Assembly (NCBI GenBank): GCA_029204225.1
Contig: CM055094.1
Location: forward strand, 23,186,657-23,250,656
Direction of reading: 5' to 3'
DNA from: Diphasiastrum complanatum
Lineage: Eukaryota > Streptophyta > Lycopodiopsida > Lycopodiales > Lycopodiaceae
DNA length: 64,000 bases
Position 1 is the first letter of the stretch. Each line of letters begins with the position of its first letter. Shown piece after piece: positions 1-64,000 of the stretch. The notes under the pieces are model-generated. The model saw only the letters and a list, made by a program, of their open reading frames with translations, was not told the DNA's origin and ran no database searches. Made by a program: the position numbers and the translations under genes.

Positions 1-23
1 TTTTTGGGAAACAGCTTCTTAGG

Positions 24-2745
24 TTGGCTCAAGCACACGGTCTCATTATCCTCAATGGTCTTCTTCAATGGCCATCCTCCTCTGCATATACTTGCCACCC
101 ATTTGGTGGCGGTCACAGCGTAGTGGACTATTTCATTGCATCTCTTGCTTTATTGCCCCGCCTGGCATCCTTCACCATCGCTAACCCCGTCCTCGCTGAT
201 CACTCTCTGCTCTACCTCTCCTTCTCCCCAGCGCCAAGTCCGCCTTCTCCTCCACCTTCCCTCTTTGTTCGACCCACCCGCTATCGTATACCTCCTCATC
301 AATCCCAGGCCTATGTTGCCCATGTCTCTCGTCTTCTGGACCACTTTCCTTCCTCCTCTGATGTCACTACCCAAGTCTCCTTTTTAAGACACGCCCTGAC
401 TACTGCCGCTCATGCCATTGCACCCCCTCACCGCTTCTCTTCTCATCGTCGTACCCATAATAAATGGTAACGACTGTTCTTTCTTCCAGAAATATGTCGA
501 GTTCCTCAAATTCTCCAATTCTACACTATCTTCTTCTGCAGAAAAGCAGCTTCATTCCCTTCTCCGCAAAAAGAAAGTGGCCTACTTTTCTTCCCGTTCC
601 TCCTACCTCCTTCGCTCCCTCCACTCTGCTTCCTCGGCTACTTTTTGGAAGAGCTCTCTTCACAAGCCCCTATCCATTGCACCCATCCCTCTTCAATCCT
701 GGGTCGACTATGCAACCAACCTATATACAACTGCTCACCCTTCCATCTCTCTTTCTTCTCGTCCTACCCACTGTGACCTCTTTTCTTCTGACATGGTTGA
801 AGCCACCATTTGCAAACTCAAGAACAATCGTACGTTTGACGTTGACCTCCTTTCAGCCGTGCTCCTCAAACCAATTGCCAAACTCGCCTCCCCTTTTCTG
901 GCCCGCTGTTTCAACCGCTCTGTCGCTGATGGTTTCCCCATACCCTGGGCCACCAATCTCCTTCATCCCATTCTTAAAGCAGGCGATGCCATGAATGTCC
1001 ACAACTATTGCACTATTATGATTGGTCATACCATGGCCAAGTTGTACGCCACTATTCTCCAGAACTTCGTTACGGCAGAGGCTGATTCTCGACTTATATG
1101 CGATTGGCCAGGCTGGCTTCCGCCGGGGTTATAGCACTCTTGATCATGTCCTCACTCTACGTACTATCATTGAGGAGGCAAAGCATATGGGCAAGAAGGT
1201 ATTTGCTTGTTTCATTGATCTCTCTAAGGCCTTTGATACTGTTCCCCGTCATCTTTTGATCAGCAAACTACGTCAGCTTGGCTTTTCTGACTATTCTCGT
1301 GGCAGTGGTTGCTCTGTATGAGAGAGTTCTAGCACGTATTCGGCTGGGTACTGATTTGTCTTCTCCCATCCGTAGCACTGTTGGCGTCAAGCAAGGCTGT
1401 CCACTATCCCCTCCGCTCTTTGCACTTTATATTGGTGATCTTGAGCGCCTCATTCATGAAAAAGGTGGAGATGGTTGCCCGTTGGCTCATTTGCTCATCC
1501 CCATTCTGCTTTATGCTGATGACATTGTCTTGCTTTCTTCCTCACCAGAAGAGTTGCAGTGTCACTTACAGGTCTTACATCGGTTTTGTGTTGCTTGGGG
1601 TCTCTCTGTTAACTTAAAAAAGACGAAGATCATGATTTTAAACACCAATCGACAAAGCCTTCACAATTATCAATTCTTCTATGACGGCCAGGAAGTTGAC
1701 ATTGTTGCCTCTTATACTTACTTGGGAATCCTGTTTACTGCGCCCCTTCTTGGTTTCCGCCAGGCTGCATTTGCGCACATTTCCTCCGGTCTTTCAACAT
1801 TGGTCCAGTTCGAGCGTGGTTGTACAGTGAATCATATTTTTGATCCCGCTACTAGATGCCAGTTGTTTCACACACGGGTGGTTCCAGCAGTGATGTATGC
1901 TCCGAGATTTGGTTGCCAGGACTTCTCTCCGGGACTGAGCAGGCATTTCCTGCATCCAGGCCACTATGTTGGGTCGCATGATACGTGCCAAGACTACCAC
2001 CCCTCATGATATCCTATGTGCTGAGTTTGCTACTCCTCCGATCATCCTTGAGGGCTTTTTCCGCCTTATTCTTTTTCTTCAACGTATTCAGGAGATTAGT
2101 GCATCTCACCCAGATACATAGTTGCTGCAGTTACTTCTTCACGTGTCCTAGCTGATTCCCATGCCAAGCTATCCTGGTACCAACAGGCGTATGATCTTTT
2201 ACGACATTTGGGCATCTCTATCATGGATCTTCCTCGTGGTACGCATTCATATATCCGAGGCTATTTATTCCGTCGATATATGCAGCAGACTTGGAGCTCC
2301 CTCCCACCTTCCCGTATTCGACTGAGCTATTACCAGACACACTTCCTCTCTCTGGATCCTTTTGGTTTGCCATTGTTGCTGCTTTATCTCTCACAGCCCC
2401 TATCACACGGCCTGCGCTATCGTCTTGGGCAGTTGCACATTTCCTCTCATCAGCTTGCTATTGAGGCCAGTCGTGCATGGGATATCCCCCGGCTTGGGAC
2501 TTCTTGTTCGTGAGATGCTTACTCTTCGTCAGTCTCATCTGCCTGTACCAGATCACCTGGGGTTAGACTCCCGGCAACTGCTTCTCACTGGCTTCTTTCG
2601 GACTCGAGCACATGCTGATGACTCCGATGATGAGATTCCTATTGCTGTGCCACCGCAGAAAAAGCCCAGATGTAGTCGGCACTCGCCTCTATCGGGGCCC
2701 ACTATACGGTCCACTCAGCGAACACTTCACACTTACTTTCGTTGA
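24..2745 (+). pseudogene. LINE-A ORF2 pseudogene (endonuclease-reverse transcriptase)
   Basis: This is the coding part of LINE-A. The enzyme would nick genomic DNA and copy its own RNA at the nick. Endonuclease C-terminus lies at about 24-470, RT fingers/palm at about 780-1700 and a thumb/C-terminal region at about 1700-2745. The YADD catalytic pair is intact, but at least five frameshifts break the reading. The N-terminal endonuclease and ORF1 lie outside the window. Confidence 0.8.
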
Positions 2746-2992
2746 TATGTACTTATTCTCCACCTGGCCCGGGTTGTGGGCATTGGGACTTTTTCTGTAG
2801 TTCTTCTGTTATACCTGGCCCGGGTTGTGGGCTTATTTCACTTATGCTTTGTTCTACTTTCATTCGTAGCTAGTTTATAGCATTTTACGGCCACGTCCTC
2901 CTATGGATGATGCTCCCACTGTTGCTTGTACATATTTTCTTTTTGGTCTTATGCACCCACGGGTGCCCAAAAGACGTTAATAAAGCTTTCTT

Positions 2993-2996
<4 letters not shown>

Positions 2997-3056
<60 letters not shown>
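2997..3056 (+). repeat. (CT)n microsatellite at the LINE-A 3' end / LINE-B 5' end
   Basis: About 30 uninterrupted CT units directly follow the LINE-A tail and directly precede LINE-B ORF1 sequence. Confidence 0.95.
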
Positions 3057-3058
<2 letters not shown>

Positions 3059-3669
3059 CTCCCATCCCTGCCAACGCTGCCCCGGACACCCCCTTTCTAT
3101 CTCACGCAGACTACACCACCTCCAAATCCTTCCAAAATTTTCTAGCCCACCAATTGAAAGAGCTGAAAGCAGACGTACAAACCTTGAAATTGGAAATCAT
3201 AAATCTACGCACAGAGAACCAACTACTTCGGACAGAAATGGATAACAAGTATGCTTCCCAGCCACACGTAGAGACAATGACGAAGTTACAAGACCTGGAA
3301 CATCAGCTGAGCCAACACAAAGAATCGACCAGAACATGGGCTTCTACCCTCACCAATGGTAAAGGTACCAACCCACCTTGGACAACCGGTGGCGGAAGTA
3401 GGTCTGCCCCTCTTTCATCATTCATTTCCGCTACTCTTATGGAAGAAAAACTTCGAGATTCCAAGGCTCTCAATATTAGGGTACGAGGCATTGTCGATTC
3501 CCAAAACGCCATTGAAGAAGCAAAAAGATTTCTATGTACCACCCTAGGACACAATGCAGATGGTTTTGATACAGTATGGTGCACCAAAAAAGACACCACT
3601 ACTTTGGTCCCCCGCTTTACGTCAGGGAAAAGAAACCAAGTTGAAAGACCTTACCTATATCTAGGTTGA
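3057..3669 (+). pseudogene. LINE-B ORF1-like protein (coiled coil)
   Basis: The frame is open through the CT run and continues to 3669. After the low-complexity SLSL stretch it reads as a proline/serine-rich start, a heptad coiled coil and a region ending near PYLYLG. The minus-strand LINE-F ORF1 at 22304-23107 has the same layout ([20 protein letters not shown] against AKRFLCTTLGHNADGFDTVW). That match supports a real ORF1 product, probably an RNA-binding nucleocapsid protein that trimerises. No start codon can be chosen, since the CT run is in frame. Confidence 0.65.
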
Positions 3670-6067
3670 AGAAAGACGTCAAGCATTCCAAACCGCCAAA
3701 GCTGCTAGAAAAGAATGATCTATCGGGATGGAGTTGTTCAGTACCTCGATGGTACTACATCTTGGGATCCCCGGGTTTGGGAGCATCCCGGCACCCCCTC
3801 CACACCACCTGCAGCTTGGAGAATGGAACTGCAACGACATACACTCACCATCCACGGCTGGAGATCTTACCGACTTCATCACAAATAGAGATATACTTTT
3901 CTTTATGGAGACACACGAGAGCCCAGAGCGAGGACTACCCACATTTGCAGGCTACAAATGGGATTCAGTTTACAGGACAGAGACGCGATCAGCGAGTGGC
4001 AGAGGTTCAGGCGGAGTGGCATGTCTTTATCGGGAGTCATTATAGTCAGCGATAGAGTTTATCCGACATAATGGACAGGCACGATACATATGGGTTCACA
4101 TTATTGGACGAGCTATTGGTTTGGATAGGGATCTCTTCATTGCCGCCTACTACTTTCCTCCAGAGTCTTACGGATCAGATTCTCCCTATGTTGATCTTTC
4201 AGCAGACATTGTCAGATTCACAGATCAGGGTTACGTCCTTCTCACTGGCGACTTTAATGCCAGGACTGCTACCAAACAGGTGGATTTTCATGACACGGAT
4301 GACATCTTACGTACATGAGCTATGGATTGCGAGGACATTGGTATCACCAAGGCCTCAGAGGACGGGCTGGGCCCTATCACGAGCTATGGAGAGTACCTTT
4401 TACAAATGGGTGAAGCTCAAGAGTTGGCCATTTATCACGAAGATTATAGTTATTTAGACATATACGAACTTAGGCCAGATGGGTCATGGAGACTAATTGA
4501 CGCCACATCCACTCACTATGCAGACATGTCGCAATCACCCCTGAATACCCCTTAACGTTGATCCATCTGAACAATCACTTGGGACCGCTAATAGCACAAA
4601 CGTGGTTCCAGAAAATAGGCCAAGAGAGCCAATCACGACATCAAAGAGTGTCGTATCTGCATCTACAACGAGGCAAAGAAACAACAACAGCAGTAGCCAG
4701 ATTCCTCCAATGCGACAAAATTCAAGGAGCAAGACACACACCTGTTAATGGCTTACAACAGTGGCAACGAAGACCACGATAGTTGGTACCTAGACAACGA
4801 CGCTAATGCTTAGCTTGTTGGCCACATTCTGGCAGATTCACTTGCCACCCACACAGTGGAGGACACAGTGTTGCCGATTATCTCATGGTGGGTCACCAGT
4901 TTTTATCCCACTCCTGTCCGATTTCCAGATTCTTCACACCACCCTATCCGATCACTCCTTCCTATCTTTCACTATGGGCTCCATCCCAACCTTCCAACCA
5001 CCCACTATTCCACTCATCTCCTGCGCACCCAAGTACACTTTTGATCGTTCCCACATCTATACATACCAGGAGGCCGTCAACTCATTTCTTCATCGGTTCC
5101 CACACCACACCATTAGATACACAAGCTACCTTCCTTACCACTTCAGTCCATAATACTGCATCATCTTCCTTTCCCTCCAAACCACATCGGGCGCCCACCC
5201 ACTTCGTCACACCCCATCCGACCTCCCTAGTTTGACGTCGAATGTCATTTTCTTCATCTCCAATAGACTTCATAACACACATCTTTTCCCCGCAGCTCGT
5301 CGATCTCTCCATCACACCCTCTGCTGGAAGAAACGAGTGTATGAAACCCATAAAGGAAAAACCCTAGTCGATTCCCTTTGCAGTTCCTCCATAGACACAC
5401 CCATCAACATCTCTCCCCGGCAGACTACCTTCACTTTCTTCACCTCGGACATGGTCTTGACGGCCATTAAGAGACCACCCGTCGCACCAGTGATATTGAT
5501 GACCTCGAATCCAAACTTCTAATCCATGCTACAAACACACTAGCACCTACCCTAGCCACTTTGCTCAACCGAGCAATTGTCTTCGGCTTCCCTTCCTCCT
5601 GGTGTACCAACATCATCCATCCCATTCACAAAACTGGTGACCCCATGGACCTTGGTAAATGTCACACAATTATGGTTGGGCACATCATTACTAAGTTATT
5701 CGGCACCATCCTCCAGTCAGCAGTCAGTTCTAAAGCAGAGTCTAGGAGATTACATGCATTGGGCCAGGCAGGTTTCAGGGCACACTACTCCACTGTAGAT
5801 CATATCTTCGCTCTTCGGGCCATAATTGAGGAGGTCAGACACAGGAAAGAGCGGGTCTATTGTTGTTTTGTTGACTTCAGGAAAGCCTTCGACTCTGTTC
5901 CACGATCCCTCCTCATCCAGCGGCTACGTGATCTCGGTTTTTCTACTGACACGATCTTGGCAGTTATGGCACTATATGGAGAGTCCTTGGCTATTTTCGG
6001 AGTGACATCGGCATCTCAAATCATATTTGGAGCACTATTGGCATTAAACAGGGTTGTTCTCAGATGA
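3057..6067 (+). mobile_element. LINE-B: ORF1, endonuclease and partial RT, 3' truncated
   Basis: A second LINE of the same family sits head-to-tail after the CT run. ORF1-like coding (about 3057-3669) has a coiled-coil stretch (LKELKADVQTLKLEIINLR) and then an RNA-binding-like part. The endonuclease follows at about 3790-4560 with DILFFMETHE, GRGSGGVACLYR, IAAYYFPP and the signature GDFNART. RT starts near 5555 and shows [36 protein letters not shown] and RDLGF. The sequence leaves the LINE at about 6067, before the YADD block. Several frameshifts and an apparent internal loss between about 4560 and 4830 show that it is dead. Confidence 0.85.
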
Positions 6068-6182
6068 GATGTATATTTCTTTTTACAGTTTATTCGTGTC
6101 ATGGCTAATTTATCATGGTTGCTTACAAATGGTTAGCTCTGTGAAATTTTAATGGTCAGTCGAAATGGTTTGCTCCGTGCAA

Positions 6183-6184
<2 letters not shown>

Positions 6185-6231
<47 letters not shown>
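6185..6231 (+). repeat. (GA)n microsatellite
   Basis: An uninterrupted GA run lies 120 bases after the LINE-B break. No gene is seen in 6068-6290. Confidence 0.95.
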
Positions 6232-6239
<8 letters not shown>

Positions 6240-6284
6240 CCAACACATCTTCATGTCTCTCATAACATCTACATCATGTTCAAC

Positions 6285-6470
6285 CATTGAACATAACACT
6301 CTAAACCCGACACCCTAACAAATGACACAGTTAACATAACACCCTAAACCCTAAACCCTAACAAATCATCATAAACCCACAACCCCATAGCCATAACCAT
6401 CAAAACAAGCCACAGCCATAATCATCATAACCATAGCCATAAACATCATCAACCCCACATCCTCATTGTG
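6285..6470 (+). repeat. Telomere-like CCCTAAA units and CATAACC-rich low complexity
   Basis: At 6329-6362 the sequence has consecutive CCCTAAA-type heptamers, the plant telomere unit, within degenerate CCCTAAC/CATAACC words that run to about 6470. It is too short to be a real telomere; this is an interstitial telomere-like stretch. Confidence 0.7.
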
Positions 6471-6564
6471 TCGTAGGCATTACACCATAGGTATGTGCAG
6501 ATTCAACATCAAAGCAGCACTTGTGTAGCATACACTTAAACTTGTGTAGAATGCATTAATGGTC

Positions 6565-7258
6565 CAGGAATACAGTCCACAGGTTTGTGATCCCGATACG
6601 AACCCCAAGGGATCGAGCCTGGCTCGATTCAGGTATCGTTCGGTCAAAATGGCCCTTCGACGGGAGAGAAACACAATTAGGTCAAGCGAAATAGACTAGT
6701 TTTGCAACTTTGCGTCCGACGGCCCCGTTCTTCAAACGGGATCCATCTCAGGTGTCGTCTGTTTCAGCCAGTGGACAACCTCAATAGGAACCTGTCGGAA
6801 CAGACAAGAGGAGGAAACGACCGACGGTCAGCCCGGAACGTCCGTCCGAAGTTCGACGGTGAACAGGGCTTTAAGGACGGGAACTGAAAACATTTGGAAT
6901 CGACAAAAATGGCGGCTGGCCCAGGAATACAGTCCACAAATTCGTGATCCCGATACGAACTCAAGGGACCGAGCCTGGCTCGATTCGGGTATCGTTCGGT
7001 CAAAATGGCCCTTCCACGGGATAGAAACGCAATTAGGTCAAGCGAAATGGACTAGTTTTGCAACTTTCCGTCTGACGGCCCCGTTTCTCCAAATAGGATC
7101 CGTTTCAGGTGTCGTCTGTTTCGGCCAGTGGACAACCTCGATAGGAACATGTGAGAACAGACAAGACGAGGAACGGACGGACGGCCGGCTCAAAACGTCT
7201 GTCGGAAGTTCGACGTTAAACAGGGCTTCAGGGACACTTTGTCCGGTTGGGACCTGAA
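6565..7258 (+). repeat. Two direct copies of a ~352-bp unit
   Basis: A block starting CCAGGAATACAGTCCACA at 6565 is repeated from 6918. Shared stretches include GATCCCGATACGAA, GAGCCTGGCTCGATTC, ACTAGTTTTGCAACTTT and GTGTCGTCTGTTTC. The copies differ by scattered substitutions. There is no recognisable coding content. It may be a satellite unit or part of an unclassified transposon. Confidence 0.85.
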
Positions 7259-7289
7259 AACTGGGAGATGTTTCGGAGCCCCCGTGTTG

Positions 7290-7575
7290 GTACGCAAGAT
7301 TTCAACAGCGTGTTGAAGTTATGCCATAAGTAATTAGTAAGTTGTTGAAGTTCATCCTGGGAGAAACCGATCTCATCAACCGAGACATAGTAGTCTGTAG
7401 GTCTTGTGGTTCCCTGTAGTGAATGACACAGTTCTGCATAAGTAATTAGTAAGTTGTTGAAGTCCATCCGGGGGGAAACTGATCTCATCATATAAGACAT
7501 AGTAGTGTGTAGGTCTTGTGGTTCCCTGTCTTGAGAGCTTGTCACTCTTCTGGTGAGCCTTGAGAGACTTGTGGT
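7290..7575 (-). repeat. 112-bp repeat, two tandem units (family also at 29276)
   Basis: AGTAATTAGTAAGTTGTTGAAG occurs at about 7329 and again 112 bases later, each followed by a TCATC and GGTCTTGTGGTTCCCTGT block. The reverse complement matches 29276-29552, which lies 22 kb away in the opposite orientation, so this is a dispersed repeat with internal tandem structure. Confidence 0.8.
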
Positions 7576-7605
7576 CCTGAGAGCTGCGATTCAGAATCGC
7601 AATGC

Positions 7606-7610
7606 ATCTA

Positions 7611-7663
<53 letters not shown>
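7606..7663 (+). repeat. (TA)n followed by (GATA)n
   Basis: A TA run changes into GATA tetramers before ending at AAGGTAGC. Confidence 0.95.
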
Positions 7664-7664
<1 letters not shown>

Positions 7665-7786
7665 GGTAGCGGACTCCGGACGCAACGCGCCCGCTTTGTT
7701 TCTTTAATTTTTTAAGTGTTAAAAAATTAAAAATAAATTAAAAAAATGTGGGCCGACCCCGCGTCCAGGGCAGGACGTGGGGTATG

Positions 7787-7991
7787 TTTCATGCACCGGT
7801 TCGAATTGGCGGTTCGAACCGGCCAAGCGTGGTTCGAATTGGCCGATTTGAACATTTTTTCATTTTTGGGCTGTTTTGAAAATTTTCTTACTCTAACCAA
7901 TTTGAACAGGTTTCCGATTCAAATCGGCCGATTCGAATCGGACCGATTCAAACCGCAATTCCTTGTTTGAATTGCCGATTCGTGAAACATT
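7787..7991. mobile_element. Insert rich in GGTTCGAA-type palindromes (MITE-like)
   Basis: The block is packed with permutations of GGTTCGAATTGG / CCGATTCGAATCGG. Its ends are imperfect inverted repeats: ATGTTTCATGCACCGG on the left, and ATGTTTCACGAATCGG when the right end is read on the other strand. No clear target duplication is seen. Similar but not identical blocks occur at 11485 and 14225. Confidence 0.5.
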
Positions 7992-8609
7992 GCAATTCTA
8001 TTTGGCCGGAATGCGCGCTTCTAAGGTTCCACCTGATTTGGACAACTAAACTATTTGCAAAAGACGAGATAATCAAGTTGGGATCAGCAAAAGAGTTTAT
8101 GATGTTACAAAAAGGACAATAGGGAGGTAAAAGCAAAAGAACAAAAAACTACACCCTGCAGCAAGGAATAAAAGGTGAAAAACAATGGAGACACTAGAGG
8201 GAGGAAGAGATGAGAGAGGCCCGAGAGAGAGAAAGAAAGAAAGGTCTTTGTCAATGACCTTGAGAGAGAGAATGTGGGCAATGATAGACAAAAAGGGTTT
8301 TGTCTATCCTCATTGGTCCACATTTGCCCTATAATTTATTTGAAGGGCATTTGAAGTGCATTTGAAATGCTTGAAAATGACATGTGCATTTAGAAATTTC
8401 TAGAGAGAACATGTGACTTTAGAAATTCATAGAAAGAGAAGTTTCTAGAAAGAGAGAAAGGTATAAAAGGGCAAGAGAGAAAAGGAGAGACTTGCATCAT
8501 GAGAGAGAGAGAGAGAGAGAGAGAGATTCCAAAACTGCGCTAAATGACGGAAATGAATGGAACAAATGATCATACCTGAGATATACTCATCTGAGGATCA
8601 TAAAGCCTT
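7992..8609 (-). other. 3' flank of the PQ-loop gene; GA runs, no gene
   Basis: The stretch directly downstream of the PQ-loop stop codon probably includes the 3' UTR. It is purine-rich on the plus strand, with a (GA)n run at 8501-8525 and a TATAAAAGGG word at 8463. No coding sequence is recognised. Confidence 0.5.
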
Positions 8610-10341
8610 CTACTTCAATATTTCATAGGCGCCATAAGCTCTTGCCCTTCTGCTATAATAGCAAAACTGGCAAAGAATCTGCAAACCTTTGTTAAGAAAA
8701 GAGACTACTGTTTTGTGATTAGTTTGAACTCCCTTTGTGATTGATGTGCTTCAGCTATTGAGTGATACTAACAGAATGCTCTGAAGCTGATCTTAGAAAT
8801 GACTACTGATCTGCACAGCCAACGTATGCTATTCATCTGAAACTTTATAACCTTATACGTGTTTCATGCACTGTAATGGCACTGTAGTCCATAACAAATT
8901 ACAAATCTACATAGTACGAAGGGACAATGAAACATAAACATCTTAGATTTAAAGTTCAAAATTTCAGTACAGAGAACAATCACTGTAACTATAGTGATCA
9001 GCTAGGATACAAAAAAATCTAACAGTACACAAGCCCCTGCATCCACAAGCCACGGCAGGTTTGGCGCAATTCTTGACCATTCCATACTCCGCACCAAAAT
9101 ACTGTGATAGAAAGCCAAAAGAAGAGAAAAATAAGAACCTCAGTTCAAATAAGTTTGCTAACAGCTTGAAATATCTAATAACATTGATATATGATAAATA
9201 TTTGTCTTATCACAGCATCCACAAGATGATGGCCCAAAGAATCATGCCATCATCTTGATTACTTGTTACTAATCCCAAAGACAGTTGGCTTCAACGGATA
9301 TCACAATCTATACATTTTTTCTATTTTGAGGAGAGAGGGAGACGGTAGAATTATCAAGTTGGCTTCTACCAGATGATTTTTGTGCTGCTTAATATTCCAT
9401 CTTATCCTACTGAGTTGGTGATAGTCATTGTGTAACATCTAAATAAGTAACCAAGCATACTTTCACTAAAATACTTTCACTAAAATGATCTTTGACACAT
9501 CCCTTGTTACACACCCATTTGCAAGAATTTCCAAATGATTTTCAGACATGATGGCAATTAAATGCTTACCAATATAAAGCTTGAGATGGTTGAACGAATA
9601 ATAAGGTGTCTCAAAATTGAGTCAAAGGCCTTACGGAAATCCACAAAACAACAATATACCCACTCCCGTCTGGACCTGGCCTCCTCAATAATAGACCTAA
9701 AGGTGAATATATGATCTGAGGTGGAGTAATGAGGTCAGAAACCTGCCTACCCCAAAACATGTAAGCGTTTGATCTCAGCTTCACTACTGACCGCCGTCTG
9801 AAGAATGAGCCATAAACCTTTGCCATAATAATAGTGCATTAGTTTTTTGGTCTCATGGGATCACCTGCCTTATGAATAAGAATGGGATGTATGACATTGA
9901 TACACCAAGAGGTAGGGAAGCCCTAAATCATAGCTTAATTAAAAAGATCAGAAAAGGATGGAAGAGAGTATATCTTTCACATGGATAAGAAGTTCTAATT
10001 CCAAGTCTTCAATATCACAGGCATGACAACTATTAAGGTATTTAATGGATTCAGATATCATGTTGGGAATGAGTAGGTTGAAGGTTGAAGGATAAAGGGC
10101 AGGGTGAGACGGTGATGGGAGAAGTGGTGTCAATAGAATATAGAGACTTTGCGTATTCTACCCAGGTATATAAGTCAGTCCAAGTGGGGGAGCACAAGAG
10201 ACTTTGCGTATTCTACCCAGGTATATAAATCAGTCAACGTGGGAGAAGGAGCATTCATGCCAAAAGGCCCCCAAAGAAGAACTAAAGAAAAAATTAATAA
10301 ACCTTCTCCCTTCTTCGATATCGTAGGCCTTCTTTTTACGG

Positions 10342-10399
<58 letters not shown>

Positions 10400-10717
10400 A
10401 CCTGCCAACATAGGTCAAATTTCCAATAAAGGCAAACAAAAACATTAGCGGACTGAGCCCCTGCAACAGAAAAGTACAAAATCCTCAGGTCTTGAACAGA
10501 TTTTAGGGTAGCAAAGGGAGAAAAAAATGTCTCTTTGTTGATATAGAATAACACCAAACCTATAGAATAATAAAGAGGCATTCTCCCTGACAAGACGACA
10601 TTATTGCTCAAGCAGACTTGCAACCACTCAAAACGAGAATCTGGTATGTTCAAGCAGAGCCCCACATATGCCAATAGAATAAAGAGAAAAACTAACCTCA
10701 ACAGTTCCCCTTCTCAT
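8610..10717 (-). CDS. PQ-loop gene, exons 9-12 (3' exon cluster)
   Basis: This cluster encodes residues 342-420. Exon 9 (10717-10697) is a 21-nt microexon, MRRGTVE, between tacag and gttagt. It joins IPQIWLN to GLSPLMFLF and restores the PQ-loop family sequence. Exon 10 (10460-10402) ends GGCAG with donor gtgctc, again running into a CT microsatellite. Exon 11 (9101-9011) encodes [18 protein letters not shown] and the last-but-one membrane segment. Exon 12 (8678-8610) encodes [22 protein letters not shown] and the stop. Confidence 0.88.
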
Positions 10718-13700
10718 CTGTAGGTATATCGATTGAATGATGTTCCAAGATTTCAAAACGTCGAACAAAGTCACAAGACAATATCATGTGCCACAGCAAG
10801 GTACAAGACAATGTAAGAAAGTGATCTTATTTATCATTGTGATCCACATGACATGGCTATGAAGTCTAACAGTAATTTAAGCTTGCTACAAGAATTAGTC
10901 AATCAAAGCATAGCCATTAACATAACTAGAAATCAACTTCAAAGTGCAACAAAGCCTCATGCAACACATACAGCAAAATTTGCTCCCCATGAGAAACAAT
11001 ATCCTTTACAAACATCAGATCATGCATCAGTAAAAAGTGAAAACAAAAGATAATCCGCTTAAACAATGCTACATGGAGACAAAAACGCCCCAGTTCAGAA
11101 TGAACTTTCAACAAACAAAATACGTCATAGGTGTAACGGCATCACAACATTTGGCCATAGGAAGGGACCAACATAATCCTCTATATCTCATATTGCAATA
11201 TGTATGTGATCATGCAGCTTGGAGGACCCAACTAACGCGTGTAAGATAGCAGAATGTGAGAAATTATGCATGCAAAATTGATTAATTATGTACTAAAGAA
11301 TGACCCCCTCCAGCAGCTTGCAGGCAACAACGACTATGGACTTGGTCCTGCTTGTAATGTCCCATCTTAAAGAGCATCACAAGAAACAACTTGAAATCCA
11401 GTTCTGATTTTGAAGATTGAAAGGTTTTCTATTTTTCCTTCAAAACTAAAGATATCATTTAAGAACTGCTGGGCATCCCAAATATAGTTGCACGAATCGC
11501 CGATTCACGAGTCGTTGATTCGAATCAGAACTGGCATCGACCAATTCGAATCGGGCCACAGGACCAGATCGGCCTGTTGGGGAAATGGGCACAAATCGGC
11601 CTGCTGGATATTACAAATTGGCCCAAAACGGAATGAGACAAAAATCAATAATCCCAAACATCTTCCTACTTGACATTAGACACACTGGGCAGCAAGACCA
11701 AGGCGAGATGCTTTGGCGAATCAAACAAAACATTCCGAATGCTCTATTAGCCCTTCACTTCAGTATATGAAGGTCAAAAGAGAACGGGCTACATTGTCTA
11801 CATGAAAACTATAAGGAACAAACACATATTGCCAATCCTACAACCCGCCAGGCATTTCACATAACTGAAGTTTAATTGGCCAGCGATCAATATTACACAA
11901 TACCAGAGGATCACTCAAACTGAAAGACGTGTGTGTAGGGAGTGGTAAGACCTGAAAGCCGCAAATACAGAGTCCATAGTACGTAGCCTACAACCCTATG
12001 TGATGTATCAGCATGTGCGACATGTGTAGAGAAACCTACAAAATTGAAAAGGAGAATGTGGGCCACAGTCACAACAAATTAATATTCATATCCTTCAAAA
12101 AGATTTAAGTCAGAAAATTTGAAAACCTTACTTTTTCTGAATAGAATTGATTTTTCAAAAGATTTATCCAAAATCTTGGAAAAAGAAGAGGGTCTTCTCA
12201 GTAGTTTTTGCAATAGGATGACTCAAATTGTAAAGAACCAAGTGTGAATTGACTCAATCTGACTTGCGACTATAATGTGGACTTCCTGCACTGAAAAAAT
12301 ATATATGCACTTAAATTGAGTGGAAGGAGAGTACTCCTTTGTGGACAGCCAGAGGAGGTAATGAGAGTGTTGGCCTAAGAGACATCATTACAAGTAGAAT
12401 ACTGCGAAAGGTGAACCAGCTCGTAAGCAAAGAGGATGTACACAAAGGAAGAACCATCTCCCCTCAATACTGCGATATCCTGTAGATCACAATCAACAAA
12501 CTGCTGCACTATATGTCGTGTGACATATCAGAAAAAGCAGATTCTGAGTAGATCTCATATGTTTAAAAAACTTCAATTCCATGTTACTTGCAGGATAATT
12601 TTCCCAATTGACCAATTTCGAATTTCTACATGCTCTCAAGCCAAGTGACAGTCATGCTCTTGGGACTGACCTGTGTGTAGCTCTCCTGAGGACTAAACCT
12701 TCAGCTCCAAGAACAAATCACATTCCACCATCAAATGCTCATGTATATAAAGTGACAATAGTTTAATTATCTGGAGTCATGAACAATCGCTTGAATGTAA
12801 GCCACTACACACAAGAACATGGCAACCTTTTGGTAACCGTCAGAAGCCTTCCTGTATTTTTACTGTAAAAATACAACTTGGTTTTGGCCTTAATTTAAGT
12901 TTTGCACTATGGAATTATTTCAAGAATATGAAGGGCTAATGTGCTCATTTCTTTTCATTTGAATACCAGCAGAATTCATTTTAGCCGATTTAAAACTAAA
13001 ATAACTATGATCTAAGGAATTCTGACCACTAACTGGACACCTTCAAGGTGTATCATGGCATCACCAACAATGAAATTACTTGATCCCTTCCTCGTTCAAT
13101 ATTGTTGCATTCAGGGAGTTCACTTGCTCTCCTTCTTGGAAAGCTATCTTATCACTTTATGGAGGAGCTACATCAGCATATATAATACTCATTTGTGCTA
13201 CAATGAACATAGAAACAAGCATCAACGTTTTTCAAACAGCTTACACCCCAAAAAAGTCTCTAGGAAGCTATTTTATTCTGCATCGACACTGCTCGGGAAG
13301 CTGGCTGTAACACATCATCACTCTTCACTGCGTTGCTAATGAAAGAGAAAGTTATGAACCTGTTTCATCTCCATGCCTTTCCTTTTGAACAGTTACTAAA
13401 TCCATTTGCATCTGTAGACTAAACTTACAAGAGCTTTCCCACATGTAACATGAATTTAACATTTTACAAAAAGACGAAAATCAGCTTGTGTAAAGAGATT
13501 ACATCACATAATCATCATTCACACAGTACTCATTGTAGAGTCCGCAAACTGAAAATCTTTATTATGCAATTAACAAAAGTCCATACGGAATTTTGAGAGC
13601 AAATTTTGCCCATCAAAAGTCTATAAAGTTTGGAGGACAATAAAAAGTCAAAAATTATGTGTCATATCAATAAGTGCCAATATACTTGGAAAACAATGTT

Positions 13701-15506
13701 TTAATGACCTTCACACTAGGTTCAAAGCTCAAAAATCACAGCAAAAGATGTCACCTTTGCAACAAGAGCAAAACCTTTAGCAACAAGTCTTGCTTTATGC
13801 TTCTCCACCTTATCACTTGCCTAATACTTTGTCCTGTAGATCCACTTGCAACCTATTGGTTGCTTCCCATCAAGTAAGTCCACAAGCTCCCATGTGTCAT
13901 TCTCCATGATGGAGTCATACTCGTCTTGCATGATGGCATTCACCATACATTCACATTATCGGCTTCACAGAATGACTGTGGTTCATGTGACTCCGAATGA
14001 CTGTGGTTCCTGACTCTCTCGCTGCATGGGCTTCCTGTAAGATCTCCTAGCACCTTCCCTGCTACATTTACCTTCCTCCATCACCCCTCTATCTTCCACT
14101 ATTAGCCGATACCACCTTGGTAAGCTCTTGGAAGGGGGTGGTGAAGCTGATGGTGACCATGTATCCTGTTGCACTCCAATCTCCAAGAGCTCTCAAAACT
14201 CTGATGGCCGGTGTGTAGAATGATCCACCCAACCAGTGTTGTGTCGAGCCGTAGTTTATTCAAAGAACCGCAGTTCGAATCGGCCAGGTTCGAACCATTT
14301 TTTGGGTTCAAACCGGAAAAAAAAACTTAAATGTCAAAAAGAAGTGCTTTCTTAGTGTTAATGGGTAACATGTACATTATAATTCGTGATTAATTGATAG
14401 TGAAATTTAAATCTTACCATTAAACATAGCACCCAATCGTAGGTGCCCTCCTCTTGAGTCTATCTGATTCCTATTCTGGGCCAAGGACACATGACTGCCA
14501 TGCAAGGGGTGATTAGTCCCCAAGGTTCCATGAAATGCACTACCCGCAATCACTGCGTGACTCTGAGGATCCTTTAAAGGAGCAGCTACCCTGGAATAGT
14601 TCCTAACAAAGCTATATGGTACTATCCTTCAGTCTACAGTGAGCTCAAGCCTCAGAGGCTGAGACTAGGAGATTATATGCTTTGGGCCAAGTAGGATTTC
14701 GAGCCCATTACCTATTGTCGACCATATCTTCACTCTTCGGGCTCTTATCGAGAAAGCACAGGAAGGAATGTCCTTACTATTGTTTTGTGGACCTCATGAA
14801 AGCCTTTGATTCCATTCCACGTTCCTTGCTCTTTCAGAGACTTCATGACCTTGGCTTCTCCACGAACATCATCCTGGCTGCGATGGCACTTTATGAGAGT
14901 GTTTTGGGTTGTTTTCGGCATGGCAACAATATTTTTTAGCATATTTGGAGCACCATTGGGGTGAAGCAAGGTTGCTCTCTCTCACCATTTCTCTTTGGAT
15001 TATATATTGATGAGTTGGAGAGGGTCATCTCATAATGTGGTGGATCTGGTTGGAAACTAGGTGACATTTTGATTGCCATTCTTCATTACACCAATGATGT
15101 GGTACTAGTCTCTCCGACTATTGATGGCTTACAGCGACAGTTGGATTGCCTACAGAAATTTTTTACCCGCTGGGAATTGGGGGTGGACATGCAATAAGAA
15201 TTAGCATCATGCCATCAAAAGAAAGTGTTCAGCATTGAGGGCGGAATGGGCGCCCTCCCCAATCTGATATTTTATTACAAGGCAAGCAATACATGAAGCC
15301 CCAAGAAGATCCGGGCAGTTCTCAGCTTATACAATGCAAATCTGTCCAGAAATAGTAATCTAACATCAATAATTATCAGCAGCCTGCTTTTGGCCAAGAG
15401 AAGACAAGGATCCCTTCCAAAGCCAAATGCACTCCTATTTATGGTGGAGTAGGGCATGGAACCAAGAGGAGGAGGATGGTGGTTGCATGCAAAAGCTCTC
15501 CTCCTT

Positions 15507-15565
<59 letters not shown>

Positions 15566-18500
15566 AAGCTTTGTTAATGTCTTTTCCATGCCAAAAGGCA
15601 TATAAGACTAATGAAGTGCATGTCAAGTGTGTGGTAACCATGGGAGCGTATAAAACGTCTCCAAAACTGTAATAAAGAAAGCATCTAGTGTTGAAGAGTA
15701 ATGCCTATTTTACCCCTTTTGGCTAAGCATTAGTTAAGTTGTACATAACTCATGGGGCATGTTTTAATTAAATGCATGAGACCCCCTTTTGTAGGTTATG
15801 TAAATTAGTGCAAGTGGCCCACTTGGCCAAGTAGCTCACTCCTATGGTTGACACCTAGACTTTCCATGCATGTAAAGGAGGTGCTTGCCTCACAAGGGAT
15901 TTGGAGGACCCACGCCCTCCTCTCTCTCTCTAGCAATTCATTTCTTCTTGAGACTTTTGAGTTTGTGAGGTGCTCATGCAATTCTCCTTGTGTGTGATAT
16001 TTTCCATAGCCAAGTTTCTCAAGCTTTCATAGTTGATCTAGCATTTGAGTTAAGATACTCCATAGCTAGGTCTTGTAAATCTTCATGGTATCAGAGCAGG
16101 TTGTCTAGCCTGTGAGTCTGTGAGTGAGAGAAACTTCAGTGCTTAGATTCTTGAGAAGATTCTCATCTTCTACAAGCACCTCAATCCTGAAAGAGGGAGC
16201 ATTTGATCTACAGGTGTCAGATCAGGTGGAGTCTTGCACTGTTGGAGAGCTATTGGCAAGGGGAGTGGGATGATCCAAAAACTTTCTAAATCTGGCTAAG
16301 TTTTGGGGAGTCTTTCTGGAGGAGCTTACACAAAAGTAGGGCGCACTTTCTGTAGGGGCTTCTAGTTTCTGTTCCAGTGGGGCCTAGTGCCTGTGCTAGT
16401 GAGGCCACACCAAGTGGCAAAGACAAAAGCAGGAGCTGAAGGGTTGCCTTGAAGTGGCTACATACCCTAGTTTGGGGTTAAACCCTTGTTGCTGGAAGTT
16501 GTTCTTTTCTGATCTTTTTCAGGTTGAGCTTCTGTTTAAGCACAAATTTTAGCATGGCTAGTCTTGGGGAGAGTTTGCTGGGTGAATCTAGCAAACTAGA
16601 TGGCACAAACTACAGAGTGTGGAAGTTCAAGATAGCTAATATCTTGATGGATAAGAATTGCTGGGAGGTCATGACAGGTACATAACATCTGATCCTAAAT
16701 TGAAGGACTACATGAACAGGAGACAGAATGCTCATAGGATAATCAATCTTTCTGTCAAGGACAATATTATTCCTCACATTTGCAATGCAAGGGATGCAGC
16801 TGATGCTTGGACAATTCTGAAGTCTATGTTTGAAACAGTGGATTCAGCCAAGCTGGTGTATTTGCAAAACAGGTTACATACTCTCAAGATGGAAGCAGGT
16901 GCAACAATTGGTGATCATATTACAAAGGTCAAGGACCTAATGGATCAGCTTGCTTCAGTTGGAGAGAAAGTAAGTGACAGGAGTATTGTTCCCATAGTCT
17001 TGAACAGCTTATCATTCAACTATCAAGACTATGTGATGTCCCTTTCTGCTAGGGAGAAACTCCCAACCTTTGGGGAGTTATGTGGTCTTCTTTTACAGGA
17101 GGAGATGAGAAGGAAGAATCTTTCTGAAAGGGAAGATAATCCAAAACTTGCATTTGCTTCTAAGAAGAAGCAAAACTTTCAGAAGAAAGGCAAAGGCAAA
17201 AAGAAGAACTCAAAGCAAAGCTTGGAGCAGCAGGTGTCCAAGTTACAGGTTGGAGAGGAGTCAAGCACCAATTCCTCACCTACACCCAAGAGGAAGGGCA
17301 ACTGCAACTATTGTGGTAAGTATGGGCATTTTGCCTTTGAATGCAGGAAGAAGCAAAGTGATCAGAAGAAGGGAAAGAACCAGCAAGGTCACTTTGTTGA
17401 CAAAGTTGCAGAGGAGGAGCAATCTGGTGTGCTTGAGCTATTCACCACAGCCCTATCATCTGAATCCACATTTGGTGGATGGTACATTGATTCTGGAGCC
17501 TCAAAGCACATGACACCTCATAGAGATTGGTTCAGCACCTATGAGGAGACAGAAGATGGTCAGCATGTTTGCCTTGGAGATAATTCTACACGTATGGTGA
17601 GGGGCAAAGGCACAGTTGCAGTACAGTTGTCATCAGGTGAGGTGAAGGAAATTAAAAGTGTGTTGCATGTACCAGGGTTGACTAAGAACTTGCTATCTGT
17701 TGGTGCCATTACCAAACAGAACATGGTGGTAGAGTTTGATGATTCTAAATGTTTGGTAAAAGACAAAGATCAGAACTTCAAGGTGGTAGCCAAGGGAATG
17801 CAAGAAGGAGGTCTTTACAAGATTTTCACAACCATTCCTAGCCAAGAGGCCTTGTCTGCAAGGGATACTAATTGGGACAAGCTTTGGCACGAGAGATATG
17901 GTCATTTGAGTTATAAAAGTTCGCAAGTTTTGAACAGGCACAAAATGGTAGTAGATCTTCCTAGCATTAAGTCTTCTTCAGATACATGTGAGGCTTGTGC
18001 ATTAGGGAAGCAACAGAGGAAAAAGTTTCCAAAGGAGAAAGCTACCAGGGCCAAGGGCATTCTTGAACTTGTGCATTCAGATTTATGCGGTCCCATGCAA
18101 GTCAAATCAGCAGGGGGGGCATACTATCTCATGACCTTCGTAGATGATTTCTCTCAGAAGGTATGGGTCTATTTTCTGAAACTGAAATCTGAAGCGTTCA
18201 AATACTTCAAACAGTGGAAAGCTATGGTGAAAACCCACACAGGAAAGAGGTTAAAGACTCTCAGGTCAGATAAGGGTGGTGAGTATATTTCTGATGAGTT
18301 CAAAGATCTTTGCAAAACATGTGGGATAAAGAGACAGTTTACTGCTCCACATACACCGCAACAGAACGGCGTGGCTGAGCAGAAAAACAGGTCTATAGTT
18401 GAGTGTGCGAGGAGCATGCTCAAGGCAAAGGGGTTGCCAAATTCCTTTTGGGCGGAAGCGGTAGCAACTGCTGTTTTTCTATTGAATAGAAGTCCAACCA

Positions 18501-21500
18501 AAGCAGTTGAAGGAATCACGCCATAGAAGAGGCATATAGTGGCAACAAGCCCAAAGTGGGCAGCCTTCGAGTATTTGGGTGTACTGCATATGCACATATA
18601 CCAAAGGACTTGCGGAAGAAACTTGATGCAAAATCCGTAAAGTGTGTCTTTCTTGGGTATAGTGAAGGTGAGAAAGCTTATGTGCTATATGATCTCGAAA
18701 ACAGGAGGAAGATCCTAAGTCGAGATGTCGTCTTTGATGAAGAGCATGCACCCAAGATACAGGAGCAGGAGAAGGAAGGAACTACTGAGTTCATACCCTT
18801 GATTGATTCCACGGATGAGGATCCTAGTCAAGAGTCCTGTAAGCCTCAAGTGCAGGAGCAACAACAGGAAATCGAACCTACTAGTTCGACCTCTTTTTGG
18901 CCAAGTACCAGAAGCCGAAGTTGGGGACAAACGGAAGACTAAGACAATACCATGGGATACGTGGTCACCATCCACATCACCTGCTGCTAGGAAGAAGCTA
19001 CCTAGGTGGTATTGGGAAACAATCAAAGAAGGTCAAATGATTGAAGAAGGAGAGAGCAGTGAACAGGGTGTCAGAAGATCTCTTAGGTCTCATGAGAGAC
19101 AAGAGACTAACTTTGCTCTTATGTCCACTATTCTGAATGCAGATGAGCCACAGTTCTTTCACGAAGCCGTGAGAGAAAAGGTATGGCAACATGCCATGCA
19201 AGAGGAGTACGACTCCATTGTCAAGAATGACACATGGGAGCTCACTACATTGCCGAAAGGGAAGCAACCAATAGGTTGCAAGTGGGTCTATAAGACCAAG
19301 TTTCATGCCAATGGAACAGTGGACAAGTACAGGGCAAGGTTGGTGGCGAAAGGCTATGCTCAGCAAGAGGGGCTAGACTATGATGAGACATTCGCACCTG
19401 TTGCTAAGATGACATCTATCAGGACTGTTTTGGCTATAGCCTCATATTTTGATTGGGATGTCCATCAAATGGATGTCAAGAGTGCCTTTCTTAATGGGCA
19501 CCTACAGGAGGAGGTTTACATGGAACAACCGCAAGGATTTGAAATAACAGGCAAGGAGAATCTGGTTTGCAGGCTTAGAAAAGCCTTGTATGGGCTCAAA
19601 CAGGCGCCAAGGGCTTGGTATAGCCGAATTGATGAGTACTTTGCAAGGCAAGGGTTTGAGAAGAGTAAGTCTGATTGCAATCTTTATGTCTTCAGGGAAG
19701 GAGAAGACTTTGTGGTTGTTGTGCTCTATGTGGATGATCTACTCATCACGGGAAGCAATAAGAAGCTTATTGCTTGTGTTAAGAAGAATCTTTCTAATGA
19801 GTTTGAGATGAAAGATTTGGGTTTGCTACACTATTGCCTAGGAGTTGAAGTTTGGAAAGGGGAGCGTTAACTTTTTATATATCATTAGATAAGGCTTAGT
19901 AACTTTTATCTTAACTTTTGTTTCAGCCTAGATAAAAAGTTAACGCTCCCCTAAACCAACGACCAGATAGCTGATATTTTTACTAAACCACTTAGTAAAG
20001 ATAAGTTTGAAAAGTTCAGAACTTTGTTGGGTGTCAGTTTGAATAAAATTGCCATTAAGGGGGGGTGTTGAAGAGTAATGCCTATTTTACCCCTTTTGGC
20101 TAAGCATTAGTTAAGTTGTACATAACTCATGGGGCATGTTTTAATTAAATGCATGAGACCCCCTTTTGTAAGTTATGTAAATTAGTGCAAGTGGCCCACT
20201 TGGCCAAGTAGCTCACTCCTATGGTTGACACCTAGACTTTCCATGCATGTAAAGGAGGTGCTTGCCTCACAAGGGATTTGGAGGACCCACGCCCTCCTCT
20301 CTCTCTCTAGCAATTCATTTCTTCTTGAGACTTTTGAGTTTGTGAGGTGCTCATGCAATTCTCCTTGTGTGTGATATTTTCCATAGCCAAGTTTCTCAAG
20401 CTTTCATAGTTGATCTAGCATTTGAGTTAAGATACTCCATAGCTAGGTCTTGTAAATCTTCATCTAGTACAAAATAAATTAGACACATATGTGAGTGTGT
20501 CTGTGCATAATAATCATATGTATCGAGATGTCAAGACTGTGTTGTGCTGCTGCTGCTCCTCCTGCTGTAAAAGGATGTAATGTGAGCCACAGCATGAGAA
20601 GACACTGGAGCCTGTCGGCGTCGTCTATGAGCATTTCATTCTAGGAGTAAGCACATTGAACTGAAGTATCATTTTTTCATAAGAAAAGTTCTCAATGAAG
20701 AGGTCAGATTGTAGTACTATAGAACGCAAGATATGACAGCAGATATTTTTACTAAAGCATTAAGTTTGGAAGCACACAGAAGGATAGTAACGTGATAGTA
20801 ACGTGATGGTGAGAAGTACGTTGTCTCTAATCTCTGTGAGAATGCGAGCGGCTATCATCAACATCATCGTCATAATCCTCGTCCTCATGCGCTAAGTCAC
20901 GCGATCTCCGCCTAGTAAAGAATGAAGTGATCAGTGGCTATGCGGTAAAATGCTGGGGTGTCCCGTATAAATCTCTCTGTAGGATGAACATCTCACGTAC
21001 CATCAGAGCGACACATCATGGGTCCTTGTAGGCAAGAAGAGAGCGTAGAGTGGTAGGCATGTCTCAAAACAGGCAATGATATCGTCCTCTGAATTCATAG
21101 TATACAGGGCATCTAAAGATAAAGTGCTCCTCAGACTCCACCTCACCTAGAGAGCATAACTGCCAAATACGCTCCTCTCTAGAACCTCCCTGCCTCAATA
21201 GCTAGCTGATGAGAGGATACCTTGAGCTGTCCTAGTGTGAATCGAGACAATGTGATAGTCCCGAATCTAAATAGTGTGGCATGACTGGTGTCCCTGATGC
21301 ATCCAGCTCCATGGAACAGAAGGCTTCGCTCGAATCAACCGGGCTAGCATGGTGGTCTGTAGTCGTGAAAGACTGGCCCAGTGTGAAGAGGGGAGACCCG
21401 TACACCATGCCTCTGCCGCATATAGAGCCGTGCAGGTGACAATGGTATTAAAAAGGTGACACTTACTACGAGCATCCTGGATGGACTTCCGGAAACAGAA

Positions 21501-23586
21501 TCACTCTAGCTGAACAAGGGAGGCATGTCCCTTCTCGAGTCGAGTGGCAGCAGCCTGTCTCATGCTAAAAGTAGGACCTGAGAAAAGGATCCCCAGGTAT
21601 GTGTAGGAAGGGACCACCTCTAGGACCTATCCACCCAAAGTAAGCTCATGTCGCTGCATGAATGCTCGAGAGGTGTTGAAGACCATAACCTTGGTCTTCC
21701 CAATGTTCACCCCTAGGCCACATCTGGTGCAAAACTCATGTAAGCAATCCAACTGTCGCTGTAGACCCTATCTAGTCGGTGAGACCAAAACCACATCATC
21801 GGCGAGGATAGCAATCAAGATGTCCCCAAGCCTGCAACCAGCACCACCACACTGTGTAATGACTCTCTCCAACTCTTCAATATACAAGCCAAAGAGGACT
21901 GGTGAGAGGGAACAACCCTGCTTCACCCCAATAGTGCTCCAAATGTGATCCAAAACCACATCATCGGCGAGGATAGCAATCAAGATGTCCCCAAGCCTGC
22001 AACCAGCACCACCACACTGTGTAATGACTCTCTCCAACTCTTCAATATACAAGCCAAAGAGGACTGGTGAGAGGGAACAACCCTGCTTCACCCCCATTGA
22101 TCAGATATGCCACTGCTATGTCGGAAACATCCCAGGACAAGTGCCATCATAGCAAGAACAATGTCAATGGAGAAGCCTAGGTCTCGAAGTCTCTGGATGA
22201 GCAATGAGCGAGGGACAGAATCAAAGGCTTTCTTGAAGTCCACAAACTCGTGGGCTGCCTGAAAGGCCTTACGCCTCTCCTCTACCTGGATATATTGAGG
22301 TCGTCATCCATATAAATAGTGGTACCGCATAGCCCTACACCGCCGAGCATCCCGGCGACTCTCTAGGGAAGTGAAACGGATAATGAGTGTGGCTCCATCT
22401 CTAGTGGTCCTCCATGCGGTATCCAACCCATCTATCTTGTGCCCGAGAGTGGTGTCGAGAAAGCGTCTGGCTTCAGCCAAGGCATCCTGTGTGTCCGGGA
22501 TCCCGCGAACTCTAATGTTGTGGGCTTTGTGGTCTCGAGATTTCTCTTCCGAGGTGGTGGCTGAGATAACCGAGGAGATGGGAGCGCTTGGTTTGGTGCC
22601 TTTTTTTAGAACTGATGCCCAAGAGCGGGCCTCTTCTTGCTGCTTCTCAATCCTGGTTTCTAACTCCCGTATCATATTGGTGGTGAATTCCGAAGTTGCA
22701 GCCTGCTTGATCCCGATGGATTGTTCGAGTGATGCGACTTTGGACTGCAACAAGTTCTTCTCATTGATCAAGGAGGTAACCGTTCCTTTCAGCTGTTCTT
22801 GTCGCAGGATCTTGAAATCGGCCTTGATTTGATCGGTCTGCCAAGAGGAAAAAAGCTCGGTTGACTTGGAGGGCGTATATGGGGTACTTGCTGTAAATTG
22901 TGGTGCCGGGAGGGAAGAGGAGCTAGCACTGATCGGGGTGGGGAGGATGGGAACAGAGTCGGGAAGAGGGTGAGCAGAAAACAGTGGGATCGGCGGGCAC
23001 GAGCGTACAGGATATGTTGCTACGTAGGCAGACTGCTCTGTTTGCGTCGCATGGGGGGGTGCCACCTCAGCAGGCAGCGTTGCCATCTCAGCATCATGAG
23101 TAGGCAAAGGCAGGTCAGCGGGGGGGGGGGGGTAGACAGATCAGCGAGGGGGTGGGTAGCAGCGTGGTAGGTAGATCAGTTAGGGGGGTAGCGTGGGTAG
23201 GCATCATCCAGGCAGGCAGATCAGGGGTACGCAGATCAGGGGAGGCAGGCAGAGCAGGGTAGGCAGCCCCCGATAGGCAGATCCACAAGGGGGGGAGGTA
23301 GACAATATGGTAAGGGGGGAGCGCGATGGCAGATCTGCGAGGGGGGTGGTAGCAAGGGTAGGGGGGGGAACGCAATGGCCTGCGGGCAGAACTGGAGCGA
23401 GGAGGGGCCATGGATCGGGGTGGCTCGGGCACGTGGATCAGCAGACAGCAGGGTGGATCCGGGTGTCAGCAGGTGGATCAGCACAGAGAGAGGGAGAGAG
23501 AGCGTCAGCAGGGCGTCATCCGGGTGTCAACAGGGCGTCAGCAGGATCAGGTCAGCAGGGCAGCGAGAGGGCGCCATCGCGCGCGC

Positions 23587-23642
<56 letters not shown>

Positions 23643-26600
23643 CTACTTGTCTCACCAGCCATTAGGTGAAGGTACATTGAATTTAGACACCTGAATTGTT
23701 TAAGAAACGCTGCCTTTAAAGCATTCCAAGTATTAACCGTTTCGGGAACCAACTGACTATACCAGATTCTCGCCTGCTTACGCAGAAGACGTAGTAGGAT
23801 TCTAACCTTATCCTCATCAGTGTTTTCCTTATTGGCTATAGTAATCAACTCAAACTATGATAAATAGCTATCCGCATCATCAGATGATGACTAATTGGCC
23901 CTATGACCATAGTTGAGCTTCAAAGGCTCAATCCTATAGATGCATATCTTTAATCGTTATATGTAGACACTGCCAAGGGTAAATGCTTAACCCAATCAGT
24001 CCGCATAACACCAACATAAGCATGACTTCCAAGATTTGGTTGACCCCCTCTTTCTGGCCATCTATCTAAAGGACGCTCAGCAATACTGATCCGAAAATGT
24101 GTTCCTAGCTTGGTGAACGCCTATGTCAAGAGATTTTCCTTAAAACTTAGAATCCCTGTCACACATTATGGACTTCATAGCTAGTCTGACCACAATGCAC
24201 ATTTCAAATATAAAGCTCAGCCACTTGCGAAGTTTGAACATTGCAATGAAATGAGCCATCTTGCAGAGCCTATCTACTAGCACCATAATGGAAATAAACC
24301 TAGCTAGGGTCCTACGCAAAGTCGCAAACCTAAAATAAAATCCACCAAGATGCTTTCCCACCTTCTTATAGATATCTTAAGTGGATGTATGAAGCTCAGA
24401 GGACTACTCTCTCAGCCTTGTTCACCTACCAAGGTATGCAACATCGGATGTATTGTTTTACATCTTATTGCAGTCGTGGCCAAAATAATGTCATCTCACT
24501 AGCTCATTGTTCTTTAAGTTGCGTCGAAACGATGTTCTATAGGTGGAGCATTCTGAAACTGTGGAACACCTTGTTAGGAGAATTGCAAACTAGGAGCACC
24601 AATAGGTTTCAAAATCTAGGGAATTTTATTGTGCACAGCACATCTATGTCAAATCAGTCCCTCCCTATCATGCTTTCTCAGTGATATCTAGGGAAAAGCT
24701 TGCGTGTTAAAAATCTAGTGCGTTGAGGATGTCAGAATTTGTCCTACAAATTCTAGATCAAGATAACTAGTCCTACTAGCACTCAAATATCAAGATCAAA
24801 ATAGAGATTAAAAAGAATTCATATTAGAGAAGAATTCAGCAAAGCTCTAAAACATTGGAATGAAATTGTGGTGGGGCGCCAGCCTACATAAATACTTTCT
24901 CTAATCCATGTGAAAAGCTAAAACCATAAATCAAATAGCTAAAGACAAAAAGCTAATTGCTATTATTACTACCTATTTTGGGTAATGACCCAAGATGTAT
25001 TTCTAAGTAGTAAAACCAAATCCTATTCTAGTAGTAGTGCTCCCACCAACATGCATGACTACAAAACGACTTACTATAAATAGTACTGGCCCCTATAATA
25101 GCACGCAAGCATGGCCAAACTAACACTAAGGGGTACCAAATAAACATTAGTTCCTAACACTCCCCCTTAATGTTTACTTTGTTATCTATTACTCCTAGAA
25201 ATTCTTTAAACTTCTGAAACTTTTCTTTGCCAAGTCCTTTGGTAAAGATATCCACAACTTGCTCGTCCCTAGGGCAATAGATAAGCTCCACTTCACCGAA
25301 ATCTTCTCTCTGATGAAGTGTTGTTGTACTTCAATATGCTTTTTCCTGCTGTGAAAAACTAGATTCACCGCCAATTTCATACAACTCTGATTATCACACT
25401 AAAGTACCGTAGGTGCATGACAAGCCCGATACTCTTCCTCTGTAGATGATAATGCAATAGTATGCTGCTTCTTTGAACTCCAAGAAAAAGCACCAGAACC
25501 AAGACTAAAAACATAACCTATAGTAGATCTTCGGTCTTCCGCATCTCCAGCCCAATCAGCATCCACATGTCTTCCATAGCGAATACCAAACCTCAATGTA
25601 CCCTAGATATATCTGAGTACTCGCTTAGCAGCTCTCCAATAAACTTGCTTAGGCGTAGCCATAAACTGACTAACTATCCTAACAACATAAGCAATATTTG
25701 GTCCCGTAGTAGTTAGGTAGATTAAGCTTTCAACAAGCTTTCTATATAACGTCTCATCTACATCTTGATCCTCCTTAGCTTTGGTAAGCTTACATCCACT
25801 ATCATATAGCGTAGAAATAAGCTTGCACTCTGACATATTGAACTTTTCAAAAAGTTCATGAGCATACTTAGATTGAGAAATAAATAGCCCCTGTGCTACT
25901 TTGCATACCTCAATCCCAAGAAAGTATTGTAGTGAACCAAGATCTTTCATGTCGAATTTTGATGAGAGATATTTCTTGATACCCTGAATCACATCATGAT
26001 TTGATCCTGTAAGAACAAGGTCATCCACATGCACCACTACAATCACAATATGACCATCCTTGATCAAAACATAAAGTGTAGGCTCCGAACTACTCCTTTG
26101 AAAACTGAGCTCCTCAAAGTATGCCAATCCTTGTGTACCACGCCCTGGGTGCCTACTTAAGTCCATATAGTGCCTTATCCAACTTGCAAACCTTGTCTTC
26201 ATGTCATGCCCATGTAGACATCCTCCTCTATATATCCATTTAGGAATGCACTCTTACCATCCATTTGTTGAATATCCCATCCAAACTAAGTTGCCAATGA
26301 TAAAACTATCCTCATAGTAGTTGACTTAGCAACTGGTGCAAACGTTTCTTCATAGTCAATCCCTTCATGTTCAACATAACCTTTTGACACCAATCTTGCC
26401 TTATGTTTGTCTATAGAACCATAGGATGCTACAAAATGTGCTCCTAATTATATTTTCTAAGTCTCCAAGTCTTGTTCTTCATGATTGAGTCGTACTCCTC
26501 ATCCATAGCTGTCCACCAAATGTCCTCTTTCCTTGGTTTCCATTATTGTGGCCATATATGCAAAGCGTACATCTCCATCCTCATGATGATCCTCTTGTCG

Positions 26601-29600
26601 ATCTTGACCTACATGTTGCTTTTCAAGTCTAGCTGATATCCTAGTTCCTTGTGTACTCCATGGACTCTCCCTATTCCATAATGACACTATCCTTGATAGT
26701 TTCATAGTACCATCTAGCAATCTTCTAGTTTCTGATGTAGGATGCTTCCTATCTAGTGAAGTAGGACGTGAATAAGTATCCCATGTACTTGATCTCTCCT
26801 TCCTTTTTCCTTTTTCATCAATGGTCACTCTAGGTACTTGGATTGGAGTAGACGACATATGTGTCGATTCGGGCTCCTGTAATGACTCGTCACACAAGAT
26901 AGAAATTCCTCCATCGTGCTTCCTATCATAAGGTATCTTTGTATCTTTATGAGATCCATCCTCATCAAAGATCACATCCCAGCTTATGATGACTTTTTTA
27001 CCCTCCAAGACATAAAACTTGTATCCCTTTACTTGACTATCATATCCAAGGAATAAACACTTGGTCACCATGGAATCCAATTTGCTCCTAGAATCCTTAG
27101 GTATGTGAGCATAAGCAATACATCCAAACACTCTCAAATGACTTACAAGTTACATCTAGTTTCCGACCCATGTAAGCTTCCTCTAGAGTCCAATTCTCTA
27201 CAACCTTTGTACAACTTCGATTCAAAAGATAAACCGCCGTTTTAACTGCTTCATGACATTCTTACTTTTGAGCATACTCCTCGCAGTTTTCACTATAGAC
27301 TGGTTCTTCCTTTCCGCAACTCCATTTTGTTGAGGCGTGTCCAAGCTTGCAAATTGTTTCTTTATACCATGATCCTTGCAAAACACCTAACATTCCGTAG
27401 AAAGATACTCTCCCCCTTCGTCTGAGCGAAGTATCTTGATTTGTTTATTTGTTTCTTTCTCCACCTATGTCTTAAGCCATGTGAAACACTTCAATGCTTC
27501 ACCCTTATTCTTGAGAAGATAAATCCATGTCTTTCTGGAATAGTCATAAACAAACACCATGAAGTAACTTGCTCCCCCGTAAGACTGAGTTCTCATAGGA
27601 CCACACAAATTTGTATGAACAAAACGTTCTAGAACATTTCTCGCCCTAAATGTACTTGTCGGAAATTTCTTCATACGATGTTTTCCTAAGACACATCCCT
27701 CACAAACCTTGTGATCAAAAACAACTTGAGGAAAACTTGTAACCATATTGTATTTCCTCAAGACTTGTAGACTTTTGTAATTTAGATGCCCAAACCTCTC
27801 GTGCCATAACTACTCACTGATCAAATATCGGCAACACTCGCATGATGTCCCACCATCTGAGCCTGAAGTTTGTACAAACTTCCTGCAAATATGCCCTCAG
27901 CTACTACTTCATTGTCCTTTCTTGATGAGGCACCACTCTTCATCAAACTGCACCACCATGTGTTGCTTTGCAATAGCTGATATTGAAAGTAAATTTTTCT
28001 TGATTCCTGGTACATAAAGCACGTCCTTTATGTCTCCAATCTCCTCTAAAGGTAGTTGAACCTATACTTTTCCAACTCCTTTTATATCATATGCGTAGTT
28101 GTTATTGTAGAATGAATGATGCTAGGAAACAGACATGCAAGAAGATTTAAGCAACATGCAAGCGCATGCAACAACATACAAGAGCATGCACTGACCATGC
28201 AAGGGTTAGGAAAAAACCAGCAAGCTGTGGATCATAGATTTGATCCTAGTTCAATCTGTATGAACTCTACGCTATGCCTATTAGATGAATCAAGAATAGA
28301 AATGATCTCTACTTGCTGGCCAATACAATTAGTAGTGGCAGATCTGCAAAACTAGATTCTTGTTGACCTCTAATTGACTTCAAGTCATAAGTAAATGATA
28401 GTGCCTATGTAATAGAAACCATATGCCACTAATTACATCCAATTTTGACAATTCCTTAGAGAGAAATGAAAGATTAAACAAATTGAACCAGCGCCCTCTT
28501 ACAAATGGTTTATGGCTGTCCTGGCTCCAGATTTGCATGAATTGGAAGCAGAAATGGTGTGAATAGTAGCGCCCTCCACCAAGGATCAGCTTGCAATTAT
28601 TCTCATCTGATTTGGATGAGCGATGAGGGAGAAACAATTGAAAATCAAGATCTGTCCAGCAACGACTTCCTACACCAAAAATGGATCAAGACGACGCATA
28701 AACAAAGAAAATGGAAGAGTTACAAACTCTATCTCTCTCCTGCAGGTTGATTTCTTCTATTAAATACAATTGGTGAATGTACAACGGCTTGGCATGCAAT
28801 TGCCAAGTGTTCCATTTCTCATGCATGCATTTTGCATGTTGCATGCGTCATATGTGCATGGGGAAGAATAAGTTAGTCTGTTTTGCAAGAAGACTCTCAA
28901 GAAGAGGAGTCTCGGTTATGCAAACAAGTGGGTCCTCGTAAAGAGGAAACTGTTTTTTCTTCCATACAGGAAGAAACCTTCATGACTTGCATGCAGGAAG
29001 ATCCTCAGCAGGAGGAGTTGCAAGTTGTCATCATGCAAGAGATTTCTCGGGATTAGAAATCAAATTTCAATGAAGTTGTTTGCTGCCCATATCAGCCAAT
29101 TGCTTTCCCTCTATCAGATCTTGGTAAAGAAAGATTTGAGAAAGGTTTGGAGTGAAGATGATGGTTTACATGGCATAGAGAGTAATGGTTTAGGGTTTAG
29201 GGTTAGCTTGGTTGAGAGCGAAAGCTTGGAGCGTGCATCAGTGACTGTCTCAAAGAAGTGAATGCTCACCAGAGGATTTGGGAGAAGTGAATGCTCACCA
29301 GAAGAGTGACGAGCTCTCAGGACCACAAGTTTCTAGGAGAAATGAATGCTCACCAGAAGAGTGACAAGCTCTCAAGACAGGGAACCACAAGGACCTACAC
29401 ACTACTATGTCTTATATGATGAGATCGGTTTTCCCCCAGATGAACTTCAACAGCTTAGTAATTACTTATGCAAAACTGTGCCATTCACTACAGGGAACCA
29501 CAAGACCTACACACTACTATGTCTTGGTTGATGAGATCAGTTTCTCCCCGATGTTGGGATTCGGTGTCATTCCCGTCACAACAGAGAGAAGTGAGCGGGG

Positions 29601-32600
29601 AATCCTCGGTACATGAAACTACGTCTATCAGTTTAGGACAAATTGGGATCTGTCTTTTGCGGAAGCGATTTTGGGTACGTTTATTAGAACGACAGATTGA
29701 GCAGTGCTATCAATCACATGATACAGTTTAATCTACGAATAACTTTGTCTGCGAGCATGAATCTATCCAACAATGAAAACAAATAACTATTCAGCATACA
29801 CAACTTAAATTCCTGAAACATTGACAGATTAGTCGTGTAGAAAATACAGTCTGAATGCAGATAGAGAGGCGTTCTTCCTGAGACAATACTCTGTGATAAC
29901 AGAGAGAAAGAACAAGACAATTGCACTCTCAGCAGATAGAGAATTCAGCTAACCGAACAACTGATAAGTTGTTGGATATATACACATGGCTAACTAATTA
30001 AACGAATGGTTAATCCGTGGTTTACAAAATAGGTTAAACCACTACATGCTGTTGGCAGTCGTCGTCGGACGATATTTGATTTTGTCCGGTCGTGACGTGT
30101 ACTTGTTGGTACGCTGATAGTTGGATTGCGGCCGATTGTTCGAGATAGGCCAAATGAGTGAATGTGCCCAAATGGTCCAGGATGACCGACCAATCGGGTA
30201 TGGCCGAACGATTGATGATGGCCGAGTAAGAGAAGGTGGCCGACCAAGAAGAGGTGGCCGAACTATCGGGTAACACTGTCACCAATTCATTTGTATTTCT
30301 GCAGAGTATGCGACTGTATATTTGGAACAGCTTAATGGATCTAGATTAGCAGAGAATAGGGATGGAGAGGTTAGAAATCCAACACCCCCACTTAATCTGG
30401 ATCTTGGAATGCCTTATGATCAAATTTAAGATAGCACAAAAATTCTTGTGTCCTTCTTGATTCAACCCTTTTGTAATGTACTGGGTTCTGCAAAAGTTCA
30501 GACTTACCTCTTTGTTGAGTATCTTGCTCCTGATGTAGTGATACCTAATCTCGATGTGCTTGCTCCTAGAATGAAATCTAGGATTGATTGACAATGCAAT
30601 AGCACTCTGATTGTCGCACTGTATCATTGTTGGAGCAGATTGTCTGATACCAATGTCAAACAGTAAATTTCTCAACCAGATTGCCTCTTTGGTAGCTTGA
30701 GAGGCTGCAATGTATTCTGATTCTGTAGATGACATTGCGATGGAGGTTTGCTTTCGACTGTTCCAAGATATTGGACCATTGTTAAAAAGAAAGACGTATC
30801 CAGAAGTCGATTTTCTGGCGTCAATATCACCTGCCCAATTTGCATCTGTATATCCATGAAGAGTATGAATCTCCATCACCATAGCAGATACAAAGGTCTG
30901 TAATGGCTCGTACATATCTGATTACTCTGATAAGAGCTTTCCAGTGCATCATACCAGGATTGGTCATGTATTGGCTCAAGAAACTAATGGCGTATGCAAG
31001 ATCTGGCCTGGTCGAGATCATTGCATATATGGATCTGATAATAGATTGATATGGATACCCCTTCATTTCGGCCTTCTCTGCATCTGTCTGAGGGCATTGT
31101 TCCTTTGATAGCTTAAGACCTGGATCCATGGGATTATGTACGGGCTTGCAATTCACGAAATTGAATTTCGTCAGCAGATTATAAAAGTACCTCTACTAGG
31201 TGATTTAGAGAAGTCGTTTGTTTCTGTCTCTGTGGATTTGAATCTTGAGACAATAATGAATATACATTACAGTTTGCAGAGCTAGGTTGGAATCCATGAT
31301 CGATCAAGAATGTGTTGATTCGATGAAACCATGCTCTGGATGATTGTTTCAGACCGTACAAAGCTTTGTGGAGTTTGCATACCTAGTCTTTTCGACCATT
31401 GAGGATATAACCTTCTGGCTGGATCATATAGATGTCCTCCTCAATAACTCCATTGAGGAATGTCGTTTGTACATCCATCTGTTGTACCTCAAGGTTTGTT
31501 GTAGCAGCATAAGAAAGTAGCAGCCGAATAGAGGTATGCTTGACGATTGGGCTGAAGGTTTCGAAGTAGTCGATATTGGGGATTTGTAAAAACCCCCTTG
31601 CCATGAGTCGAGCTTTCCTTCTATTGATTTGATCTTGAAGATCCATTTGCAGTCAAAAATCTTTCTGTTTGCTCGCAGGTCGGTGACAGTCCACGTGTTG
31701 TTCCTCAGCAGTGAGTTGTACTGTTTGTCCATTGCTTCTTTCCAGAGATCTGAACCGGACTGTGATAAAGCTTCCTCAACTGTGGTTAGCTCCTGAATGG
31801 AATAGTGAGCGAACTCGTCAGTGTATCGGACAGGCTGAGTTTGAACTCTTGTTGATCTTTGGATGAAGTTTCGGGCTGCGAAATTCGACCTTGTGTTGGC
31901 TGAGTCGGCTGCTCCTGAGTTGCAACTTCTTCTTCTTCTTCTGGATCTGACTGTATTTGGTGACTACAGGAAGAAATAGAAATTGTCTTCCGAGAAGAGT
32001 CAGTTGTCGGGGCAGAAATTGTAGATTGAATGAATCTTGTCCTTGCCCTTCAGATCAATAAATTAATCTTCTATGAAAGTCACATCCCTGTTAGTAAAAA
32101 CTTTACAAGTGTCTAAATTATACAGTCTATACATTCCGTCAAAAGTACCATAGCCAACAAAATTAGTTTTAAGAGAATGCTCATCAAGTTTCTTTATGTT
32201 GTCCTTTGGGACATGAGCATATGCTGTGCATCCGAATACTCTCAAATGTTTTATTAAAGGTTTGAATCCTGTCCCATCAAAAATCAAAAAAAAATGTTTG
32301 AGAAACGTTGGCCCAAACCAGAAATGCATTTCTGACCACGCTTCCAAAAACGTTGGGAAACATAGTTGCAACAAGTCATGCCTTGCTGGGTTTCGGGTTT
32401 CGCTGCAGCGAATCGAAAAAAAAAAAAAAGTTAGCCTGAAGCAAATATTTTTTGACCTCAAATGTAATGGAATTGGAGTTATAATAACTTGAATTGAACC
32501 TTAAACTACAAGAAACGCATATATATAATAGGTCCAATTCGAGTATATTTCAGTATATTATGGGTCAATTCAGTGTATTGTAGTACACAGATAAACCGGA

Positions 32601-32933
32601 GACGCATTTACTCTTAATCCTCTACGCTTTCTCTTTCTACTAATACCATATTAAATGCATTTACAAAAAAAAATTGCGATTCGTGGCTGCAACTATGATA
32701 CATATATCGTGCACGGTGTCTTGTGGGTACACCAAAGCAATGGATAAGATAGAACAGAATTCAACCATCGTAGTTTACATAAGAGGGACACCTCACATTC
32801 ATCGGAAAACAAAATCTACCAATAGGTCTGAACAGTATAAAGACAGGTGGGATGCACTACGAAGTGCCATGGACAAAAAAAAAAACTTAGAAGAGAAAAA
32901 AGTGCAAGGCAAAGCAAGGAGCTGCGTGCGTGC

Positions 32934-32972
<39 letters not shown>

Positions 32973-32974
32973 CG

Positions 32975-33038
<64 letters not shown>

Positions 33039-36000
33039 TTAACCATATTTGAGGAATCCTGCCACCCATATAAATAGCTGCCATAAGCCATCCAAATAAC
33101 TCCCCAATAGCACTTCCTGAACCATTTTCTTGGAAATTTAAGCGAAAGAGGCCTCTTTTTGATTCATGAAGTTCCTGTCAAGAAATCAACTTGCAATAAA
33201 CAACATGTTTCAGCTTCGGATAGGCTACAGGCTTCACGATTGAAAACTTAATGAAAGGATAAATTCCAAGCAATCATGTGTTTCAGACAGTATACTGGCT
33301 CAATTTCTCCATCAGCACCTGTAAGAACTTTCTTGCTCCCAAAACTAAAAACTTTGCACCAGACGCACTTTTATCGCCAATATAGTAATCTCTTGGACCA
33401 ATGGAACTTCCGAAACGTAAGCCCAAACCCCCAATGCAAAGAAAACTTGATGCTGCCTGATCAAACGATTGAAGATCACATTATGCAGAATTCAGCAAGT
33501 GTCAGCAGATTCACATTTAAGGGTATACACAAAGAAAGGGATACTAATGACTCATGAGAAATGTGAATTCTTCTGCAAATCAAAGACTGGAGACAATATC
33601 TTCCTGTCTGCATGGTGACTCTTTGTTCAGGACCAATGAATCTATATCTATTATAGTGAAGACTAGAGTCCTTATCTTCATGTTTTTATGGTAGCTTTTG
33701 TTCAGGACCAAAAAATCTATTGTACTGAATGGCCAACATAAGAAACCTTACTGTTTGAACTAATGCTGAATTAGGATTTCCAGTGGGAGTGGGAGTGGAG
33801 CGAGGCACATCCATGTGACGTGTCCTAGGGGAAGAATTTCTCAGCATTCCATGACCTGCAGAGCCACGTGACCCAGACAAGATTGAACCAGCAGTAGGTG
33901 TATGACTACTTGCGAGTGATCTTGCTGAACTGCATAAACAATTCCCACAGAAACTTAGGCAGAGTACATTCGTATTACTCTTTGAAGTTATCAATCCTGC
34001 TAAATAAGCACATAATGAAAAGTTAAACATTGGTTAAGATGCAAATGATTGTGCGCATTTGTACAGTAAAACACTAACTTGTGTAAATCATTTGGGAAAC
34101 GTACTACTAACTTTCACATAGCGAAGAAGCTTCGATGCTTACGTGTAATACCACTCTCTGCCTTGCACACTTTGTCGGGGTGTTGGCACCCCAATTCCTG
34201 ACATTGGCCGACTTGCGACAGGTGTCCCTTGTTGCTCCTCTGGTCTTTCTGGTATGGTTAAGGGTTTTGATGCCAACTCATCCTCAATGGGTTTCTGGAG
34301 GCATCCAATTATACAAGCTTTGTTAAGATAATCAATTTTAAAGGACTTGTATGCTGCATACTTACCAGACAACAACGTATATCAATGTGGCGTATGTAAA
34401 CAAGAAACTAACTATAATCAAAAATGCATAAATAACATACTGAGTACAAACGGAGACACACAAATGCATGGACCATAGCAATAAATTGAAACGGACATGG
34501 ACACTACAGGACTAAGTTCCAGCTGCTCACTGGAGGAATTCAAAAAGAGTATAATCTCTTTTCCATGAGTCCGGTGAACTATCATTGCCAGTGGCCACAA
34601 AAGGTATCAGGCTGAGATTGAGATGAGTAAAACTACAAGATGAAATAAATGCGTACAAATTTGAAAAAGCTTTCAAGGAAACAAACACAAAGTGAATGCA
34701 ATCTAAGCTCTTAACTCACAGCAATGATCTTTATCACAACGTTTATAATTGACTTCAGAAAATAACAACTCGTTCAAGACATCTTTATATAGCAGATTTA
34801 AAAATCAAAAAAGTAGATGACATTCACCAATTCAAGTACGAGATGGCAAACAATGGTACCAAGACAAAAGTATAACCCTCGGAACTCTCACCTTTCTAAC
34901 AAAGATCAAAAAAAGGCAGCTTAAATTATACGCCTTACAATCTAAGAATCTAACCTTCCTTGAAGAGATACCATTTCCAGAAGCCAAAATTTCATTCGAT
35001 GTTTTAGGGCAAAAACAAGGAATCGGATAGTGTGAATCTATCCACTTGAAAGTGAATTAAGTTAAAAACGGGATCTATAACATGACGCATCATAAGTCTG
35101 CCGTAATGACAAATTCCAGTTTGGAAGAAATTATTGATTACATACTGTACGGAAAATATGCATGTTACAGGGCCTATACGTATGCAGCGATACTGGGGTT
35201 AATAATCCTCAAAATTCCCCACAACGCATTTGGAGGGCAAAACAGAATAAGCAGTAGAAGGTTAAAGACTTGGAGAGGTTACCTGTGGCATAAAGGCTTC
35301 TTCTAGAACCTCGTCTTTACATTTCCACCGTTTGCACATATAGTCGTAATACACAACTTGGCCGAGCAAAATTACCGTTGTGATTGTGTAAAGCTGTTAA
35401 CAGTCAACCCTTAATATAAAGATATCACTAGTCCGGAGCAGGAGCAGTAAAGAACATAGCACGACATTATTTCATACAAAAGACGAGACTGCATCAAGTT
35501 ACAACTTACTTCTGATAGACAATGGAGCTTACCAAAGCCATGTAGAACTGCGTCGGTAGCTGGTCCAAAGCGAAAGAAACAAGATGAGGAACAAAATCAG
35601 CAAAAATGTTTCGATACAGCATGAGACATACAGCACGAAAAGAAAGACCATGAATAAAGCAAGATAATAATCCAATCAACAAATGAAGATTTGTTACGGC
35701 TGTCTGCTGATTTTTCATGAGCCAAAAAAGAAAACGAGTTACAAAGGAGCAATCAAGTGGAAAGGAAGCTAAATATCAGCGAAGTTCGTGAAGAGTTGTG
35801 ATTACAGTTGCAGGCTCCAGGTAGCAACCAACTAGATTGAACATATCCCTGTAAATTTGTCATGTCAGCAACAAGTACATGTTAGATGGTATAGAACAGT
35901 TTTGCATTTAAAGCTGCCTCAATACCAAAAAGATTACAATCGGTTTCCAATTATCGTATGATTACGCTCTAATAAGGATTTTCCAACTAAATACAAAAGA

Positions 36001-36254
36001 TACAATGGCTTTTCGCACCCGATCAGCCATGTCATCAAAAATGTGAGCGATATGCCCTCTGTCGACTTTTCCTTGCAATGTGTTATTATCTGCGGCACCT
36101 CTGCTACTCCCCAACTAAGAACACTCAAGAGTCCGAGAACAAACGAAACCTTGTCTCTGGTGGTGCACACGCAATCCTTAAGGTATCTCCGCGCCCATTC
36201 CAGGCACTTTCCGTCGGAGGGACACTCGGGCAAGGGTCCACTCAGCAAAGCCAT
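8610..36254 (-). CDS. PQ-loop repeat membrane protein (SLC66/PQLC2/Ypq-like), 12 coding exons
   Basis: Exons on the minus strand are 36254-36019, 35848-35806, 35559-35533, 35393-35283, 34294-34143, 33929-33752, 33456-33319, 33174-33037, 10717-10697, 10460-10402, 9101-9011 and 8678-8610. All introns are GT-AG and all phases agree, giving 420 residues. The protein has the two PQ-loop motifs of the family: [11 protein letters not shown] (P54/Q55) with [20 protein letters not shown], and [11 protein letters not shown] (P336/Q337) with [15 protein letters not shown]. The rest gives seven likely membrane segments, with a serine/proline-rich linker at about 150-290 and [15 protein letters not shown] near the end. 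Plant relatives and human PQLC2/yeast Ypq export cationic amino acids from lysosome or vacuole; that role is inferred by family. The start was chosen because [20 protein letters not shown] matches the family N-terminus. Exon 7 (AASSFL...ARKFLQ) is the least conserved and least certain. Confidence 0.9.
9600..10340 (-). mobile_element. LINE-C fragment (RT N-terminus) inside PQ-loop intron 10
   Basis: On the minus strand the sequence gives a LINE-like [14 protein letters not shown] block repeated at about 10145 and 10200, then [11 protein letters not shown] and VSDLITPPQ, and at the end a DFRKAFDS-like block close to 9610. It lies sense to the host gene, between exons 10 and 11, and is broken by frameshifts. 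Confidence 0.7.
10344..10399 (+). repeat. (GA)n microsatellite abutting the exon 10 splice donor
   Basis: About 27 GA units on plus are CT on the gene strand. The run starts three bases into intron 10, since the donor reads gtgctctctct. Confidence 0.95.
11485..11640. mobile_element. TTCGAATC-palindrome insert (MITE-like)
   Basis: After ATATAGTTGC there is a cluster of GCCGATTCACGAGTC, GATTCGAATCAG and CCAATTCGAATCGGGCC words, similar in style to 7787-7991. Ends and target duplication were not found. Confidence 0.4.
11641..13690. other. Unrecognised AT-rich intronic DNA
   Basis: No known domain, RNA gene or repeat boundary was recognised. Short open frames (for example 13055-13339) lack support. 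Confidence 0.5.
13700..14185 (-). mobile_element. Ty1-copia pol fragment
   Basis: On the minus strand the reading gives [20 protein letters not shown], then [28 protein letters not shown] and KARLVAKGF. This is the integrase-RT linker and RT N-terminus, with stops and frame changes. It is closest in this window to the plus-strand element at 15689-20462 ([20 protein letters not shown]). Confidence 0.8.
14225..14330. mobile_element. GTTCGAATCGG insert (MITE-like)
   Basis: CAGTGTTGTGTCGAGCCG is followed by AGTTCGAATCGGCC, GGTTCGAACC and GGTTCAAACCGG, then an A run. It has the same style as the blocks at 7787 and 11485. Ends are not defined. Confidence 0.4.
14600..15215 (+). mobile_element. LINE-D fragment (reverse transcriptase)
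   Basis: The plus-strand reading gives [55 protein letters not shown], then [17 protein letters not shown] and a degraded YADD region ([10 protein letters not shown]) before it fades at about 15215. Stops are present. It lies antisense to the PQ-loop gene, in intron 8. Confidence 0.85.
15509..15690 (-). mobile_element. LINE 3' UTR and tail with (CT)n, minus strand
   Basis: The minus strand reads GACATTAACAAAGCTTTC and then a CT run (GA on plus at 15509-15566), which matches the LINE-A tail GACGTTAATAAAGCTTTC followed by CT. The preceding GCCTTTTGGCATGGAAAA also resembles the LINE-A UTR. The copia element at 15689 inserted at its upstream edge. It may be the displaced 3' end of LINE-F. Confidence 0.65.
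15689..16085 (+). repeat. 5' LTR of the complete copia element
   Basis: 397 bp, TG...CA ends, repeated at 20066-20462. An internal CTCTCTCTC tract lies near 15920. Confidence 0.95.
16086..16100 (+). other. Primer binding site (initiator-Met tRNA)
   Basis: TGGTATCAGAGCAGG starts at the first base after the LTR, as in plant copia elements. Confidence 0.9.
16554..20050 (+). pseudogene. Copia gag-pol pseudogene
   Basis: Gag starts at ATG 16554 ([20 protein letters not shown]). The reading shifts near 16680 (a TAA after ATGACAGGTACA), stays open to 18525, shifts at ACGCCATAGAAGAG (about 18523) and again in a T run near 18892, and ends at 19869. Order: gag; zinc knuckle [14 protein letters not shown] (near 17300); protease [11 protein letters not shown] (near 17482); integrase zinc region ([14 protein letters not shown]); DDE core with [23 protein letters not shown] and [12 protein letters not shown] with [19 protein letters not shown] and catalytic YVDDLLITG (near 19728). 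The RNase H domain is absent, apart from the terminal [20 protein letters not shown] (near 19970-20030). It cannot make a full polyprotein. Confidence 0.92.
19859..19951. mobile_element. 93-bp foldback sequence replacing the copia RNase H region
   Basis: The ends are perfect inverted repeats, GGGGAGCGTTAACTTTTTAT on the left and its complement on the right. The element sits between RT (GVEVWK) and the tail of RNase H (DQIADIF). About 800 nt of normal copia coding is missing at the same place. Flanks are GGAAA and TAAAC; no clear target duplication is visible. Confidence 0.75.
20066..20462 (+). repeat. 3' LTR of the complete copia element
   Basis: 397 bp, identical by eye to the 5' LTR except at 20171. 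It is preceded by the polypurine tract and followed by the TCTAG duplication. Confidence 0.95.
20620..20800 (+). mobile_element. Copia RNase H remnant
   Basis: The plus-strand reading gives [21 protein letters not shown] and [11 protein letters not shown], the usual end of copia RNase H. No LTR is visible next to it. Confidence 0.8.
22304..23107 (-). CDS. LINE-F ORF1 protein, intact reading frame
   Basis: A 267-residue open frame begins [20 protein letters not shown]. The proline/alanine-rich N-terminus is about 85 residues. It is followed by a coiled coil ([20 protein letters not shown], then [16 protein letters not shown]) and an RNA-binding-like C-terminus ([49 protein letters not shown]). 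The same order is seen in LINE-B ORF1. Such proteins coat LINE RNA. The frame stops right before the deletion junction, so it could still be expressed; there is no evidence that it is. Confidence 0.7.
   Translation of the reverse strand: MPTHDAEMATLPAEVAPPHATQTEQSAYVATYPVRSCPPIPLFSAHPLPDSVPILPTPISASSSSLPAPQFTASTPYTPSKSTELFSSWQTDQIKADFKILRQEQLKGTVTSLINEKNLLQSKVASLEQSIGIKQAATSEFTTNMIRELETRIEKQQEEARSWASVLKKGTKPSAPISSVISATTSEEKSRDHKAHNIRVRGIPDTQDALAEARRFLDTTLGHKIDGLDTAWRTTRDGATLIIRFTSLESRRDARRCRAMRYHYLYG
23110..23588 (-). repeat. GC-rich 5' region of LINE-F with short tandem words
   Basis: The region is rich in GGCAGATCAG / GGTAGGGGGG words on plus (about 23110-23390), then CAGCAGG(GT)GTCA words (23440-23560). 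It probably represents the degenerate LINE-F 5' UTR. Overlapping open frames are compositional. Confidence 0.5.
23589..23638 (+). repeat. (GA)n microsatellite
   Basis: A GA run lies at the 5' border of LINE-F, on the edge of the gypsy gag fragment. Confidence 0.95.
23640..23900 (-). mobile_element. Ty3-gypsy gag fragment
   Basis: The minus reading gives [20 protein letters not shown] and [15 protein letters not shown], the tryptophan-containing retrotransposon gag pattern. It starts [12 protein letters not shown] and breaks into the GA run. Confidence 0.75.
23930..24370 (-). mobile_element. Ty3-gypsy integrase fragment
   Basis: The minus reading gives [20 protein letters not shown] and [11 protein letters not shown], then after a frameshift [19 protein letters not shown] and [10 protein letters not shown]. 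This matches the gypsy integrase core (VDRL...AHF, SDRD.KF, PQTDGQTER, DWVK.LP). Frameshifts and stops are present. Confidence 0.8.
24371..24704. other. Unrecognised segment between gypsy and copia relics
   Basis: No domain or repeat was recognised; one short open frame (24385-24684) has no support. Confidence 0.4.
24705..25159 (-). repeat. LTR of the minus-strand copia (3' LTR)
   Basis: On minus it begins TGTTAGGAACTAATG right after the purine tract ATTAAGGGGGAG (25160 on), and appears to end GATTTTTAACA at 24705. The far end was chosen on the TG...CA rule only. Confidence 0.65.
24705..28110 (-). mobile_element. Ty1-copia element, 5' truncated (integrase to 3' LTR)
   Basis: On minus, from right to left: GAG-pre-integrase (about 28015-27765), integrase ([37 protein letters not shown]), the linker with [15 protein letters not shown] (27130), RT ([15 protein letters not shown] near 26030, then [14 protein letters not shown]) and RNase H ([19 protein letters not shown] near 25560; [16 protein letters not shown] near 25340). 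Gag, protease and the 5' LTR are missing. Stops and frameshifts are spread throughout. The RT motif is HVDD instead of YVDD. It lies sense to the PQ-loop gene. Confidence 0.88.
28111..29275. other. Unrecognised intronic segment
   Basis: It begins where copia homology ends. It holds CATGCAA-rich words (28130-28200, 28790-28860, 28980-29035) and a GGTTTAGGGTTTAGGGTTAG telomere-like piece at 29188. No coding domain was recognised. Confidence 0.4.
29276..29552 (+). repeat. Second copy of the 112-bp repeat family
   Basis: This matches the reverse complement of 7290-7575, including GGGAACCACAAGACCTACAC at an internal period of 111-112 bp. It stops exactly where the copia LTR starts (29553), so the LTR element inserted into it. 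Confidence 0.8.
29553..30384 (-). repeat. 3' LTR of the minus-strand copia at 29.5-32.3 kb
   Basis: It begins TGTTGGATTT and ends GAATCCCAACA on minus. It is homologous to 41606-42440 (ACAGAGTATTGT, GACGACTAAT-type blocks in the same order). Confidence 0.85.
29553..32270 (-). mobile_element. Ty1-copia element, 5' truncated, with 832-bp 3' LTR
   Basis: On minus: the integrase tail/linker ([20 protein letters not shown] near 32240), RT ([20 protein letters not shown] near 31600, [14 protein letters not shown] near 31350), then RNase H ([19 protein letters not shown] near 30850, [20 protein letters not shown] near 30530), the purine tract AAGTGGGGG, and an LTR that begins TGTTGGATTT. The RT catalytic block is lost between about 31190 and 31280. 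The reading frame is broken several times. Confidence 0.9.
32271..32450. mobile_element. A-rich insert with GTTTCGGGTTTCGC words at the copia break
   Basis: The block has A runs at both sides, AACGTTGG..CCAA words, CATAGTTGC, then GGGTTTCGGGTTTCGCTGCAG and AGCGAATCG. It stands where copia coding stops and resembles the other palindromic-word inserts in this window. Ends are not defined. Confidence 0.35.
32451..32924. other. Intron 8 sequence next to exon 8, no feature
   Basis: AT-rich sequence without recognised coding or repeats. Confidence 0.4.
32925..33035 (+). repeat. Compound (GCGT)n(GT)n(GA)n microsatellite at the exon 8 donor
   Basis: GCGT and GT units (32925-32968), a short GCGT return, then GA to 33035. 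On the gene strand the CT run starts right after the donor GT. Confidence 0.95.
33037..36254 (-). CDS. PQ-loop gene, exons 1-8 (5' exon cluster)
   Basis: This cluster encodes residues 1-341. Introns 1-7 are short (about 130-990 nt) with mostly standard donors: exon 3 ends TTG before gtaagc, exon 5 ends in phase 2 before gtaagc, and exon 6 ends CAAACA before gtaagg. Exon 1 ends in a less usual gtgcga donor. Exon 3 is only 27 nt (LPTQFYMAL). Exon 8 ends IPQIWLN, with donor gtctct that belongs to a CT microsatellite on this strand. Confidence 0.88.
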
Positions 36255-36659
36255 TGGGACTACTAAGCAAAATCAAGCTCCAGCCAAAGCATATAATCCA
36301 AATCTAGAAATTAAAGCGACAGCAGCAGCAAGAGTAGCGACCGATATGCACAAACTTTTAAAGCTGCTACAAGCTGAATCAAGAGATCCAAGCGCCGACC
36401 AGCGATCAAAAACAAGCAGCACCAGCAAAAGTAACAACAAAAAATTGCAAATACTCTTCCAGCATCGAAAGAAAACGGAAAATAATAAGTAATCCCACTA
36501 CAATAATAATATCAGTTATGAATGTTTATTATATATAATAACTCTCCGTTTAAAACAAATTCCTAACCGAGGTGCGTCAATCGGTGGTTGCAATGGATCA
36601 AAAGAGCTTCAAAAACCGGCTAGCGATCTGAAACAAGTAAGAGTCAAAAACTATCTAAT

Positions 36660-37110
36660 ATTATCGCAAAAATATTACGCAAAATCCACCACCGCAAAAA
36701 CAGCTGCACCACAATATCATGCAAACTCTACCTCCGAAAGAACAGCTACACCATCAAATCATGCAAAATCCACCATCGCTAAAACAGCTAACACCAAACT
36801 CCACCACCGAAAGACCAATTACACCATTAAATCCTGCACAATCCACCACCTCTAAAACAACCACACCAAAATATTAAGCAAAATCCACCACCGCTAAAAA
36901 CAGCCACACCAAAATATTATGCAAATCCACAACCGCTGCAAACAGCCACACCACAATTTCATGCAAAATCCACCACCGACACCATAATACTATGCAGAAT
37001 CCACCACCGCTAAAACAGCCACATCATACTATTATCAGAATCCACCACCTCTAGGGCAGCCACACCATGATATTATGCAAATCCACCACCGCTAAAACAG
37101 CCCAAGCATA
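36660..37110 (+). repeat. ~41-bp minisatellite, about 11 degenerate units
   Basis: Unit of the form AATCCACCACCGCTAAAACA followed by GCCACACCAAAATATTATGCA, with substitutions and length changes. It begins about 400 bases upstream of the PQ-loop start codon. Confidence 0.9.
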
Positions 37111-37323
37111 ATAGTATGAAAATTCTCCATCAGCTACCATAACCAACGCTTCATATTTCGATGATTCTCACACAAAATTACGTCAAAATTTACGATCCTA
37201 TCTCTCCCTCGATCTTTATGTCTCTCTCGCTCTCTCTCTCTCTCCAACTGCGTCCTTGGCGGGGTACCAGACCCGCGTACACTTTAGCACACCCACTTAG
37301 ATGTCAGCCACGTTTTCCTCTGC

Positions 37324-37745
37324 CACGTGTCGTGATATCAACAGTAGATTGTAAGCCACCTGGCAAGATCGCAGCCTGGTCAGGAGTATCCAACGGTGTG
37401 AAGCTGACAGACGGGCCCCCCATTCACTTGGTGCCCATTCAACTGTCGCAAAAGCGGAGGGCTTAATCGGACGGCAGATCCTACGATCAGCCATTAGATT
37501 CTTACCACGTGTCATAACGCCTGGGATCTAACGGTCGCGGGCTTTAAATCACACGAACCTTTTAAAGATCTCGACAATCTCAGTACACACCCATTGCGCT
37601 TAATGGCACGCTAAATTTACGCCCCTCCCAACCGCTCGATGTTAACCACACGTCATAGATGCCACTTGGTACAATCTGCATTCTCGATCTAAAGAAACGT
37701 GGCAAAATCTGAATAGGATACTAAAAGATCTAACGGTAGCGGGCT
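37324..37745 (-). promoter_or_regulatory. Three G-box + AACGGT modules
   Basis: CACGTG (37324) with ATCCAACGGT (37388); CACGTG (37506) with GATCTAACGGTCGCGGGCT (37525); and ACGTGGCAAAATCTGAAT (37697) with GATCTAACGGTAGCGGGCT (37727). The third recurs upstream of the cyclophilin gene. CACGTG is a bZIP/bHLH-type binding word and AACGG resembles MYB-type words; binding is not shown. Confidence 0.55.
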
Positions 37746-37864
37746 GAAATTACTAGTGCGCCATTGAGACAGTGGGGGCGTTAAGTACAAACATAGATCT
37801 TGCTGTTATATTCCTTTTTTTTTATTTGGGAAGCCATTTTTGTCCCTATTCTAATTTGAAGAGT

Positions 37865-38170
37865 GTAAATGCCATACTCAACCTTGGGGGTGGCCCGCAT
37901 GCGACACCAACACATTTCGAATGGGAAATGCCAAGCTAACCAACTGAGCCAATCTCATTGGATTCCAGCAACACAAGAATGTTTCTTGGTTTCCAAGGGG
38001 AGTCTCGAACTTGAGACCAAAGAAACTTTGGATGTCAAGCTAACCAACAACACAAGAATGCATCTTGGTTTTAAGGGGGCTTGAACTTGGGACCAAAGAA
38101 ACTTTGGATGCCAAGCTAACCAATTGAGCCAACCCTTGAATAACAACAACAACAACAACAACACAAGAAT
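37865..38170 (-). mobile_element. Nested array of tRNA-derived SINE units
   Basis: On minus, units contain an A-box-like TGGCTCAATTGGTTAGCTTGG and a B-box-like segment near GGTCCCAAGTTCAAGCC. The three units (about 37865-37965, 37981-38050, 38061-38154) are separated by near-identical CAACACAAGAATG words, as if each inserted into the target duplication of the last. A (CAA)n run lies at 38142-38162. Confidence 0.65.
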
Positions 38171-38198
38171 GGGTTGGGCATGAGTCAAAGGCCTTGCC

Positions 38199-38410
38199 TG
38201 ACACAAGAATGGATTGAGCTCTATGTCCATGACAAATGTCACATCCACATTGCTATAGGAGCTACCGAGGAATAACATGCCACATCCCCACTATTGTAGC
38301 AGCTCCCGAAACCTAGAGTGACACAAGATTGGGTTGAGTCGTATGTTAGGGACCTAGCATGCCACATCCCCACTACTATAGCTACTCCTGAGGCCTAGCA
38401 TGACACTCTT
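38199..38410 (+). repeat. Degenerate tandem repeat (GCCACATCCCCACTA family)
   Basis: GACACAAGA-TTGAG..TATGT and GCCACATCCCCACTAYTRTAGC blocks recur at about 38199-38280, 38280-38360 and 38361-38405. Confidence 0.65.
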
Positions 38411-38839
38411 CCTTTTGCAATGCCTCAAGGGAGATGAAGGGCAAGAGCCCTTCCATAGCGTTTTGCCATTTTTTACGAGCACCATTATGTAAAATATGTA
38501 AATTTGTATTGTGAGCCAAGCCAATTCTAACCATGTCAAATGTTGGATGTTCCTTATACACACGCATATTGGATTTGAGCCTCCATCTGTAACACTCTTA
38601 TCCAATCGGAATAAAATGGATGTAGTTTTGCCATCCTTTTGAACTTGGTTTTCTTGTGCATATAGTTTGTCTACGACACAATTCTCAATAGGCTTAAGCT
38701 CACATATAGAAAACTTTGGTAGGGCAATGGAGAGCAACTAAGCAAGTGAAGCATATGGCAATGCTAACGAGGATAAACTATGGATTTCCTCGATGGAGAT
38801 GCTAATCCCAACAAAAGGAGAGCATCAAGTAACATGAAT

Positions 38840-38921
38840 GCTTCTTCGTTTCCAAGAGGAGGCTCGAACCTGGGACCAAACTTTGGATGTCAAGCTAACC
38901 AATTGACCCAACCCCTTTGGG
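38840..38921 (-). mobile_element. Single tRNA-derived SINE with target duplication
   Basis: It is flanked by TCAAGTAACATGAAT (38825-38839) and TCAAGCAACATGAAT (38922-38936), one mismatch in 15. On minus it carries TGGGTCAATTGGTTAGC (A box region) and GGTTCGAGCC (B box, 38861-38870). Confidence 0.75.
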
Positions 38922-38936
38922 TCAAGCAACATGAAT

Positions 38937-41090
38937 CATGGCATCAAAATCACGAGACTTTGATAGCAATAGTGCAACAATAAAAAAAATTACATGGTAT
39001 CAAAGACATAAGTATACATGGTATCAAAAAAAAAGGAGAACTATGTGGTATCAGACTGTTAACATCTTATCAAAAGAACTAGAAAAAGTCATTTGTTTTC
39101 AAGTGACAATACAGCACCTAATTCTAAACAAATCATTGAATTAGAAAATAAAATCTCAATTTTGTCAAACAAAGAAGGCAATTGGAGCAAATTGCTTCTC
39201 AACAAAGTGTGTTTCGGAGTTGAAACGAGAGAGAGTGAAGTGCTAGGACATGGTACTCATAAACACATCATGTTTCTTAAAACTACTAAGGGAGACCATC
39301 AAGGAATATTGACAATAAACAAATTGAAGCAAGCAAATGGAGCCTATGGCCAAACATTAATCAATCTACAACTGGTGATAATGAAGCTTTGTGTGGAATA
39401 ACAATCTTGCCTTAACTACCGCATAGGACAATGAAACATGATAACATAATCAAGTAGATGGACTTTGCCAAGATGGGGCTCAAAAATGGAACAATGTGTG
39501 CATAGTATTCTTCATGAGACGTTCAAAGGTAAATGGGAAGGAAGACTTAGATCCAAGTGCTAGCAAGCCAAACAGAACTTCTATCAAAACATGATTTTCA
39601 TTTTAAAAGGAAGCTGCTCAACAACAACACATATATAATAGAGAGTCACTAGGGACTCCAACATCACAATTAGATCATATTCCCATGCAATAGTTGTAGC
39701 AGAAGCCTCTTCACTGTTGGAGTTAGTCTTACTCCTACTCACTTGTTTAATCCTCTCAGGACTTCTTTTGAACTGTATATATACTCATTCATCCACCAAA
39801 ATTCCAAACCAGATTTTAACATTTTAAAATTCGGATAACATTCAAACAAATTTTGATTCAAATAGATGTTGCAACCTAATTCAAAATTTTCATGATACCA
39901 CTCAAAACACTTCATTTTCTTTGCCTGACCCGTTAGGCTAACATCATTATTGTATGATCACGAATTTTGTAGTAGAAAGTAACCATCGTTACGTATTTGA
40001 CTATAGTACAGTATACTACTATACCTACTCTCACGACCTGTGTAGCTTAAAGCAACTCTTGTAAATGGTATATTGATAAACACATTGTTACAAGATCGAA
40101 TTACTTTTATAATACTCTCTAGTTCTATGTAATGAAAAATTCACCAGGGTGAATCTATTTGAGAGAATTAAAGATCGGTAGCATACAAGAAGATCATTAT
40201 GCTTCAACGCTAACACACTTGTGAGCTCGAAAAAAAAATTGCAATGCTTGATCACTCATGCATATAGTACTGAAGAAAAGCATGTTTTTCATTCAAGAAT
40301 TCATTATTTGATGTACACTTCCAAGTAGCTTCAATATGCAAATTCATTTGTTGTCTACCTTTGTGAGATCTGATTTTTTTTTTTTTGTATGTTGTGATGA
40401 TTATGTATTCCATGTTTGTTTCATACTTTTTTCTAAATCAAAACCATCTGATACCCATGTTTAATCTCAACATATCAGAATAAAAAATGCATGGTTGTCA
40501 TAGACACCTAATTTGTTTGCATTTCTCACGACTGTCTCAAACGCCTAAGTATGATATATGACAAAAGTTAAACGTTATAATAATGGATTGACCTAGAATT
40601 GTCGAACCATTGGAAACAATCAAATAGATTCCCAATATTGGAATCTCAACGTCTCTTCTTGGGGAAGTAAGCATTTACGCCATCATAGTCAGAACTTTTA
40701 GTTGTTCCCAAATTGAATGCCAAAGAGCTTTTAGATGATCAAGCACACTTTCCCTTGAGGGTGTTTCCATTGACAATATAAAATCAACATTCCAACAGTT
40801 CAAATGGCCTGATGGGACAAAACTCAATACAATGGAACCAATGGGAGTGGAGAGTCCCTACTTACCCTCAGACAAGCCATTGTATTTGACAAGATATCCA
40901 ATGGAATGGTAAAGGCACATTCCTTATCTCATCAATTGTATTAACTTTTTTTTGCTTCTTGCCACCCAAGGCAGCCAATTCTCCACTTTCTTGGGCATCA
41001 CCATTAGGGCCTCACAAGGATATTAGTTACTTTCGGGTCATGTCCAATATGACATGGCATAACTAACAGCTTGTTTCACTGGAGTACCGT
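38937..41090. other. Unrecognised AT-rich intergenic DNA
   Basis: Near 38993-39055 three ATGTGGTATCA/ACATGGTATCA words resemble tRNA-Met primer sites, but no LTR is seen. No coding domain was recognised. Confidence 0.4.
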
Positions 41091-41094
41091 TCGT

Positions 41095-42440
41095 GTATCC
41101 AAGACTAGGAGTATATTGTATCCTATGTACTGGTCATGGACATAACAGATATACAGATGCAAATTGGGCAGGTGATATGGACACCAAAAAATCAACTTCT
41201 GGATACATTTTTTTGCTCAACAATGTTCCAATATCTTGGAATAGTCATAAGCAGACCTCCATTGCAATGTCTTCGATAGATTCAGAGTACATTGTAGTCT
41301 CTCAAGCTACTGAAGAGGTAATTTGGTTGAGGAATTTATTGTTTGATATTGGTCTCAGACAATCTGCCCCAACAATAATGTAGCGTGTCAATCAGAGTGC
41401 AATTGCATTATCAATTAATCCCATATTTCTCTCTAGGAGCAAGCACATCGAGATCAAATACCACTACATCAAGAGCAGAATACTCAACAAACAGGTAATT
41501 CTGAAATTTTGTAGAACCCAGTACATGGAAGCTGACATATTTACAAAAGGATTAAATCAAGAAACACACAACAAATTAAGGATTTAAGGATCCAGATTAA
41601 GTGGGGTTATAGTTGCGATGTCTACAGAAGTTGATGATAGTGTTTTTTGACTTTCCCAATATCGACTTGTCCAAATTCATCAGCGTGTCCGATGTCTCCA
41701 GCTTATCCAACGTCTCCAGTGTATCCTTGACAATGACTTGTCCGAAGTATCCGACTTCACCGACTTGTCCAACATCTTGCAACTTGTCCATGATCTCTGA
41801 CTTGCTCGACGTCATCGATTTGATCAACATCTCTAACTGAATCAGATGTCTAAAAGTATTATGCAAAAACACCTAGTGCCTTAATTTTAATTTGTAAATT
41901 ATGAGTTAACTATTCTTTTAATCAGTTAGCCATGATATATTCAGCAACTTATCAATTACTCAACGAGATGAATTAGTGTAATCAGTACAATCAGTGATTG
42001 AATCAATTTAATTCAGAGCGCAATGAGTCATCGTTCGTCCTCTCTGTTATTACAGAGTATTGTATCAGGGAGAACGTGTCTCTGTTCTGCAAATCACATT
42101 GTATTTCTGCACGACTAATTCATCATTGTTCTAGCAATTTAGATCGTGTATGTTGATTCTATGTTCAGACTGATTCACACTCGCAGATTGATTGTTTTGT
42201 AGATTTAATTGTTTTATATGACTGATAACACTATTCGATTTCTTGCTCTAATCACTGCACTTAAAACAATGCTTCTGCAAAGCTAAACTCAATTCACCAT
42301 AATTTTGTGCATGGTTATAGAATCAATTGCATAGATCCATCAACTTCAAAGTTGTGATCAAGTAAGACAGATCTGCCCGAATTTGATAAACATATTTTGT
42401 ATGCACTGAGAAATCTTCCCTCATCGACCGATTTCCAACA
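41095..42440 (+). mobile_element. Ty1-copia 3' end (RNase H plus 3' LTR)
   Basis: RNase H reads [19 protein letters not shown] (41150) and [18 protein letters not shown] (41435-41490), followed by the tract GATTAAGTGGGG and an LTR-like region from about 41606 to 42440, ending TTTCCAACA. It is the same family as the minus element at 29.5-32.3 kb. The RNase H frame has a stop at 41381. Everything upstream of RNase H is absent. Confidence 0.85.
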
Positions 42441-43174
42441 CCATGTGGTTGTCAGCAGCGATGGATCAACTCTACTAAATGTATGATAAACAACACTCAG
42501 ATGTATATGTTAATAGTGTGTGCACCATGCAGCTATCAGTAGTGATGGGCAACCATCAATCAATCATATAATATATGTATTTTTTTGTGAGCACATGCCA
42601 TTTGTCAATTGCGATGGTCTACATATAAAATGATATCAAAACACATCAAGCATTCTGGCATCAATGATCCAACGCATTTATTCCTACTCAAAAAGTGTAT
42701 CATTCATGCTACAGTAGGTTGCAGCATGCTATTACAATGAATGGATTACAAAAATCATAAAGAGGAGTGCTTCAGGTGCGAGCTCATACCTGCTGACATG
42801 TTGGATGTCCAAAGTAACATTGTAGCTGGGTGTTATCAAGAGAAGATAAACACAAATAAGATCAATGAAAGTGAGATTAGGAAGAATAAGAGAGAAAGAG
42901 TGATAATGGCTGTAACATTTTTGTGTATAAATAGCCCATAGCTACCTTGATGACTCATCGTGTGAAGATTCATGGAAGGAGCCACGATATGGCTTGTGTT
43001 AGAATCCAACATTATCAATCGTTGGATATGACAAATGATGATCTTAACCATTGAGAAAAAAACCTTATGATCCTAAAAGATACTAAGAGAGTCTCGTTAA
43101 GTCGAGAAGTTTAGCCCGTGATATCAAAAGCCCGCACTTTTTCTAACAAGAAGGGATGATACAACATTAGATAC

Positions 43175-43179
<5 letters not shown>
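42441..43179. other. Unrecognised; short degenerate repeats near its left end
   Basis: CACCATGYRGYTRTCAGYAGYGATGG recurs at 42440, 42525 and, more weakly, near 42590. An open frame at 42741-42941 has no recognised homology. Confidence 0.4.

Positions 43180-43264
<85 letters not shown>
43180..43264 (+). repeat. (GA)n microsatellite, ~42 units
   Basis: The longest pure GA run in the window. Confidence 0.97.
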
Positions 43265-43266
<2 letters not shown>

Positions 43267-44125
43267 ACATAGTTTTACTTTCCTCTTGACAAAGCAAGAC
43301 TGAGCTCTTTGAAGCCTTTATTCATATTCCAACAGGGTTACATAAAGCTGAAATGTAAAATATAGTACTGAGAAACCACCATAAAGCATAACCACTTTCA
43401 AGACGTCCAGCTGATACCTGCCACCATCCCACAACACAAAATTGCACGAGTTAGTACAATGGGGAAGACATGTGTCATAGCTAAGCGTCAGTTGTTATCC
43501 ATGTCCAAAAGAAGTTATACTACTTAACATAGATAGCATTTTGTGAATCATAGTCCTGTCTTCCCAAACAACATGTATTTAGTGATAGGCCAAACCCTAG
43601 TATTACCGTATCAGGGCTCATGCCATATTGATCATTTTGTGGGCAATTGGTCCATATCAATTTATATTGTTTTGAAATGGAGTATGAACAGTTTTTATTG
43701 TATATAGTTTAACTAGCTAAAAGATATGGTGTGGACACATGGTATTAGGGCAAATCCATTCTAACCCATGTGAGTCTTGCTTCGAGATACAAGTCAGGCA
43801 CTACTGTCCATACTCCTGAGCATATTTATGCTTTCCAGTCGTATCTCACATTAATCTAATGTGACATCTGAATGGGTTTTATTAACTATAGCCATTATTG
43901 AATAGTGTGACTTTGATAAAAGTCATATTTATCATAATAGCAAATTCAGTCCATGGCATTTAGAACTTCATAATAGATAGTTCATATTTTATAAAAGATA
44001 TTTTCTCGTTTTTTACAAGGTATTAGGGTAGCTCTGTACCATTCTAATATTTATATAAGAACCACGTATCTTACGCATATCCATGTTGTCTAAGATCATT
44101 ATCTCCAAAACCTAAGTCCATTACA

Positions 44126-44377
44126 GTGGGACGACAAAGACCTGAACCCAGAGGTAGGCCAGCTAAGAGGGGACGCTCCGATGATTTTTCTAGTCGTCTC
44201 TTGGCAGACGTTGGCCCAGACTTTGAGTCCCAGATGCCTCCAGACCCCCAGCTAGACTTTGTATTTGACACCCCTGCAGATGCATCTGGCACGCAGAGGG
44301 ATGATTTTTTTAGCACAGACTTGTACACTCAACCAAGCCTAAAAGTGATGATCCAAACAGTCTTAAATGGTCTCTAA
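44126..44377 (+). CDS. Unrecognised 83-codon open frame, GC-rich island
   Basis: The frame reads MGRQRPEPRGRPAKRGRSDD, a basic start, then acidic text (LLADVGPDFESQMPPDPQLD, FVFDTPADASGTQRDDFFS). It is GC-richer than its neighbours and is preceded by an acceptor-like CCATTACAG at 44119. The frame has an arginine-rich and then an aspartate-rich half, with no family recognised. It may be part of a transposon gag or a stray exon. The minus-strand retroelement primer site at 44993 lies 600 bases away. Confidence 0.25.
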   Translation: MGRQRPEPRGRPAKRGRSDDFSSRLLADVGPDFESQMPPDPQLDFVFDTPADASGTQRDDFFSTDLYTQPSLKVMIQTVLNGL

Positions 44378-44992
44378 GAGTTCCATGAAGCCTTCAAACA
44401 GATCCTATGAAGCAGTATGGGCTGAGAACCATGAATTCTTGATTTCAAGAAGTCAAAATTGCTACAAACTTGATGGAATTGAAACATAAGCCTCTACCTA
44501 TCAATTTACAAGTCTGATAGCATGCTGGAAAGGTAAAAAGAAATACAAATCATGTTGTAAAAAATCCAGAATGATCCCCTTATGGATTTAGAGAAATCCA
44601 TCTCCCAAAATTCACCAAAAATGGTCAATTTTTGACCATTTTTTACTTCCTACAAACCCCATTGCTAGAATTCTTGGCTCTAACTTCTAGGACAATCCAA
44701 AATACATAGTTAAGAGAGCCTATAATTCAAATACATGGGAAGATCCAACATGCAACATGAATTTCAGCATTATCCATAATTAGTTTTGAGCTACACATGC
44801 TAAAACTCCAAAAAGACACCAAAAAATTGATTTCCTAGCACAATTCTCCATAAACCAAAATGAATGTGAGAGAGATATGGATCATGCAAATTGAAAATTG
44901 GGAAGATCCACCAACTTGCAACCTTGCTCCTCTCCTTGGATGAGAATACAAGCTCCAATGAAAAGCACCACCTCTCCAAACTTGTAAGCCTT

Positions 44993-45004
44993 GCTCTGAT
45001 ACCA
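44993..45004 (-). other. Minus-strand tRNA-Met primer binding site of an LTR element
   Basis: The minus strand reads TGGTATCAGAGC followed by AAGGCTTACAAG. A 5' LTR would lie at about 45005 and above, and the internal region at about 44400-44990, which has no coding. It could be a non-coding (LARD/TRIM-like) element. The 3' LTR was not found. Confidence 0.45.
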
Positions 45005-47600
45005 CTATAAGGGAAGTTCCTTAGATCCTGCTTACAAATCACAAACACAATGATAACACACTATGGAGAAATAGAGTGAGAGCCTGGCATTGAATCCAAA
45101 ACCATGATGAAGAATAGGGTGAGTTTGGACCCAATATATAGAGCCAAAAGCATCCTGGGCACATAGGCATGCATAGCCCTAAGTTCCCTATACATAGATT
45201 CACCTAGAATAGAGTCCTAGGCATGGACCAACTATTCATAGAATTGCTATTGATAACTCTACACATGCATACACTGTCTCATACCTTGTCTAAACTCCAT
45301 TTAGTGTGTCGAGTTGGACTCACCCATCGAGGTTCAATTGTAATACCAAAAAGCAATTACATGATATGAAAAAATATGTACTTCTTTTTAAAATGTGGAT
45401 GTTTTTTTAAAATTTTGAAATTTTGCTCTAATTGGAAATGGGCTCATCATTGGTACATTGTCATATTTGACAACCTCCCTATGTAAGAGGCCTCTTGCCC
45501 TTAGTTTACACTGTGTTGGGATTTTGTTTTCTTTCTGTTGGCATTAATTAGAAATTCTATTAGGTTTTCTTTTAGCAACCCAGCTTTATCTAAATGTTTG
45601 GAGAGATGGCTCACCCAAAACAAGCTACTACAAAACCTAGGATTCTGAAGATGATGCACCACAAATTTGCAAAAAATTAAAATGCCAAAGCCATAAAAAA
45701 AAACTCATATAATCTCTCTTCTAAAATTTTTTAAGGACTTGTATACATTGATCTTATGTTTGTTGTTGTATAATGATTATTACAACCATGCTATACAAAT
45801 GCTTTAATGAAGTCAACTTTGTGGCCTATGGTCAGCAAATTATTATGGTACATTGGAATTCTTGTACTGTGAAATGTCATAGCAAAATATCACTTGCAAA
45901 ATATCTAATAATTTTGCATAGTGAATATAAACTTTGTTTTAGCTATGATATTTTTTTAAAATGGGATATGATTGGTAATGCAAGGGATGGGATCTAGATT
46001 TTAATTATATCAAAAATGTCTTGGCACAAGTGTTTTTCCATATTATCTCAATTAGAATTCCTCAAATGTATTAAGAGCAAGCCAGATTTTATTGGACTCC
46101 ATGATACAAGAATAAGCCTAAACTTGCTAAATTTGTTCTTGTTCTATTCTCTGGTTCACTTTGATGTGATTCAATATTTCATTCTTGATTGTGAATGCAT
46201 GGGTAGCAAGGGTGTTAGAAACAATGTATCCTAGGGTGGGTCACCAATCTAAAAAAGTGTGTGTGTGTGTGTGTGTGTGTACGTGAGTCCGTGCATTTGT
46301 GTATGCACGCGTGTGGGGCAAATAGCTGAAAGAGGGTGTTGAAATTATTGCAATGTAAAGGGCATCAACTTCATTGGCCCCATTCACTTGACATCTAGTT
46401 GTATGAACCTGACACATGAATCACAATATTGAGATGTCGCCACAATTATTTGGTAAAGCGTGCGAAGGTGAATGTGTAGTCGCACATTAAAGCTCTGTTA
46501 TAAGAGAATTTTATAACATATGTGATGAGACATTGAATCCATTGTATTATGTATTGTCTTGCAATGATTATCTAAAGGAAAGAGAGAAATTTTGCACCCC
46601 CTCTCCAACGATTTGAAGCTGTTTGTAAGGCTAATCATGATATAAATCACCAAAAGAAGGTTGGAGCTATTATCAACTTGTGAAAAGAACGAATCAAAAT
46701 GCTACAAGCATTTATGACTCGATGAGTTTTGAGATTAGGGGAATCTAAAAGGTGCTTTCGTCAGAGTGTGAAGGCAAAAACATGAAATTGAGGTACCAGA
46801 TAGGATACAAATTTTTGCACAGAAAAAGACTGAGGATGTCTTAACATATCATGTTACAGCAGTACAAAGTTTTGTCTGAACATTTCAGGAATCCTTTGTA
46901 TGATTCTAAACAGAAATAATTTTGCAACTCTACGAGTGTAACAAATCATGTAGAAGTACTTCATCTAATTGTTTGTTAAGATTGTCAACAAGGCATTGCA
47001 AATAGAATAATTTAGCAGTACTGAATTATGTTCACTAACAGTACCTTGAATTTATATGCTCGGCAAGAGTTTAAAATAGCACATTCGAAACCTATTTAGA
47101 TTGTTTGACACATACAAAACAGCGTTCCATAGGTGACTGTTCTGTATGCTCCAAAATTATGGCTCAATCTAATCTGTATCAAGATGACCTAGACATTAAT
47201 CCTAAGCTCTAGTACCCTAAGACCCTAACATTTTCAATGCTAAACCGTATAGCAAGACATCATAAAATTGCAAAAACAAACCAATGCTACGTGCATTGAG
47301 AAAATTCTACATTGAATGATGTTAAAACAACTTCAACTGTAGCTCTATCCATCATGCTATGAACCAAAATAGTAGCTCCAACTATCAAGCTGAAACATAC
47401 CCAAAAAGCTGATCATCTAGCTCCATCTATCAAACTGAGATAGACCCCATCAATCAAGCTGAAAGACTTAAAAAAAAGACTGCAAGACACCTAGGCCTTT
47501 GACGAGAATCATGTGGTGTAATAGTTAGTTAAACGACTTCCCTAGAATCCCAACTTCCAGCAATGCTTCCAATGCAGTAACGATGCTACAATGTCTAGAT
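45005..47600. other. Unrecognised AT-rich intergenic DNA
   Basis: It holds a (GT)n run at 46258-46280 and a small repeat of AGCTCCATCTATCAARCTGA words at about 47385-47465. The left part may be the LTR belonging to the primer site at 44993. No host exon was recognised. Confidence 0.4.
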
Positions 47601-47649
47601 ATAATGAGAAACTAATTCATGCATAGCGCCTGAAAGTAGCAGATAAACA

Positions 47650-50309
47650 TCATAAAGGGAGCTCCCCGCTATCAGAGATGGAAACTGCCTTCTTTGGAGT
47701 CCCACTCTGGGTACCTTCAGCTTCAACTTTATACACGATGTCCATCCCGCTAATAACTTTCCCAAAAACTACATGTCTTCCATCCAGCCTGCAGTCATGA
47801 GAAATACATAAAATTAGTATAGCCGTATAAAAAGCACATTGCTTTCTGGTGTTAGTGGCCACGTACAGCACTGCCGCCTAATGCTTATTTGCTGCATACA
47901 AGGCTTTTGCAATCAACAAGACTTTCAAGATCCAAGGCTCTCATGCATGCAGTTCGCAGTTACAAAGGTTGTACCTCACACATCAGCAAGCAATAAATGG
48001 CATAAAAATGTCAAGAGGAAAAGAACACTGGAAAAGATAGAAGACTGAGCATTGCCCCTTCTTTCTACTAAACTTTGGCATTTGGGATTTTAGGCTTACA
48101 TTACTGCCCAGAACAACTTAGCATACCTGATACAGAATACAGTTGGATGAATGATCGGTGGCTATTCAGATCTCAATTTGAAAGTCACATCTGTTTATAT
48201 GTAGAATATTTGGACTGTCCAAGAAGACATCTCCATGCCAAAGACAATTTGGTACTCCAGAGGAAACTTTCAGATTTTAGTGTAAACTGTATGTAATGAC
48301 AGTGCCAGAATGCAATAATCCATACAAAAATAAGGCCAACTATGAATCGGATCCTCCGCATCTTGTGTATAGTCTAAAATGTATGGAATCTTTGTGGTGA
48401 ACAAGCATCACTTGTGCAAAACACAATCTATAATCAATCATAAATGGAGGTATATATTGGTTGAAGGAATTATCTCTCTCTTTCATACATGCCTCCAGGA
48501 AAAAAAAAACCAGGGTACATTGCAAAAGCACCTTGTGTGTTGTCCATCACGAAATCATCATTCAAATGCCTCTAACACGTGCTCATCATATCTCTCAGTT
48601 GCCAATGATTTGTCAATTGTGATGTAAAACATAAAACGAGAGGTCATTGGTATGTGGCCTAGTAATCGAGCATGCAAAGGAACATACAAGAAATGAGAGA
48701 CCATATGAGATCAATCAAATCCCATAAGGTCCATGCACAGGCAACAATCGCTACTACTGTTTTAGGGAAATTTGGAATGACCACACTTGCAAAAAATCAA
48801 TGCAACACCACTACAGTAGAAAGTTTTCTGGCTTATGGACCCAATGCCAAACATTAGAGCTCCAAGCTCTAAGGGACTTAAGTCAACTTCATCAGCCATC
48901 TGGAACAATACCGAAGGGCCAGTAGTACCACAACCAGGAAAAGCGCAAAAACCCAAAACATGGAAAGGAACTCAGTGGAGTGACTTAACATCTCATTGTC
49001 TAATAATTCATGAAAAGAGAAAAAGAGGCCATCCCCAATCGGACAAAGCCAATCAAAAGCTTCCAAGACACCAAATAAGCACCAAAGGCCAAAAGGTCAG
49101 GACACACACTTTAGCAGAGCTAATTAATTAGTATGTGTGAAATACTCTAGTCAGTCTTTGTAATCTTACCAGCTTGTCTTGACTGTTGTGATAAAGAATT
49201 GAGAGCCATTAGTATCTGCTCCAGCATTTGCCATAGACAAGATACCTGTGTGAACAAACTAGATATCAGTAGAATGGAAATAAAAACAACAAAAAGGAGT
49301 TTAATACCTAACAATATCCAGCAGCACAATAGTCATGTGTTGTTACCTGGACCAGTATGCTTCAACTTGAAGTTCTCATCAGCGAATTTGGCTCCATATA
49401 TAGATTCTCCACCTCTTCCATCACCATGAGTTGTATCACCCCCCTGTATCATGAAACTAGGGATAATGCGATGGAACCTGCTTCCTTTGAAGTGCAATGG
49501 CTTCCCACTTGGTCCTTTTCCTTTCTCACCTATACAAAATAACCATAAGCGTCCCCACCCACAAAGTATAAGACCATGAACTACATCATGCATAGCATGA
49601 ACCAAATACTAAGAAACCTCTACACACTTTGCTAGTGCATAAGCGCAGTAGTAGTCAATGCACAAACTTACATCTGCATTGGCTTTCATACAAGCCCTAA
49701 AATACCATATGCTAATGATATTAGCCTACTACGACTGATTGAGTCCACACGGTCCCCTAACCATTGCCTAAGGTCCCTTAACTTCCGATAAAGCCTGTTG
49801 ATTGGGGTTAGCCGAGGTCATAAAATGTTCCAAACAACCTTCTAATTAAAACATCAAGTTGAATTTGCATTTGAAACATTGTGCTCCGAAACATAATGCA
49901 AATTAGCATGGATTTGTTCTTCTAGTTGGAGGAACGTCCAAGTTGTGGAGGTTACAATATGAGTTAGAATTGTGATGGAAAACATTCTTGCAACTGGTAA
50001 TAGGTATGAATGCTAAAATAGTTGTCCAATCAAGAAACCTTCACAATAGGAATTCAAAACCTCAAACGTAGACGACAAGAAGAGAAATCACAAGTTGCTG
50101 CCATGTTTAGCGAAAGATAGCAAAAGAAGATCCCTTTAAAGTAACTTCGAATGAAGGTATGTGACAAATCAACTGAAGTAACTTCGAATGTACCTGTACA
50201 TAAAGCTCGGAAATTCTCTGCAGAGTTCCAAAAGCCAAAAGGTCAATATGTGAGCAAGTAACATGCATCACAGTTCAAGCATTGTTAAGTTACAAGCATC
50301 TTGCAATCA

Positions 50310-50379
<70 letters not shown>

Positions 50380-53300
50380 GTATTCAAAATCATTTGAGTC
50401 AAATTCAGCAAGCTTCAACAACAATTTGGGGCAATGATGGAGGAGATGGACAGGTTTAGACAGGATTTCAGATCCTTGTTCATTGAGAAGGAAGCTCCTA
50501 GGACCTTGAAAGTCAAGTCATGAGAAAAGTGATTACACGTGGAAAATTGCTTGATTTCGATGGAGGTTAATTATAGCCTTGAAAAGTTAGAAGAATTAGA
50601 ATTTGATGAATGCCTTAGGAAATTGGGAAACCTTTACAAAGTGGACAACAAAGATGAAATTGAAGAACGACTCAGTTATTTGGAGAACAAACAATCAATT
50701 GAAGGTAGTAAAGCCATTTACAAGAAGTTGGATCGACTCCAATAAAAGTGTCAAAGCATACGAAAGAGACATCTATCTAAACCTAATAAAAAGTCACAAA
50801 TTTCACTGACAAAAACGTTCATCTATACTTGACTTCCATGCCACCATTTGCATGTCATTGAAAATTCCTCCATGCCATAAAGCATCCAACAATGAAGTCT
50901 ATAAAGGGGGTATGTTGGTTGCACTATCATATGCAGCATTTCAAGCAAATATGATTAGATGTGGCTCGACCGTTAGGACAGATTATTGGATAGGTGTAGC
51001 AAACACTAAATAGCACCTTATTTACAAATTGCATGCACAATAGTTATGTGTTATGTGTCTTTTGTTACATCAAAGCGAGCTTAATCATAGTCATATGTAT
51101 TCAGCAAAATTTGAAACGCACTCAAGTTCCATCAAATATTTTGCAAGTCTTTCTAAATGCTCCAATTGCATAAAAATTAGGGAGCTATTGGAGCACAAAG
51201 TTTGATACATTTCATCAGCTTTATGTGCAACATAACTTAAGTATGACAAAAGGAAGCCTGTGAACCCAGCTAGATTTTATAATTGAGATAAGCAAGCTCT
51301 TGCCCATAGAACCCACAGTTCCCAGAACCGTGGGTCCTGGGAACCGTGGAAGGAACCGTACCACGGTTCCTTGAACCATGGTATGGTTCATCTAAAAATC
51401 AATTAATTATTTATTTATTTTAATTTTCCCCCCAAAACCCCTCATAGCTCGTTTTGGGGGTGGGGGAAAAAAATAATTAATTAATTAATTCATTATTTTA
51501 CGATTTATACGGCACTGCCCAAAAAAAGATTGTGAACCGTACCGTACGGTTCAGTACGGTTCTGACCGTACAGTTCACAGTACGGTTCTCAGAACCGTAC
51601 TGAATCGTTAACGGTTCATTGATTCTATGCTCTTGCCACGTTTTGCATCATTAGCTTGTTGAATGTAAACACAGTCGAGACAACATGATCAACTACTTCA
51701 CATTGTTGTTACCATGCCTACAGTTGCAAAAAGTGTTGAGATTTTATAAAGAGAGGGGAGCATAAGATCACTAATTCTCATATTTCTCACAATTTCTTTT
51801 TGGAGATGGCTTCTAAGAGAATGTTGTCATAGTGATACGTGATGCATCTTATATACACAAAAATTAAAGGCTTCTTAACCTTGATGAATTATATACCATG
51901 GGATTCTTATTAAAGCATGTACAATTCTTCCCTCCACACACTTTGCAAGGGTCCTCTTAGAGAAATGACATGCTGAACTAGTAACATGAGTATTTAAAAA
52001 CTACATGTAGCACAAAATAGTCAAATTTTGAATGTAAAAAAGCAACTAAAACATTGTACATAGACACACACTAAGGAAAATGTGGGAGCTAGGCCTGGCA
52101 AACATGTTGTGTATGCCCACCTTGGAATAAAATGAAGGTTTGATATAGCACATTCAAAAATTCAATAGTAGAAGATATAGCCACTTACTGTTAACAGTGT
52201 TGAAGCTAAGCCCACAAGATGTCTACCTTTGATAAACATGGACAACTAGATGTTTAGAATAGATATCTATTTGTGAGATCCAAATATATGTAGGTCACAA
52301 ACTAAATTTGAGAAGTCAAGGATTTTATAAGGTAAACTTCAGAAAAAAGATACACGAGACAACAAAAAGTCAAAAAAATCTATATCAAAACAATATTAAA
52401 TTATTCAATAAACAAAAATCTTAGCCAATCAGCACTACTTATGTCTCATTAGTACCCAACATAGTTGCCCGTTCTGGAATGGGCCCCAAAAAAATTAAAA
52501 GAAATTCGTAAATATTTAACGAAGGATTCGTTCCGACCCCGGTTTCAGCAGATTACAGGTTCAGAGCTTCAAGCATTCATGATCTTGAAGAGGGGGCGCA
52601 CATGCTTAAAATGGCCAAAAGACGTGCTGGAAAAGAGGATTAGGCCATGCTAGGGCACAGAAATTGGTGGCGAAGTTTCTGTGACTATCTCTTTCATTCA
52701 AGGTTCATTCAAATGTCCAAATTCATTTGCTAACATGGTTTGCCACATCATATTTCCCTAATCAGAAACACTTTCTTCTTTGGATACGAGCTCAGTGTGC
52801 TGACAGAAGAACCTTAAGAGCTGAAATCTGTTGAGAACTCACAGAGATTACCAAAGAAATAGGGTAAGGGTTGTTTTGATCATTAACAAACAGACGGAAA
52901 ATTTACTTAACAAGAGAGATAAAGCTCTGAAAAACCAAGGCCCAGCCAGCTGTGGTGAGCAGTAAGTTCAGTCAACATCATTTCATGGCTTCAAGAAGGA
53001 GATGATAGTCACAGGAAGCCACCAATCGAAATTTCTGTAAAGTACAAAGGCTCATCTGCGCACCACCTGTTTTTTTAATTTTTTTAAAAAAAACTTTCCG
53101 ACCCAATACGTTCCGAAACGTACAGTACATTCCAACCCAAAATGGTCGGAACGGGTTTCTAAGGTACCCAAGCATAAGTTGTTATATCTAAGTTTCAAGA
53201 ATCCAAATTCTCTTGGTAGACCCAGTGCTAAATAATCAGCAAGAGGACTTTTCAAAATAAAATAAAATAAAAAACAAAGACCATAATACGTAAACAAGTG

Positions 53301-55127
53301 TTACCAAGACATAGACTAGAAACGGATAGTTTGAAAGAGCTTGATGTTACTTATTCCTTGACATATTACAACATTCCAGAGTTATGTTGGAAACTGGAGT
53401 CGATATCATTTAAAACAATTAAACAAAGATCTTTGAAACTTGCATACCTACAGTTTTAGGCACAGCCTTTCCGAACAATCCGATCACCACTCGACCTACA
53501 AAAGGATAACCAAAATAAATATTAGTAAACAAATCTTCATCTACAAAATATTATGCTCATTCTCTTCTCTTTGATTTGAATTGTGTCTCTATATCTTTTT
53601 TAATTCAAATCCACGCCATGATTATTTTTTCATGTGCTACAACATGTTCTTTGAAGGTGTGAGCTCATGAAAAAAACTTCTCACAAAAGATTTTCTTGTT
53701 CAAATAACTAAAAAACATTACCTATGGATACAAGCTCATATCTCCTTTCCATTCACAAAATACAAAATAAGAGCAATTCGTGCTCAGGCTTTTTCACCAC
53801 AAGTCATATGATTATCATGTTTATATTTGTAAGACTATCAGTATATATACATACCATTAAGTCTAAGATGTTACACTTAATCATCTCAACTGCAGAGTAA
53901 ATTGTAATTCACAAAGGCCCTGACATATTCTATAGAACCCAAAGCTGAATAGGCATGTTAAGGAAAAAATGGAAAAAGAAGTAAGGTTTAGGGTTTAAGG
54001 CAGCATTTCATAGTTAGTCAGAGAAGCAAATGATGTATGGCTAGCATCCAGCCTTGGCCAAAGGATGTTCAAGCAACTTTCTCAAGACAATAGATAACAG
54101 TAGATCAACATTTTTAATCAACTATAAAACCTGCAGGGAAAAACATGTGCTTGAGCCTTCAGCTACTGTGCTGTATTAGCCTGTATATGCTTTGCTAGTT
54201 AATGTTACATATCCAAACTTCGAAGAATGCCTTCCTGAGTAGCTCTTCACACATTGTTGTTTGCATCAAATATCAATACTGATGTATGATATTTCATTTT
54301 TTCTTACAGGCCTACATGTTGTTTTTTCCCACTCCCACACATGGTTCCAAAAAAATTTCAAAAAAAACCAAAAAAAAATTGCAGCGTTCCAATCCGGAAC
54401 GATGCTGATTTCCGGAACACAGCATTCCAGGACAGGACGCATCAATCCGTAAAAACACGGTTTTTCTAGAGACATTTGTTGGTGATTCAAATAATTTTCA
54501 AAGTTACATCTCACCTAACAAGCTTGTTGTAACTTCTCAAGTGACATTTTCATTAATTTTTGGAATGACTTTTGAAAGTGCACTACAGCTTAAGGCAGAT
54601 AGTTGTTTCAAACCATTGGACACAGCGAGGCCATCGCAAGGCCAAAGTCCGACAAATCTTGAGATGAGGCACGCGCTATCATCATAGGATTGCAGCCTAT
54701 CTAGCTTGTCATGCCTAGCAAATACAGAGGGTTCCACTTTGGGCCTCCTATATGAGTTCATGGACAAGTTTGGGGGAACAGATACGCACTTGCGCTAAAA
54801 AGCATATATGTTACCAGCAGGCTGGCCGTGAATTTCGATATCGAAAAACACCTTGTGTGTGACTTCCTCCAAATGCTCCTGTTTTGCCTGCAAGTTCTAG
54901 TCAAGTCAGTGATACCCTCCCTGCCTTTTAACTTAAACAAGCAAGGAACGTAATGAGGTGGATCAAAATGATAACCCTCAGAAGTGAGGCATTGCATTGC
55001 AACCATGATAATGAAAATGACAACGAATGGATGATGATGGATGGCGTATTCTTACTTGGACTGTTGAGTAGAGCAGAACGAAAGCCACAACGCAGCAGAG
55101 CAACGAGACGCCCGCCATCGCCCTCAT
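47650..55127 (-). CDS. Cyclophilin (peptidyl-prolyl isomerase), secretory CYP20-1/CypB type, 7 coding exons
   Basis: Exons on minus are 55127-55056, 54887-54815, 53495-53448, 50217-50194, 49529-49347, 49245-49170 and 47788-47650. All introns are GT-AG with agreeing phases; the product is 204 residues, the usual length. Residues 1-24 ([20 protein letters not shown]...) form a signal peptide, and the mature part starts near [20 protein letters not shown]. The isomerase residues are present: R93, F98 and Q101 in [14 protein letters not shown]159 and H164 in WLDGRHVVF. It also has [20 protein letters not shown] and ends SDSGELPL, as in plant CYP20-1. The enzyme speeds proline cis-trans isomerisation in the ER lumen or secretory path and would bind cyclosporin. 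Exon 4 is only 24 nt. The GA-rich leader is on the gene strand at 55164-55197. A second in-frame ATG lies at 55118. Confidence 0.95.
50314..50377 (+). repeat. (CT)n microsatellite in cyclophilin intron 3
   Basis: About 32 CT units, about 100 bases upstream of exon 4 on the gene strand (read as GA). Confidence 0.95.
50400..50745 (+). other. Unrecognised coding-like stretch in cyclophilin intron 3
   Basis: In plus-strand frames with one stop there is [19 protein letters not shown] and then a charged helical frame (50539-50745; [20 protein letters not shown]). It has coiled-coil character but no family was recognised; probably a transposon relic. Confidence 0.25.
51305..51629. mobile_element. 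hAT-like MITE in cyclophilin intron 3
   Basis: 325 bp flanked by a perfect 8-bp duplication CTCTTGCC (51297-51304 and 51630-51637). The ends are inverted repeats CATAGAACCCA / CATAGAATCAA. Eight-base duplications and short CA-starting ends fit the hAT superfamily. The inside is made of GGAACCGT / ACCGTACGGTTC permutations around an AT-rich centre with CCCCCAAAACCCC..GTTTTGGGGG. Confidence 0.8.
52455..52660. mobile_element. Possible palindromic-word insert
   Basis: After CAACATAGTTGC come GTTCTGGAATGGGCCCC, an A-rich linker and GATTCGTTCCGACCCCGG. The style is like the other inserts; the right end was not found. Confidence 0.3.
53065..53165. mobile_element. Possible palindromic-word insert
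   Basis: A T/A-rich stretch is followed by TTCCGACCCAATACGTTCCG, AAACGTACAGTACATTCC and GGTCGGAACGGG. No target duplication was seen. Confidence 0.35.
54345..54455. mobile_element. Possible palindromic-word insert
   Basis: An A-rich linker is followed by GCGTTCCAATCCGGAACGAT, TTTCCGGAACACAGC and ATTCCAGGACAGGACG. It lies in cyclophilin intron 2. No target duplication was seen. Confidence 0.35.
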
Positions 55128-55162
55128 CTCTCTGTCTCTCTCTCGCTATGTATCCAGATACT

Positions 55163-55201
<39 letters not shown>

Positions 55202-55320
55202 ATCCAAATGCTGAAGGAATGAAAGCAAGGATACGTGGCAAAATCTGAATGATTTTAAGAAAATTCAACGGTGGCGGGCTTAAGATCCTAACGTGCTGCT
55301 AACGTTAAGGTACTGGACCT
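55128..55320 (-). promoter_or_regulatory. Cyclophilin promoter/leader with shared ACGTGGC-AACGGT module
   Basis: The plus strand reads ACGTGGCAAAATCTGAAT (55233-55250), 16 bases, then AACGGTGGCGGGCT (55267-55280). This is the same module as at 37697-37745, in the same orientation to its gene. A (CT)n run (GA on the gene strand, 55164-55197) lies between the module and the start codon and is probably in the 5' UTR. Confidence 0.6.
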
Positions 55321-55646
55321 TGTATTTCAAGGGTTGAGCTATATGCAAGCTTGACCTGCATACCCGCGAGCATATTGCATATTCTAGGCCTCAAAAGTTA
55401 GAATAAGACAAGGGAGCACCTGATCGCTGATTTTTATATTGATTGTGAAGGGCTAGGTCGTGATTAGCCCCACAATCCACTCGTATTTCAAAGCTCCACC
55501 CTGACATGGTGCAAGGGCATCATTCTCCTACTACACACCCTTGACATTGAGCACAAGCTGTAAGGGGGCTCCCTGAATGGGTGCTCGTCGTTCGCCCTTT
55601 AAAAAAGTAAGGGTTTTTTTTTAAGTGCCCATTTAGGCTTTTGCGG
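55321..55646. other. Intergenic, no feature recognised
   Basis: Plain sequence between the cyclophilin upstream region and a TA run. Confidence 0.4.
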
Positions 55647-55658
55647 TATATATATATA

Positions 55659-55695
<37 letters not shown>
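55647..55695 (+). repeat. (TA)n microsatellite
   Basis: TA units with one interruption (ATCTATA). Confidence 0.95.
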
Positions 55696-55698
<3 letters not shown>

Positions 55699-55699
55699 A

Positions 55700-56012
55700 G
55701 ATTTCATGGAACTGGTTCTGTGGGATTTCTCCAAACAAAATCGTTTCGTGGTACAGAACGGTTCCGTTCCATGGAAATACGTTTTTTTTGCACAAAACAC
55801 AAGACAAAAGTCGAAAATAGCCCCAATTTCACAAATAGAAAGCAATCATTTTCATTTCTAGATGTAACAGGCTTTTAATTTTACCTTATTTTTCTATATT
55901 TTGTTGAGTATTTTGTAGCATTCTTTTGCTATTTTTTGAAAACAAAAAAAAAAACCTCGTTCCATGGATTTTTTTCACGAAACGGGGCTACGGAACGGAA
56001 CTGTTCCATATT
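55700..56012. mobile_element. GGTTCCGTTCCATGGAA insert (MITE-like)
   Basis: The ends read CATGGAACTGGTTC on the left and TATGGAACAGTTCC on the right (reverse strand). Inside are CAGAACGGTTCCGTTCC, CGTTCCATGG and ACGGAACGG words with an AT-rich centre. It is flanked by TA and GT microsatellites. Confidence 0.45.
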
Positions 56013-56020
56013 TATGCTTT

Positions 56021-56022
<2 letters not shown>

Positions 56023-56061
<39 letters not shown>

Positions 56062-56090
56062 CACACACACACACATATATATATATATTT
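56023..56090 (+). repeat. (GT)n(AC)n(TA)n compound microsatellite
   Basis: GT run 56023-56058, AC run, then TA run to about 56090. The GT-AC junction is itself a perfect hairpin. Confidence 0.95.
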
Positions 56091-56235
56091 ATTTAAACTT
56101 ATGTATAGTTTTGCGCATGTGTATGGGTGCACCAAGCATGCTCCTCCCCTCACCCATGCATGAGCTTTTTTCTAACTAAAAAACTTGAGGAGGAGGATGC
56201 ATGTATGGGGAAAGGCATGCATGGCCCTCCTCCCC
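56091..56235. mobile_element. Relic of the foldback element found complete at 60389-60573
   Basis: It shares AAACTTATGTA, TTTTGCGCATGTGTATGGGT, CACCCATGCATGAGCTTTTT and AAAAAACTTG-GGAGGAGGATGC in order. The second arm has diverged. Confidence 0.7.
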
Positions 56236-58620
56236 ATGCATGCAATGGAACCACAGCCCATCGAAATTCAAATTACCCTCCATCCTCCTTCCTCCTCCTC
56301 CTCCATGGATGCTCCTCATCGATGCTCGCACTCCTCCTTCCTCACCCTCCATCTCTCAATTTGCCATTTCTCTTTCATTTCTTCTTCCTCTCTTCTAACC
56401 TATTCCTTCTTTCATTCTTCCATACCAGCTAGCAAGGGAGGGTTTCTTCATTCTTCCATAGCAGCGAGCGAGGAAATGGAAAGGTAGAGCAAAGAAGTGA
56501 ACGAAGAAGAGGATATGCAAAGACGTTGAGATTTGAAGGAGGAGGCAACAATCTCCTATTCATCCTTTTTCCCTGCTATTTCCAATCGTGGCTTTGTTTT
56601 CTTTCCTCTTCTTTTCTTTTATCTCATCAATCTTGCCCTTCTTTCCTGAATTGCCTTCTAACATTCCAGTTTATAGACTCATTTATCGTTTTGCAAAGCA
56701 TGAGTGCCCTACTGCACATCATTCGAATTTCAATCGATTTATCAATTGGTAGATAATGCAGGGTCGCGCCTGGTGTTTATTCTACATTTGATTCTTAATC
56801 ATGTTTTTTGTAGGAAGGAAAGTGATAGAGTGCATTAAGTTCAAAGTGCTAATTATGAACATTCAACTATTGTTTCATGACAAGTTGCTCATATCTATGC
56901 ATATAATTGCAATGGTTTCATCGATAATCAGAAAATCAAATTGGAGAATTGGTTCTAGGGTTTCTAAGAAATGATAAATTCATGTTGGGCATGTGTTACA
57001 GTGAACTACATGTTTGCAATGCAATTACATCATTTAGGACCTGACTCTTGAATCTCTCTTTCTAATACACAATGGTTTCAAGACTTAGTGATGATTTTTT
57101 AGATTTAGAAAGAGTGAAAGTTCAAAATTTAGTTTTACAACCTAGACTATTGGTAATTGACTCTTACTTTTCAGAAAGGTTAGTGTAGGACATGAATTTG
57201 CCAAAGATTTAAGAGCATATTTGCATAAGTTGGAATTTTCAAATGATCACATTCTACAAGCAAAACTTTTCCAAGCCTAACACACATTGCAAAACCAGTT
57301 GTTTGGGTCTTAGACACAATGCTTTGATTTGATTGCAACTATTAATATTTGAACACCAATTCACTTGAAATGTAAAACTTTTAGTCTGTATGCTTTGGGT
57401 CTAGGCCAACCGTGAGGGCAATGGAGCCAAAGCATGCAGGATTACAGACATCTCCTGCATCAAAAAGGCCTTAGGTGAGAGGGGGGCCCAACACACACAC
57501 ACAAACACATGCCTAAAGCCTAACCCTAAAGCATAATGTCTAAAGCCTAAAGCCTAAAGCCTAATGCCTAATGCCTAAAGCCTAACTCTAAACAAAAATT
57601 GGCCCGTAGGAGACGAGCCAAGCTAGGGCTTTGCTAGTACGTACTATAGGAAGTGCAAATGAGTCCCTACATAGCGATTAGGCACAATAAATGGACTACT
57701 TTTTGGCACAAAAAAAGGAAGGAACGCCATTAGGGCATAGTAAATGGACTACTTTTCGGCATTCACGAGAAGTGGTCCAGTGTCCAAAACCGGTTTTGTG
57801 ATCAAAATCCTTCACTAACATGCTAGCAGCTCTTCTCCCTTGCTATCACATCTAGATATGCATCCATATCATCCTATTGTAGTTCACATTGCAGGTCAAA
57901 GAATAGAAATGACTGCTAATCACACAATTCTGATAAGTTATTAGTTTTGCCCACACCGGTTCATAATAGCACATCCATCAGTGTATATGGCCTACTAAAT
58001 AAAATATATATTGATCATTCAAAAAACCTGCCACTAATTCTCAATGAACTCGCTTTGTACAACTGACCAGACCAATCTCGACTCCGTCTTTCTGAGTTTG
58101 AGTTGGACAACAATAACAATTCTTTCAGACTGCTACATCAAAAGTTTCACACAAGACTGATCTGAAGTTATTGTTTACGAGCTAACTCAATCCATGGCTA
58201 CAAAGATATTAGGGTAATCGATTATGTATGCAGCCAATTAGCCATTATCTTCAGCATGCAATCCGTAACTTGATAACACATTTGAAGTGATTTACTGTTT
58301 CATTTCATGAACCAATGAAGTAGCATTCTCCTACACCATATGGTGTATGTAGTAGATTTACTCTAATTTTTGAATCTCAAGTAGCAAACTTGATTAAAAC
58401 CGTAAGATCAGAACAATCAGAGTCTGTCGAGAATTGCTGCAATCCCAAATATTATAGTCTCTAGAGTTTTTAAATATAGTACAATTGGAAATTAAATTGC
58501 TGATTGACGACCAAAGCATATGATCAATCATAAAATATCTCGAGCCTAAAGCTATCAGTACTACACATTCTTGGGCACGACTCAAATAAGACCAAGTTAG
58601 AATTAAAGTAGAATCATTGT
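56236..58620. other. No gene recognised; CT-rich tract and heptamer repeats
   Basis: 56270-56480 is strongly CT-rich (CCTCCTCCTCC). 57510-57595 has about ten degenerate GCCTAAA heptamers (telomere-like). Repeated TAAATGGACTACTTTT words occur at 57690 and 57749. Open frames here are compositional. Confidence 0.45.
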
Positions 58621-58623
58621 GCT

Positions 58624-60388
58624 ACTGTATTGTGGGTCCTATCAGTTGATAAGGATCAATTGGCCTCGCCACAAGGCAAGTCGACGGGACACGCGTCATG
58701 CCAACGGCAACCTGGGTCATGCATGGGTTGCCTAAGTGAACAACTATATGTATAGTGTGATTTCATTTTTTGCTATGTGAGCTTGCTGTGGAGATGTTTT
58801 CTGTCTGTGTTACTGTGTAGCATGATCTATGTTCCTGTTCGAAGCAAATTCTAAGTTGGTATCAGAGCCGTACAGGGAGTGTACACAATACAACATCGTC
58901 GTTGAAGAGAGCTTCGGGAGAACTGTCTTCTAAGAGTTCGAGGTCTACGGCGGGTTGAAGACGAAAGGAGAAGCACTGGTGCTGAGAGTTTGGCACACAG
59001 AAGCTTGATGAGCTTGAGACTGTGTGAGGATTCAGAGACAAGGGTTGTCAGCTAAATCAGAACCTCAACAAACGGAATTTTGAAATTTCGAAGCAGGCTA
59101 TTTGGTGTTTGCAGTCAGTGTGCATTCAATCGGACACTGTTTGACAAATGGATTGAAGCATCAGAATTCTAACAGTAGGGCGTCCTAGTACAAGGATGAT
59201 GACTGCAAAAAGCCATACTCAGCCTTGGAAGGATGGAGCAGCAATTGACAACTCTCTCAAATAGCCAAAAACAAGGCAAGGGTTTTCAGTTGAAAAAACA
59301 TGGATCTTGTGATGTAGGATAGCTTTTTCTGATCTTTAAAAATCTGAAGAGGGGTGTGCTGGTAGGGTGAGACAGACTATAGAGGGCCGTGGCTGGCCGT
59401 GGAGCCATTAGGCTGCAGGATCGTCTGGCCATCTCCATAAGAGAGAAGGAAGAAACCATACAGGATGAAGAAGAAGGAGACCGTGGCTGTCGCGCGCATT
59501 GATCCAAGGATTGTCATAGCGTTCCTAGGTGCATAGCGGCCATAGGACTTTACTTCAGCATGCGGGTGCAGTGATAACCATTTGATTGAGAGATAAATTG
59601 ATGAACGGTCGAGATCCAGCTTCAAGGATGAAGCCTAGGCCGTAGGATCCACATCAATGGTTTTTGTTGAAAGTGGCCATGAATAGTTGAAAGGGACATC
59701 ACCCTTCAACTTCATTAAAAAAAATTCAAAGTGAAAGTTGAGTTGGGTCCCTTCACAAGTGAAGAGTGAAGTTTCTTCAAGGTGAAGAAATAGTTAAAAA
59801 ACAAGGAAAATCCCTATTTTTATGTCCTTTGCCCGTTTTAACCCACACGAAAGGCTATAACCTCCAAACGAAGGGCACCCGGACTGTACCTGCAAGTACG
59901 GTACAACAAAACAAAGTGATTGCAGTGGAGAAAGTATTCAGAGTGCGCCAAAAGTGATTTCACCATTCCACTGGGCACGTAGTTGGGAGTTGATGACTGA
60001 GTGCATTTCGGAAGGCGACGCCGATTTGGCTTTCAAATTGGTGGAAAAGCAGCGAGTGGCCTGGTAAGGGAAAAAATGCAGGTCATTATTTTCAACTTCT
60101 AACATCACAGTTGGCCTCGGCATACTGTTTTTAGTCTATGGCATAAGTTTCAAGCAGTTTTGCGATGGAAAACATGGGAGAGTCCATTTTGAGTGAAAGT
60201 AGCAAATTGGACGGGATTTCCAACTATGCAGTGTGGAAATTCAAAATGAAAAACATACTGATGAAGAAAGACATGTGGGAAGTCGTCACACGTGATGAGA
60301 GAAGGCTGCCAAATGAAGCGGATATCAAAGTGTTCAACAAAAAGATGAGGAAAGCTTTAACCTTCATTAACTTGTCTATATATATATT
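58624..60388 (+). mobile_element. Ty1-copia 5' half: LTR end, primer site, leader, gag start
   Basis: The primer site TGGTATCAGAGCC lies at 58857. The sequence before it (about 58624-58856) is the presumed LTR. A leader of about 1.3 kb follows. Gag opens at 60164 (MENMGESILSESSKLDGISNYAVWKFKMKNI, shown here as MENMGESILSES and KLDGISNYAVWKFKMKNI) and breaks after about 70 codons at the foldback element. The gag start resembles that at 16554. Confidence 0.75.
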
Positions 60389-60573
60389 TAAACTTATGTA
60401 CACTTTTGCGCATGTGTATGGGTGCACTCATGCATCCTCCCCCCCCACCCATGCATGAGCTTTTGCATCCTCCTCCCCAAGTTTTTTAAGTTAGAAAAAG
60501 CTCATGCATGGGTGAGGGAGGGGAGGATGCATGGGTGCACCCATACACATGCGCAAAAGTGTACATAAGTTTA
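60389..60573. mobile_element. Foldback (hairpin) element with ~77-bp arms
   Basis: Left arm about 60389-60466, right arm about 60497-60573. Each arm contains CTTATGTACACTTTTGCGCA and GTGTATGGGTGCAC with few mismatches, around a short spacer CCAAGTTTTTTAAGTT. TA runs border both sides. It interrupts the copia gag. Confidence 0.85.
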
Positions 60574-60616
60574 TATATATATATATATATATATACATAC
60601 ATACATACATACATAC

Positions 60617-60685
<69 letters not shown>

Positions 60686-60729
60686 CATACATACATACAT
60701 ATGTATATATATATATATATATATATATT
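60572..60729 (+). repeat. (TA)n(CATA)n compound microsatellite
   Basis: TA, CATA and TA runs alternate with ATGTATAT turn points, so the tract is self-complementary over much of its length. Confidence 0.95.
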
Positions 60730-60835
60730 AGTTGTGAGTGCCCGTCGTTGACGGACAATGGCGGCTGATCTAGGTGACGACCGATGATTTGGATGATGGC
60801 CAATCTCGCACATCTCATATCTTGAATATCTAACA

Positions 60836-61190
60836 TTTGAGTCTTTGGAAAAAATTCGAGTCCTTGAAAAAATTCGAGTCTTCGAAAAAAAAAAATTCGA
60901 GTCTTTCGAAAAAAGTCAATCTTTGAAAAAATTCAAGTCTTTTGAAAAATTCGACTTGATAGTACAAAGGGTCTTTCGATCCTTCGGAAAAATTTGAGTT
61001 GACAGTTCAATCCATCGGAAAAATTTGAGTCTTTGGAAAAATTCAAATCTTTCCAAAAATTCGAGTCTTTGGAAAAAATTCGAGTTGTTCCAAAAATTCG
61101 AGTCTTTGAAAAAATTGGAGCTTTCAGAAAAATTTGAGTCATAAGAAAAAATTTGTGTGGTTGGAAAAAATCGAGTCATAAGATACACAA
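60836..61190 (+). repeat. ~18-20 bp minisatellite, GAGTCTTTGGAAAAAATTC type
   Basis: About 17 degenerate units of (A)nTTCGAGTCTTTGGAA run through the tract, with A-run length changes. Two units are interrupted by longer spacers near 60950-61010. No coding. Confidence 0.85.
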
Positions 61191-61620
61191 ATAAATATAT
61201 CTACTTAAATAATGCAAATACCTTATTATATTACATATACATATAATTTTGAACACGTAACTACGTATACTTGAATGAACACAAAAAACACGCGACAAAA
61301 GTTACTTAGATTTTAAAAAAATGAATGTATACACAAATCACAATAATTATATTTACTTCTATAATGCAAATGCTTACTTAGCTTACCGATACATATGAAT
61401 TTGTATAGTAATAACATATACGTGAATAAATACACAAATAAGTGGCAAATTTATATCAGAAAAAAAAGTGGTAACGATATATGCAAATAGAAAATGAATA
61501 GCGACACAAATTAATTAGCTTTTTTTTTTACTTAAATAATGCAAATATCTACTTACTTTACATATACATAAGAATTTGTATACATAATTACATATACATG
61601 AATGAATACACAAATAGGTG
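61191..61620. other. AT-rich spacer with loose repeats
   Basis: AATGCAAATNCTTACTTA, TACATATACAT and GAATGAATACACAAATA words recur about every 100-150 bases (61210, 61370, 61540). No gene. Confidence 0.4.
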
Positions 61621-61621
61621 C

Positions 61622-64000
61622 AAAATTATCTCTTCTTGAGAAGATAAGTATGTCATCAACATAGACAGCTAGAATGATTATTTCATTTTGGACATGCTTG
61701 ATATAGACATTTGACTCAGCAAATAGAGGTTTAAAGCCTACGGAACGTAATGCTTCCTCCTTCTTTCTATACCATTGTATACTTGTTTCAGACCATAAAT
61801 GCTTTTATTCATGTGACATCCGTATTCAGGATATTCTTGGCTTACAAAACCAAGTGGTTGGTCCATGAATAAATCTTCTTCCAATTCTGCGTGTAAGAAA
61901 GCAATTTTCTCATTTACAATATGGATTTTTAAATCATGAGCCACTGCATACGCGAATACAAGCAAATTGATGTATGTTTGACTACCGGTGAAAAAGTATC
62001 AGTGTAGTCGATCCCATACTTCTGTGAAAATCCTTTAGCAACTAATATTGCTTTGTATTTGATGTTTTCTTCATCAGGACCTATTTTGATCTTGTAGATC
62101 CACTTGCACTTGACTGGTTTTCTGCCATCATGTATAGGTGCAAGTGTCCATACATTGTTCTTATACATAAATGACATATCGTCCTCCATTGTCTGAATCC
62201 AACGATCTTTATCTGGTCCATCAACAACTTTCTTGAATGTTTGAGGTTCGTTAGAGACCCCACAAAATTCGATGGTTGTGTTAAAAACATCCTGACCGTA
62301 TCTTTCTGGTGGTTTTCGTTGTCTGTCAGATCTTCTCACAGATGGTTTTGAGTTCGATTCTACAGGTTTCGAGTTCGATTCTGATTCAAACTTTTCTGTT
62401 GGAATTCGAATTGGAGATTCGAGTCTGTCATGTACTCGATCTTGACCTCCCTCTAAATTTGGTATTTCTCTCTCATCTTCTGTTTGTTTTACTTCTGTCG
62501 ATGTTGGTAGCTCATAATAGTTTTTGAGAATTTCATAGCCAACTAGATCACTGTCTGCTATGTATTTCGACTCATCAAATTTAATATCTCGAACAACTTT
62601 TATCTTGCCAGTTTTGAGTACATAGACATGATAATATGACAAATGTAACTCAAATCCTACCAGAAAACCTTGTTCAGTCTTTTCATCAAGTTTCTTTCTC
62701 AGTTTAATCTGGTATGTACATATACACTGTGCATCTGAATGTCCGAACATGTGCTAGATTTGGCTTCGACTTCCACCATATCTCATGAATACGATTCTAA
62801 AGATAATTTGACGTAGCCACTGCTTCTGCCCACAACTGTTTTGGTGCTTTTGCATGAGCCATCGTACACCTTACAGTTTCCATAAGTGTAAGATTTCTTC
62901 GTTTAGCTATTCCATTGTGTTGAGGTGTGTAAGATGCAGACTTTGTATGCATAATACCTCGACCAGTACAATAAGCTTTGAATTCGTAAGAAATGTACTC
63001 ACCTCCACAATCTGTGTGAATCTGCTTCAACTTATTGCATGTCTGCTTCTCAGCCCAATTCGTATACTCAACGAATTTCTCGAAAGCTTCAGATTTAGTA
63101 CGTATAAAGTATACTATAGCGAACTTGCTGAAGTCATCAATAAATGTAATGAAGTACTTTGCATCACCCAATGACAATACTCCGAATGGTCCACAAATAT
63201 TTGAATGCACAGTTTCAAGTACCTTAGTTGCTTTATAAACATCTAGTCATCTTGCCTTTAAGACATGATTCGTAGGTAGTTCGAATATCTCTACTTTTGA
63301 TTTCGACTCCTTGAATTCTCTGACTTTTGTTGGCTTGGTACAAGGCTTCCATGTTCATGTGACATAGCCTTTTGTGCCATAGTATATTTGTTGATTCTTG
63401 AGTTTGATTGGCTTGTTTGATTCTTGTTCAAATGTTCAGGTGATATAAATTTCCTTCTCTGTAGCCTTTAGCAACTAGGTTATCAGAATCTTCCTCGAAC
63501 AGTTTACAAGAGTACTTTGTGAAGGTTACTAACATGCCTGTATCGACTATCTTAGCCATGAATAGAAGATCTTTGTCAAGAGTAGGGACATAGAGAATCT
63601 CCTCCAGTTTCTTGTCTCCCTGATTCGTGTCCAGCCATAATACACCAGTTTCATCACCCACGTGCTTAGAACCATCTCCAAGTATAATGAATCTCGACTA
63701 GTTCGTCTTCTTGTACTCAGACAATATTTGTTTCGAGAAAACAAAATGTGAGATGGCTCCTGAATCAAGTACTACTTCTCGAATTTTAGAATTAGATGAA
63801 CAACATAGCTCCTGAGTTCCTTGATCTACTACTGCTCTGGAGCATTGCTGCATGACCCTGTTTATGACAATGAATGCATTCAATCTTTGGATTTAACCAA
63901 CACTTTTCTTCTGTGTGACCTGATCTTCTACATCTATTGCAGATCTTCTTATACATCTATTGCAGATCTTCTTATCACCAGAATTCTTCTGTTGTATTCC
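61622..64000 (-). mobile_element. Ty1-copia gag-pol piece, runs off the right edge
   Basis: On minus, from right to left: zinc knuckle ICNRCRRSGHTEEKCW (near 63950, frame-shifted by a 23-bp tandem duplication at 63930-63975), protease (VVLDSGAISHF near 63760), integrase core (HSNICGPFGVLSLGDAKYFI, FIDDFSKFAIVYF, HTDCGGEYIS, HNGIAKRRNLT, 63210-62800), the linker with [20 protein letters not shown] and [20 protein letters not shown] (62000-62100), then RT with catalytic YVDDILIF (near 61640). RNase H and the 3' LTR are lost at about 61622. Several stops interrupt the reading. Confidence 0.88.

Follow-up and report, generated by a model that had tools for sequence, protein, structure and literature searches.

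In the DNA analysed here, two blocks of minus-strand exons separated by more than 22 kb very probably belong to a single gene, a 27.6-kb unit that would be transcribed from the minus strand, lose its eighth intron by splicing and yield a product with two PQ-loop repeats. Intron 8 appears to have grown roughly 10-20 fold relative to paralogues through retrotransposons, one of which is recent. The window, by which we mean the whole stretch of 64,000 bases (C3:23186657-23250656 of the 1.74 Gb assembly used for comparison), contains no N.

Read from 36254 down to 8610, 12 minus-strand exons rebuilt from the sequence join in phase into 1,263 coding bases, that is, 420 residues and a stop, and all 11 introns have GT..AG ends. 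The sequence-only reading had joined eight exons at 33-36 kb and four at 8.6-10.7 kb into one 420-residue frame, and our reconstruction arrived at the same frame; the 22.3-kb intron that it had placed between the two blocks measures 22,319 bp (33036-10718), 81% of the 27,645-bp gene span. In protein and CDS searches of the window (tblastn and blastn), all matches outside the exons had E values of 0.3 or worse. The exons and the large intron are as follows.

36019-36254, minus strand: exon 1, with the ATG at 36254
35806-35848, minus strand: exon 2
35533-35559, minus strand: exon 3 (27 nt)
35283-35393, minus strand: exon 4
34143-34294, minus strand: exon 5
33752-33929, minus strand: exon 6
33319-33456, minus strand: exon 7
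33037-33174, minus strand: exon 8, with PQIWLN at its end, covering PQ-loop profile positions 1-24; boundary common to all three paralogues
10718-33036, minus strand: intron 8
10697-10717, minus strand: exon 9, a 21-nt microexon encoding MRRGTVE (ITRETVE or ITRKTVE in paralogues)
10402-10460, minus strand: exon 10 (59 nt, as in all three paralogues)
9011-9101, minus strand: exon 11 (91 nt, followed by gtatcc, likewise in all three paralogues)
8610-8678, minus strand: exon 12, including the stop codon

Flanked by AG and GT, the exon 9 motif has a single occurrence in the sense strand of 33036-10400, and 300 dinucleotide shuffles gave none (0.07 occurrences per shuffle when the AG and GT are not required), the pattern having been composed with the exon already known. 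Elsewhere in the window, imperfect repeats of about 42 bp lie at 36671-37118, 0.4-0.9 kb upstream of the start codon, and a gene for a cyclophilin-type peptidyl-prolyl isomerase lies on the same strand, with two coding pieces recognized by Pfam (47653-47877 and 49336-49608).

The joined protein matches the PQ-loop family PF04193 (E 3e-36, 123.4 bits, cut-off 22) in two stretches, each a PQ-loop repeat, which bears out the family assignment that the sequence-only reading had made for the joined exons. The better stretch, residues 318-374, spans the join at residues 341/342, and the second repeat is thus cut by intron 8. Exons 8-9 together extend the coverage of the profile to positions 1-31, and exons 10-12 correspond to positions 32-59 of 61, abutting the piece from exons 8-9. 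When joined, exons 8-12 score 66.0 bits, compared with 24.3 for exon 8 alone, 29.2 for exons 9-12, and 20.5 for exons 10-12 alone, which is under the Pfam cut-off of 22.

By its sequence, the product is predicted to be a membrane protein of the PQ-loop family, PQLC2/Ypq-like by resemblance. Two PQ motifs separated by a long interval are described both for plant PQL clade 1 (AtPQL1a-c and HvPQL1; accessible part of PMC7876507) and for Ypq1-3 and PQLC2 of yeast and mammals (accessible part of PMC4649669), and PF04193 is likewise found twice here. Plant clade 1 proteins co-localised with a tonoplast marker and facilitated monovalent cation transport in heterologous systems, according to the same part of PMC7876507, in whose main text, to the extent accessible, the words exon and intron are absent. 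Judging from its family, the protein may transport cations or basic amino acids across the vacuolar membrane. A PDB search with the protein returned four cystinosin sequences only, none significant (E 0.24-0.73), and a search for relatives in IMG/VR gave six pattern matches, none of them confirmed.

The paralogues in the same assembly provide a second line of evidence. Among the best-scored candidates there is a single full match to the exon 11-12 stretch, and there are five partial matches to exon 11 at 74-76%, three on C2 and two on C993. Around the three C2 matches we located paralogues A, B and C, related PQ-loop genes that lie clustered and in both orientations within about 175 kb (C2:33.878-34.053 Mb). 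In all three, the exon 8 donor falls at the same codon (AAT/GTATG, with the slash marking the exon boundary), exon 9 has 21 nt (ITRKTVE in A, ITRETVE in B and C), exon 10 has 59 nt, and gtatcc follows the 91st base of exon 11, as in the window gene; for exon 11 the length of 91 nt was imposed and the donor then found at its end. The three paralogues lack the RRG of exon 9, and a strict pattern with G at the fourth residue gave no match. Over exons 9-11, the window gene and each paralogue are identical at 40 of 57 residues, with dN of 0.19-0.20, dS of 1.05-1.21 and dN/dS of 0.16-0.18, where dS is high and the estimate of selection integrates all time since the paralogue split, not just the time since intron growth. 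The paralogues are mutually similar and hence not independent, and B and C, in which the 30 kb fetched for each held no exons before residue 188, may be partial; for these two, the 3′ exons alone serve as evidence.

Intron 8 measures 1,487 bp in A, 2,235 bp in B and 1,057 bp in C. Because the boundaries of the paralogues match those of the window gene while their intron 8 spans only 1,057-2,235 bp, the four genes share their exon architecture, and only in the window gene is intron 8 large. The continuity of the profile across the intron, the boundaries common to three of three paralogues, the dN/dS in exons 9-11 and the one full copy of exons 11-12 among the best-scored candidates all support the claim, made in the sequence-only reading, that this is one gene.

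The content of intron 8 probably explains its size: its 22,319 bp contain transposable-element domains, compared with the much shorter intron in the three paralogues. The elements are as follows.

13766-14192, minus strand: copia fragment (13766-13998 is 71.5% identical, inverted, to 19130-19361; the remainder was assigned by eye, and frame 13986-14192 has no Pfam match)
14606-15190, plus strand: LINE reverse transcriptase fragment (RVT_1, E 1e-4, 22.5 bits, under the cut-off of 29.6; DNA similarity to 5690-6061)
15689-20462, plus strand: copia element, antisense to the gene and coding-defective (LTRs at 15689-16085 and 20066-20462; TCTAG at 15684-15688 and 20463-20467)
21703-23140, minus strand: LINE fragment (RVT_1, 4e-13 for 21771-22100; the part at 22307-23140 was assigned by eye from its likeness to frame 2911-3669, with no LINE family in Pfam)
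23555-23854, minus strand: retrotransposon gag fragment (Retrotrans_gag, 2e-5, 25.1 bits, cut-off 24.1)
25198-28027, minus strand: copia fragment in several frames (Pfam support for 25606-27809; ends by eye)
29312-29550, no strand assigned: unclassified repeat, 90% identical, inverted, to 7359-7585
30349-32500, minus strand: copia fragment (Pfam matches RVT_2 at 31386-31652 and SH3 within 32066-32500, and no Pfam family for frames 30349-31192 and 31427-31963; 30440-30854 recurs inverted at 41148-41577 with 82% identity)

The copia element at 15689-20462 has 397-bp LTRs that are identical at 396 of 397 positions, TG..CA ends and a 5-bp target duplication (TCTAG), and its gag, integrase, SH3 and RT domains follow the Ty1/copia order gag-integrase-RT. 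A motif after the 5′ LTR is presumably its primer site. The sequence-only reading had called this element complete, which is correct for its structure, as the LTR pair, the TG..CA ends and the TCTAG on both sides attest, but not for its coding capacity. It has no single intact frame, as the SH3 stretch is out of frame with both gag/integrase and RT; the RT match ends at position 209 of 244, the end of the RT frame is 195 nt from the 3′ LTR, and no one intact frame through RT and RNase H was found within the element. The LTR is abundant in the assembly, with 1,689 first-look candidates, of which 40 were scored and were each at least 98% identical (both LTRs of the element included). The near-identity of the LTR pair points to a recent insertion: by hand arithmetic and with wide error, one change in 397 corresponds to about 0.8 million years at a rate of 1.51e-9 per year, as given in the accessible part of PMC8626473.

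Beside this element, intron 8 contains six fragments with class evidence, five oriented like the gene and one opposite, and the one unclassified repeat. The earlier count of at least eight other elements was not reproduced, although their presence in both orientations stands. The LINE fragment at 21703-23140 contains a 165-bp tandem duplication (21785-22097) whose copies are 99% identical.

A second contig, C3059 (45,956 bp), is colinear with window positions 29310-64000 apart from insertions, is 99.6% identical over its first 10 kb, and presumably represents the other haplotype. All eight of exons 1-8 are identical in the two sequences, the GT of the exon 8 donor is present in both, and intron 8 differs, over its first 3.7 kb, by five substitutions and two indels (1 and 18 nt). 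C3059 begins inside intron 8 and so covers exons 1-8, not the far join to exons 9-12. About 1.3 kb of C3059 (28007-29333) is missing from the window between positions 56664 and 56665, and a further insertion of about 0.65 kb lies at C3059:20388-21044, near window position 49700.

Exon anatomy, domain continuity, boundaries shared with paralogues and transposable-element content are thus direct observations, and the sequence best supports ordinary transcription through, followed by removal of, one very long intron. On this account, the 27.6-kb unit would be transcribed from the minus strand straight through intron 8, which retrotransposon insertions would have enlarged about 10-20 fold against the paralogues. 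Splicing would then link the donor AAT/GT(CT)n to the 21-nt exon 9, giving a product that would carry two PQ-loop repeats and putatively function in transport. Because intron 8 contains five gene-oriented transposable-element fragments and eight sense AATAAA hexamers, early polyadenylation is possible. IBM2 is required in rice and Arabidopsis to keep genes with heterochromatin in their introns from being polyadenylated prematurely there (accessible part of PMC7145194). In its sequence, the window gene resembles these IBM2-dependent genes in having an intron with transposable elements inside the gene, and by analogy an IBM2-type mechanism might protect it from premature polyadenylation. In Arabidopsis, introns upstream of very small exons (at most 15 nt in that study) tend toward late splicing (accessible part of PMC8831610).

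The donor of exon 8 is unusual, a point that the sequence-only reading did not raise. It reads AAT/GTCTCT, and more generally AAT/GT(CT)n, where a CT array that continues directly from the GT occupies donor positions +3 to +6. A similar array adjoins the donor of exon 10.

32978-33035, minus strand: CT array following directly on the GT with which intron 8 begins (CT tract of 56 nt here, 46 nt in C3059)
10344-10398, minus strand: CT array starting at the fourth base of intron 10

The gene has five CT/GA arrays of at least 16 nt, two of them no more than five bases from a donor; random placement in intron sequence put two there in 2.5e-5 of 200,000 draws, in a test that is post hoc and that counts one interrupted array as two of the five.

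The alternative that survives best, though we consider it unlikely, is that splicing of intron 8 mostly fails and the main transcript ends within the intron, encoding exons 1-8 and a 49-residue SL/HT-rich tail (stop at 32889-32887) and missing most of the second PQ-loop. The U1 pairing of the exon 8 donor, with a duplex energy of +0.7, is the weakest of the 11 (the others range from -1.3 to -8.0), and the GTATG of the paralogues reaches -1.9, which favours such a failure; yet -1.9 is itself weak by the same measure, and the exon 11 donor, TTT/GTATCC, is also weak (-1.3) and nevertheless has its GTATCC kept at the same place in the paralogues. With a donor matrix, the exon 8 donor ranks tenth of 11, above that of exon 11, and 733 of the 1,150 GTs in intron 8 score equally well or better. 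There is no other GT between this donor and the first in-frame stop, 147 nt downstream, so that, in this gene model, the full-length protein requires the exon 8 donor; this GT-free stretch and the unequal length of the CT tract in the two contigs also speak for failure. Against it, exons 9-12 are free of stops and frame breaks, and all their acceptors are AG. The rival transcripts are compatible with the main reading, as both kinds may coexist.

A more elaborate proposal is that a growing CT microsatellite has invaded the 5′ splice site of the longest intron in a conserved gene, so that the length of the array would set the proportion of full-length product and premature product with one PQ-loop, a heritable tuning knob coupled to a 22-kb intron filled with transposable elements. 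We regard this as speculative and doubtful. In a limited literature search, we found no on-point report of a CT repeat at a plant donor site.

Skipping of exon 9 is improbable. Both joins are phase 0, so that splicing of exon 8 to exon 10 would give 413 residues, and the 21-nt exon keeps the frame whether included or not, which favours skipping. However, removing exon 9 from exons 8-12 lowers the PF04193 score from 66.0 to 37.7 bits, a loss of 28, and all three paralogues have a 21-nt exon in this position. An assembly artefact in which the exon blocks or the intron filler were misjoined is very improbable: the single full copy of exons 11-12 among the best-scored candidates leaves no second contig for that side, but the window has no N, the intronic copia element has matching target duplications, and C3059 carries exon 8 with 3.7 kb of the adjoining intron.

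Very long introns of this sort have precedents in other plants. Grapevine has 2,697 introns of 3-100 kb that consist of more than 80% repeats, including copia elements and LTR pairs of high identity (accessible part of PMC3058033), and the window gene resembles them in having a copia element with a high-identity LTR pair in a large intron. The large introns of grapevine are mostly 5′ introns in the 39 genes compared there, whereas here the intron is number 8 of 11. In the same accessible text, 99 EST clusters match consecutive annotated genes, that is, split gene models, the kind of error that the sequence-only reading had thought probable for standard gene finders here. Chloranthus has 876 genes longer than 20 kb, compared with two in Oryza and none in Arabidopsis; Chloranthus and magnoliids are rich in long genes, and LTR elements are the major contributor in Chloranthus (accessible part of PMC8626473).

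The swollen intron thus illustrates well a phenomenon that is already known and is commonplace in large plant genomes; its odd detail is a donor partly overwritten by a CT repeat. For annotation it is a clean case, as gene models can readily miss a 21-nt exon on the far side of a 22-kb intron, and the protein then lacks most of its second PQ-loop. The CT array, present at the donor in two lengths, offers a natural test of the effect of a microsatellite on the splicing of a long intron.
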